This document shows positions 1 through 64,000 of a stretch of DNA of 64,000 bases, piece after piece. Numbering within the stretch: the stretch's first letter is position 1; every line of letters starts with the position of its first letter. The position numbers were made by a program, and so were the translations under genes. The notes under the pieces are model-generated. The model saw nothing but the letters and a program-made list of their open reading frames with translations, made no database searches and had not been told where the DNA came from. The stretch lies in the NCBI GenBank assembly GCA_963669155.1, contig OZ022590.1, positions 4,751,248-4,815,247 on the forward strand, read 5' to 3'. Source of the stretch: Arbacia lixula. Its lineage: Eukaryota > Echinodermata > Echinoidea > Arbacioida > Arbaciidae.

Positions 1-471
1 TATACTGTACTGTAGTTTTGTTTGGCAGAATTGATATGAAAATAACTTACCATGCATTAAATAAGATTATGTACAGAAGTTACACTAATTTTGCTTGGAA
101 ATGATGAATAAAGCTATTCTGAATGTTATTTTTGTGCCACTGCCCACAATTCGATTTAACCGTTTTTTTTTTTTTTTTTTTTAGGTAGTAGCAAAATGAT
201 CAATAGTTGAGCAATAAATTGGCAATTTCAGAGAGAAAATTTGTCATGAGAATAAATGATGTACAAATTAATGCATATATATATATTTCAACTATTTTAT
301 GTCAGTCAAAAACGTCTGTTCTTGTAGTTGTGCCAATTTGTTCGAAACCTCCCTCAAACCAACATGATCTATTGTTGAGTGGCATGTCTTCCGAAACCAT
401 TTTTTTTTTAAAGTGATCCAATCATATTTGTTGGGCAGTTTGTGACCATGTACATTTATGATTAATTTCAG
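1..471 (+). other. Intron of the Kolobok-like gene (gene 5' end lies outside the window)
   Basis: No coding exon is visible here. The stretch holds a T18 run near 165-182 and ends in a good acceptor (ATTTCAG, 465-471). The first exon in the window opens with two bases of a split codon, so at least one upstream coding exon, probably with a THAP or similar DNA-binding domain, lies before base 1. Confidence 0.6.
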
Positions 472-3400
472 GCACCCAAAAGAGTGTTCAAGTACGTGAC
501 ACAGGCTGTCAGGTGGAACACGATCTATCACTTCTAGTTTCTAGAGGGACCTCCTACGACCTTGCAGATTTGGAGGAAGTCGATCAACCAGAGGAACATG
601 AAGATGGAGATGTAGAACCAGAACCAGAACCAGAACCAGAGAGCGACACGAAAGAACCCTCCTCACCTGGTTATGAACCACCATCGTCATCATCTTCTTC
701 ATCATCATCAGACAAGGAGCATCTTCTTGACACACCGGAGAAACCTCGAAAAAGACGGTGAGTTTCTTCTTATGATTTTAAGGATCTAGTACTCCAAATT
801 CCCTTGGCACTGTCCACCAGTACTCTATATATCTATTTGTTGCTTGTTTGTTTGAGTCCCTATTTATGACTATTCATGAAGCATTGCTGTTTGCAGCTCC
901 TATTTATTTCATGTACTGCTCAAAAGGGCAAAATGTGGCTCAAAGAAAACAAAAACAATAGGAATAACAGGACTGAATGACTGATACTGATATAATGGGT
1001 TGTGCAGTAAATTAATGGTGGCTCAACAGGCTTACAATCACTTTCTGAACCTGACGCATCATGTTTGCTCTGCACATTTTCTAGATTGGGGACACCCTGG
1101 ATATTGTCAACATACGATTATTCTTCTTTGCAATGTATTGTTGGTATACCTTCATGTATGTGGTATAATGATAGTAAAGTATTTCTAAAATGATTATTTT
1201 TATGTCTTTCAAACATAGGAGAAAAGGTCAAAGCCCAAGGACTTCATGGGAGCCAAAACAGCGAAGTGTTCCTCCACATGTGGAGAGGAAGTATATAATC
1301 TTTGAATCCAAGCTACTGGAACTTTTGAGGATTTGCCCTTCCTGCTCCGGGATCGCCACGCTCCACAGGAGAGAGTTGGGAACTTTGCTTCAGGTGACGA
1401 GGGAGTGCCTTGCATGTTCAGCCAGCACGACAACATGGGAGAGCCAACCGTGGATCGGTTCTCTGCCTGCTGGCAACATTTTGTTGTCAGCAGCCATACT
1501 GTTTGCAGGTGGGAGCTGCCGAGAAACCCTTCGTGTCTTGGAGAGCTACAACATCACTACATTCTCGGAAAGGACGTTCTTTAGGCACCAAGATCAGATC
1601 CTCCACCCTGCAATCACGAAGCAATGGCAGCTGACCCAAGAAAGGATCATCCAAAGACTGGCTGACCAGGGACTTCCTCTCACTATTGGAGGGGATGGGA
1701 GAGCAGACAGCCCTGGCCACTCTGCAAAGTTTGGGGTGTACACTGCCGTAGAGCTGAACATCAACAAGATTGTGGACTTCCAGCTGGTTCAGGTAAGTTG
1801 TAGTTCCTGGTCCTTTGTATTTTTTTTTTGTTAATTGAGTGTCCGAAGTTATCATGCAAATTAATTTGTAGAAAGAGGTCATCTTGAAGTTAAAAAAATA
1901 AAATTTGATGATTATTACCTAACACTCACAAAAAAATGAACAAATTAAAATTTTTTTAAAAAAATCACTGCAATATTTGTGAGGAAATAAAAATAAAAAT
2001 CATGAGTATCGGTATGCATTGCATACACTATGCAAGGTACCTTTCAATAGTTTGATTTCTTTACCACCTGACATATTTTTATTCCATGTTTTTTAAATGA
2101 ATTATTCTGAAGGATTATCTATTTACAACATATGAGCTAAAAGTAGTATTATGTGAGTACTTGTTCATATGATGTAATGTGCAGTTTAATTTGTATCCTT
2201 TGTCATTATAGAGTAACGAGGTAAAGAGCTCCTATCACATGGAGTTGGAAGGCTACAAGCGAGTAACGAGCTACCTGTCTGGAAAGGGGTTGGTTATTAG
2301 GAAGGTGGTAACTGACAGGCACCGACAGCTTGCGAAGCACATCAGAGAGAAGACCCCAGACACCATCCACGTGTACGATGTGTGGCATGTAGCAAAAGGT
2401 GAGAAAATTGTTTGTTTTTATTTTGCGTATAAATTACATATACGATCATGCAAGTACATGAAATATAATTCAAAGGGAACGATTTCTCTATAGTCAATTA
2501 TTCCTAGAGATCCATAATGTTATATTGCTATGATATAAATTTTGCTTGTAAATTCATATGCTTACTACGAATAATAAAGAAAAATAATTTACTATTTTGT
2601 TCCAATATGTATTTTTATATCTTCCATACTGTATTTAGGCAAGCTATTAATGCTTTGGTCTCATTTCCTCTCTTATGTACGCCTGGAAATTTATCTTTGT
2701 ATGAGTTGAACATTGTGCTTACTCTTTGTTTTCCCCAGATAAAAGAATGAAAATAGTGTCATTTTCTTCTGACCTATACTCAGCAAGAATTTATTATCAA
2801 ATAAAGTTTTGTTATGTATTGCTCTTTTCATATTCATATTTATCAGGTGTTCGAAAGAAGGTACACGCCCTTGCCAAACAAAAAGGGTGTGAAGAGTTGC
2901 TTCATTGGGAGAAAAGCATCAATAACCACATGTACTGGGTGGCAGCAACATGCAAAGAGGAGGAGGATGCTCTCCGGGTGGCCAAGTGGAAGTCTCTGAT
3001 GAACCACATCCAAGGAATTCATCAAGGCCACTCGGAGACCTTTCCCAAGTGCCTTCATAAGGATGAGGCAGCTGAAGGTCGCCAGAAAAAGTGGCTCAAC
3101 GCAGGTAAATTTATCTAGATTGACATTGTATTTTCTTTTTTGTGCCTTCGTATTAATTTCACCACTCACAAAATTACATCCAGTTTCATGTAGCAGGGAG
3201 GTTGAAACTAGGAAACAGCACGTTCAGAAATTGTGCACAGGAAGTCAGGGCCAATAGTTTGTTACAATGAAAGCTGCTTATTTCATTCATAAATATTTCT
3301 TTTGTTAATACTCCTGAAAAAGGCTTTTTGAAATTAATCTTCTACCAAGAAATCTCTTAAAACTTGGTTGGATATCATCATACATGCAAATTGTTTGTCT

Positions 3401-5256
3401 CTATTTTAATTGATTTATTTTATTCTTTCATGGATGTTTTAATGTATTCTATGTTTCTAATTCTTTATGTCAGTTTGAAGGGATTACACAGCAAGCCTAA
3501 AAAGGGAAAATATGCATATCAAACCAAAAACCTCACCATTTGCTTTGTACAAAAAAAGTGACAAGGTCTTCTCTTTTTTGGAACATATCATTCATTTATA
3601 ATCTAGAATATTTAGTGCTGGGTTTTATTTTCTTCATTTTCAGAATTCAGGATGATATTTGCCTTTCCCAAGCTCATAACACTATGGTCAACATATTATA
3701 AACTATGACAGCTCAAAGTCAAGAGTGTTATATACTTCTTTTTCTTTGCCATATATTTATTCAGGCACGAAGGCCTGTGAGAAGCTGGATGACATCCTGA
3801 CCAATACGATGTTGGTGAATGATGTCAAGAAACTGTCAGGAGATAAGCAGACTTCGTCGCTGGAGGCCTTTCATAGTCTAGTCAACCATTATGCGCCCAA
3901 GCTTAAATCATACTCGTATGAAGGCATGACAAGCAGGTACAGTAAATGCACCATATTTTCTTTAGAAAGTGTAGCCTTAGCAGTGTGTATTTTATAATTT
4001 GTAGCATAAGAAATAGGCAAGGGAAAAAAATATCAGATTTAATTGGATTCAAACTGGGAGATTTAAAATGTCTTGTTTATTACTTTATAATTGATGCAAA
4101 TAAGATGCCTATTTTACTCATTTAAATTTTAAATGCATTAATTTTTATGATTTGTTTATGTTTCAGAAGTGTATATTGATGATAACAAGGCAAGTCAGGT
4201 TGAGAAAAACGTCTAAAAATCTTTTTAACAGTGTTTTGAAGTTATTTTGTAAAAGCAGTAATTGGACACAAATGCTTGTAGATTTATTACCCTATCAGTG
4301 ACTTTGCAATGTTGCGTGACCTTGCCATGCTGTGAACAACTTTGTGAAAATTGGTCTTTCAAGTTGCGGGGCATTTGTCAGAAAAGGGGCCTTGTGATGC
4401 CGTGGCAGGCATGCATTTTGTGAAGGGGTTGGGGGGTGCCAAACCCCTCCCTCATTTTGAGTAGGGCTAATTCAGTACACTCATTTTTATTCTTTGTTTT
4501 TGTTTCGTTTCAACCCAGGCTTTCACTTGCTGCGATGGATTACAATGAGAACAGCGATCGTAAGCAGGCCACAACAGTGAAGGGTGAGAAACGCTACAAG
4601 GTCAGCAAACCAAAGTTCAAGCCAGGGAAAGCATCTGTCAAAGCTGTGAAGGAAGCCAAGACCTTCTGTAAGTCCTACAATTATTGTTTTATTATTGTAC
4701 AAAATAATAGTTATATTGCCCTGTTCATGGCAGAATGAGAATAGTGTGGGCCCTAACCCTTCTGTAGGGTGGATGACACTGGATGTCATTTGATTGGTCC
4801 GCAGCAAGCCCAATAGCATTAGTTCTTATTAGCTATAATTACATTATAGACTATTATTATATCGCAGGTACATGTATACAGTATTCTTTTTTTACAAAAA
4901 GAAAGGAAAGTGGAATTGTAATGGTTGCATCATTGTGTCATAATCTTTATCATTGTCGTCTTCATCACATAGTTAAGTATCTCACTAGCTACATATCGCT
5001 ACGTCACAACATACAATACATGTAATGACATGGTCGGATTCTTACACCAATCTACATACCTGTATGTCTTTTTTTTTTTTTAATTGCAGCATACGTTGAT
5101 GATCTTATGACCGACATTTCAAGACTCAGCACAGACTTTCGCCCTCACTCACCAGAGCGGAAAGCTGCCCCCCCATCTTTGTGCAGTCAACATACATACC
5201 TTTCCAAGGAGGAACTGGTGCAGCAACACCGCAGTCGTTTTAATCTAGATGACTGA
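472..5256 (+). CDS. Kolobok-like DDE transposase or derived host gene, 5' partial, seven exons
   Basis: Exons are 472-757, 1219-1792, 2212-2398, 2847-3104, 3765-3936, 4519-4667 and 5090-5256. All junctions are GT-AG and keep one frame, giving 596 residues to a TGA. The first exon is acidic, with EP repeats and a Ser run. The core has a GGDGRADSPGHSAKFG motif (Asp codon 1694-1696), a VVTDRHRQ motif (Asp codon 2314-2316), then YDVWHVAKG, and SSLEAFHS (Glu codon 3863-3865). I read these as a D, D, E catalytic set for cutting and joining DNA. From memory this family is common in fish and marine invertebrates, often with an N-terminal THAP finger, and is classed as Kolobok, which targets TTAA. No frame break is seen, so it is either a live element or a domesticated gene. 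Six introns within the window are unusual for a compact transposon. The family name is inferred; the transposase-like nature is firmer. Confidence 0.75.
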
Positions 5257-8200
5257 ACATGGATTAATTGTCAGTGAATATTCATGTGGCATCTATGTAA
5301 CTGGAAACTGAGTTAGTTTACTGATCATCAAGGTTTCAGTGACTATTGGCTTATAGTTCTATTGAAGCATCCTGTGCCATATGTGGTAAATTAAATTGTG
5401 TTAAGGTCATGAGCAAATTTTGAAACGACAGCAGCAGTTATTTCTGATTATGCTGCCAAGTCTCCCTGATTTCGCAGGAGACTCCCTGAAAACAGACCAA
5501 TATTACTGCATTAGATTACATCGCATCACCCAATCTGCCTGATTATTGATCGATTATTGTCATTAGGCTGTATGCATTTATTAGACATCTCCCTGATTTC
5601 TGATGAAATTTCCCCAAATCTTCCTGATTGGCGAATTTCAATGTTGGTAGATCTGATGTTGATATTTTTGATGTGCTTGAAGATGTGTTGTGGAGAGGGG
5701 GCAGGCACAATTCAAATACTTAAGAATCTAATTTTGTGTAAATTTATACATGTATTAACTCAAACATACTTCTTAAACAAAGAAGGAATAAATAATTTTA
5801 TTAATCCTTGTTTTATGTTAACCATTTTGAAACAATTTGTTCAATGATATCTGAAGCACTGTCTAGTATGAGGAATAAGGGATTCCTTATATAAATGTGG
5901 TTAAAATGACCGAATTTGTGTAACATTTTCAGAACACAATAAACTGAGGTATATTTTCATGTATGAGACAGATCCAAGCGTTAAACCAGAACTGCTTTCA
6001 ACCAGAAGTGCCTTTACATGAAGTCTAAGAGCAAAATGATAGTTTGATACAGTGCAAAGCATTTGCTTCGGGCTATATTTTGTGTTAGATGTAGGGTTAG
6101 AGTTGTGATTGGGTTTGAAATTATGATTTTTTTGTCAGGTTTGGTATATTGTTACGAGTTCCTTTAGTGAAGAAATTGCCTGTGGAGGAAATGTTGACTG
6201 AAGTCTGAACCATGTCTCTCTGTTTATTATACATAATACAATGTACATGTAGTAAATTTCGGCCCCTAGAAATGGATTACTAGACCTGGCATAAATGTAT
6301 TGTATAGTATGTACTGTAATACTACAGGTGTTTTTTTTTGGTTTTTTTTTTTGGGGGGGGGGGTGGGGCGGTGTACTGTATATATTCATATTTCACTAGA
6401 AAAAGTTTAGTCGAGAGGAATTAGATGAGAGTAATCTGAAATGTTTCTCATGCTGTAGATACAATGTCCACCATTTCAGCTAGAAAAATATGAACAAGCT
6501 GACAAACACCTGTTGGTAGTCACATTTATTAATAAGGCAAGTACATGTACATAAAGAGTTAGAGACTCCAGCATGAGAACAAGTCTTGTATAAACATTTC
6601 GTTGATCTTTCTTTTTTTTTGTGGGGCCATCTTAACTCAGCTGCTAAATATCACTCTACTACAAATCATGTGGCAGTTATTATTTGTTATTTTGTATACT
6701 TTATGCAAATTTCTGCTGATTCTATGAGGAGGTATTTTTTGCCATTACCAGAACTCAAGATTATTTCTAACCATGTAATTTTGTTCTTCAGCAAATTTCA
6801 AAAGTAATGGAAGTTAGGAAGTGATCTACATCAACAAATTAACTAACATTTTAATAGCTTCTCAATCATCTACAGTGTACTTCCATTTTTTACCATGTCC
6901 TTCTGTGGTAGCAAGCACAAAGATTGTGAATATATTTGTGTGAACCATTATTTCATTGATAACAATTGTCAACTAATCATGACCAAGCATGCTTTATTTT
7001 ATAGGTATGTGACATGTTGGTGCTTCTCAAAGATGAGAGAAGAACTATTCATTTTGTAACCTTCAAAGCCAGCATTGTGTATATAAAACAAAATGTTGCG
7101 GTCAAGCTAAAAACTAAAGCATTATGTTTCTTTCTCTTTATGTGAGTATTGTTTATGTACATGTGTTGTATTTTTTAGGTAGAATAATTAATTTAGGAAC
7201 ATTCTTACAGCTCATTCAATTAAGTCATATGAGGCAGTACTGCTACATGTATTAGAAACTGCAAATTTAAACGAAGGAGTAGAGCTTTATGTTTACAAAA
7301 TGCTAACAAAGACATGAAATAAATGTTTTTGTCAGTATCAAAATTTGTCCTCCTACACATCAGCTAAAGTGAAAGCTTGCCATAGCAAGAGTTGGTATTC
7401 TTTACAACGAAGGTTCCACTGAAGTGCCTTCAATACATTACTTAGTGATTTTAATACTACAATGGCCTGGACACTCATCCACATTAAATGAGGGGAAAGT
7501 AGTTTGTCAGTTGTAATACCTTTATTTCCAGAAAACTGTTATACATATAATAATAAGCAGAGATAAAAGACACATTCCATGTACATGTACTGTGCATGGA
7601 TTCATCAATATATTAGAAATCACATACATGATATTATTTGAACTAGTTCTAGAAAAAGAAACACTGCACACTAATATGAATCATACAAGAGAATCAAATT
7701 AGTTGTCTCAAGCTCTCTTGAACAAATGAGAAAGGTGTCGAAATTCCGACCACAAAGCTACTAGTCTTTGTCAAGCAGTGAGACTGAGCGCTTCTGTGCT
7801 TGTGTTTCATTGCTTGATAAAGACTAGCAGCTTTGCGGTCGAAACATCAAAACCTCTCTTGTTTGCTTCACCGTGAGCCAACTGATTATTTGATTCTCTT
7901 ATATGATTCGTATTATTTCTTCCATCACAATCTACATCTTTCACAATATGAATCATGTTGCATTTACATGTACCAGTAAAAAACCTACCTCACCTTTCAC
8001 ATTAACTGAAAGGCAATTACACACCATATTGAACATGACATAAACAGAAGAAATGTATCTCTTAGGTACATTCCTAGATCTACCACTAACCCAACACCCC
8101 AGATGTCCATGAAGTGCAAGAATCTTTCAAATTCAATATGATTTGCTCTTTATTTTATTAATTACCTTCATATTTCTCACAATAAAATTAAATGCATGTT

Positions 8201-9189
8201 CATGTAGGACTGTACACAACGAAATTTGAATGAATGACTCTGTGTTCTTTGAATATTTTCCCTACAATTTCCACTAAGTGTGAAAGATAATTTTTTTTTT
8301 CCATATTCTTTAAGTTGAGTGATATTTGGTTGATTGAAGGTAGCCCATCCCTTTTGCAGACCTAATTCTGAAAGTTCCCTGACTTTGTCATCATTTGAGA
8401 GATAAAGTGGCTTTACAATAACCTCTTTCCCTGGAATCGACAAAGCATATTATTCGGTTTTGAGGAAATAATCTTCAATTATTGATCACGCTTTCTTTTT
8501 CTTGTACCACAAAAATAGTTGTAATTTCAAAAATCAACGGTCGGGAGTTAAAGTACATGTACATGTACTTGTAGTCTGACCTTACAATTTCACAGTTGGT
8601 ATACCAAAGATACATGCGAAATACATGTATACATGTTTGCAGATGTTTGTAAAAAGGACAGGCCATCTTTAAAGTCAGGTTAAAAGGACATGAAACCGTT
8701 AGACTTCCACTGAATAATGTGCAAATGCTAGACAATATTTATATATCAATACATGTACTTGTAATGAGTACAAGACAACTTTGTCTTAGGGGTCAATCAC
8801 CTGAAGTAAGTCAGCGACCTCTCGTCCAACCTGTTGCTCATCAATATCTTCATACATGTCAGGGATACTCCTCCACAACTTTCTTCATACCCATTAATTG
8901 ATGTGAGTAAATAAAAAAAAAAAAAATTAATTTGCCAACTATAAAACAAATAGTAAATATAAAATCATATCGGGTAATGTTAGTTACAGTGAAATTGCCC
9001 TGAAATATGCTATTGACTCTTACAGACCAAGGCTTTTGAATGTATAAGGATAGTCCCGCTGAAATTGAGAAGTATCACTTAATGATTTGAAATCAATTTT
9101 CACGAATGAAATAGATCTATGCCTGTCTCGATCAAATATTAAGTTATGACACATCAATGCATTGTTATCCTATCTACGTTTAGAAAAAT
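5257..9189. other. Intergenic region between convergent genes
   Basis: This is the 3' region of the Kolobok-like gene, with AATAAA-type words near 5787 and 5938. There is a T-rich/G-rich patch (6330-6370) and a fold-back element at 7672-7916. Several copies of a 'TCTCCCTGATTT'-like phrase lie at 5460-5640. The short open frames have no coding character and no splice partners that I can find. Confidence 0.5.
7672..7916. repeat. Fold-back (MITE-like) element
   Basis: The left arm (about 7672-7785, with AGAGAATCAAATTAG and CTAGTCTTTGTCAAGCA) is repeated in reverse complement in the right arm (about 7810-7916, with TTGCTTGATAAAGACTAG and TTTGATTCTCT). The arms are imperfect, so this is probably an old non-autonomous element. 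No clear target duplication was found. Confidence 0.7.
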
Positions 9190-11125
9190 CTATGCTTCCT
9201 CAAATCCTCTGTACACAGCAGAAGGAAAAGTTGTCCGTATCTGTGTTACTGCACAGGATGGTAGCGGGACACGTACAGATCGGCCAAGGAACCCCCAGCA
9301 CCATCTTGCAAGCTGCCGATACCCAACGTGTCTGTATTTCCTGTAGATAAAAGAAAATGAATGAAAAACACAAGTTATTAGAAAAACAAATTATCATCTA
9401 CAGTACATGTGACAGAGTAAACCATCAAAGTCAAGACACCCATCCCCAATTATCATTAACCTGGTATAATATAAATATCACTAAGTTCAAATTGTATCCC
9501 TATAAAATATCAATACCACACTGTTACATGTATATAATTACAATTTGAATGTAAAAGCATTCATGCTTGCACACTCAATTTGAGTGTTGTATGGTTCTTT
9601 CTTCACTGAGCCCATGGATTTGCAGACTGGCTCCTCTACTTGGATACTGAGCAGCATGACTCCCTCATAATTTATTGTACAGACAATAGAGAACAGGCTC
9701 TGAATAAACTTTAAACTATTTATAGGGTGCAACAACTCTTTGGCAAATTTTGACATAATTAAACTAGTAGAGCCCAATAACCTAACAATGAGCATAAGGG
9801 CATATCTTCATATCATTTGATTACACAAAATTCATACAACTGTACATGAAAAAAATTCTCACTCATTATCAGAGGCATCTCGCCTCACGTCTTGGCCATA
9901 CTGCTGACGGTATTGCAGATAGGCGGTGTCCAACACCCATCGGTCAAGGCAAACTGTATTAAAACCAGGATGGTCTGTAATACAGTCCAGCTCCGCTCCC
10001 TCGTAGGCATCCATGACTGCAACAACCTGGTCCATCTCCTTACAGCAGTACGACTCGACCACTCTGGGCATTGGGGTACATCCTCCACTGCATGAACACC
10101 TGCATCAATGATTATGTAAAAGAGTATTTTTTTAAAACAATTTCTACAGGTATCAACTACACCCAGTATTTACATGATGTAGAGGAGCAAACGTAGCACT
10201 AGTCACAAGGACGATATTCCCAACTTTGAAAATAGAGAGTAAACAAATGTAAAAGGAAAACATACATAAACTCGCTCAAGGCTGGCTCGACAAAATTTGG
10301 TGTACCTACGAGGTAGCAGAGCTGTAACTAGAAAAGACAAATTGTTACTTTTTATGTTTTATTGTTTTTGTTAGTTAGAGTCTAGATTAATGCTGTGGCC
10401 TATACCGGTATTTGAACTTTGTGAGCTGAAACACGCTGCCACATTGGCACTGTATAATGTCACTGAGCTGGGTTTTAATACTTTAAAATCTAACTTTACA
10501 CAATTAACAAACTAAGGACGTTTTTTTTATTCTCCACATGATATTACAAATAGAGTGGGAACGAACTCGGCCGTCGCAATCATACACCCATCGCCACGCA
10601 ATACGGGCGGCCTCGGCCGGTCGACTACAACACCGTAGCGGAGGCTAGCCTTCAGAGAGTGGGAGAAGTGCTGGCCTACACTCGTGTACCTAACCCCGGG
10701 ATTGCTCCTGCGAGCTGCGTGAGCGGGCTGGTCGCAGTAATCGTGTAGCCAAAGCGACGCACGCGAGTACATGCTACATGTACAGTTTGTTGATTATCTT
10801 TCTCCTAAAAAATACAGAGTATTGGATTGTGAATTAACAGCTAAAACATTTCATGTTATCCTCACCAATGATTATTTCCAAGCCTTCCATCAATGTCTTC
10901 TCGATGAAAGCGAGCGGCAGCATCACCATCCTCTTCTTCTTCCGCACGACGCTCAGGCTCGAATTGGTATGGCAATATGCCAGGGGCTGGGCCAGGCGCA
11001 GCAGCCGGTAGCGGTATTTCACGATCTTCTTCTTCTCCTTCCTCATTAAAATCATCAATTTCTCCTTCAGAATCAGACGCTGCATACCGCTCTTCCTCGT
11101 TGTCGCTGTCTAGCAAATCATCCAT
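9190..11125 (-). CDS. Stand-alone P2X7-type C-terminal zinc-domain protein, three exons
   Basis: Exons on the minus strand are 11125-10866, 10087-9863 and 9340-9190. They total 636 nt (211 residues plus stop), in frame across two GT-AG introns. Residues 1-80 are acidic and low in complexity, then an ILPYQFEPE motif. The rest has a Cys-rich core: GGCTPMP (Cys90), YCCKE (Cys101/102), CITDHPGF, CLDRWVLDTAYLQYRQQYG, then KYRHVGYRQLARWCWG and LPSCAV. This is the zinc-binding 'ballast' domain that vertebrate P2X7 channels carry at the C-terminus. There is no channel or membrane segment here. Stand-alone copies are numerous in fish, amphioxus and other invertebrates and are often annotated 'P2X purinoceptor 7-like'; their job is unknown. 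The ATG at 11125 was chosen because the MDD start fits the family; an upstream in-frame ATG at 11191 is possible. The splice between exons 1 and 2 may miss a residue or two of the usual W-C-x-C motif. Confidence 0.85.
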
Positions 11126-11252
11126 CTTGATTTGATCTCTCTTGAACAGTAACTCACATGGAACAAACGCTAAGCTCACACGTGAAAACACATGAAAAGC
11201 ACACGTTTGTGTACGTTCACGCTCACTGCGCCTTTGCCTTGTGTTCCCATGA

Positions 11253-11274
11253 TGACGTCACGGTGATGACGTCA
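11253..11274. promoter_or_regulatory. Two CRE octamers upstream of the P2X7-like gene
   Basis: Perfect TGACGTCA palindromes lie at 11253-11260 and 11267-11274, 14 bp apart and about 130-150 bp upstream of the chosen start codon. TGACGTCA is the consensus site for CREB/ATF bZIP factors. The spacing puts both on one face of the helix only approximately. Function is inferred. The same octamer also occurs inside repeat-related DNA in this window (15355-15362 and near 25560), so a transposon origin is possible. Confidence 0.5.
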
Positions 11275-12239
11275 TCGGCAACCGGTATTGTCAACAATTT
11301 TAGTGGGCGTTCCCAAATCTTAATGATTTTCCCATTTTGTGTTAAACTGAATCGATATTGCGGGAAATGATTATCATTTTCGAATTCACCATGAAAAACT
11401 ACATAAAATAAGTGCTTATATGTTTTTGGTGTCAGGGGACCTTTAATGACAAGAAATTGGAAAGCACTTTAAAATGATTACAATAATAATTCACATTTCA
11501 TTTGATCAGGGAAACTTAACCCAGGTTGAATTTGCATCTGAATTACAATGAAACAAGCACTATTTTGTCCATTTGGAGCTAAAAAGCCCCAAGCTATTGA
11601 TATTGCATAATGAGACCTGTACAGGTTGTTGTTGTACAGTATGTGGCAAAATGGCACACTCAGAAAGATATTTTCTTAAGTGATTTCAATCTAATGAAGG
11701 CACACCTAGCTGAAAGCATGCTATTTTCAACAGTAAGCACTCTATTTTGATATCTAGCTCGAAGATTTTCTTACAAAATAGTGCTCTATTATGTCAAATT
11801 GGTCTGATGAAGACGCAAACAGTGCGCTATATTTTGATACCCAGCTCAAGATTTCCTGACCAAATAAAACGTCATTATGCCAAATTGGTCTGATGAAGAC
11901 TCAAGAAGCGTGTTATTTTTAAACTTCAGTCTACTGAAGTGAGCCTTTTCCTCTTTCTACGTCATTGGTGCACAAATACAACACACAAAATCTATAGAGC
12001 AGTGGTTGGTTGCACACACAGGGTTAATCCTTTCAGTGCCAATAGGTACTGATGTGTATCAAAGTCAATGGGGTTTTCCTGGCTCGGTAAAGAGAGAGTT
12101 AATTGCTGAGTTTATTTGCAGTATTCAATAGATGAAGATGCAGATATATTTAACTCTTGCAGTGCCATGTTGGTACTTTTTTATCACCAGTAGTGCATAC
12201 AAATTCCACAGAGGAGTATTTTGTCTGGCACAGAAAGGG
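11275..12239. other. Gene-free stretch with a possible transposon end
   Basis: No gene is seen. At 11433-11446 the sequence CAGGGGACCTTTAA resembles the end of a TTAA-type element facing the P2X7-like gene. The rest holds diverged 'GGTCTGATGAAGAC' phrases repeated near 11810 and 11890. Confidence 0.4.
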
Positions 12240-12751
12240 TTAAAGAGAAAGACCGCCCTGAAGTTAAGCTGGTTTTAATAATTAAGCAGAATGATAAAAA
12301 AAAAACATATCAGTGAAGGTTTGATGAAAATCTGTCAAAGGATACAAAAGTTATGATTTTCTTAAGTTTTCATTTTCTTACATCATGTGCAAGGTGCTCT
12401 CCCATATATGTTGTCTGCTGTATCATTCCATAAATTGCTCTTTTTCTGTTTTTGATGATGGAATAAATCTTTTTCATAGAGGCATGTGTATGAAAATGTA
12501 TTTCTAGTGATGTAAAGTGATATATATCCTTTTTGAGAAAATTGCCATTTTAAAAATATTTGGCACACAACATATGGGAAAGCATCTCGCACATGGCATT
12601 ACAAAATCAAAATGTAAAAAAAAAACTTTCTGATCCTTTGACAGATTTTCATCAAACCTTCACTTATATGTTTCTTCCATGTTTCTGCTTAAAATTATTA
12701 AAACCAACTAAACTTCAGGGCGGACTTTCCCTTTGCGGACTTTCCCTTTAA
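12240..12751. repeat. TTAA-flanked fold-back MITE
   Basis: TTAA occurs at both ends (12240-12243 and 12748-12751). The left arm (ACCGCCCTGAAGTTAAGC, CAGTGAAGGTTTGATGAAAA) recurs reverse-complemented in the right arm (TTTTCATCAAACCTTCACT, AACTTCAGGGCGG). TTAA duplication is typical of Kolobok and piggyBac. No coding capacity, so it must be moved in trans. Confidence 0.8.
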
Positions 12752-13673
12752 GGACTGCCCTGGGGTACCTGGTAGTTAGGGCACTTAATGAGCATCTGTG
12801 TACCAATCATGATTCATCTACAAGCGCTCTCATTATGACAGCAAGACTGATCATGCAGAGCCAACTCTGCTGATCGAGAGCATGAGCAGCAACCATTAGG
12901 ACAAATCATGGGACGACATTGTAACAAGACGCTTGGTCAATCTGAAGTCAATCTTTTTAATATTTATCTTCAATGTTTTGTTTTAAATCCACGGGTCGAC
13001 CACACGATACATTCTTGATACCTTTTTCGTTGCTACCCCTCACAAATTAATACTTTTAACTTGTATATATGCAGTTTTAATCAAATATACTTTTATATTG
13101 TTATTAATTCTATATATCTTGTATCGTTGTCTTTTACATTGAGAAAAAAACTTAACTGAAGTCAATCTGCCTGCCAGAGAAAGACCCGCTCACATTTGTC
13201 TAAAACCCATGATCAGACATTCTGAAATATTACAGAAACATGTGTTAATGGGTTAAATTATGGCTTACAAAGTGATTAAGGATGTACCATCAGCCGTTTA
13301 ATTAATGCAGATTCATTGTAATCTCCTTCTAGTCAGACAAGAATGCTTTACAAAGTTTTTCTCTTTGATCTCATATTTCAATGCCGCTGATTCTCTGAAT
13401 GATTTTTGCCTGGATTTGACGTATGAACAAAATCAGATGCGCAGAAGAATTTGGGGAAATATCCTCACCCCATATGCTTGCTCAGTTGTGACAACAGGTA
13501 ATACCTACGATGCATTTATAAGCATTCAATCGAGGAATATTGCTAGACTGTGGCAATTTCACAATGTTCCGCATCATATTCCATGAAAAAAATTGCATGA
13601 AAAAGCTAAGCCAACATGAGACACACCGTATCACTGACTATGGACATTGTCTTTTGTGTCACAGACAAAATCT
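12752..13673. repeat. Gene-free stretch with a dispersed repeat (about 13240-13500)
   Basis: The part around 13300-13500 is a diverged copy of sequence at about 43210-43470: both contain ATTTGGGG, a 'TCCTCACCCCA' phrase and the same order of blocks. The 93-codon open frame at 13305-13586 overlaps it, but the other copy has stops, so I read it as a repeat and not as a gene. Confidence 0.5.
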
Positions 13674-13990
13674 AAGAGGGCCCCTTTGAAATTTTGTCCG
13701 CACAACAAAACACCTTGTTCATAGTGAATATCTACCCACAAACATGGAATTCAAAGGGCCCCTTTGAAATTTTGTCCGCATAACAAAAGACCTTGCTTAT
13801 CGTGAAGATCTACCCACATACATGGAATTAAAAGGGCCCATTTAAAATTTTGTCCGCATAACAAAACACCTTGTTCATAGTGAAGATCTACCCACATACA
13901 TGGAATTCAAAGGGCCCCTTTGAAATTTTGTCCGCATAACAAAAGACCTTGTTCATAGTGAAGATCTACCTACATACATGTACGGAATTC
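13674..13990. repeat. Minisatellite, four copies of about 78 bp
   Basis: The phrase GGGCCCCTTTGAAATTTTGT starts at about 13678, 13755 and 13912, with a variant (GGGCCCATTTAAAATTTTGT) at about 13834. Each is followed by a 'CACCTTGTTCATAGTGAAGA'-like segment and 'TACCCACATACATGGAATT'. Copies are direct and closely similar. Confidence 0.9.
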
Positions 13991-16900
13991 GTTCATGAAC
14001 TTGGCAAGTGCACAGTCAAGTAATCAATAACAGGCAACAAGAAGTTGATTTTGTAATAGTTTTGGGGATGTAACGCGTTACTGGATCACACAATAACCAC
14101 AATGGGGAAGTTCCACACTAGCATTACAGGCTTTCAGGAGGCCAGCTAGGGCGAGCAAGAAATTTCACGCCACAAATTGGTTAGTTTCCTAAATCAATTA
14201 GCCTTGCACAAATCCACCACTACACATTCTGCGAATGTTTACATGATGAGTGCGCGCTAATAAATACTAGTTAGAAAAGAGTAAAAGTCTCGTTAACACC
14301 ATGTGGTTGTATTCTTTCATGATATTTTACCCACATAATGGGGTAAAAAAAGGGGAAAGGAAAGACTGAAATGAGAAGAGATAGACTAGACAAGACTGTT
14401 TTTAGCTTTACTTTTTGTCATTAAACTTGACATTAATTCCACGATTGTTCACTGAAACATCAAAAATTTGAAAATACAGCAGTTAAATATCAGCGAACCA
14501 TCAAATTTATGTGCTATACGGATTTGATGGCTTGTAAAAATGCTCATGTAGTGATCCATTAAGTTAGGACACAGGCAATACAATAGATGTAGAGTAAACC
14601 TGGTACTTTTAAATAGGTTAACTAGAATTTTAACATCTTAAGAAAAAGGTTTACAAATGCTGATACTTCCTATCGTTGGCTGTAAAATAAATTTTTACTT
14701 GCTTGATATAACACACTGAAAGAGGTCTAATATTTAAACAAGATATTACAATGATAGAAAATATTCTATAAAATGTAATTACTGTTAAATAAAGATGTTT
14801 TTTGCATTCTCAAATAAATTTCTTATTTACAAATTAAATTCTTTCCACAATGCAACTAGAGGGAATGTGACAGCAGGAATTTCCCTAAGTCACTCCCAAG
14901 AAGTACAAACATGAAGTCAAAAGAATGACTTAATTTATGAAATCATCCACAGATATCAATCAGCTGATGATTAAAAACATGAAACTTCCTCCACAGTGTA
15001 ATTTCCCTCCATTGTTCTCTATGTATCACTCCAGCTTTCTGTTTCACTTTCATACCATGACATCTCTCTGATGTGTTGACGTGGTCTCATGACCTGATTA
15101 ATGACTTAATGACACCACAACACGCAAGATAACGCCCTTCCCACTGACTCCATTACCAACATGCACTCAACTTTGACAAAAACATGACACCTTATGGACT
15201 ACTTCAAGGGGAACTGCCAATTCAAGGGATAGTTTACCCTGAAGTTAAGTTGGTTTCAATAAAATGAGACACATGAAAGAAACATATTGGTGAAGGTGTC
15301 ATGAAAATCCATCAAAGGATAAAAAAAGTTATGATCTTATAAAGTTCTTAGTTTGTGACGTCACATAACCCCGACCGTTTACCAAGCATGCATACATGTA
15401 GTTAGCGCTACAGGTTCATCAATCTTAATAGAGCAGCATTACATAATTTATATTCTTTGTGCCAGGTACCCATACTACTGTATTGAGTGAAGAGGGACAA
15501 GCATGAACAAAGCACCTTGTACGAATGTGTGCACACCTGAGTTCTCTCTGCTAAAGTCAAGAGCTCATACCATTTTACCACAGTGCGTTCATGTGCGAGG
15601 AGGAGGAGGAGGAAGAGGAGGAGGAGGAGAAGGAGGAGGAGGAGGAGGAGTATGAAGATGACAATAATGATGATGATGCTGACATTATGACTAAAGACAA
15701 ATTTAGAAAGCTTAAGATAACTTGGTTCTCTTTAAAGATTACATTCATGATCCTCATTTGTTCCGGCATTTGTAAATATAATTTTATGCAGGGATTATAC
15801 TCAAATACAGGTAACATTGAACTCATCTGAACTTAACAATTTGGGCCTAGAACCAGACAGCAAAATGCAAATAAAATTGTTTAAACACCGTTATCAATCT
15901 TCATCACATGAATCATTATCACTTTAGCGCTAAACATCAATGTAACAGACTTTGATCTTGATCTTGAACACATCAATATGGTCGAGATAAAGGCCATAAA
16001 CTATTTGTATAATATGTCTTAATTGTGTCATTGGATATAAGGCTGTAGGGTACTATACAATGCAATCAATTATATTACACTTCCTGTCATATAAATCTGC
16101 CCTTGAACTAATGCATTGTCCTGCAATTGGGTAATATGAATACAGTAAAAAGACTACTCTATTTGAAATATAATTGTTCAACATTTAGAGTTTACATCAA
16201 GTGCTTGACCCAATTTCTTTATTCACGGTTTTTAAATTCTTATCAATCAAACAAAAATATCAAACAGAAGTAATATAGATCCATATCAGAATTGCATGCA
16301 TGCCCTCATCTCTTTCCATCACTACTACTCTAAGATCTGATTTATGTCAAATAACAGTAGCAAACCTTTCCATCTACAAAGCTCATAAATTGGTAGACCA
16401 ACAAATTCATATAATTCATGGGTAGAAATTACTTTTCTGTTGTAAATCTATCTTCACTGCCTTTTCATTCTCCATTTTTCAACAGACTGAACAAGTTGAA
16501 TGATAGAAAAGTTCACGTCACATAAGTGTTTGTGCTCTGCACTTACAAAGGTTATGCTGCATTACCTCTGTATAAAAAAAATAAATTCCATGACAGACAA
16601 CAAAACAAACAATAATTTGACAAAAGATCAGGTCCTAAGCCTTGTCAACAATGTTTTTGTTATGGTACAATGGATGAAATAGAAATTCAGGTTATAAATA
16701 AATTCCTTGTTTGAATCACAGCACTTCAGTGAAGTACATGTACAACTACATTAAGTCTACTGGACGTAACTCCACCAAAAATCATCAACATTTTTGCATT
16801 GCTTGCTTCTGACAAGCTATTCTTTAACGAGATATATTATATGCCAATGTGAAATACTTGGTTCAAAATACCAGAACATTACCCCCTCCCCCACCCCCCA

Positions 16901-18127
16901 TTAAAAAAAATATATATACATGTATACATGTCGACATGACTTTATAAATCAATATATATATACAAGTGAACGACATGTAAGACAAATTGACAGTATTAGC
17001 ACAGGAAATAAACACTGTGGATTGTACTATAACTAACAGCAGCTCTGTGAAGAGGAAAAATAAGTGAAAAAAATGAGGGAAGTTGATTGCATACCAATAT
17101 TCAAAGCTCATCCACACCGAAATGAACTGAAATCGAACATGAAAGCAAAACAAAATCTCCACCAGGAGTTGAAGCTGGGTCTCTGGCATTTGCTTGGCTA
17201 GTGAAACATTAATGACCAGACTGACAGACATGTTATGGCAGTGGTATTCATGCCACATGAAATCAACACTGTCAAAAACCGAACAACAGACACACCCGCT
17301 CATCCACCCAATATAGATGATAGAGCTACACGTACACTCCAGCTCAAAGGAATTGGCATAGGGAAAGGGAAAGGGAAGAAAAAAGCATCATGTTTCATGC
17401 TGAACTGGACAAAATATACCACAGTTTAAAACTGTGGCCCCTTCCCTTTCTTCCCTTTCTCTTTCCCCTTCCATTTGCCAATTTCTGTGAGCTGTAGTGT
17501 ACATAGCGCAAAATTGATGAGTATGTAAATTACAGTACCGGCATGCAGTACATGTATTATGAAAGTTTTTTATATATTTTTTTTTTGTTGATTGATGATG
17601 ATTGATGATAGCTTGTCTATCCTTCCCTTTCTTTTCCAGGTACTCAGTTATATCACCTAAGGAGTCAAAGAGGCAACAACTCCTAAATAGTAAGAACAAT
17701 GTTTTTTTTTTTTTGTTATTTTGTATAACACAGTCTGGAAGGTTTGTTTGATGGATTATTAGAAAACCATATTGTGTCTCTTACTCTATACAGTGTGATA
17801 TACCGATGTACATATTCCTTTGAGCTGGGGTGTATGTGTACACAACAGTATGCTAGTCTTTTCAAATGGCCTGTCAGGCTGTCACGGCTGCTGATCTTAT
17901 TTTAATAAAGCATTTTAAAGCAACAAAGCTGGAAGGATACTTTATTCTAACCAAGCTGTTTTCACATGGCCTTGCGTCCAGCCTGTTGGGCATTTCTCAT
18001 TTACACTGTACAATGAACATGTAAGGTTGCAATAGCCTAATAATCTCTGGTTCATCTTCAGCTCCAGCCTGGCATTCAGTTATTTGGACATTTTTAATCT
18101 TAACTATACAAAAGGTTCCAGTTCTCG

Positions 18128-18129
<2 letters not shown>
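13991..18129. other. Gene-free stretch with simple repeats
   Basis: No gene is seen. It holds a partial arm of the 12240 MITE family at about 15219-15362 (ACCCTGAAGTTAAGTTGG), a (GAG)n triplet run at 15597-15651 and a C-rich patch at 16882-16900. There is also a purine tract (17355-17385) that pairs with a pyrimidine tract (17437-17475). Short open frames here are Glu/Ser runs or random. Confidence 0.5.

Positions 18130-18162
<33 letters not shown>
18130..18162. repeat. (GA)n microsatellite
   Basis: Uninterrupted GA dinucleotides over about 32 bp. Confidence 0.95.
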
Positions 18163-18165
<3 letters not shown>

Positions 18166-19127
18166 TTTGTATTAGAAATGTTGAACAGTCTGGAAGCAAG
18201 GCTGGCGGTCATAGGGAGTTCAATCTGTTCATTCGTGCAAATCTCCCTCCCATGAGCTGAGTGTATTTTTCCACATCTGAAATCATAATGAAAAGTGCAG
18301 TGCGAACAGGGTGCCAAAAGTAGCCTGGCTTCCAGGCTGCTGTGCATTTCTAAACCAAACTATTAAATAATGGGGTCTGGCTGCAGTAGACTATTTCATT
18401 CTCAATTTCTCCTCCAACTCCCCAGCCTGAGAAAAAAGGAGAATGCTACAGTGACTAGTCTTAGAGTACTAGACTTTTTTTTGTCAGTTTGGATCAGAAA
18501 TGTCCAACAGCCTGGAATATAGGCTATGCCTATAGCTGCTGAAGTGGTTCACCCTGATACAGTTGCATGTACATATGTGTCTGCTTAAAGGCACACTCTC
18601 TTTTTATAAAAACTCTTCTTTGAAACAACCATTTCTTATTGGGTAACAATCTCAATATAATGGTACTACACAGAATGGGTTCTTTATATTTGAATTCTGT
18701 GTACCTTAAAGATCAAGTGATTCCATTAACATTTTTGAAAAAAATAGATTTAAAAACAAATTCTTAAAAATTCTTTACAAATAGAACAATTTCAAGATAC
18801 CTCTTTAACAATAATATTCTTGGTACAAATGATTTGGAGCCACCAGATAAATGCACAGATTTCAAGACCCAGTTCACCACAATCGAACAACCTACCCACT
18901 ACTTCTTCACATCCTAAAATTCAAGTAGGCTTTAATCATTAGCCAGGCAGAATCACGCTTTACCTTGACTAAGCCATCATGCAGAATGAACTGTCCCAAT
19001 TTTTAATAAATGGAACAAGTCACAGCCTTGATAGCCGATCTAGCCCACTCCTGACGTCACTTTCCAGTGGAGAGAGGAGGCCGGCCTATGAACTGTCCAA
19101 AATGTTCAAAAGGAGAAGAGGTCAGCC

Positions 19128-19503
19128 TTAAAGGGCATATACTGTACTGGGAAGGCAAAAAACCCGTCAAAATGTTATTGTAAGCAATCTTCTTGCCAAT
19201 GGTCTTAAATTCATGTATTGTCCAATTTAGAAGCTTGCTGAAAGTTATTTGCCCTCAAATGATCCACATATGGAGTAATCAATGATTAATGATTAAATCC
19301 TCAAAATGTTCGGGCCGAACATTTTGAGGATTTTTGATTTAATCACTCATTACTCCAAATGTAGATCATTTGAGGGCAAATAAATTTCAGCAAGCTTCTA
19401 ATATAGACAATACATGAATTTAAGACCATTGGCAAGAAGAAGATTGCTTACAATTACATTTTGAAGGCTTTTTTGCCTTCCCAGTACAGTATATGCCCTT
19501 TAA
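19128..19503. repeat. Long fold-back MITE 'Z', copy 1, TTAA-flanked
   Basis: The element runs from TTAA (19128-19131) to TTAA (19500-19503). Its ends are AGGGCATATACTGTACTGGG and the exact reverse complement. The arms (about 175 bp) pair along their whole length and meet at the palindrome TGTTCGGGCCGAACA near 19308-19322. A second copy lies at 45232-45604. No coding capacity; TTAA again points to a Kolobok or piggyBac source. Confidence 0.95.
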
Positions 19504-21479
19504 GGTAGGGCACATCCAGCGAGCATTTTCTAGCCGGGACAGAATTTATTGTGTTGATAGAACCTCCCCCCTCCTTTTGGATGATGAAATCGGTTTGTTA
19601 TTCTCATGAATAGGCTAGACACTACTGTAAAAAAAACGGTACATATTTGCGGCACTGCACACCTACAACATATTCGCGGAAAGTTGTTTCCGTGCACAAG
19701 AAAAATTTGCCTCGTCAAAAAAATCCACCCGATCCATTAAAATCATGAACAATGCCCAGAACAAAGCGTTGTCATGAATATTCAACGCCACAAAAAAGCC
19801 AATGGCTGTGCAGCGCCTCATAGCATGCAACACATGCACAAGTTGAATTCTAGGACTGGTAACTTTGGAATCCCCAAGAGACTTGTGCATCGAGCCTGCT
19901 AAAAAAAAAAGCATGCTGGTTTTAAATTCGCCAGTTTTACAGTAATTTGTTTGTTGCTGCGACCAAGTTATATCAAAGAGCGTCTGATGCATCAAATTTG
20001 TCAATAGCACTGCAAAGAATGTAGGCCTAGATAGAAAGATGCTTAACAAACATCTCTTGGGTTATATATGCAGTCGTTTTTTTAATTATTTTGTTTTTAA
20101 TTACCCATTCATTTGATAGTCCTAATGTATACTTTCCATTGAAAACAGCACTACACATAAAATAAGATGATGAAATCAGTTTGTTGCATGATTGAATGAT
20201 CCAGCTACCTAGACACTAAGTACCATTCATTTCATAGCAGTGAATATTTCACACTGACAACATCACTAGATATAGATGATGAAATCAATTTGTTGCATGA
20301 ATGATCAGGCTATGGATACTAAGTCCTGTGTTGCTTTGACCCAGTTTTAATCAGTTCTTGCTGTCATCATTGTTCTTATAGGATATTCAAATTTGAAAAA
20401 TATACCTTTTTCACCCTGTTATTTCTATAGGAGTGAATATCTCATTACCTCCCATTAAAAACAGCACAAGAGTAGATGATGAAATCAGTTTGTTGCATGC
20501 ATGATCAGGCAAGATAAACAATTCCTCTGATAATGACATGATACTGAGGAACCAAAAGATTCTCTGCAAGGGCATCTTTCAAGCCATATCACATGAAACA
20601 AACACCATAATATCCTTTGTGAACAACCAAATTTTAATAGGGGTTCTCCTGATGTCCACAGGGGCTCTTTTGTCCACTACAGGGGCCAAATTGCCCTGAG
20701 CCCCTATGTATTTTTTCTACTGATTGGTTTGGCAAGTCATGGCATTCTGACTGACTACTGTGAAGCCTGCTCTGAGTTCAGGCCCGAGGGATTCTTCCAG
20801 GAATCTTGCAGTAAATACAGGTGACACACACATAATTCTTGCCAGGTTTCCCCCACACTCCCTTCTGGCCTCATCAGACAGCCGTGGTATTGGGAAGGCT
20901 TTCTGGCCTCATCAGACAGGCGTAGTATTGGGAAGGATATTATCAATTTCCTGCAAAACATTTGTAAATTCCTTACAGCTTGTAAGAAGTGAGCACAGAT
21001 TAATATCGCCTGAGTCCATGATACACAGTTTCTGAGAAAACACACTCTCCCAGATACTTGTTAATCATATTTTTCGTATTGACTTTTGGGGTATAAAACA
21101 ACTTTCTGGGAATAAATCCATCCGTTTCAAACAACTGAAATGGTACAAGATCAATGTTTTTTTTTTTTTTTCATGGTGACCTGACATTTGCTCTGGGCTT
21201 TAATTTAATCAAATATTGACATACATATGTAGGATTAGATTAAAAGTTAATTACAATAAGATTAGGATCAACAATAGCAGGCACCAGGTACAAACAGGCA
21301 CCCAAATTAGAAATCCAGAACCTAATATCTAGAAGATTAAACAAAAGTTCCTTTATATGAAAACCCTTTAGTTTTTGAAAACGGTAATGCCTCATTTTAA
21401 CAAAATAATATATTCTGCAATAGTGATATACAACACCCTGAAACTGAAAGAAAGGGAAAAAGAGGGAGAGGGAGGGAGG

Positions 21480-21484
<5 letters not shown>

Positions 21485-21522
<38 letters not shown>
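21485..21522. repeat. (GA)n microsatellite
   Basis: GA dinucleotides over about 38 bp, preceded by a GGGA run (from about 21460). Confidence 0.95.
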
Positions 21523-21529
<7 letters not shown>

Positions 21530-23089
21530 AAACATTAAAAGATAATGTGAGATGGATCTAGAGATGGTGGACAAACTACCGGAAGTGTTTTCTTTCCATT
21601 TTCCATAGACTCACTAGTACAATATTGTTTGCCTTTTATAACAATGGAACAAACTGTGATGAAATATCCTTGCAAAATACTTTATGGGTATCTGTTTTAT
21701 GGCCATATATGCTGTAGGGGCAGTTTATACCAACTGACTACAATGGGTGTTGAATCATACACATCATATCTTAAATCCACAGATAAAATTTTATGCGTTT
21801 TTATATTTTACCTGAATAATATCCTGGAGAACTGAAGTACCAAAGAGCTATCACTTTTAATTAAGACAGTGTTGGATTATCTCCATTTATTTTATATCCC
21901 GTTACCTGAAATATAAGGGTGGGTTGTGCCTCTGTGACCTCTATCATTTCTTACACGGGCATTATCAAAACCAAACATAATACCTCCAAAAGTGTTATGT
22001 TTAAAATGAAAGAAGACATGAGCGACATGAATGCTTTTCACTTGAGTTATGTTGCACATTTAATTTAGCCTTACACTTGGCTTTAATAGTTTATACAGCA
22101 CTGTTACCACAGGATGTACAAGGAGATCTCTACACCCATTCATGATTCTGTATGTCTTTTAACCCATTGCTCACAATTAGATTTTCTGGCTTTGTGAGCC
22201 GTGGTCCAGTTAAGATTTGCTGTGGAGCTGCAGTAACCAAACGGGTGTGACTTAGTAGTGTCCTATAAGGTATCTTAAGTGCATTCATAGCCTACTGTCT
22301 GTTGTTTATTTGTAAGGGAATCGTGCTGCTTAGTGTCTGAGTGGAAAAAAGCTAGGTTGCATACATGTGGGCTCAGGAAAGAATGGGGTAAGATCACATG
22401 CACAGCAAACAAGTAGAAATGGGTATAGCTAATGTTAGGTGTAGCAGTATCTATAGTGTGTGTGCGTGTAGGTGGATTTAACCTAAGTTCCAGACTGTAA
22501 AGTGTGTGAACATGCTGCATGCATGGACACATACACAACAAAGTCTGGACACATAGAATAAGCATATTTTCATCCTTGACACTCATACTGTACATGTGTG
22601 AGGAGAGCAAGAGAGACTGTTAGTCTTAGTGTCCAGGCTTAGTTGTAATTGGAGCAGTGCAATACAACAACACGCACTCCATAATGCGCACTCCATAGCC
22701 TAGAACCGAGGTTAAAGAGGCACTGTTGGGTATGGCCTTAGAAGGAACAGTCCAGGCAGTGGAACTAGCATATTGCTATTGGTCTTCTTCAAACAAGTGG
22801 CACAAACAGTGAACATGTATGATGTCATCATGACAAATCATAATCAAACTTGACAAACTTGACCTTAATAATACCCTCCTGGACCAGCGTATATCATAAT
22901 GAAGTTACCAATTACCTTGGCGATTGCTGAGAGTACTCTCATAAACACACAAACACGCCAGCATACTCTTCATGTGGGCAAGTCTCAGTTCCCAGTATAT
23001 TAAGGATGTGGAGATGTCTTTACGTCAGGGGGAAATATGCCTCAGATGTAGGGGAACCTTAACAGCTTGGGGTTTCCTTAACTCCTTCT

Positions 23090-23410
23090 CTGCCAGACTC
23101 CATACTGCCCTAGTAGGGGAATAGAGTATGTGGCGGTATGACCACCAGAACAATGCCTCAATGATACATACAGAGATAACTTCTTCTCAGCCAGACTCCA
23201 TACTGCCCTATGGGAATGGTGTATATAACCACCGCAAAAAATGCCTCAATAGCGCATACAGAGTTCTGCCAGACTCCATACTGCCTTTTGGGAAAAGTGT
23301 ACAAAACCACCACAAAAATACCTCAATAGACACATTCAGAGTTATCTTCTTCTCTGCCAGACTACATACTACCCTAGGGGAATAGTGTATATAACCATTA
23401 CAAAAATGCC
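23090..23410. repeat. Minisatellite, four copies of about 81-96 bp
   Basis: GCCAGACTCCATACTGCC recurs at about 23094, 23190 and 23271, with a variant at about 23357. Each is followed by GGGAATAGTGTATATAACCA-like and TGCCTCAAT-like segments. Copies have diverged moderately. Confidence 0.85.
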
Positions 23411-24712
23411 CCAATGATGCATACATAGTTAACCCTCTCAGTCCCATTGGAGCACTTATTGTGTAATAACTCAATGTGATTTTCATGGCTTGGTACTGAG
23501 ATGGTTAAAGAAGACCTTTGGTCAAAATACAACTCACAGTACACTAAATAAGGTCAAATTTCTATTTAACTTCATACATGAAATGTACTTAATACAGGGT
23601 TGAGTAAGCCTCACAAAATATGCATTGAAACTTAAACTACCAGCCTAAAAAAAAATTGGGCATTATTTATATTCCCTGTGAAAAATTATAGTTTCCTCAC
23701 TTTTGTACCGGTAGTACATGGTGTCGTGTAATAATGATCTAAGGCATGAAAAAGAGCCCCCACATTTAATTATTTACCCCCCCCCCCCCCCCCCCCCACT
23801 ACTGAAGGAAAGATATCTTAAATCTTGAGGGTATCTTTTTTCTTAATACTTCCCACTGTTGCTCAAGACATCAAAACATCAAAACAGCCAGGCTATAGAC
23901 CGCTTCATTGTCAGGATGGCGATTTTGTGATTGATTACAACACATCCATCAATGTTCCTTTCCGTGCATCATTTGAGAGAACTACTCCCCTAAAAGAGCA
24001 TTCTAGATGGAGACTGACTTCTTTTGTAACATATTAATTTATGTTTTGACCAAAGAGAAATTACTGCTTTTGTATAGCCTTAACATAAAAGACAAACAGC
24101 TTTCAAAATAATATTAAATGAAACACTATCATAAAGACGATACATGGCACTCAGTTTCACTAAACTGCATGTGTTTTGTAGAGTGTACCTGTGATAATCG
24201 TCTGTTTAACTTCATCCTAGGCAACAAAACATTATTGCCTATTTTATCTCGACTTTCATAGCATAGTCCCATAATATTTCTTTCAACTTCATCTCTTATT
24301 TGTACATACTGCTTTTGACATCATTACAGTATCTGGACTTATTGTTGACATACAAGTAGTAGTCTTCTCATGTCTTCATATTTCCATGACAGAATACAAG
24401 GTAGCATTTTATGTACAACTCTCATGTAAATGTTATTCAAATGTACATGTACACTTCATGTCTTAGAGTTTTAATTAGATAGAACAAGCATATACAAATT
24501 GGTCACTCTTGTGGCATTATTATTGTTGAACTGTTATTGTACTGATATATTTTGTATGACATACATGTATGTATATAACACAAGCTATGTATAAAATCTG
24601 TATATATGTAAATGCAATGGCTGCCAAAAGTATTATGAGATAAATGTAATTAGTTTTCTTCTCATTGTTTATGATTATCATGAGTGCTATGCAATGCACC
24701 TGAAATGTGTAA

Positions 24713-24792
24713 AACATCGTTGTGTTGGATTTGGGTAATTTGCGTGTTTCCCAAGTTTTTTAAAAATCTGCTCTAATTGAGCAAAAAGACAG
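24713..24792 (+). repeat. Left terminal inverted repeat of the giant element
   Basis: It begins AACATCGTTGTGTTGGATTT and ends ACAG at 24792. Its reverse complement is at 63858-63937, with six mismatches in 80 and no gap. The exact outer base is chosen from where the two ends stop matching and from the short flanking GTGTA match. Confidence 0.9.
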
Positions 24793-24839
24793 AGTCGTTA
24801 ATAATGAGAGCTTTTTTGAATTTTCAAAAGCTAGGCTTG

Positions 24840-25260
24840 GCGCAATTCCATTTTGCTGTAATAACAGCAAAATCAGAAAGGTATTTTTATTGATATTTCG
24901 CTGTAATTACAGCGAAATTAGGAAGTAAGTGTCTTGACTTGATATTTTGCTGTAGTTACAGCGAAATTAGGGAGGTATCCTGACTTCATATTTTGCTGTA
25001 ATTACAGCAAAACAAGAAAAGTGCCTTGCCTTGATTTTTCGCTGTATGGGTGGGCATTTTTATATGATATTTCGCTGTAATTACAGCAAAATTGGGTTGA
25101 TGTCTCAACTTAATTTATGGCTCAGCGAAGAGTCAGAGGCACCTTAAGTTGAGATTTTTCTGTAGTTGGGGTGAAACATGATCACTGTCTTAACTTGACA
25201 TTTCGCCATAATTACAGCAAAACTTTGGAAGTGTCTTGCATCTAATTCAGCAAAGCACCA
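24840..25260 (+). repeat. Left subterminal array of palindromes
   Basis: About eight to nine copies of GCTGTAATTACAGC, flanked by TTT/TTTC and AAA, occur at 24855, 24900, 24953, 24995, 25042 (half), 25074, about 25164 (decayed) and about 25207. They lie about 40-55 bp apart and are separated by 'GTGTCTTGACTTGAT'-like spacers. Each could form a hairpin or bind a dimeric protein. The spacers read in reverse complement at the right end, so the two arrays are inverted relative to each other. Confidence 0.9.
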
Positions 25261-25436
25261 TAACCACAACAAATCCATGTGTTTTTCCTCGGCTACTTTA
25301 TAGAACTGTTATACAGCTTGCATTAGGGAGTCCTGTGTAGAAAGGCCACCTGTATTAAGACCACATTTCTATGCTCTTGAATAATATTTTAATTGAAACA
25401 CATATTCAGGCAAGCTATACATAGAGACCACCTGCT

Positions 25437-25677
25437 TACAGGGTTACTAAATAAGAAAAAAATTAGTTCCCACTAATCTATGTTAAATTATCCACTAAAA
25501 ACGAAGTTCACATTCGTTTGCCGCAATTTTGACTAAAATTTGAAAAAAGTACGCCTCCAGTGACGTCAGAGAAGTCAAAATGATACTTTATTGCGGCAAA
25601 CAAATATGAAATTCGTTTTTAGTGGATAATTTAACATAGATTAGTGGGAACTTATTTTTCTAATTTAGTAACCCTTT
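25437..25677. repeat. Fold-back MITE inside the left end
   Basis: AGGGTTACTAAATAAGAAAA with TTAGTTCCCACTAATCTATG on the left pairs with CATAGATTAGTGGGAACTTA and TTTAGTAACCCT on the right. The arms are about 90 bp. The centre carries a TGACGTCA octamer. No coding capacity. Confidence 0.9.
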
Positions 25678-25699
25678 AATAACTTCATTGCTGCATTTT

Positions 25700-27000
25700 T
25701 TTGTATACAGCAAGTGGTATAGGATCCACAATACAGATAACACACATTGTCCTACAAGCATCCATTATCCATCTATCAATCCATCAAACATCAAGCACAT
25801 ATCCAATCAGAGACATCAACATTTTCAAACATTTCAAAATACAGACATGTCATAAAATCAAACTCAATATCATTGTGAACGCTGTAAAATCAATGTGGAA
25901 GTGCAACAAAAATCATACAGTGTACCAATACATTGATAGAGTTGTTTTTAAGATGTATAACAAATGTATTTTCAAATGCGAAGTAATCATGTTGAACCAA
26001 AAACGATAACGCAGTGCAGACCTTACATATTTCTTTGATCCCACATGAAGAATATAAATATTTTGTTTAAAAAAAGACTTGTATTAAGATCAATACATGA
26101 AGCGGTACGTTACTTCTTTCTGTCAATAATATATACAACAAGAGACAAGGCATAGTGCCTACTTCCTCAACTATGAAGTAGAAGTTTAACATTATGACAC
26201 AACATCAGTCACAGTTGATGGGTGACCAAAATCCTATAAAAATATAAATGTATGGAACTTAGCAATCTTTAGCAAAAATGTCCGACTACTTGCTCTGTAC
26301 ATGATGTCTCATCTGATATACGTCCATTTTCACACTGCCTTGTCAGTGGCTTTCTATAGCCAACATAATGCATACAAAACAATAGTTACACTGATCATTT
26401 TTTAGGACAATTTGGTAATGAGTATTTGTTTTCAGAAATACATGTATTACATTGAAAAATCTCTACTCGAAGCAAACTTGGAAGCAATGAAGTAAATAAT
26501 TTAGTTATAAATTGCAATCACAACCATACACATTTTTTTTTTGTCAAGAGTATACCAGGATAGATGTACTCCTCAAAGAGCTAATTTGAAAGCTTGAAAT
26601 AGTTGAGCATCACACAATGCTAGAACAAATGCATGTAACAATTTAATTCCTCATATTAAAAAAGATCCAGAATTAATAACTCATCTGTATAGCTAAACAT
26701 ATTGGATAATATCTACAACGGAATATCTGGTAGGCACTAAGAAACGTTATTTATTGTGAAGCAGACATGAACTGATATATTTCACATTGTGCCAATATGT
26801 TTATTTGTGAGAATACAAGTAGCCCAAGTTAAAAATTTGTTGTGAAGAACAAAGGAACATCATTGTTCTGCACTTGATTGTTGAGTACTGAATATGTGAT
26901 ACATGTACGATACTTTCCTGATACCGTTAGGGCACAGATAGACTAGTTTTTAATGGGAATTGTTATAGAATAGAGCATCCTACTCCTGAGTGTGTACTCA
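25700..27000. other. Gene-free stretch between the left array and the inner palindrome cluster
   Basis: AT-rich DNA with no recognisable coding exon. It is downstream of the ParB-like gene. Confidence 0.5.
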
Positions 27001-27009
27001 ATATCAGAT

Positions 27010-27187
27010 AGGTTGATATTTTGCTGTAATTTCAGCGAAATTGGCAGGGGAGCCTTGGCTTGCTATTTTGCTGTAATTTCAGCGAAATTGGGTGGGCGTC
27101 TTAACTTCATATTTTACTGTAGTTATAGCGTAACTTGGTAGCTGTTTTAACTTAACATTTCGCCATAATTACAGCGAACCTTTTATT
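27010..27187 (-). repeat. Inner palindrome cluster next to the 3' end of the ParB-like gene
   Basis: Three to four copies of the same palindrome (GCTGTAATTTCAGC at about 27022 and 27070, decayed copies near 27117 and 27164) sit 0.13-0.3 kb past the stop codon. On the minus strand an AATAAA (27187-27182) overlaps the last unit and is a good candidate poly(A) signal for the ParB-like gene. Confidence 0.8.
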
Positions 27188-27318
27188 TCAGCAAATCATT
27201 ACAATTACAACCATTTAATTCTTCATATCAAAAAACATCAAAAATTCATAACTTTTCTGTAAAGCTTAACATATTTAGATATTATCTACTACTATCTACG
27301 CACCCAATATCAGAAACT

Positions 27319-28359
27319 CTACCCATCTAGTTTGGCACGCAATTCAGCGACCATCTCCTTGGGCATTGGTAGCTTCTCGTTCCACGTCACGATGCATTCC
27401 ACACGGGACCTTGCAATGGAATCGTGGCAGAATACACCGAGTCTCCATACTGTGGAGTACGTCCCTGCAAAAAATTCAAATGTAACCTTTCTTTTGGTGA
27501 TGCCTACAACTCTTGCAAGCCATGGCTCCCCCTCTTTGTAGGACTTTTGTGGGGGATTAATTATGATGTTGTCTCCAATGCGCAGGTCCTTCAGGCTGTG
27601 GTTTATTGTATATTCTGTAAGAATGGGCAAATAAGAGGGAAAATATACATTGAATCTACACACATTCAAGCTACATAATCTGAACATTAGATCAATTTAA
27701 TTTTATTGCATCAGTATAGTTCTCCAATAATGGCACTATGACGATATGTTACATTAAAGTAAGGATGAGCTTACACAAGAAAATATGTAACCCTCTAATA
27801 AAAGTTACTTTTGCAGTACATGTATACAGTTTGGGCTTAACATATCATGGATAATGTATGATCTAACAGATAATTTGTCAAAGCTCTTCTGTATGAGTGT
27901 CCATGTAGACTGTTGTTGTATTCTGATGCTTGCTTATTTCATTCAAGGGAAGCAGAGCATGCTTCCCGAGTTCATGAATGCCTATCACTATTAACACTTT
28001 CCAATCAACATCTTGACATTACACATTATCAACAAATAGCTGTTATTTCGGTATTTCTCCATAAAAAATGGCATGCCATAACTAATTGATTATGAACAGA
28101 TTGCATTTGGAAAGCTACATAGATTATGTTACAGATGACATATACACCAATTGTTGTGAAGGCCTTGCATTGCTAAGATGCGAAGGGGAAGGGGGGGGGG
28201 GAATAATAGTGTCTATGGTAAGAAAGAAAAGGAAAAGAGTTGGAGACCATACACATTTTCTATTTTAATACAAAGTAGTTACGGTTCCGTACCTGAGCAT
28301 TCACCAAGGTCACAAGCAGGAGTTGCATCTTCCACCTCCGGCAGAACACCTACAATGTG

Positions 28360-28398
<39 letters not shown>

Positions 28399-31300
28399 CA
28401 ATGGCCCTTTACTTCAATCTTTACATGCCATTTATTTATTTATTTCACCAATAATGTACACAAATCCCCACAAGCACTCTGCCAATCATCATCTCAACAT
28501 AACACATTATCAACAAATAGCTGTTATTTCGGTATTCCTCCATAAAAAATGGCATGCCATAACTAATTGATTATGAACAGATTGCATTTGGAAAGCTATG
28601 TACAGATGACACAATTGTTGTGGAGGCCGTGCATTGCATTGCTGAGATGCGAAGGGAAATGGGGGGGGGGGGGGGGGGGTTATAGTGTCCATGGTAAGAT
28701 AAAAAAAAAAAAAAAAGGAAAAAAGTTGATGACCATACACGTTTTCTATTTTAATACAAAGTAGTTCAGTAAAGTTCTTTACCTGAGCATTCACCAAGGT
28801 CACAAGCAGGAGTTGCATCTTCCACCTCCGGCAGAACACCTACAATGTGAAAAGAGAGAGAGAGAGAAAGAGAGCAATGACCCTTTACTTCAATCTTTAC
28901 ATGCCATTTATTTATTTATTTCACCAATAATGTACACAAATCCCCACAAGCACTCTGCCAATCATCATCTCAACATAACACATTATCAACAAATAGCTGT
29001 TATTTCGGTATTCCTCCATAAAAAATGGCATGCCATAACTAATTGATTATGAACAGATTGCATTTGGAAAGCTATGTACAGATGACACAATTGTTGTGGA
29101 GGCCGTGCATTGCATTGCTGAGATGCGAAGGGAAATGGGGGGGGGGGGGGGGGTTATAGTGTCCATGGTAAGATAAAAAAAAAAAAAAAAAAAAGGAAAA
29201 AAGTTGATTACCATACACGTTTTCTATTTTAATACAAAGTAGTTCGGTAAAGTTCTTTACCTGAGCATTCACCAATGTCACAAGCAGGAGTTGCCTCTTC
29301 CACCTCTGGCAGAACACCTACAATGTGAAAAGAGAGAGAGGAAGAGAGCAATTACCCTTTACTTCAATCTTAACATGCCATTTATGTATTATTTCACCAA
29401 TAATGTACACAAATCACATGACAAGCACTCTGCCTGGTACAGTAAGATTTAATGGAAAAGGACAGAAAATTGAAAAGGAGTGACCTAAATCAAGTCACAT
29501 GTGGAAAAACATTGAAAAACATTAATATTGATGAAAAGTGGGTTCTTTTTGTCAATGTGATGACCTTTTAACAGTATGATATCAATAGCCGTCACAATAA
29601 GAGGGCACCAATATATCATAATGCTGACCAGTCATAAACTTACCCAGGTCTTCTCTGAATTCATATGGATCACACTCGCTCTCTGCACATCCTTCCCCAT
29701 CTACAATATGAATTTCAAAACATTGGGAGTAAAGAAATAATGGGCAAATACATTGTTCATCTTAATCAATGCATGGAATTCAGTACCAAGGCTCTCAAGC
29801 ATACATTACATTGATTTAAATATACAATTTAATGATAAGCAATAAGATAAAATCAAGCATGAAATATTTGTTACATGATGTCACATTTATCTTAATTTAT
29901 GTGGGAATGGTGGTCACCTTCCTACATATACAGTATGTCGATTACTTTTTCGGATCAACATGCACTCCAATCATCAAATTGCTTAAAAATGTGACAAACT
30001 TCCGGCTTATTAATATTGTGTTTGTGCCCCATTACAAGCAAAATATTGACTGATCTCCAGTAAATACATAGTGGCTACCCACGCGTGTATACCAACCTTG
30101 ATAATTGTATATTCATACTTATCTTAGTTGATGTGATGTGACAATACTGAAATGGTGACAATCATTTTTTTTAAAGCTATCTAATAACTCATCATTACTC
30201 TTAACATACCTGCTGCATCAGAGATGGAAGATTCATCATCATGTTCTGCATGCTTTGAATCTATTAAAGTTTGAGAAAGTGATATATATGGATTTATTAT
30301 TAATTTGATGTGCTTTGTATAATTCACTGACTAAATAATTTGGGTTGTGTAATGTGTAGTACACTGGCACTTGTACATGATTACACTGATTAACACAACA
30401 ATGCAAAACTAAATTGAAATGAAATATTTTGGGCTCCGACGGCCAGATATTAAGTATTGTTCCTTTTGCATCAAAAAATGATCTTTCCACATGTATACAT
30501 ATATTTTTTAATGTTGAGTTGCCACATTACACGCTGATTCAATGGATATTCATTCTCTCTGAATGCTGATAGTAGCATGGCACGTGTAGGGCAGAAATGA
30601 ATGTTGTAACTATTTATTTTCTTCTATTTATATTTCTTCTATTAACTGTTAAAATTTATATTCAATATATCTGAAACCAGAGTGAAGTGTTTATTTTAGA
30701 AGTTTGTTTTATAACCATTCCCTATTCTTCCTTGTTGAGAATATCGGCCACGTTATCCAAACAGATTTACTGACGAGAAGTCTACCGTCTCATTTGCAAT
30801 GAGTTTGCATTTGTGTCATTCACGAAATATCAAATTTTTGTACCTCACTTCTGGATTGTTCTAGCAGGTTGTGATTGATGAGTTGGTCAACGCATTTAGT
30901 GCTTAATAACACCTTATATTAATACTTAATCATTTACTTTTCAATGATCTGGTACCTTCACACGATAGCTCTTATCGTCACAAGGTTTCGGGCAGGCAGT
31001 CTGAAAACACGACCAACAACATGATTTAATTAGCAAGCAAAAGAATACTAATGATTAAAATGTTAATCAAATACTGGTACACGTCTTACTTGAGTCATTA
31101 TCGTCAACATCCATGTCCTCTTCCTCATCACCTGATCCAGTCAATATGGACGACTCGCGACTCTCATATGGCATCTCCTTCTGGATGTAATCTGGCAGAT
31201 GCAGGTGCACAGTAAGAAATAAAAAAAATAAGAACACATAATTTTACATAACATGTGAATGACTGCACATTCTGACGAAGTGGCTTTGGATGATAATCAA

Positions 31301-34300
31301 TTTTACAGGAATATAGATAGCATAAGTATGAATAGAATGTTTGAAGAACATGTATATCATGCTATGTTCGAAAAATGAAAACGTTGATTGTTGCTTTAAG
31401 AAATACATCCATGATAACATCCATCTAAGGTATTAATATAAAGGAAAGAAAGAAATTTAGCTGAATAGATCCAGATAACTGAATTGACAATTGTGATGGA
31501 TACATGGATAGAAAGACAAACAGAAGATATGAGTAACATGTAATCTACAGTGTGATTTTTTCTAAAGCACACCAAACTTGACAAACGTTTTTAATATCAT
31601 CTATTGGGACAACTCGAGAGGCAAATGACACATTACAAGACAGATAAGCAATATCAAGTTAGCGGCGCATTCTTTACCCGAAAGAGCGCTGAACAGCTCC
31701 TCTGATGTCCACTGCCGGGGGTGGCCATTCAGCGTTATGACGACATCTTGCAGGAGAACCTTATCGCCACCTATGTCTATCTCTGCATGGTCTTCTGCAA
31801 TGGTCATCAGCACCTGCTGTTGATTCTGTATCGAAGAAAGATGTAATGCTTATCATAGGGAAAACAATCAGAAATAAAAACTTTGCACGTAAGTAGACCT
31901 ATGTGTTGTCAATAGTAGCTTTTTATCAGAAGTATTTTTTTCGAAAGTAAACACATTTCTTTCAATTCCGGATTGCCTTGTCACTAAAGCCATATCATAT
32001 GCTGCTCCAAAACAAAATCACACTGAAAAAGACAACATTCTATAAAATTTCAAGAAGCTTAAAGTGTAATATCATATATGTACAAACCTTTCTTTGCTCT
32101 TTCTTTTGTTTGGTCATGCCGCATGCCTTAGTGAATGCCTCGTGCCCTTCGCTGACAAACACTCGCAGACATCGGAATGTCTCTGCCTCATTCAGCTTTT
32201 GTAGGGGTTGAAATTTAAATGCCTTGAGCTTTGGGTGTTCAGCAAACAACTCTTCCACGATCTCAAAACATCTATTTGAGAGAGCTGCAACTTTAATCGC
32301 AAGACGTTTTGTGTCGATTTGGCTCTTCTGCAATTGAAAAAACAAATGCATAACAGTAAAAATGCTTTACAGACATGGTATACTGTACACTTCACTCTAA
32401 ATGACACAATTATGCATTATTTACCTCATATTGAAATTAAAATTACTGATGAGTATAGCTGCATCAAACATTCCTGTCTTCGTACTGCATCTTCAGCAAT
32501 CTTATTTGGGTACAGCATAGTAGAGCACACCACACATGAAGAAGGCCAACATTTTAATATACATGTATATTTCCAAAATTTGAAATACACAATCCAGTGA
32601 TGAACCATTAGTATCATTCATGATAACTGAAGAACCTTAATAAGAGAATACCAGAAAATCAAAGACATGTTATACATCCTCATTGAGCACTATTGAACGT
32701 ATGTATATAGAGATTTTTCTAAGAGTATATATATCTATATTTTTTTGCAAATAGTTACTTGATGATTATATTGGTAAATTGACCAACCTTGTATATCCCG
32801 AGGATGTTCTTGAGCCTGTTAATGTACGGAGATGTCACGCTTGGTGGCTCCTCAGTGGTAGGCGTGGCATTCATTGCATACAGCTCCCGTCGGAAAAGCT
32901 GGATCTCCTGCCAACTGCTCATCTTGAGCACTTTACAGGCATCATCATTTCTGGACACCCCAAGTGATAGTGCCTGTTCATCACTCAGCCCAGCATAAAT
33001 GACAACCATTCGAGTTTTGAAAATTGGGTTTTGGGTCGTTTGAAGGGCACTTTTTTGTGCAAGGACTGAATGATTGCCATCAATTACTTCAAGGGGACAG
33101 GTTTTAAGCATAGTGGGCCGAAAGGAAGCAGGAGTAGGGCAGATAGTTTTATCCAAAAGACCGACAACAGGGGGAGCAGTGTCTATGCACAAACTGCTCT
33201 TTTCAATCATTCTAGCAGTGAGAGTTTTCAAGAACTGTTCATCTTGAAATCTGACCAGTCTTGATTGATCCGGTGTAACCAACTGACCAAGCTCAACTGA
33301 AAAGATCCCTACATATCCCATTTTGATATTTTCCCGATGACTGTTTAATAACTGATGTTCTTCGTTATACTTGTGGTACCGGCCTCGTTTTTTCTGGGGG
33401 GGGCATGTCATTTTTGTCAGTTAAATTGGCTCGCCATTTTTGCACAAACTCCTTGGTTGATTGCACAGGTCCAATCACATGTTGTGTGAAAATAGTGAAT
33501 GCCTGAAAGTTCTGCAATGGAGCCAGCATGCTTTTTCCATTTGAAAATAGGAGCTGTATAACGGGTCACAAAGAAAACATAAGAACATGATTTATTTTTA
33601 TCTTTCTTGTTCTCAACATAATGATAATATTCATGCAATTAGCAGAAAAAAGGCAAAAGCAAAATATCGAAAAGTAAAACATGTACAACATTAAAATCTG
33701 AGGAAACTTTACTTGGAACTATTTAAAGCCAGTACAATAAGACATCATTCGACTATGATGCGGTTATTCCTCAGCATGTTTTTTGTTTCAATTATGCCTG
33801 GCCTGTTCTGCCTTCAAGAAATGTCAGCATAATATTTCATTGAAAAAAGAACAACAAAATTAAGTAGATACCATAAAAGAATCAATCGTTCTTAAATCGT
33901 TTTATTTTCTGTATATGAAGAGAAATTGAAGATGGATAAAATCCTTAAATAAGTCCACCTATTTCATATTTCATGATAGTTGATTTTGACTTAGCATTGT
34001 TAAAATTGCTACATGCAGGATATGAGACATGCCTGTACTTATGCTCAAGCTGTGAAAGTACAATCCAATCTGAAGTATTTAATGTATAATTTGTATAAGC
34101 CTCCAAGTAAGGCAAAGTGAATATATAATCGAACCTGGCCCATGAATAAAAAAAGGTGGACAAAGGCCAAAGAAAACGAGCGATTTGGAAACGAAAGCTT
34201 AATCAGAACATTGATAGGGTTAGGCTAATTGGGATATGAACAAACCGAAAACAAAAACCACAAAGAATTAGATTGGGACGAATGAATCTGTTGATAGTGA

Positions 34301-36068
34301 TGGAAAATGAGAGAATGTGAATAACAGAGTAAAAACAATAGGGAAAAGATTGAAAGAAGAGGTGCTAGCAAATTGACAGCATGAAAGCATGCCACCTCGT
34401 GCCTCAGCGATGCGTGCCCGGAGCGTTGGCAGAGGATACTGTAAATGTAGAGGACCACCAAAAGAATGAGTACGAAAGAAATAAGGAAAAGAAGCATTAA
34501 GCGGTGTTTTTTTTTTTCACTGCGAAATACCCCGCCACATGGCGCAGTCAAATTCGCCCAAAAAAAAAAACACTGTGCAACTTTCCTCGAGCTCGACGCT
34601 CGCGCTCTGTTGCCTCAGAAAAATCGGCTCTTTGTACTTTTGTCAGTGTCCAGCTAGTCTAGGTTCGAGTCGCAGTTTATCAGCCCGAATTTATACACAC
34701 CGCGCGAAACGGAACAAAGCGCAACTCACCAAAGCGACTGCGCGATCCCTGAGAATTGCCGGAAAAGGTTAGGCCAGAACGCGCGAATTGAATAAGTGGG
34801 ATATTGCAAAATAATAAAACCCACCATAGCGCATCTTTGTTGCAAAATAATTGATATCCGATGAAAGAGTAATAAAAGGAAAATAAAACAATGTGAACTT
34901 GAGAACGATGGACAGGGAAATTTAACAGAAAATGTATGCGTTACAGCTTTCTTTAGGACTTGTTCTTCGATGCTTGAACTTATTGCAAAATTACAGACCT
35001 GCAGGGTTGCGCTTCATCACGGAAAACATATACATGTATTAGAGCACTACGCAGTCTTTCACGCTAAGTCAAAATAAGGTTATAAAGATGACGATGAGAA
35101 ACTGACCTTCAGGCATGTTTCATCTGTATCGTCCAGATCAGCTACTACATCACAGCCATCAGTCAATTCTAAAGTTAAATTTAACAAAGAAACACGATCT
35201 TATTTTGCATCACCGAACATTTTACTGGCCGAACGTACCGTCCGACCCCGTCGTAGTCTTAATTTTAGAGATTTTAGTTCCCGTTTGTTTATATCCGAAC
35301 CACTCCCTTGCACTATCCGTAACGTAATCCGTTATCACTGGGCCTTGGCGTGAAACTAAAATAATCTTCTTTCCCAGTCGAGTTTATCTATGTCCCAGGA
35401 GGCCACGGCCTCTCGGGGAGATCAAAAAGGATAGATCTACAGATTATCCATACTGAGATAAAAAAAAAAAAAAATACGAGTTGAATGAGCAAGAAATGTT
35501 CAACAATTTGGAGCACAGAAAGAAGCCTATTTACCAATACATAATCACGCTCCTTCCTGCCTTTCCCCGTAAGTTGGTTAGTTATCCGACAGAATACAAC
35601 CCCATGGTGTTATCGAGAGTTTTACTATTATCCAAATAGCAGTTATTAGTACACAATCTGTTGAGGACAAACGCTTTTAATTGGTAAATGTTACCACCAA
35701 AATGTGGAAAACTGTAGATATTACAACGATTGGATCTAGATTACAAGTTCCTTCCATTATCCAAAGTAAATTCAACTACATTTTCAAATCAGGGGTAGAG
35801 CGATTGAAGTATTCAAAGTGGCCGCTGATGCGTTCGGTGGCGATGAAAAAAGCAGAGTACCAAATTAATGAAATAAGAGGTAAGCACAGATACAGACACA
35901 TACATTGAGAACCTAAGGAATCTTACCTGGTTTATACTCGGCTAGATAAGTTGTTTCTTTGGCTCTGATTATCACGACACGACACTTGTCCGAGTCTGGA
36001 ACACCTCGTAGACTCCACCATTCATTAGATGGAGCGAGTTCAAGTTTCGGAATATCGCGAGCAGCCAT
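27319..36068 (-). CDS. ParB/sulfiredoxin-like protein with acidic linker and C-terminal beta-barrel-like domain
   Basis: Minus-strand exons are 36068-35927, 35168-35107, 33553-32788, 32327-32088, 31825-31678, 31191-31090, 30260-30210, 29700-29644, 29317-29261, 28839-28783, 28349-28293 and 27614-27319. All junctions are GT-AG and the frames join to about 677 residues. One exception: exon 3 shifts frame at an 8-base C run (plus strand 33396-33403); seven bases would keep it open. The start ATG opens MAARDIPKLELAPSNEWWSL. Near residues 220-260 PLEVIDGNHSVLAQKSA followed by VVIYAGLSDEQALSLGVSRN looks like a ParB/sulfiredoxin fold (the DGNH strand-turn binds nucleotide or phosphate in that fold). 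Residues about 450-580 are acidic and made from 51-57-nt exons, all in phase 1. The last exon (IGDNIIINPP, PWLARVVGITKRKVTFEFF) resembles a small SH3/BAH-type barrel. Function is unknown; a DNA-binding partner for transposition is inferred. Confidence 0.7.
27985..29435 (-). repeat. Tandem triplication (about 480-bp unit) that copies a 57-nt exon
   Basis: Three units repeat in order a 57-nt exon, a (GA)n tract, a 'GGCATGCCATAACTAATTGA' block and a poly-G tract. The marker ACTAATTGAT falls at 28081, 28562 and 29038. Units 2 and 3 are nearly identical; unit 1 has diverged slightly. Each exon copy keeps its splice sites and is phase 1-1, so each adds 19 residues (VLPEVE-ATPACD-GECS with one split Gly) without shifting frame. 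The (GA)n tract lies on the acceptor side and reads as the polypyrimidine tract on the minus strand. Confidence 0.95.
33396..33403 (-). other. Homopolymer frame break in exon 3 of the ParB-like gene
   Basis: Upstream of this run the exon reads in frame as far as NLTDKNDMPP. Downstream, the long open frame (KKRGRYHKYNEE onward) is shifted by one base. Removing one C joins the two without a stop. Sequencing or assembly error is the simplest reading; a real inactivating mutation or slippage is also possible. Confidence 0.75.
34649..34720. repeat. Partial copy of the 54289 fold-back arm
   Basis: AGCTAGTCTAGGTTCGAGTC, then TTTATCAGCCCGAATTTATA resembles the left arm of the element at 54289-54443. 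It lies in the intron between exons 2 and 3 of the ParB-like gene. Confidence 0.5.
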
Positions 36069-39000
36069 GTCGATACCTGTGTGCTTCTCTTTAGCAACTT
36101 CAAGGAGTGAGCCCGAGATTTGAACGGAGCAGAAATGGAGAGTAGAGACTATCACGACAACTATTGTCCAATCATGGACCGAGGTCCAGCGTCCAATGAC
36201 CAACTCTTGCGACAAGGGTGGGGTGGATTTTTTTTTTTTTTTTTTTTTTTGTGCGTGTGTGTGGTTGAAATTCCTGAAGTACGAATTTATTTGCGCACTA
36301 TCCCTGCTTCGTTTTGTTTAAAGGGACCACACAGCGAAACTTAATCACTGGTTCCTGCAAAGGCGTTAAGTTTCATTTGGAAAGCACACAATGTTGAATA
36401 AAAGAGAAGGTATTTCAGGAGCTACTATCTCAAGAGCTATTGGCGTAATTTCTGGGCGTATATCGCAGTAGAATAAACTTATCAAGAAAGTAGTTTCTTG
36501 CCAAGTTGTACTCGTTCATCTCCGTATGTTGTGTATTTCCTGGGAGTTATGCACTGGCGTTTTTTTTTTCTTCAAGCACCGGGTAGAAAGAACTAATCTA
36601 GGAATACCACCCCGGTATTCTTTAAGTTGTGGGACGACTGCTTATTTAAAATTCCTCCAAGAAGATTATGCCGCTGTTAATTTAGACCTTTTTTATTAAT
36701 TAAAAATTAAAATAATCAGTAATATAGTTATTTTCCTTTTCCTTTTATTGTTTACTAAATTGAAATTTGGGCTTAATAAGGAATATATAGCATTTAATCT
36801 TCCCAAATGTTGATAACCCCAGCACAACAACCGGTTACATTTTCGCCGCATTGCAGATCACTTCTATGTGAATACAAAGTGCAAAACAGCAATGATTTAA
36901 GTAAAATCATGAATTTTTACCTTTGGTAACCAACATTGTATACTGCTGTAATACAAGCATATTGTTACATGTAAATGCTATCATGATATTCACATCGGTT
37001 TACATGAAAATAAATGAATCAACCACAAGCAAGAGCCAGCTAGTGCGTCCAAGGGCAATCATAGCAGGGAAGATGATTTGTTGTGTATCTGCATATATGA
37101 TAATACATCAGCGCCGAACTCCTTTTAGTTCCAATTGTTGATCATTACAACAAACTATCGTATTCATCATAATTTGGAGGAGCCTTCAAGATTGATAGGA
37201 GACCTGTATTGATAGTTGTGTTTATGTGGAGAAAAGCAGGACGTGGTCTGACTGAAGAACTGTTAGAGTTAACAATTTTGAAGAGTAGATGATTTCAACG
37301 CAAAGTTGGTGTTTTCGTAATGCAATGACGTCATTCCTTTATTCATGTTGCTACATTGGGACAAGCGAACGACCCGCCGCCATCTTGTCCGCATGTTGTT
37401 GGGTACGATATCCTGCTCTCGATCTGAGTCGTTTATTACATTTGTAAATCTTGCTTTTTCCAGGGAGTTGTCAGGAACAAGTCCCTGCTGTCCCTGCTTT
37501 GTCGAAAAGAGCTTCAATACGACGTGCGACTGGATATTACGCCAACTCGATAAAGCGCGGATCTTTGGCTCAATTTCGTTTTAAGTACTATGTACAAAAT
37601 ATATCTTGTTAAACCCTAATTTAGTAGGCCTGAAAAACGAATGAAAATTTCAAAAGAGTATTTAATATCTCGCCGCTCACATGTTCTAGTTATAAATGTT
37701 ATCACATTTTTCACTGATTTGTGTTGTAATGTGTTAATTGTGTTAACGTTGAAAACAACTTCCCGGTGGGGAACATAGAGTTTCGGATGTTTTTTTTTTT
37801 CGGGATTGTCTGTTGAGGATTGTTGTCCCCGGTTTTCTCAGGTCCATTGCGCGAGGCCCCTTGCGAAACTGACAGATTTTTGACCAACCACACATGCACA
37901 TGCTCATGTTGGAAGAATAACCAAAACTTAATATCACGACGCACGTTAGTTGGTTTAACATGTAAGCCTCTACGTTAAATCAAGTTAACGTTTTGATTTA
38001 AATCAACGTTCGTTACATCACGACATTATCAACATGATCATGCGTGTTTAAATATGATTAACAACACATGTTATTGTAAAGCAGGAAGATTTTCTTGTGG
38101 AGAACTCCATGCTGGCGACGGTGATTTATCTGTGGTATATTTTTGCATCCGCGAACAATTGACCTCTGACTGTTGACAAATGAATGATGCGTAGCTACTG
38201 CGCCCTATCTCGACCGCACCAGGTCTGGCATATGTTACTTTCTTGGACGCGGGATCGATGGGCTCCTTCTGTTGCACATCCCCCGTCTTAGGATTCAGAT
38301 GCATGAGAAATAAATAAAACACGCTCCAACTGCATGGAATGTGTCTTCGAGCCCTAATTGTTCAATTTAGTCCATCCACATCCTGCCGTGTACAAATTAA
38401 TCGGAACCTTTCGTAATGAATGGCTTCATAATGTTGGTATAACAGTCTCTTCGCAATGTAATAAAGGGGAAAAGCAGTGAAGCGTATAAAGCAACAGTAA
38501 TGTACTATGTCATGATATAAAGTGATGTGACAAAGTTGACTCATGATGCCTGGGGCTTGGTTCTCGTAGTATGATTTACAATCATGATAATAACTTTTTT
38601 CCCAAGCTTAATTGGCGTGTTCTGGTCGCATCATGGGCCGTCCTGCATCCATGGTCACATACTTATCCAGTCTAAGTACTAGGCTGTGAGGTGAATGAAA
38701 TGAAATGAACCCAGTCTGTTCCCAAATATGTCTGGTAACAGACTACGCCCTTCTTACTTCATGGCTCCTCTGGCTTCTCTCCAAGGATGGGATTAGTACA
38801 TAGTCTGTGCTATCAGACATTGTGTCTATGCACCTCACATCCTCGCACCTAGCCAACCTCGGTCTCGAGTTATTGCGTACACGATAGCCATACGGATGGA
38901 AGGACATCCCGAATGCATTCTGCTTATCCCACCGACCACTCTGTTGGGAAGGCTTAACGTTAAACCGGCGGAGGGGGGGGGGGGGGGGGGGGGGGGGGCT

Positions 39001-41220
39001 CAACATTTCGCGCGATAGTGCGAAAATACATTTTTGCGACACATTCGTAGTCTCAACGAACGGGTGTAATTTTCATTTTCGTAAGACAATGTCATCCCAA
39101 ATTCTGCTCATTTTGTGCCTAAAGCGATTACTTCCCAACAATAACATAGGTGCATATGCATAATGATAATCGATTTTAATTTCAATTGAAAATCTACTTT
39201 CACACTTGAAGACTACGTCGCTGGGTTGCCGAGATCTCCAACACCCCCCCCCCCCCCCCCCCTCCCCTGATTCGGATTAAGCAAAGAACTCGCGATTGTA
39301 GCTGTTATGTATTGCAAGTGCTAGCATTTTCTCCCTTCAATCACCAACGGACATGACGGAGTGACAGTGTTCATGCCATACCTAAAACTTCTTGGCATAT
39401 CTTGTAGAGGGACTTGTGGTGGGATCATCATCACATTGCTCATGAGCGCGGTCTCAGAAATGTGTTAAGGGCACTTTCGAGTTACATCGATACTAATATT
39501 CCATCAATGACCGTGCATATCAGCCCAGATGTGAAATATCTTTGATTTGTATTTGTGCGTTCCTAAACAATGTTTTTAAACATGAACATGCTAAGCATGG
39601 GCGTTGATTAATCATAACAAATCTTAATTAATAATCACTAAGACAATTGTACACTATTATATCAAAATATATACATGACACTGTGTTTATACATGCTATA
39701 GGAGAGGATGGTTCTGGAAGTCAGACTGCCGATGTTAAAAAGATCTCACAATGTTAAGAATGTGAGGTAAAGATTGGTGGCGTGGAAGAAAGTATGGGGA
39801 GAGACGTAATGATGGAAATAAATAATGGAAGGGGATATCAAAGATCAAATGCTGGAGGAAACCAGGGGAAGGTTGAGTTATAGAGAGGACGGTGTGAGGA
39901 AAAGACAAATTCAAAGGTAGAAAGTGAGTCAGAGTGAGATATCCGTAAGAGAAACATATTCCCAGCTAGCAAGCTGATGTCGGGACGATATCGGCAATCG
40001 TCAGCGAGATCGCGGTCGATAAACTGACGTCGCGCCAACATTGTGCTTGTAACAGAAATTATGTTGGCAGTCAAAAAAGTCGGTAATTGGTCGTAATTTG
40101 ACGTCAACTCGACTTAATAATTCCAACCAAATTGCAATATCTCAAAGCCGACGTCATGTCGACATCGCGCAAATGTCTTAAGTGGTGATAATGAAACATA
40201 TCGTAAAATCATTTTAAAATGGATTTTTATATAATAGTAACGATATTTCAAAGCTAACGACGTGACATTGCGTCAAAAGAACATTGTAGATTGAAACGTT
40301 GAGGACGTGGACGTACGTGATCTTGTTAAGTTCGACAGGGACATCACACTCTTGTCCATTTCAAATCACACGCCGTGATGTTGGAAGTCATTGATCAGAC
40401 CGTTAGGATTAGACAAAAGTGGGGTTAACGTGAATTCAATTGATTTGAAAGGTTCTATTAAAACTAAACATCACAGCCCGAAGGCCATGAAGGCTGAAAT
40501 GGGTTCGACGTACAATTGTGACATGTACCAAAGTTTGACATACAATTAATGTAGCAAGCTTATTACGATATTGAAAAATAAAACATGCACAATACCCATG
40601 TTTAGATTGTATACAGTGACTGTACATTTTTGGTTTTGCAATAAAACTCTGACGAATGACATTATCCTGGTTATTGGGGAAAATACAAGAGAGAGAGAAA
40701 AAAAGAGACGATTAAATCGTTGACGCTCAATAGCTATATACATACTGTACATGCACAGGCACTGAATACAAGAACGTAAACATCATCTCAATCTGAAACT
40801 GTTTAGGCCCATTGTTAGAACTGGTAACAATAAAATAAATTAGTAAAGGTGGTTGGAAATGAACTAAAGCGTTCAAAAATATCGCAGTTAGAAATATACA
40901 CCAAGGCCTCTCTAGAACGGAAATGCTTACGTTCCCACCCTTATCCTATTCATTAAACAATGATGAGTCAGGACTTAATTAAAAAATGTATGAATGATTC
41001 GTACATCGTATCAAAATAGGTCTACCGTTGTTTTTATATCTTCAAAAGATATTGCTCTCGGCATACACCAAAGTAACTCCGATTGTACATGTGTCTTAAC
41101 TCATATATCCACGCCACTCTTTTGACAAACAAGCAACAAATTGTCCATATTTTAGATTACCCTTTGTCTTTTATGATGTTTGGATAAGTTTCATTCATCA
41201 AGGAATGCTAAAGCTAAAGC
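36069..41220. other. Gene-free stretch upstream of the ParB-like gene
   Basis: It starts with the presumed promoter region of the ParB-like gene and a run of about 25 T (36226-36250). A TTAAAGGGACC sequence at 36318 may be a TTAA-type element end. Poly-G (38973-38998, 26 bases) and poly-C (39244-39262) tracts follow. Open frames at 37269-37584, 38071-38322 and 38743-39042 have no known relatives that I recognise and no matching exons. Confidence 0.45.
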
Positions 41221-41224
41221 ATTC

Positions 41225-41730
41225 TAACAACTGATGCTGATTGGTCGACATCAGGAACCGGCAGCTGCACTGCATGTATTTAGGAGCGCTCTCCCCTGAG
41301 TTGTGGGAGAAAATAACTCTGAGTTTACCTCAGAGATCAGAAATCCACGAAACCATATCGACAAAAAATTGTCATCTTTTACAACATATATCTTGTTGTG
41401 ATATCTATCACAATTTGGCGTATCAAGTAGTACTGAAGACTAGGTGGGTCATTCTAGCTACTGATGTTGATAGGTCGACATCAGGAACTGATCGCTTCAC
41501 AGGTATTTCGGAGCGATTTACCCCGAGTTGTGGGAGAAAAGCAACTTGGAGTATGCCTCTGATATCAGAAATAATTGCTACCATATTGACAAAAAAGACA
41601 ATTTCTCATCTTTTACAACACATATCTTGTTGTGATATTCATTTAACTTCCATCCATTTAGTAATAACAAAGAAAATGTAGGCCATTCTAAAAACTGATG
41701 TTGGGCTGACTGCAGTAGGCTCTATGAGCA
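41225..41730. repeat. Tandem repeat, about 2.3 copies of a 229-bp unit
   Basis: Each unit starts near ATTCTA..ACTGATG, then GGTCGACATCAGGAAC, GAGTTGTGGGAGAAAA and CATCTTTTACAACA (first at about 41225, second at about 41452). The third unit, from about 41685, is cut short. Confidence 0.85.
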
Positions 41731-42261
41731 TGCTCTCTCCAAGACTTGTCATGCAAAAGTAATTAAAGCAGGTTTACAGTTATCTGTATAGACATATAAA
41801 GCTATCAGGATATTGCTTTATTTATCGACTCCGTTTAAAAACAAAATAAATTCTAACGAGCGGGGGAGGGGGAGTGTGAAAAAAAAAATCGTTGTTTTCT
41901 TACCAGCAATGAAGTACGAGCTAGTAACAGACCTTCATCATATTTTAACCTTAATATGTGGGCTTGATGCAAATTGACAACCAGACAATCCACTGTGCTA
42001 TTTTTTTTTATCGTCAATGTTAAATAGGGAAGTGGCATTTTGAAAGCCATTTGTTTAATTATGGTGATGTAATTACGTCATAAAAAATGTTTATTAATTT
42101 TTACATCGACGCCCTCTATCAGCACTATTCATCCAACTTTGTACAACGGTGTCAAACTAACATTCGTTTTAAATTTCTAGTTTGATAAAATGACTACATT
42201 GATTAATAATTAGGTTATGTATTTTTCATGAAGCATTCTGGCTCGGTCTTCTTTAGGTTTA

Positions 42262-42998
42262 ACTAAACAACAAAAAAAGTAAGCCCCCCCCCCCCCCCCC
42301 CCCCCAAGCAAAAAAGCATAGCTTTTCATCGAAGAGGTTTTGGGCAAAATAATTTGGCAGGATTGTTCCTCAACATATTGACTAACTTATATGTGAAAAT
42401 CACATTAATCAAATTATTCATGCATGAGTGGGCAAATTTTAAAGGCAAAAATGTCACTTTTCAAAAGTCACAAGGGTAATTGGGGATTCTGTGGTATGAA
42501 TTTTTGATGAATTCCATTTCTTGTGCATAATTTATGTCCTTTCAATGTTTATCATCCATCTCTCGATGCACTAACACCTATCCCGTCACTTAACCCATTG
42601 TTCTGGTTGAGTGGTCACCGTTTAACAAATACTCATCCCTCTTGAGTTTGAAACTTTTAAAAAGCCTTTATTTTGGTGAAGAAATAAAACTCTGAATATT
42701 TTGGCAAAGATGTGACATGACCTGTTATGTAAGCATAAGAGGTCATTTTCGTGTCATAGTTGAGTGAAAACACTTTAAAAATCGCACAAGAAATACCAAA
42801 ATGTATTGTTAAAATGGCATTATCAATTACTTTTGTGACTTTACCTTTGAAACACTTTTGACTCATTGGATTAATGTGATTTTCACACAGAAGTTAGGGG
42901 ACAATCGTGCAAAATTATTTTGTCCAAAACCTCTTCGACAAAAAGTTGTGCCATTTTGCTTAGGGGGGGGGGGGGGGGCTTACTGTTTTGCTGTGTTT
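42262..42998. repeat. Fold-back element 'X', copy 1, with poly-C/poly-G ends
   Basis: The left end AAAAAAAGTAAGCCCC (C22 at 42284-42305) pairs with the right end GGGGCTTACTGTTTTGCTG (G run at 42963-42978). Arms continue inward through GTGAAAATCACATTAATC and its complement. The TTAA at 42775-42778 is the empty version of the site that carries insertions in copy 2. Confidence 0.9.
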
Positions 42999-43209
42999 TT
43001 TCAAATTCTCCGTAAGAAGCTAATAATAGATGGAAAGAGAGAGAGAAAGAGCACGTTTCTTTAAACTAAGATTGGACCCAAAGAATTAAAAAAAAAACGA
43101 TCACGCTAGTTTTACCTTGAATTCATAACGCTAATGAACTTATATCACATTTCACCAACACTAACCATCATCTACCTTCAGATACATGTAAAGCATACTA
43201 CCCCTCCAA

Positions 43210-43480
43210 AATGTTAGTGGATTTGTGGTATTATCATCAAGGATTTTTGAATTATATAGAGTACCATCAAAAGCTTAATAAATGCAGACTCTTGTATTAT
43301 TCTTCTAGTCGTTACAAAGGCTCTCTCTCTCTCTCTCATCACAGGTTAGATTTCGCCGATTCTCCAGAGAAATGTTGCATGAATTTCATATATAAACAAA
43401 ATAGGATGCGTAGATGAATTTGGGGGAAATGTCCTCACCCCAGATACGTGCGCAGTTGTAGTATTAAAAATACTCCAAAA
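43210..43480. repeat. Dispersed repeat related to 13240-13500
   Basis: Blocks are shared in order with the sequence outside the giant element (AATTTGGGG-AAAT and CCTCACCCCA). A (CT)n run interrupts it. The apparent open frame is broken by stops. Confidence 0.5.
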
Positions 43481-44715
43481 TAATGCGTCTACAGTGTAAA
43501 GATTTAATCGGGGAATATTGTTACGGTAAGGTGAAAAAGGCGCTCAAAATCATATCAAGTTGCAGTCCGGAAATGTTCTTTTCAAAGAAGTACATGTAAC
43601 TTCAAAAACGGCCCTAGCCATGCCCATACTAGTAATTCCATCTACTGATCTGGAAAAGTATCAAATTCCGTGTTCCCTTGTCCTCATTAACTACATAACA
43701 AGCACTTCGTAACAAATATACCTATTCATCAACGAAAGCTGAAATGTATGCATGTTTAGGAATATCTACTTTATGTCCTCTTATAAAGTCCAGGTGGCCA
43801 TGACGCAATTCATGCAGTAAGAGTAGCTGCAAGTAATGCATATTAGGTGGCGGAACCAAACCTCGTTCAAATGGGTATACATTTCTTAAAACATCCTTGT
43901 ATCATCATATCTTGCTGATATTCTGATACCCCGCTCCCGACGTGGGGTGGGGCGTTAAACCTATAAGATTTGAGAAGAGGAAGGAGAACGAAGATCAGTC
44001 AGTGTTGGTGTGGTCATCAGCATAGAACGGTCTTGACAACATATTACCAGTTTTTACCGATTTTACATACAAAATAAGTAATGCGACTATTTTCTTGCAT
44101 TTACACCCTTTATTCTGAGCAGATTTACTGCTTTGCTATGTTTACACGCTTCCACTTACATACCACAATGTAAATCTAACTATAATTCCAACGACTCCTC
44201 AACGTATAAAGTATATTACTCGTAACTTAATTAATTCTATGTTCTACATCTGTACATATTTCGTATATCAGTAATGATAAACCAAAATGACACATATCTA
44301 CTTGATAAAAGAGTGACAATTCAATATTTCAACGGAGCAACTAGCCTTATCAGAAGTGGTGTCAATATAACACTAATCTTTATCCTTTTTTAACTCTGTA
44401 TTTCAAACTGTAATGTCTAATAATCAAATAACATGTTGAGAGTCTAAACACAACAAAAAAAGTAAGACCCCCCCCCCCCCCCCCCCCCCCAAGCCAAATA
44501 GCATAACTTTTTATGAAAGAGGTTTTGGCAAAATAATTTGGCAGGATTGTTTCTTATCTTATTGACTAACTTATGTGTGAAAATCACATTAATCTAGTTA
44601 GTCATGCATGAGTGGGCAAATCTTAAAGGCGAAAATGTCACTTTTCAAAAGTCACAAGGGTAATTGTTCATGCCGTTTTAGCAATACATTTTGGCATTTT
44701 CTGTACGATCTTTAA

Positions 44716-45231
44716 AGATTGTCCGTCCCTTTTGCAAGCTTAAAATTTGAAATCGTCTATCACGATCGTAAATTGAAGAAAGTGTGATTCAAGACCATTT
44801 CTAAGAATATAGCATGTTGAAGCTTTCTGTATATGTAAAAAATTCAGCCGTTAAATTTCAAACCGACTTTTTTCGTACCACGAAAAAAGTATTAGCCTTT
44901 GTTACATTATCTATGTGGTTATTATGCGTGTGTGAAATCCTAATTTTATGAGTAACTACCAAACTTTGGGGATGATTCCTTCCATAGAACAATTTTTTCA
45001 TAATGCGTTTTATAATTTAATAAACAGATTAATCAATAAAGCAGATATTTCAACACAAACTGCTAAGAGCCTGAGGTAAAGACTATTAATCAGACGTTGT
45101 TTTCGTGCATTATTTGAATTTTACACTACGTATCAGTTTCAAATTGTGAATATAGAGCTTGCTAACACTTCTCTATGTTTTGCCAATGTTTCGATGGTTT
45201 TGTGGTGATCTGAAAAAGGGACTGGCTGTCT
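44716..45231 (+). repeat. Element 'Y', copy 1 (516 bp, TTAA-type)
   Basis: Ends are AGATTGTCCGTCCCTTTT and the complement of AGACAGCCAGTCCCTTTT, so there are short imperfect terminal repeats. TTAA flanks both sides (44712-44715 and 45232-45235). A near-identical copy is at 49704-50223. No coding capacity. Confidence 0.85.
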
Positions 45232-45604
45232 TTAAAGGGCATATACTGTCATGGGAAGTCAAAAAGCCTTCAAAAGATGATCGTGAGCAATCTTCTTACC
45301 AATGGTCATTAATTAATGTATTGTCCATTTCAGAAACTTCATAAAAGATGATTTGCCCTCAAACGATCCACATTTGGAGTAATTAGTGATTTAATCACAA
45401 ATCCGCAAAATGTTCGGCCCGAACATTTTAATTTAATTTGATTTAATCACTAATTACTCTAAATGTGGATCGTTTGAGGGCAAATCACTTTCAGCAAGTT
45501 TCTAAAATGAACAATACATGAACCTAAGATCATTGGCAAGATGATTACTCACGATCACCTTTTGAAGGCTTTTTTGTCTTCCCAGAACAGCATGTTCTCT
45601 TTAA
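45232..45604. repeat. Fold-back MITE 'Z', copy 2, inserted beside element Y
   Basis: TTAA at 45232-45235 and 45601-45604. Inside is the same long palindrome as at 19128-19503 (AGGGCATATACTG, TTTGCCCTCAAACGATCCAC, centre TGTTCGGCCCGAACA). It sits in the right-hand TTAA of element Y. Confidence 0.95.
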
Positions 45605-46064
45605 AGTGTTTTCACTCAACCATGACACGAAAATGACTTCTCATGATTATATAACATGTTATGTTACGTCTTTGTCAAAATATCCAGAGTTTTATTTTTT
45701 CACCAAAATAAAGGGTTTTTAAAAGTTTCAAACTCAAGAGGGATGAGTATTTTTTATTTGATGCTCATTCAACCAGAACAATGGGTTAAGTGTCGGGATA
45801 GGTGTTAGTGCTTCGAGAGATGGATGATAAACAATGAAAGGACATATATCATTCACCAGAATTAGAATTCATCAAAAATTAATGTGACAGAATCCAAAAA
45901 TTACCCTTGTGACTTTTGAAAAGTGGCATTTTTGCCTTTAAAATACGCTCACTCTTGCATGACTAATTGGATTAATGTGATGATCACACAGAAGTTGGTC
46001 AATAAGATATGCTATTTTGCTTTAAAGGGGGGGGGGGGGGGCTTACTTTTTTTGTTGCATTTAT

Positions 46065-47810
46065 TTATCTCAATGGCTACTCTCAAAGCTCGCGTAAATT
46101 CGTTCTATCAGCTTAGAAGCCGCCTCCTACTAGCAACTGCTCTCATCAATATGATGCATATGCGATTGTTATTCACGTGGATAATAGGTCATACACACTC
46201 CTATACATTTCAGCTTTCGCTGAGTTACTGAGAACAAGCGGCATTGAAGATATAGATTGTAGCAGCTCAACTGTTCACTCCTTGAATATATTGGGCTGAG
46301 AGGTTAACAAATGATTCCCCCCCCCCCCCCCCCCCCCCTATGAAAGCGAAACACTATTCTTCCCGAAGTCTGTTGTTTGTCACATATTCGTGGTATTTCC
46401 GGTAATCGCCCGACCAACCGCGGCCGGCAAATAAACTTTCTGACACCGCAGAGCTCCGAGAAAGTTTACCACAATGGACAATGATAAACGATGCGCTCCC
46501 GAACGAAGAAGCCGCCCAATAAATACATCTAATCCTAACTCGTTTCTCCTCGTTTTGCTTCTTTCTATTCAGAACTGGTATCTGTGTTATCTCCTTGTCC
46601 ATACCGGGAGCAAGTCAACGAAACATGTTATTCTGACTTCCATCTGAGTCATCGTCTTAACTCTTTCCTGTACTTTACCGTTGTTGAATGGTGTTCAAGC
46701 ACATTAATGCACAATGGTAGTATTCTACCTGGCAATGAAGGGCTTAAACATTTGTAACTGGTTCTGCATACTTTCCCTCTCTTTCTCTCTTTTCCTCACT
46801 TGGCCAGGTTTCGCCCTCCAAACTATCAAAAAGTCATCTTCTCCCCAGAACAACCTTTCTCTATTCAGAGTCAGTGTTGTTTCTGTTCTCTGACATGTTA
46901 TGAGGTATAATAACGATAAAGACAGGGAACCGAGGGTTCTGACCGCAGCAGATAAACACTCTAAACACAATCTCTTTGTCCTAACTTCTAAGGGAGGTGT
47001 GTTCGTACTACTCTGTACAATAAACCTATTGCATGCATGCAGGGATGGTGGTGGTCAAACTACACATTACTAAATTCTTAATAAATTTAATCAACCCATA
47101 GGAAAAACATCCGTTAAAATACGAATATTCTGTTTGTTAAAATCCCCTCATCATAAAATCGAATCCAGCAACACACTGACCATACATACAACAACACAGT
47201 GAATCAATTCGAAAATGGCAATACATGCCAATATTATCGGTTCGAACATGCATAAGTACATGTATACCCGTTTGAATATCAGTGGAAATAGTGTCCACAT
47301 TAAAACAAAGAAAACATAGCTTCTGTGGAATTTTATTGCATCCGTTATGTCTTTCTCTTTTGGGCGGCATCATTCTTCAAGTCTTGTTTGAATCTTGCTG
47401 GTTGAGCGGCCGCGACCGGCCGGTCTTCATGTCTCTGACAAACATTGCATTTTTGCTAGTTCCATTAGTTTTTCCACAGCAATTTTTGTCTGTTTTGTTA
47501 AGTTCCTTGGTTTGTGATCCCAGCCTCCAATTGACTTTAACTTTAAGTGAACTGCCAAGGTGTTCAGGATTCAATTACCTACAATGAAATCAATATTTAG
47601 CTGTAGATACAAGTGACCAAATTGTAAATGCCACCATGTGTTAAAATATTTGTTCTCTCCATGAACTACGTAAAGGTAAAAGCGAATTGTTTACCAGGGT
47701 AGTAAATAATTGCCATGATCATTGAATTTTGTTAGATACACAGTAACAAACAATATCACATTATTTTTCTTGAATATCAAAGTAGGGTGTTTTAAAATTG
47801 CGGGAAGCAC
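46065..47810. other. Gene-free stretch with poly-C
   Basis: A C run of about 22 (46317-46338) and open frames of up to 101 codons on both strands (46354-46602, 46725-46970, 47137-47587). I see no family motif and no consistent splice chain, so none is called. Confidence 0.4.
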
Positions 47811-47811
47811 T

Positions 47812-48175
47812 CGTTATTCCGAAGGCTCGTTATTCCGAAAGTTCGAATGCTCCGAAGGTTCGTTATTCCGGAGGTTCGTTAACAAACCTTCAAAGTAACG
47901 AACCTTATTTCGTTTTCGGATTTCGGATTAACGAACCTTCAGAGTAACGAACCTTATTTCGTTTTCGGAATAACGAACCCAGCTTTATTTTATGGATTAA
48001 CAAACCTTCGGCATTACGCCAAAAATGCTCGGATTAACGAACCGTTTTTCGTTTTTTTGACTAACGAGCATCGAGGTATAGGCAATTTATGTGTTTCGGA
48101 ATTACGAACCTTCGGAATAACGAACCCTCGGAATAACGAACCCTCGGAATAAACGAGGCTTCGGAATATCGAGCT
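47812..48175. repeat. Array of CGAACCTTCGGAATAACG units that switches orientation
   Basis: The first part reads CGTTATTCCGAAGGTTCG. From about 47885 the complement (CGAACCTTCGGAATAACGAA) takes over and repeats with variants and gaps to about 48170. Units are 18-30 bp and can pair with each other. Confidence 0.9.
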
Positions 48176-49228
48176 GTAACCTTTGTGCATTGTTTTAGAA
48201 TATGGAACCTTTGTTCTGGAGAGGACATGTTAAACATTGCACTAGTGTGAAATACTTACTATCCATAAGAATTTAAAGAGGAAATAAAATCTCATTATGT
48301 TGAATTGAAGCATACAATAATTTTTGTATCACAAAAATAGATGTCAAATTCCACATTGCTTAATAATATCAAAAAGTTGCCTGTCCTGGAGAGGACACAC
48401 TTTTAACGGAAAATAGATTGGTCAAAATAACTATGTAACAAAATATATCCATCACTTTGTCATATGTTTTTAATTACAACTATTCTGAAGATTGAATTAG
48501 TTAAGTTTTGGCACATATTTATCAATTTAATTCACTGCTGGTGACTTAATTGTTCAAGAGAGGACACGGTCTTTAAATTTAACGAAAAGATACATTTTAC
48601 AAAGACATTCATAAGTTCCACATTTATGGGTTAAATTTCATCAAATAGGTTTCACAATGTGAAGTATTGATTGTACTTATAGAGTAATATTAATATTCAA
48701 TACTACTCTCATTGAATACATCAAGGATATTAGTGAACTTTTTTTTAATGTGAAATGAGAATCCATTTTCTGTTAAAAAGAATACCCTAAAATGCTGTAA
48801 ATTAACAGGAGTAATATTTGAAATGTTATGAAATCTCAACTGTAGGTTATTCATGTTAAGGACCATCAAACAAAACTGGTTGTACAGTGAATGTTAAAAT
48901 TGGACCAAAATATGGAAAATCCATTTTTACAAAAGCGTACACTTAATGTGAAATAACACAGATGAATATACAGCTCGTTGCACAAAACTAATTGAAGAAT
49001 GGTTAGAAGACTTAAGGTGTGGTGAAGGAAAGGGTAATTACTTGTTCTTTACAAGTGGTGGGAGTGGGTAATGACAGATAACTACTTTACAACACCCCCC
49101 TTTGTTTGGAAATAAGGCTCCCCTCCCATTTAAATTCCTGTGGGGGTATTAACACGACTAAGGAGGAAGGAAGGTGTGAGGTAATTGTGTTTTGTGAAAC
49201 CAACATGCAATTACTCTATTATTGTTTA

Positions 49229-49263
<35 letters not shown>

Positions 49264-49703
49264 TGGGACTGCAATTTTCCTCTTATCTTTCTATATATGT
49301 GTGTGTGTGTGCTTTTTTTTTTTTTTTTTATCTTACCACCTATTTGTTTCCCCATCCCCCCTTCTCAAAGGAGAGCTTCATAAGATGCACCTACATAGAC
49401 AAAATTAGAGTCACTTTATTTCATTTTTAGCTTTGAGTTGAGAAGAGAGTCTAGTTTGGGTTGAGAGCTAGAGTTCGACTCTTAGCTAGGTTGTTACACT
49501 ATGTTACGCCTTCGAAATAATCATCGGAATGACTGAAGAAATGTAGTTCTGAAACCACATTTACATATCTGTCAACATCGTTGTAGTATGTACGTCTACG
49601 TCTCAAATGAAAAACACGTAACAATAACAATTATTGTATGAGCACCTAAACAGCACAGACCATGTCTATTCATTGCATTGTACCATACGCTACCTCCATT
49701 TGA
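48176..49703. other. Gene-free stretch
   Basis: The phrase 'CTGGAGAGGACA' or 'AAGAGAGGACAC' recurs at about 48216, 48388 and 48554. A (CT)n microsatellite lies at 49230-49259, followed by (GT)n and poly-T. No gene is seen. Confidence 0.5.
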
Positions 49704-50223
49704 AGATTGTCCGTCCCTTTTGCAAGCTTAAAATTTGAAATCGTCTATCACGATCGGAAATTGAAGAAAGTGTGATTCAAGACCATTTCTAAGAATATAG
49801 CATGTTGAATCTTTCTCTATATGTAAAAAATTTCAGCCGTTAAATTTCAAACCGACTTTTTTCGTACCACGAAAAAAGTATTAGTCTTTGTTACAGTATC
49901 TATGTGGTTATTATGCGTGTGTGAAATCCTAATTTTATGAGTAACTACCAAACTTTGGAGATGATTCCTTCCATAGAACAATGTTTTTCATAATGCGTTT
50001 CATAATTTAATAACCAGATTAATCAATAAAGCAGATATTTCAACACAAACTGCTAAGAGCCTGAGGTAAAGACTATTAATCAGACGTTGTTTACGTGCAT
50101 TATTTGAATTTTACACTACGTATCAGTTTCAAATTGTGAATATAGAGCTTGCTAACACTTCTCTATATGTTTGGCCACTGTTTCGATGGTTTTGTGGTGA
50201 TCTGAAAAAGGGACTGGCTGTCT
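49704..50223 (+). repeat. Element 'Y', copy 2 (about 520 bp)
   Basis: It matches 44716-45231 over its whole length with few differences. It is followed directly by TTAA (50224-50227) with no MITE Z, so it preserves the empty right end. The left flank is TTGA, one base from TTAA. Confidence 0.9.
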
Positions 50224-50227
50224 TTAA

Positions 50228-52151
50228 CGCTCGTCATGATAACCATCACCCTACAACCCCCCCCCCCCCCCCCCCCCATCACCTTTCTGAGAAGTCACAC
50301 GCACCAGTTCCTCCTCCACCCTCAACATTCTCTGTCGAACCCGCCTAAATCATCCGCACCGCTTTCCCGCTCGCACAACGGGCATGTCATCCCTGTGTGA
50401 TAATCGTTTATGCAAAGAAGCACTTTCAACAATCATGATTTGCTTCTCGTTACTTATCAAACTCTTCTCGTGATTTAAAAAATGAGTAATATGTCTAAAG
50501 AGAAGAGAACAGTCACAGAAACCACAATATTGATCGAGACAAATCTGTCACCCCCAGCCTACATTTCTTCTCATTGCACCGGCCTTTGGCCGTGGCAGGT
50601 TTCTCGATAGATCGCTCTTGTATGCCCATTGTCTTGCTTAATACAAGCAACACGAAAACACACATCAATATAAATGTTCAGGTGAAACCATCCTTGGTGA
50701 CACACACCTTGCAAGTGTCATTACTTGTCCGATTTATATAGCCAAGTACACACTTGTAATCATCAGTTCTAGCTCGTTACTACTATTATGCTTATTGCCA
50801 TAACCATATTGATATGTCTATTTATTGTTTTTCTTCGAGCTACAACAAAAACAATGTGTCATCAGGGGGCTCTTACAGGTCATATGTGAAACAACAGATC
50901 AAGGGCGGGTATCAAAAGCACGCAATTTCCCACAGAAATAAAACCGTACTTAATAACAACTTTAAGTTGTCATTTACTTAAATAGGTTAAAAAGCATTTT
51001 ATACTTGGATGGTCAACGGCTGCTAGCTTTGATACGCGCAGGCGCACAAGCACCAAGGCTCTATGGGGAGGCCGCTGGACTCGAAACCTCTGGATTGGTT
51101 GGCTCAAAGTAAATTGATCCAAGCGCGCGGGAAATTCAATCGACAGACATTTCGCTTCGTATATATTCTCTACTTCATCTCGGAGGCGGAAGGGGCATCT
51201 CATCGCATCACAACCCTCATATCGCCGCCGCCAGGCCCCGCAGCTCGCATGGTGTGGTCATCGCTGAAGACTGTCCCCTCACAGCATTATTGCCTTGCGC
51301 GGTAAGTACGAAGTTGATTCATAGTATGCATATTGGTGACCGGTATGATAAAGTTTTCGAGTTAGGTATGTTATGACTGTACTTTTCAATAATCATATTA
51401 CTTTTCCTTATGGATAAAGAAGAAATAGGACTAGCGTGATTATATGACCTATATGATCCATTATCTTGTTAACCCAAGTTTTACATCAAGCTTCAGAACT
51501 TAGCATTAATATCAATAACTTGCACGGGTAAATCAGTTGATTTTGAAAGTCAAAAGCGATTGAAAATAGTGATTGAGCGGGTTGAAAGATTTTGTCATTC
51601 CATCCGAATTATTTCCAGCTATTTTAAAGCGCCGAAGTGTCACTTCTTAATAGCATGTTGTCAAAACAAATTGTTATAAAACTATGTGGGTAGAGCAAGC
51701 AGCAATGATCATACCGGGGACTCTCATACCCTTTTTACATTGGGTTTAGCCCCGGATTTTTTTCGTGAAGCTTTTTAATCTGGCATTTCTTAGTCCCGTA
51801 TTATTTCTTAAACCCGACTTAGGAAATCCACGATGTTCCCACTCGTGGCTAATGATTTCGAGTGGGAGCATCGTGGATTTCTTTAGTCGGGTTTAAAAAC
51901 TAGTACGGGGCTAAGAATTGTTAGTGAAAAAAGCTTTAAAAACTAGACTAAGAAACCCCAATGTAATATATTTAATATTTGGATGCGAACTTTAAAGACA
52001 CGCACATAATATCCGTGGGGTTTCCATCATAATGAACTGAGCGAGGTATGAAAAGTATCTCCGAAAGTACACACACATTGTACCTCTGTCCCACCTCTCT
52101 GCTCAAACCAAGTATGAAGCTTAGCTACGCCTCGTAATCCTTTATCAAACT
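50228..52151. other. Gene-free stretch with a fold-back element
   Basis: A poly-C run (about 50260-50277) and a fold-back element at 51737-51967. No gene is seen; the frame at 51063-51305 is unsupported. Confidence 0.45.
51737..51967. repeat. Fold-back MITE-like element
   Basis: TACATTGGGTTTAGCCCCGG on the left pairs with the region ending AAGAAACCCCAATGTA on the right. The inner arms (CCACGATGTTCCCACTCG / CGAGTGGGAGCATCGTGG) pair tightly around a short loop. Confidence 0.9.
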
Positions 52152-54033
52152 ATGGACCTATCATGGATGGACTGCGCTCGGATAGACTTCCTTTGATCTT
52201 TGATGACCGCCGCCTCATAAAAAGTCAAGACATTCAGGTTTTTCAAGCAATACGCTGTATTTCTAATTAGCCTGTGCCTTCCACTGACTAACAAAAGAAA
52301 ATCTGGTTTGAAAAATAAGTCTACCGTTCAGCTTTCGCTGGGAATTCATACTCATAGCTGATTTTATTACTCACGGTGGGAATTAGTTTTGGGCGGGCGA
52401 AGGGAAACTTTGATAAGATTGTAGAAAGAATTTGGTTCGTAACTTTTTCGGAAATCTCCGGACATGAAATGGAGGTTGTTTCCATGGAAGGTGAAACACT
52501 CAATAAACGATTTCTCTGACATGTTTTCCACAGTATTCTCACAAAAACGAAGCAACAATATCTAAAATTCACATAATCGTATCATTACAAGGTGTACTAC
52601 TGCAAATGCAGCTCACTTCATGAAGTAGTTCTGAAATCTTCTGCGCAATTTCTCTCAATGCATCCAAAATTTGTCTTGCATATTTGGCGGCGATCGTCAC
52701 TGGGTCAAAGAACCCAACGCGTCAAATATACTTCTGTGCTGTCAATGAACGCGACTGGTGTAGGAATAAATTAAGCCTTTGACCCCGTCAGCGCAATACC
52801 CCACTAGCGCCTGGAACGAGACTAACCGCGCTAACCCCAGTGACAGAGCAGGCGAGGGGCGCAGACCCGATTCTGCATCGAATTTCTTATTCCTTTTGGT
52901 GGCCACCAATCACAATCGTTTTGGAGCGCGCGATAGACCAACGCACATGGACGACGCGACTGTAGGCGATCGGCATGGATTCGTTCATTTGAACAGCGCG
53001 GTAACAGTAGACTTGTGAAGCGTTGTATTTCATAACAAATATCTCTTTTTAAAATTTAGAATAACCAAACTGTCTACGTAAAATAACTAAACATGATAAC
53101 AGAACATCTCATTATTTTCAATTCTTTCTATAAATTCGGCGTAGCTACGTTTTCAAACAATACCTACACATTCACATAATGTACGATCCGAAACGCATTT
53201 GTAACGTGGGTTGGACGATAACCTGGGTATTAATATGAATTATTCATAAACTAACGCCATAATTGGCATACAGACGTGACCTATCTATAACTATTCATAA
53301 GCGTTGTCCTGAATATATAATTAGTTTGGTTCGGTCAGTGCATGGACCTATCATGGATGGACTGTGCTCGGATAGATTTCCTTTGATCTATGATGACCGC
53401 CGCCTCATTAAAATTCAAGACATTCAGGTGTTTTAAACAATTAGCTGTATTTCTAATTAGGTTGTGCCTTCCTCGGAATAACAAAAGAAAATCTCTTTTG
53501 AGAAATATGTCAACCGTTAAGCCTTCGCTAGGAGCTCTTAGGTGATCTTTTTACACACACTGTGAATTAATTTTGGGGTGAGCGAGGGGAAATTTTGGAA
53601 AAATTGGAGAAAGAATTTGGTCCGTAACTTTTTTGGACACCTCCGGACACGAAAATGAGCTTGTTTCCATGGAAGATAAAACACTCAATAAACGATTTAC
53701 AAGATATTTTTAAGGAAATATGATTGGATTGCTTAATGTACGATATGGAGGCATTTCTCTGGCATGTTTTCTACAGTATTCTCCTTTTATCCCCAAAACG
53801 AAGCAACAATATAATCTGAAATACACAGAATCGTATCTTTATAAGATGTACTACAACTGCACATGCACTTCAGTTCATGAAGTGGTTCTGAAATCTTCTG
53901 CGCATACAAAATATATATTCCTCTAAATGCATCCAAAATTCGCTTGTCGGTTGTTCACTGGATCAAAGAACCCATAAATGCGTCAAATATTCTATTGTGC
54001 TATCAATGAACGCGACTGGTGTAGGAAATAAAT
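52152..54033 (+). repeat. Long direct repeat, two copies of about 620-690 bp
   Basis: Copy 1 (52152-52771) and copy 2 (53342-54033) share ATGGACCTATCATGGATGGA at the start, TGATGACCGCCGCCTCAT, TGTATTTCTAATTAG, ACACTCAATAAACGATTT and GAACGCGACTGGTGTAGGAA at the end. They differ by many substitutions and small indels, so the duplication is not recent. No intact protein is seen in either. Confidence 0.9.
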
Positions 54034-54288
54034 TATGCTTCGTGCTGACTCCAGTTCTAACACCTTCCTGGTCAGTGCAAGGCATCATAATTAGTCTTTT
54101 CTAGGCGTACGGGATACAAAAGTACTGCTCAGAGGCTACAAGGCGTGAGGGACAACCCACATCCACAATGTCTTGTCAAAGGGCTAGAATAAACTACTCG
54201 TCATGACGACTCCACCTTCCTGCTTACACCATGCAGGGAACACCTCCCTGCACCATGTGTAAACCAAACTGTCCGGCAGCGTGATTCA

Positions 54289-54443
54289 CACTAGTCTAGG
54301 TTCTAGACTATTTAACAGCCCGAATTCGTGTACAAAAAAAACGCGCGAAGGAACTCCGGGGGATCGCGCGATCGCTGAGTTCCGTCGCGCGCTGAGTACA
54401 CGAATTCAGGCTGATAAAATACGTTTAGAAAGTAGACTAGATT
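54289..54443. repeat. Short fold-back element
   Basis: CTAGTCTAGGTTCTAGACTA with AGCCCGAATTCGTGTAC on the left pairs with GTACACGAATTCAGGCTGAT and AAAGTAGACTAG on the right. CTAG at both tips may be a target duplication. The 79-codon open frame at 54281-54520 lies over it and is not a gene. Confidence 0.8.
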
Positions 54444-54619
54444 CATACGTTCGTGGCCTAATCTCTTTAGCGCGTGCCAAACACGGGGGTGTGCATGTTG
54501 AGCAGCGTCGTAGGAAATAGAAGCGGTCGATCGACCATCGAGCTTGATGGTACTGGGCCCCGAGTACTGGGCGTGCTATGTTTGCGCTAGGTTCCCAAAA
54601 TCTTGTACATATTGTCGGC

Positions 54620-55200
54620 TCTGTTTTTCGGCTCTGTCAGCTTTATTCAGGTTTTTCTTACTCTTTTCTTCCTTTGTATCCCTTTTCTTGCTATTCCTTG
54701 TCAATTTAAGTATTCATTTTTTTTCCTGTTTTTATCTGTATTCATTATTCCCACTCTTCTCTTTTTGATTTTTCATTTGTTTTTGTTATGATTCTTTGTG
54801 TTTTTTTTAATTTACTTTTCTCTACCCTTCTGTCTTATTTTCTTTCATTCATTTGTGTCTTGCATTTTTCTTTCCATTTGGATGTCCTTTTTACTATTTT
54901 GTCACTTCATTCTTTTACGTGTTCTCTTCTATCCTTTAAGTTTCAATCACACTAATTCATTTATGCAAATGTTTTGTGTTCCTTTTTATCATGGCCCTTT
55001 CAATATGTCATTTTTTCCATTGGTTTCATTTCATATTCATCATTTCAAACATTGTCTTTGTTTTTGTTTTAACCTTGATTTCTCCCGTTCACAACATGTT
55101 TTTCATTGTTTCTTTTGCTTCTTCCCATTGTTATTTCTTTCATTCGTTAATTTGAGTGTGTGTCATGCTATTATTTTCCCTTCCTCTTTCATCATCTGTA
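54620..55200 (+). repeat. Strand-asymmetric T-rich tract upstream of the right-hand gene
   Basis: About 580 bp very rich in T and C and poor in G and A on the plus strand. Long Phe/Leu/Ser open frames in it (for example 54798-55235) arise from composition. It ends about 360 bp before the start codon of the next gene. Confidence 0.7.
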
Positions 55201-55557
55201 TAACATGCCATTCTCAATATATATTGAGAACGTGAAGATTATGAAAGTAAAGTATCTATTTTCACTGGTATATATGGACGAAATATTATGACAATGTGTT
55301 TTTTTTTGAGGGGGGGGGGGGTGGGTAGGTGATATATCAGCCAATAACCGCGGTTGCATTTTTCTAATGTGATCATTTACAAACCTTGGATACTTGTTAT
55401 GTGGTTATCAGAGTGGTGATGCTGATGAGATTTTTCTAATAATGTGTAAATTTCGCTTCAACATTCATGATATGTACTAAAAATCAACTGCTTTTCTTAC
55501 CTAAATTGTGTCTTTCAAATCACTTTTTTTAATAGGTTGGGATCTTGTTAAACAGTC

Positions 55558-56395
55558 ATGGAGAAAAAAACTCGGAAAGAAAATTATCTTGATCCTGCAA
55601 GAATAGAAGGTGATCTGAGCATGAAATGTCATTGTGGAAATGGCTGCTTACGCAAAATGGACGTTCAAACTGCGTTGATGTGGAGGACACGACTGTTTGA
55701 GGTGAAAGAGGGGAGTGGCAGACAGGTCAAGATAATTGAACTGATGCAGAGCATGGCACTTCAGACAGACTGCAGACAGTTCGTCATAAACGGAGAACTT
55801 ATCTGCAGGTATTCTGTGCAGTCACATTACATTGTTTATAATTTCGTACAACGTAAAAAGTCAAAGGTCAATGACATTTAATAAAAAGCACATACCCTTA
55901 TGCCATGTCTGTACATAGGATAATAAGTACATCATGACATATCTGAGTACAAGTGATCTGAAAACATCGAAGGTAAACTTATGTGAATTGAATGTATTTA
56001 AAGTGCAAATTTTGCACTTCTAGTTTATTGAGGAAATGACACTGCTCTCTTAAGTTCATTTTGACAAAGTGTATATCTACTCGAAAGTATACATGTGCAC
56101 TCACTAAGATTATAAAATACATTTAACTTTTGTTCTGCATGCTCATTTTATGACCAAAAATTGCAAGATCAATTCATATTTCAATATCAATTGATTACAG
56201 CTTGATTTGTAATGAATGTGTCATCTCTCTATTACTTTTATTTCAGACATGCTTGGTGCCAATTCATGAAGATTTCGAGGAATTCGTTCTATCGTGCTCT
56301 TGCGCTTCTGAAAAATGGGAGAGTTTTTAATCCATGCTCAACATTTGTCAGTGGAAGAGACACCAACGGTAAGACAATTTTTATGAATAGGAAAA

Positions 56396-56428
<33 letters not shown>

Positions 56429-59400
56429 AATAATACCTGTAATATGGCATTATACATGTACTTAGTAATGGCAGTACACTATGTGTTGCTGGATGCATTG
56501 AGCACCCTTTGACATTTGATGTTGCGAGAAGAAAGTAAAATGGAGCTCTTCTCACACAGTAATTTGCATCAAAATTTCCAGAGGAGTTTGGGAGAAGTCA
56601 TACTTGTTAAGAGCATTATCTCCTTATGCATATGCTGTTTGATTATCTAATTTACTTCATGGTGAGAAACAACAAAGAGGTGTATTCTCTGAAAATAACA
56701 CTGCACGCTGTTTAGTAATAGTAATTCTCCATCAAGTAAGCCTACATGCTGATCCTGTACAATGTTTATGAGCTAACATTTTTTTTTTATATGTACATAA
56801 GGTATGGCAGCAATTGGGTTCATGGAGCAGTACATCAAGAGAATGGGAGACACATGCCCACAAAGCGGACGGATATTCCTGCCCTGTTGTACTGGGATAG
56901 GAGACATCTACCACAAATTCTTGGCATCGAGAGACAACATTAGCAAGATTTCCAGGTCGCATTTTGGAAGGATTTGGCACAAACATTTCATGCACGTCTC
57001 CTTCCCTAAGGTATGTTTTGAATTGTACAAAAATTAAAAAATATTTGAGGGGAGTGAGTTGTACATTATTAATATCAACATTCATGCTACATCTGCTATA
57101 TAATACAGGTTACATATAAAAGCATTTTGATATACTTATTTCCAGTTAATCATCACATCTGTCAATTTATGTTTGCTTATCATAGCACCATGTGTGTAAA
57201 TGAAACAGAGGCAGGGGTATTTGTATATGTCTGTATGCATATATTCATTCATTTTTATGTCCTTCCACAGATAACGAGGATGACAAAGTGCAATATCTGT
57301 ATTCTGGCGAAAGAGGTCATTTCCAAGACGTCTGACCCTCTAACCAGAGAAAATCTTGTAAGGGAACGAGACGAACACCTGCAGCGACAGTGGTATGTAA
57401 GATATATTCAAATGTTAGATATATTCACGATTTATAAGTAAATCATGAGGAATTACAAGTAGCCACTGTTTCATAAGATTTATCTTGATTGTTAGCTGGA
57501 TTTTGGTTGAATGCCAAGACATTTTATTCTTATTCAGGATTGAACATCTTCATATGTGTACATGACAATTCAGGAAATACAAAATGATGTACATGTACTG
57601 GGGGAAAATACATGACTTTCAGATACCTTGCACAGATTCTCTTATTTACGGGTTGTTCATGCTCGTTCTTGGATTTATATAGGTTGGAGCGGAAATTGTA
57701 TTATGAGAGGAGAGAAGAGGCGGTGCAGGATCAAAAGGGGAAGCTGAGCATAATTATGGATGGGATGGATCAGGCCAAAACGTATCTCCCTCATTTCAAA
57801 GGATGGTCAGCTCCTAAGGTAAGAGTACTAAAGTCCACATCTGGATACATTTGCAATACAAAAATTCAGATAATGAGGTTGATGAGCAAATGAATAAAGA
57901 GATTTTCTCATTCAGCTTCGAAAACAAACGTGTTGATCAGGATAATTGTAATTGTAGGATCCCTGGAGGCTAGGGAAGAAGCTATTTACCCTGTTAAAAT
58001 GTTACTGATTAGTGTGACATAAATTCATCAGTGATGTTAAATTCCTTATGGAAGACAGGTTAATTCTGACAAATACACATTTCTGCACAAAACAACAAAT
58101 CTGTTGGAAATATACATACAGAATATTACTGTGTTCATTGCGATTTCTTGTACTCCTTTGTCTGAAGGACTGTGACAAATACAGGCTTCAACCACATATT
58201 GAGGGTTGTCTGGTCCACGGGCGATCCTTCCATGCTTACGTGTCACTAGAAGATGGCCATGACTCCAGCATGGTCATTAATTGCCTCCTTGCTACATTGT
58301 GCCAAGTGAGTGATGATGGCGTACTTCCCCCGACCCTCTACATTCAGCTGGACAACTGCTGGAGGGAGAACAAGAACCGCTACTTCATTGGGTTCATGGC
58401 GTTCCTGGTTGCTGCACACATATTCAAGGAGGTAAACGAGCATGCAGACCAATATATCTATTCATGTCAGTATACTTTTAAAGAAATTTGAATCTGCATT
58501 TTGTGGTTTGTACATTTTTAAAAATATTTTTGCAACAATTGTTATCAATACCATACAACATTTATAATGGAGTGCCAGGTGAAAACGATCGGTATGCGGA
58601 TTATAGAATATACAAGCTATTGGCTGCTCACATATTACTATTTTTGCTAATGATGGTAAAGAGGATATGTATAGTGTGTGAGTGACTTTCTGACTTTAAT
58701 CAATTGCAGTCAGAGACCTCAATCAAATGCATGCATTGAGCTGTCTGTATTTGATTGCAACAGATTGCAGTCAGCAACCTCAATTGCTATAAACTTGATC
58801 TCAGGTTCTCATATATCTGTCCCATATTCTTACTAAGTTCTTTAACAAAAAAAAATTATTACATACCGGTACTTTTTTTACAGGTCCAGATGTCATTTTT
58901 GATGGTGGGTCATACTCATGAAGACATTGACCAGCGTTTCAGCTGCATTTCTCGTGCCCTCAAGCGTGAAAGTGCCAGGACCCTGCCAGAACTGTTGACA
59001 GTCATTGAAACCTCCATGGCAAACACTACAAGCAGAGCAACCAGACTTGGCAGAGTGTTTGACATCAAATCATGGTTGGAGCCCTTCCTTGCCCCACTCA
59101 GTCAGCATTCAGCACAGCATGCATTCAGGTAATTCATTTTATGAATCAGGATGTAAGAAGAAAGCTAGTCACATGTATTCATAGGTTGATTTCATTTTGG
59201 GGGCTTATAATTTATATAAGCTGGTTATAGAGAAAAGAACGAGGCAAAAGAGTTTTGTAGGACATATAATTAGAAACGATGGTCTTGAAAATTGAGCATT
59301 GACAGGAAAGATAGAGGGAAAGAGGGGGAAGGAAGGAAACAAATGAATTGGATGACCAGTCTGAATGCATGGATTGCAAAAGGAAGTGGAACTGATTCAA

Positions 59401-61728
59401 ACAGCTAGGAACAGAGATTTGTGACATGCCATGATCGCCTACGTCTCCGGATATGGCACTTATAGGGATAGATACTTTCTTTCACTGTTGCTTCACTGCA
59501 GAAATAAATACATGTATTGGACAAGGGTCTCCAGCTTTGCTGTTATCAATGTGTAAGTCCTTGAAAAGAATAGATTTTAACAAATGTAACTAACCGTTTG
59601 AATAAATGAAGTATATACTAGTTCTTAGGGTTACAGATGAGACATGTCCATTTCTTGTGCTGTGTTTATGTTGTTTTGTACAAGCATGTACAATGTATTT
59701 GATGCCTTGTGCATGAAATGCAAAATGAAGATGGACCTTTTTAAATTGTCTTTGATACTTATGAAAAGGAAGTGGAGGTGAGTAACATCAAGTCATATTA
59801 TTTAAAAGATTAGTGGAGAATCAGTTTCCATACCAAACCATTTTCCTCTAAGTCAGTGTATGTCAAATCACTTTGATGTTTGATTTCACGCTTATTTTTC
59901 AGGTTGACCTGGTCACCAGGAAGCCAGAAACATGTGCTGCTACATTATAAGCAGTGGACCCAAGATAAGGAGTGGCTACCAGCCACTTATGATCAGCAGC
60001 ACAAAGTCTTCATCTCTGATGTGAATGGGAGCATGAAGCTGCCACCTGGGATGCCAGCCTTGAGGGAGCCCACATACGAGCGGCAGAATCTAGACATGGT
60101 GCAGCGCACTATAAACTCTGGAGCTCACCATCTAGATTCTGACCAACACGACTGGTGGAGCTCATTCTTCAACAACCCAACAGATGGCATCCCAGACAGT
60201 GTTTGGGCTCCTGACATCTTGAAGCAGCACGCAGCTGACATCAGTGAGGATGAGGAGATGGCAGTGGTTGCTGGTCCAACTGTGCTAACGCCTTTTCTTG
60301 AGAGGGAACGGCGTGCTCCCCATGTAAGTACTCAAATTGTTATTGAGGATTCATGCAGGAATGTACAAACTTTCTGTTTGCTTTATGTCAGAATTCAGAC
60401 AGATACAGTTGAACTCATATATGTATGTTAAAGATTTCACCAATGGTTACCCAAAATATAATGGAATAGATGAATTGATTAACAATACCAGCACATTGAC
60501 GCATCCCTAAAAGAGCGTACATGTACCATCTGAAACCCATGGAACATTTTGCTGTATGATAAATAAGGAAGCCTTGTAATTTAAATCAAACACATATTTC
60601 CCTTACGACACCAGCACACCATAAGATATTCGTAATAATAATGACCTCCCATACGTATTCAGTGAAATACATTGTAAAATACTTGCTCTACTGATAACAA
60701 TGTGGTGTACTTTTAATTTCAACTTGTACATACTATCCAACCAGTTTATGATGAGGCAGAGAACAGGATATCAGATTTGTAACAATGTGTCTCAACTGTT
60801 TCTGTGGGGAGGAGCATTTGGAACATGATGTTTGTATACTTTGCTCAGAGGAGATGCTGTGATGGTAATGTTTAGTTTACAAATTCATTGTTTAGATTAA
60901 CACATTGAGATTCTTGTTATTCTTTGATCCCCTCTCAATGTACGAGAAATGATCCTTGATTATCACCAGAGTAAAGCTATGACTAAACAAGCAAAATTCA
61001 ATTTAAAACATATTGAGTTTGCAGAACAGTGAAAGAAATGTTAACCAGTTCTTGTGTCCATTGTTTTTTCATGAGGTACGGTCAGACAGTGGTAAGATTT
61101 TTAATCCTAACAGATGTGTGATCTACACTTCCTTGTTTAAACCCAAATTTCAGAGAAGTATCATTTTTGTTGTCATGACTGTGCATGTAAGGCCTAGTAA
61201 CCTATTAACCCTGCCTCTTTAAATGAGTATCATGGTTGAGTGCTTACGTAGGTGAGAAATTTACATCAGTGAGTGTAGCCACACTGCCCAATATTTTGGG
61301 TATTTTGATAAATGATTTGTGATAATTGCGCAATCAAAGCATCAGACTACCGAAAACAGACGACTCAAAATATCAACAAACATAAGCGGAGCAATGGCAT
61401 AATAATACTGATGTATTTCTTTTTTTGCTCCGCTTTCATTCTTGTGCAGATCAACAAGAGAGGCCAGTCAGCACAAGGAAATGAGCAACACATAACACCG
61501 GGAAAGATGGTGCTCACTGCCGTGAAGAAAGTGGGTTGTGTTGTTGGGGTCAATGGTGAGAATATCACCATTGACCTGTACAATGGAAAGAAAAATACAT
61601 TATGGAGGCCTGATGTTAGAGCAAATGGTAACCCCAGGCAAGTCACCATTGCAAAAGAAAGTGTGTGCCAAGTTTTTGACTTGACACCTGGTTTGAGATT
61701 GCCTGGGGTTATCAAACATCTAATTTAG
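55558..61728 (+). CDS. GHTHEDID-family protein (DUF7869-like), candidate transposase, nine exons
   Basis: Exons are 55558-55808, 56247-56368, 56802-57010, 57271-57392, 57683-57818, 58168-58431, 58884-59128, 59903-60323 and 61450-61728. All are GT-AG and total 2049 nt (682 residues plus stop). The ATG follows an acceptor-like TTTTTAATAG at 55535, so a 5' non-coding exon is likely. Residues 24-30 have C-x-C-x3-C and 201-204 CNIC, probable zinc ligands. The core has IIMDGMDQAK (Asp261/264), LYIQLDNCWRENKN (Asp342) and FLMVGHTHEDIDQ (His378, His380, Glu381, Asp382/384). Spacing and strand-like contexts fit an RNase H-type metal site. This family is multicopy in many invertebrate genomes and I believe is catalogued as DUF7869; its role is not established. 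The C-terminal about 80 residues (PGKMVLTAV, VGCVVGVNGENITIDLYNGKKNTLWR) look like a small barrel and resemble the end of the ParB-like protein. Position inside the inverted repeats makes it the best transposase candidate. Confidence 0.85.
56399..56426. repeat. (GA)n microsatellite in intron 2
   Basis: Uninterrupted GA dinucleotides just after exon 2 of the GHTHEDID-family gene. Confidence 0.95.
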
Positions 61729-63290
61729 CTGCATCATTCTCTATACCACCTGATTGTCCCTATTTGCATATCACTTGCATAAAGAAACATGCAATATTCG
61801 CTATCTGTACAGTAGCGTCCAATCCAATACATCTAATACAACCTCTGAGTAATGTAAATGTTAAAGTTAAACGAGTCTCAAATGTTCTCAAAATCCTAAC
61901 AACAATAGCCAGCTCCAGTGGAAATACAACTGCATTCATGAAAGTAAAGTTTTGCTGAAACAATTGATACTATTTCTGCACACTGTGCAACATATGTGCA
62001 GACTTCAAATAAATAAATTTCTGTTCATCATTTAAAACTTAATACATGTATCATAATGTCCAGTGTAATAAAGTAATGGTGTTAGTCACAACCAGTTTGT
62101 TATCATGAATGTCCATTCTTTCTAGGTGTGTGTTGATAATTGTTCATGGATGGAAAAGATAAATCATGCATTATATAAATCATTATAAATCGTATATAAA
62201 TCATTATGTAAAACCAGTATCATAAGTCCATCTAAAAAGGAAGGAGTAAAACAGTAGGGTTTAGAGTGAGCCTTGCGGCTCTGGATATTGTTCATAAACA
62301 TTGTGTTGCTTTTCATATATGTCCTTGACCACCTTAATTGATAGTGAATCATGTATGTGGCAAGATTGTAAATAGATTAACTATTACTGTCCATTTACTT
62401 GTAGTAGTTATGAAACTATATGAAGTGACAAAATACTTGTACTAAAAATGACTCGTACTAAATGCAATACCACACTATGTTCCTGTTTTAGCATATTGGG
62501 ATTTCATTCCCCCAAATCCTAATCAAATTTGAAAAATCATAAGCTTTGTTTTCAGACACTTGTTAACGACAAGAATTTTCAGTTATAAACATCAGATTTC
62601 AACATCTGATTCAAAATAACTGAGAGTGTGATTTAGCAAAAGAAGGGGTCACCAGTCGTGCATAATGTCGTTCATATCTTAGGAACAGCTTGGTGAAACA
62701 CCACCCAGGATACATAATACATGTACTTGTTTTATCATACGCAATTTTCATTTTTTTTCCTTCTAAATGTGATATGAGTAATACATATCACTATTTTTTT
62801 TTTCTGTCCCAAATCTGATTTGAAAAAAAGGTAACTTCAATAGAGAACTAAACATGAACGCTACCTTTGTATGTACATGTATATCTTTTTGTTGTCATTA
62901 TTTAAAGAAAAAATGGTGCCTTAAAATTTTTGTCTTCCTTTGTTATTTTTGCCATTGTTTTTGTCTGTTGTTGATGTTGCTGCTGTTGTTGTTGTTGTGT
63001 GTGTGTTTGTTTGTTTGTGTGTTGTGTGTGTGCGTGCGTGTGTGTGTTTGGGGGAGGGGGTGGGATATCCCATGATATGGACATGCAACAGTCAGTGAGA
63101 ATGTGTTCCCAAACATGATTCTAAACTATTAAAGTAATGTTGATAATGTTTACAATTTGCTTTTATGACACACTACATGTATGTTGTATCACATGTGTTA
63201 TGTTGCATCACCCATGCAACAAGACAGAAATTTGCTTCATTATTCTGCAAGATATTACATAATATTACACTAAAGTATAAAATCAAGAGA
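61729..63290. other. 3' region of the GHTHEDID-family gene
   Basis: AATAAA words at about 62008-62016 and 62066 are candidate poly(A) signals. A (TTG)n/(GT)n run lies at 62965-63050. No further gene is seen. Confidence 0.6.
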
Positions 63291-63299
63291 CCTTCCCAG

Positions 63300-63790
63300 T
63301 TTCGCTGTATAATTCAATAAAAGACACATGCCCACTTATACTGTAAATACAGCGAAATTTCAATAAGACACATGTCCACGTTCGCTGTAGTTAAAGCTGA
63401 ATATCGATGAAACACACCGAAACAGTTTCACTGCATGTAATTACAGCAAAATATCAACTCAAGACACCAGCCCAGTTTTCCTGTAATTACAGCGAAATAC
63501 CAAGACACCAGCCCAGTTTTGCTGTAATTACAGTGAAATACCAAGACACCAGCCCAGTTTTGCTGTAATTACAGTGAAATACCAAGACACCAGCCCAGTT
63601 TTGCTGTAATTACAGCGAAATACCAAGACACCAACCCAGTTTTGCTGTAATAACAGCAAAATACCAAGACACCTGCCCAGTTTTGCTGTAATTACAGCGA
63701 AATACCAAGATACCTGCCCAGTTTCGCTGTAATTGCAGCAAAATATCAAGTGAAAATACACATCGATTTTTGCTAAATTTACAGCGAAAT
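63300..63790 (-). repeat. Right subterminal array of palindromes
   Basis: About ten copies of GCTGTAATTACAGC (variants AGTG, AATAACAGC, AATTGCAGC) lie at about 63437, 63481, 63522, 63563, 63603, 63643, 63685, 63727 and 63770, with decayed copies from 63300. The inner copies have a regular 41-42-bp period with the spacer ACCAAGACACCAGCCCAG. The spacers are the complement of those at 24840-25260. Confidence 0.95.
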
Positions 63791-63857
63791 ATCATCCAAT
63801 GGAAATGCACGATCCTTAACTTTTGAAAATGTAGAAAAATTAAAATTACCGATGGAT

Positions 63858-63937
63858 CTGTATTTTAGCTCGGTTAGAGCAGATTTTTAAAAAACTTGGG
63901 AAACGCGCAAATTACCCAAATCCAACACAACAATGTT
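63858..63937 (-). repeat. Right terminal inverted repeat of the giant element
   Basis: It ends CCAACACAACAATGTT. The reverse complement aligns without gaps to 24713-24792 with six mismatches in 80. Sequence outside (63938 on) does not match the left flank apart from the short GTGTA. Confidence 0.9.
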
Positions 63938-64000
63938 GTGTATGAATTTATATTATGTACATTTTCATGTAAGGTATAATCAATTTGATAATGCAATGGG

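Follow-up and report, generated by a model that had tools for sequence, protein, structure and literature searches.

A 39-kb unit of the Arbacia lixula genome as a probable giant cut-and-paste transposon carrying a DUF7869 gene

What kind of DNA is bounded by inverted repeats 39.2 kb apart and carries two spliced genes that point outward, one towards each boundary? Such a block occupies positions 24713-63937 of the stretch analysed here (the window: 64 kb of Arbacia lixula DNA, C15:4751248-4815247, OZ022590.1), which belongs to an assembly of 607 Mb in 590 contigs. A first-pass annotation had described it as a DNA transposon of 39 kb, assigned it to an undescribed class and called its genes host-like. 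As we argue below, the block is very probably one copy of a giant cut-and-paste DNA transposon in which the right-hand gene (gene B) would encode the transposase and the left-hand gene (gene A) a companion. The description as a 39-kb DNA transposon is borne out by a sibling copy of the whole unit, by 4-bp duplications associated with this type of end and by the empty site of a 48.7-kb copy; the other two labels fare less well.

The limits of the element are well marked. Counted by eye, the two 80-bp cores of the terminal inverted repeats (TIRs; Table 1) agree at 74/80 positions, so that the annotated figure of 74 is correct and the accompanying word "exact" is not, since six positions differ. 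Likeness extends beyond the core at 72% over about 410 bp (24713-25105 versus 63544-63937, E 5e-55). The end points are sharp: outside AACAT[C/T]GTTGTG the flanks differ, by eye, among 30 loci. Palindrome arrays had been reported just inside both ends, and this is where we find them: TTTYGCTGTAATTACAGCRAAA has 18 matches with at most three mismatches in the 64-kb window, nine at either end, with none elsewhere in the window and 0.00 in shuffled sequence. The two genes do face outward, gene A lying on the minus strand at the left and gene B on the plus strand at the right.

Table 1. Features of the 39.2-kb element (window coordinates) and places of giant copies and giant ends in the assembly
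Feature	Position	Strand	Remarks
Left terminal inverted repeat, 80-bp core	24713..24792	+	weaker similarity to 25105
Left subterminal palindrome arrays	24851..27179	.	9 matches to TTTYGCTGTAATTACAGCRAAA, at most 3 mismatches
Gene A, companion gene	27319..36068	-	runs about 36068 to 27319; model incomplete
Gene A exon pieces, first three	36068-35927, about 33429-32788, 32327-32088	-
Gene A exon pieces, rest	31825-31678, 31191-31090, about 29700-29591, about 27615-27319	-
Tandem repeat, 476-bp unit, 3 copies	28001..29434	.	inside gene A span
Gene B, putative transposase	55558..61728	+	682 aa, 9 exons; spliced model
Gene B exons 1-5	55558-55808, 56247-56368, 56802-57010, 57271-57392, 57683-57818	+
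Gene B exons 6-9	58168-58431, 58884-59128, 59903-60323, 61450-61728	+
DUF7869 match	58174..59132	+	exons 6 and 7; C15:4809421-4809684, 4810119-4810379
Right subterminal palindrome array	63336..63789	.	9 matches to TTTYGCTGTAATTACAGCRAAA, 41-bp period in core
Right terminal inverted repeat, 80-bp core	63858..63937	-	weaker similarity from 63544
Giant copy, window	C15, 24713-63937 of window		39.2 kb
Giant copy, second on C15	C15:4841790-4880584		38.8 kb; ends and both exons
Giant copy	C21:8626839-8666103		39.3 kb; end-to-end alignment
Giant copy	C12:10359503-10408220		48.7 kb; ends and both exons
Giant left ends without assembled partner, n=3	C17, two on C4
Giant right ends without assembled partner, n=2	contigs C96, C102

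It had been proposed that the 80-bp repeat be sought at other loci where it flanks both gene families, and this assembly contains such loci on C21, on C12 and at a second place on C15. Two TIR searches, each scoring the best 40 of 99 candidates, together gave at least 50 distinct end places. Note that our counts of ends are lower bounds because only up to 40 of the 99 candidates were scored in either search. The outcomes named beforehand as refuting, ends that occur mostly as separate short elements or that inserted independently of each other, are not borne out: 28 of these at least 50 ends form 14 pairs lying 13.9-48.7 kb apart. The remaining listed ends comprise five giant ends whose partner is missing from the assembly, and 17 ends of a shorter group that are unpaired among the matches listed. 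Among those same matches, four giants are complete, measuring 38.8-48.7 kb. The window copy and the C21 giant are colinear over their full length (38,965 bp aligned, 99.25% identity). They are separated by 146 substitutions and 47 gap events; the first 14 kb account for 17 of the substitutions and the remainder for 129. The C12 copy has about 9.4 kb more than the window copy between the gene B exon and the right end, and this extra sequence is probably a nested insertion. The shorter group consists of at least ten pairs, 13.9-23.9 kb long, with ends like those of the window element. One of its members (C3:24529470-24543473, 14 kb) is an imperfect palindrome over its whole length, with arm pieces 72-92% alike, and has an end of 302-305 bp in common with the window element, 84-85% alike; no gene was evident in this one short copy when its frames were read by eye.

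These ends are accompanied by short duplications of the flanking sequence. The 4 bp on either side agree exactly in 10/14 paired elements (nine short, one giant) versus 7/182 mismatched pairings, six of the latter being due to TACT and CTAC sites that recur and the seventh to the left end of the window copy combined with the right end of the second C15 copy. As for the other four pairs, one short element agrees at 3/4 bp and three giants have no duplication. Longer duplications do not occur among the 14 paired elements, either at 5 bp (0/14) or at 6 bp (0/14), and the duplicated sequences are varied (GCAT, AGGG, TACC, TACT, TAGT, TGCA, AACA, CTAC). Only the C12 copy, then, has its own 4-bp duplication among the four complete giants (GCAT), the flanks of the others reading taac/catg on C21, gtaa/gtgt in the window and tttc/gtaa at the other C15 locus.

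For the C12 copy there is also an empty site. When its flanks are joined with one GCAT removed, seven copies of a dispersed repeat match them at 96-98%, unbroken over bases 2-138 (one of the alignments was inspected); in these seven copies no more than 28 bases of the right flank follow directly beyond the join. Such an uninterrupted match means that the 48.7-kb element inserted into a repeat that was already there. Bases 136-220 of the right flank have their match about 4-6 kb away within the same repeats, which implies that the host repeat was otherwise rearranged near the insertion. A site lacking the element, which had been named as a further check, is thus at hand for the 48.7-kb copy, and for the joined outer flanks of the C15 giants the genome holds no full-length counterpart. 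At the left end of the second C15 giant the flanking repeat has four other copies, and the two that were read run past the insertion point. We can set aside the idea that the copies carry along donor flanks, given that the outer flanks of 13 giant ends (1.5 kb each, one containing 200 N) share nothing at E 1e-10.

Do the genes belong to the element, or were they picked up from the host? The 202-aa gene A exon is found at seven places in the genome (9/9 candidates scored), which are the seven left ends of this type, and the 88-aa gene B exon at six (14/14 candidates scored), which are the six right ends; all copies of either exon are 100% identical. At the sensitivity of these exon searches, this assembly contains no free-standing copy of gene A or gene B. 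Since the exons occur only at ends of this type (seven left, six right), both genes appear to be genes of the element. Host-gene capture was rejected for the same confinement of both exons to the element in this assembly, and the label "host-like" goes with it, the domain of gene B being present in a second TIR element as well.

Gene B has GT-AG borders at 8/8 introns, in the window and C21 copies alike, and its spliced model matches a single Pfam family, DUF7869 (E 1.3e-68). Acidic motifs can be picked out by eye, QLDNC and THEDID inside DUF7869 and IIMDG upstream in exon 5. Searches for relatives among solved structures (best E 0.76) and among viral contigs returned none. Between the window and C21 copies nine codons differ, seven silently and two with a change of residue, none of them creating a stop, and this pattern suggests constraint, on small numbers.

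Gene A is less clear-cut. Its middle exons join well and its first and last introns gave no clear junctions; compared with C21, one base is inserted at 33396 in the window copy, and the exon frame measures 221 aa here versus 269 aa in six other copies. The description of two complete, intron-rich genes therefore holds for gene B, and for gene A in the window copy completeness is doubtful because of the insertion and the shortened frame, along with the two end introns. No significant Pfam family, no NCBIfam family and no relative among solved structures was found for gene A; its best match in PHROGs, at E 0.088, is to a family of unknown function. A ParB-like identity, which VIDGNHSVLAQKSA suggests by eye, was dropped, with no support from Pfam, NCBIfam, PHROGs or solved structures.

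Having established that gene B travels with the right ends, we can ask where else its domain occurs. The genome has 28 DUF7869 matches (46/46 candidates scored), 12 of which are the two exons of six giant copies. Five others make up a second, compact family of 6.2 kb with inverted ends (GAGACCCGCTCTGCC and GTGACCGGCTCT), two copies of which are about 99% alike over the 6.2 kb. Its 4-bp flanks agree in 5/5 copies, four times as ATAT and once as AAAT; were it not for the AAAT copy, ATAT could be the end of the element, and with it we can say that the flanking 4 bp come from the target. The compact-family protein, pieced together by eye, matches gene B at E 1e-12 with 20% identity and in the alignment retains the DNC of QLDNC. 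The termini of the giant and compact families are unlike in sequence. As DUF7869 is thus carried by two TIR families with unlike ends and duplications of equal length, a transposase is the simplest reading, and gene B is most likely just that. Judging from motifs read by eye, the DUF7869 core is probably RNase-H-like with D-D-D catalytic residues. We found no mention of DUF7869 in the literature searched, and its Pfam entry gives the function as unknown. A third DUF7869 family, at C16:5916149, C20:4503574 and C11:22540885 (open frames of 508, 508 and 463 aa), is possibly another transposon.

Although these observations favour a giant transposon, the flanks of the giants invite other accounts. 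Recombination or assembly between copies is likely to be behind the missing duplications of some giants. A broader version holds that all giants without a duplication, the window copy included, are chimeras in which the halves of two insertions were joined by recombination or by the assembly, the family itself being real; we put this at not quite an even chance. It fits with the absence of an own duplication in 3/4 giants, with the gtaa shared by the left flank of the window copy and the right flank of the other C15 copy, and with the acat that flanks both the right end on C96 and the left ends on C17 and at one place on C4. Overall, four matches occur in 42 left-right giant pairings, C12 with itself counted. 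A run of 200 N, either an assembly gap or withheld sequence, starts 63 bp beyond the window copy and, like the five giant ends that lack an assembled partner, makes the assembly uncertain here; the uneven spread of substitutions relative to C21 also fits a composite. If copies had merely been shuffled, however, the left and right flank sets should be equal, and they still differ after gcat, gtaa and one acat have been paired: the lefts tttc, taac, agaa and acat are left facing the rights gtgt, catg and atat. Moreover, the empty copies at the left end of the second C15 giant read tttc and then TCATATTC, which adjoins 0/6 right ends. Alternatively, both C15 giants may have moved together with the intervening 26.6 kb as a single macrotransposon of 104.6 kb that used the outermost left and right ends. 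Its outer flanks share GTAA and the inner ones, gtgt and tttc, are unlike one another and unlike the outer flank of the same copy; a macrotransposon made by two nearby elements, of up to 28 kb, has been described for maize Ac (PMC9910405). A 4-bp match is weak evidence, however, a 200-N run lies between the two C15 copies, and a full-length empty site for the outer-flank join is missing from the genome; we regard this account as rather unlikely.

Other alternatives concern the enzyme or the class of element. Gene B might not be the transposase, in which case another enzyme would move the giant and genes A and B would be cargo. The role of gene B is predicted here from sequence, and the giant and compact DUF7869 termini do differ. 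Gene B is, however, found solely beside these ends, most of the few changes in it are silent, and duplications of the same length accompany a compact DUF7869 element with TIRs; we consider the cargo scenario very unlikely. Polinton/Maverick elements are large, have terminal inverted repeats and make 6-bp duplications. Size and terminal repeats would suit an assignment of the present element to them or to some other virus-like giant, but its duplications are 4 bp long (a 6-bp duplication is seen in 0/14 pairs), the product of gene B is a DUF7869 protein, no polymerase B or integrase family came up when genes A and B were compared with Pfam, and no polymerase or capsid was noticed when frames across the interior (36.3-55.5 kb) were read by eye. 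We find an element of that kind highly improbable here.

In the reading that we prefer, that of a giant cut-and-paste transposon with gene B as its transposase, the gene B product, presumed to be an active enzyme, most likely recognises both the terminal repeats and the inner palindrome arrays by binding to them; it would then excise the whole unit and reinsert it by cutting the target with a stagger that yields the 4-bp duplications. The gene A protein, carried only by this element, may help to bind the ends or the target. The 13.9-23.9-kb elements with matching termini are probably non-autonomous passengers of the gene B enzyme.

How does such an element relate to known ones? Kolobok elements duplicate TTAA; with TTAA in 0/10 exact duplications, we discounted both piggyBac and Kolobok. 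KolobokP is described as an animal element with a DDD/E transposase and a second protein, a homing endonuclease (PMC9587614); the present element likewise pairs a putative transposase with a second protein in an animal genome, but gene A has no recognised domain and duplications of TTAA are absent. Teratorn, a piggyBac element fused with a herpesvirus and 180 kb long (PMC6431247; PMC10175614), is likewise a DNA element of very large size from an animal, whereas we noticed no gene of viral kind in ours, and its duplications differ from TTAA. Sola elements are characterised in PMC10741241 by a DDD transposase, by duplications of 4 bp and by TIRs that measure 11-1124 bp; most are 2-9 kb long and some exceed 15 kb. 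Some Sola2 elements are reported to have ATAT, AAAT or ATTT duplications (PMC3627910). The end type of the giant has 4-bp duplications and TIRs within that range (74/80; 72% over about 410 bp), and the ATAT and AAAT flanks of the compact DUF7869 family are two of the three Sola2 duplications. In contrast to Sola, the giants span 38.8-48.7 kb, the duplications of their end type are not restricted to A and T, and a second gene is present. By its features, compared with Sola by description only, the element comes closest to a giant variant near the Sola superfamily, relative to which its size and second gene are unusual; "undescribed class" was too strong a term, in that both the 4-bp duplications and the D-D-D appearance suggest a known superfamily. 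A bolder proposal would make the DUF7869 elements a superfamily of their own apart from Sola, with one lineage grown giant through a gene A that handles very long DNA and with neighbouring copies carrying 100-kb stretches, host DNA included, as macrotransposons. We hold it to be unlikely.

Titles and abstract openings, from a literature in which subscription journals and preprints fell mostly outside, showed no such giant element. According to a 2019 review, DNA transposition becomes significantly less efficient once the cargo exceeds 6 kb, and eukaryotic elements may be kept lean by natural barriers, even though artificial constructs measuring 100-200 kb have been made to move (PMC6431247). 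An element of 39-49 kb, with two compared copies that differ at 146 aligned positions and an apparently intact gene B, would make a natural size limit testable. If gene B is the transposase, a function for DUF7869 would be suggested.

To the left of the element, at window positions 1178-4738 on the plus strand, is a spliced-looking, transposase-like gene with weak matches, below curated cut-offs, to DDE_Tnp_ISL3 (E 0.0015) and MULE (E 0.051). A dispersed repeat of about 525 bp is present twice inside the giant (44711-45235 and 49699-50227, 97% alike) and again, at 91-96%, at L087:6211-6622, where it adjoins the compact element on C17, and at L031:707-1221. Finally, a palindromic, MITE-like repeat of about 380 bp lies both outside the giant (19126-19505) and inside it (45230-45607), the two copies being about 82% alike.
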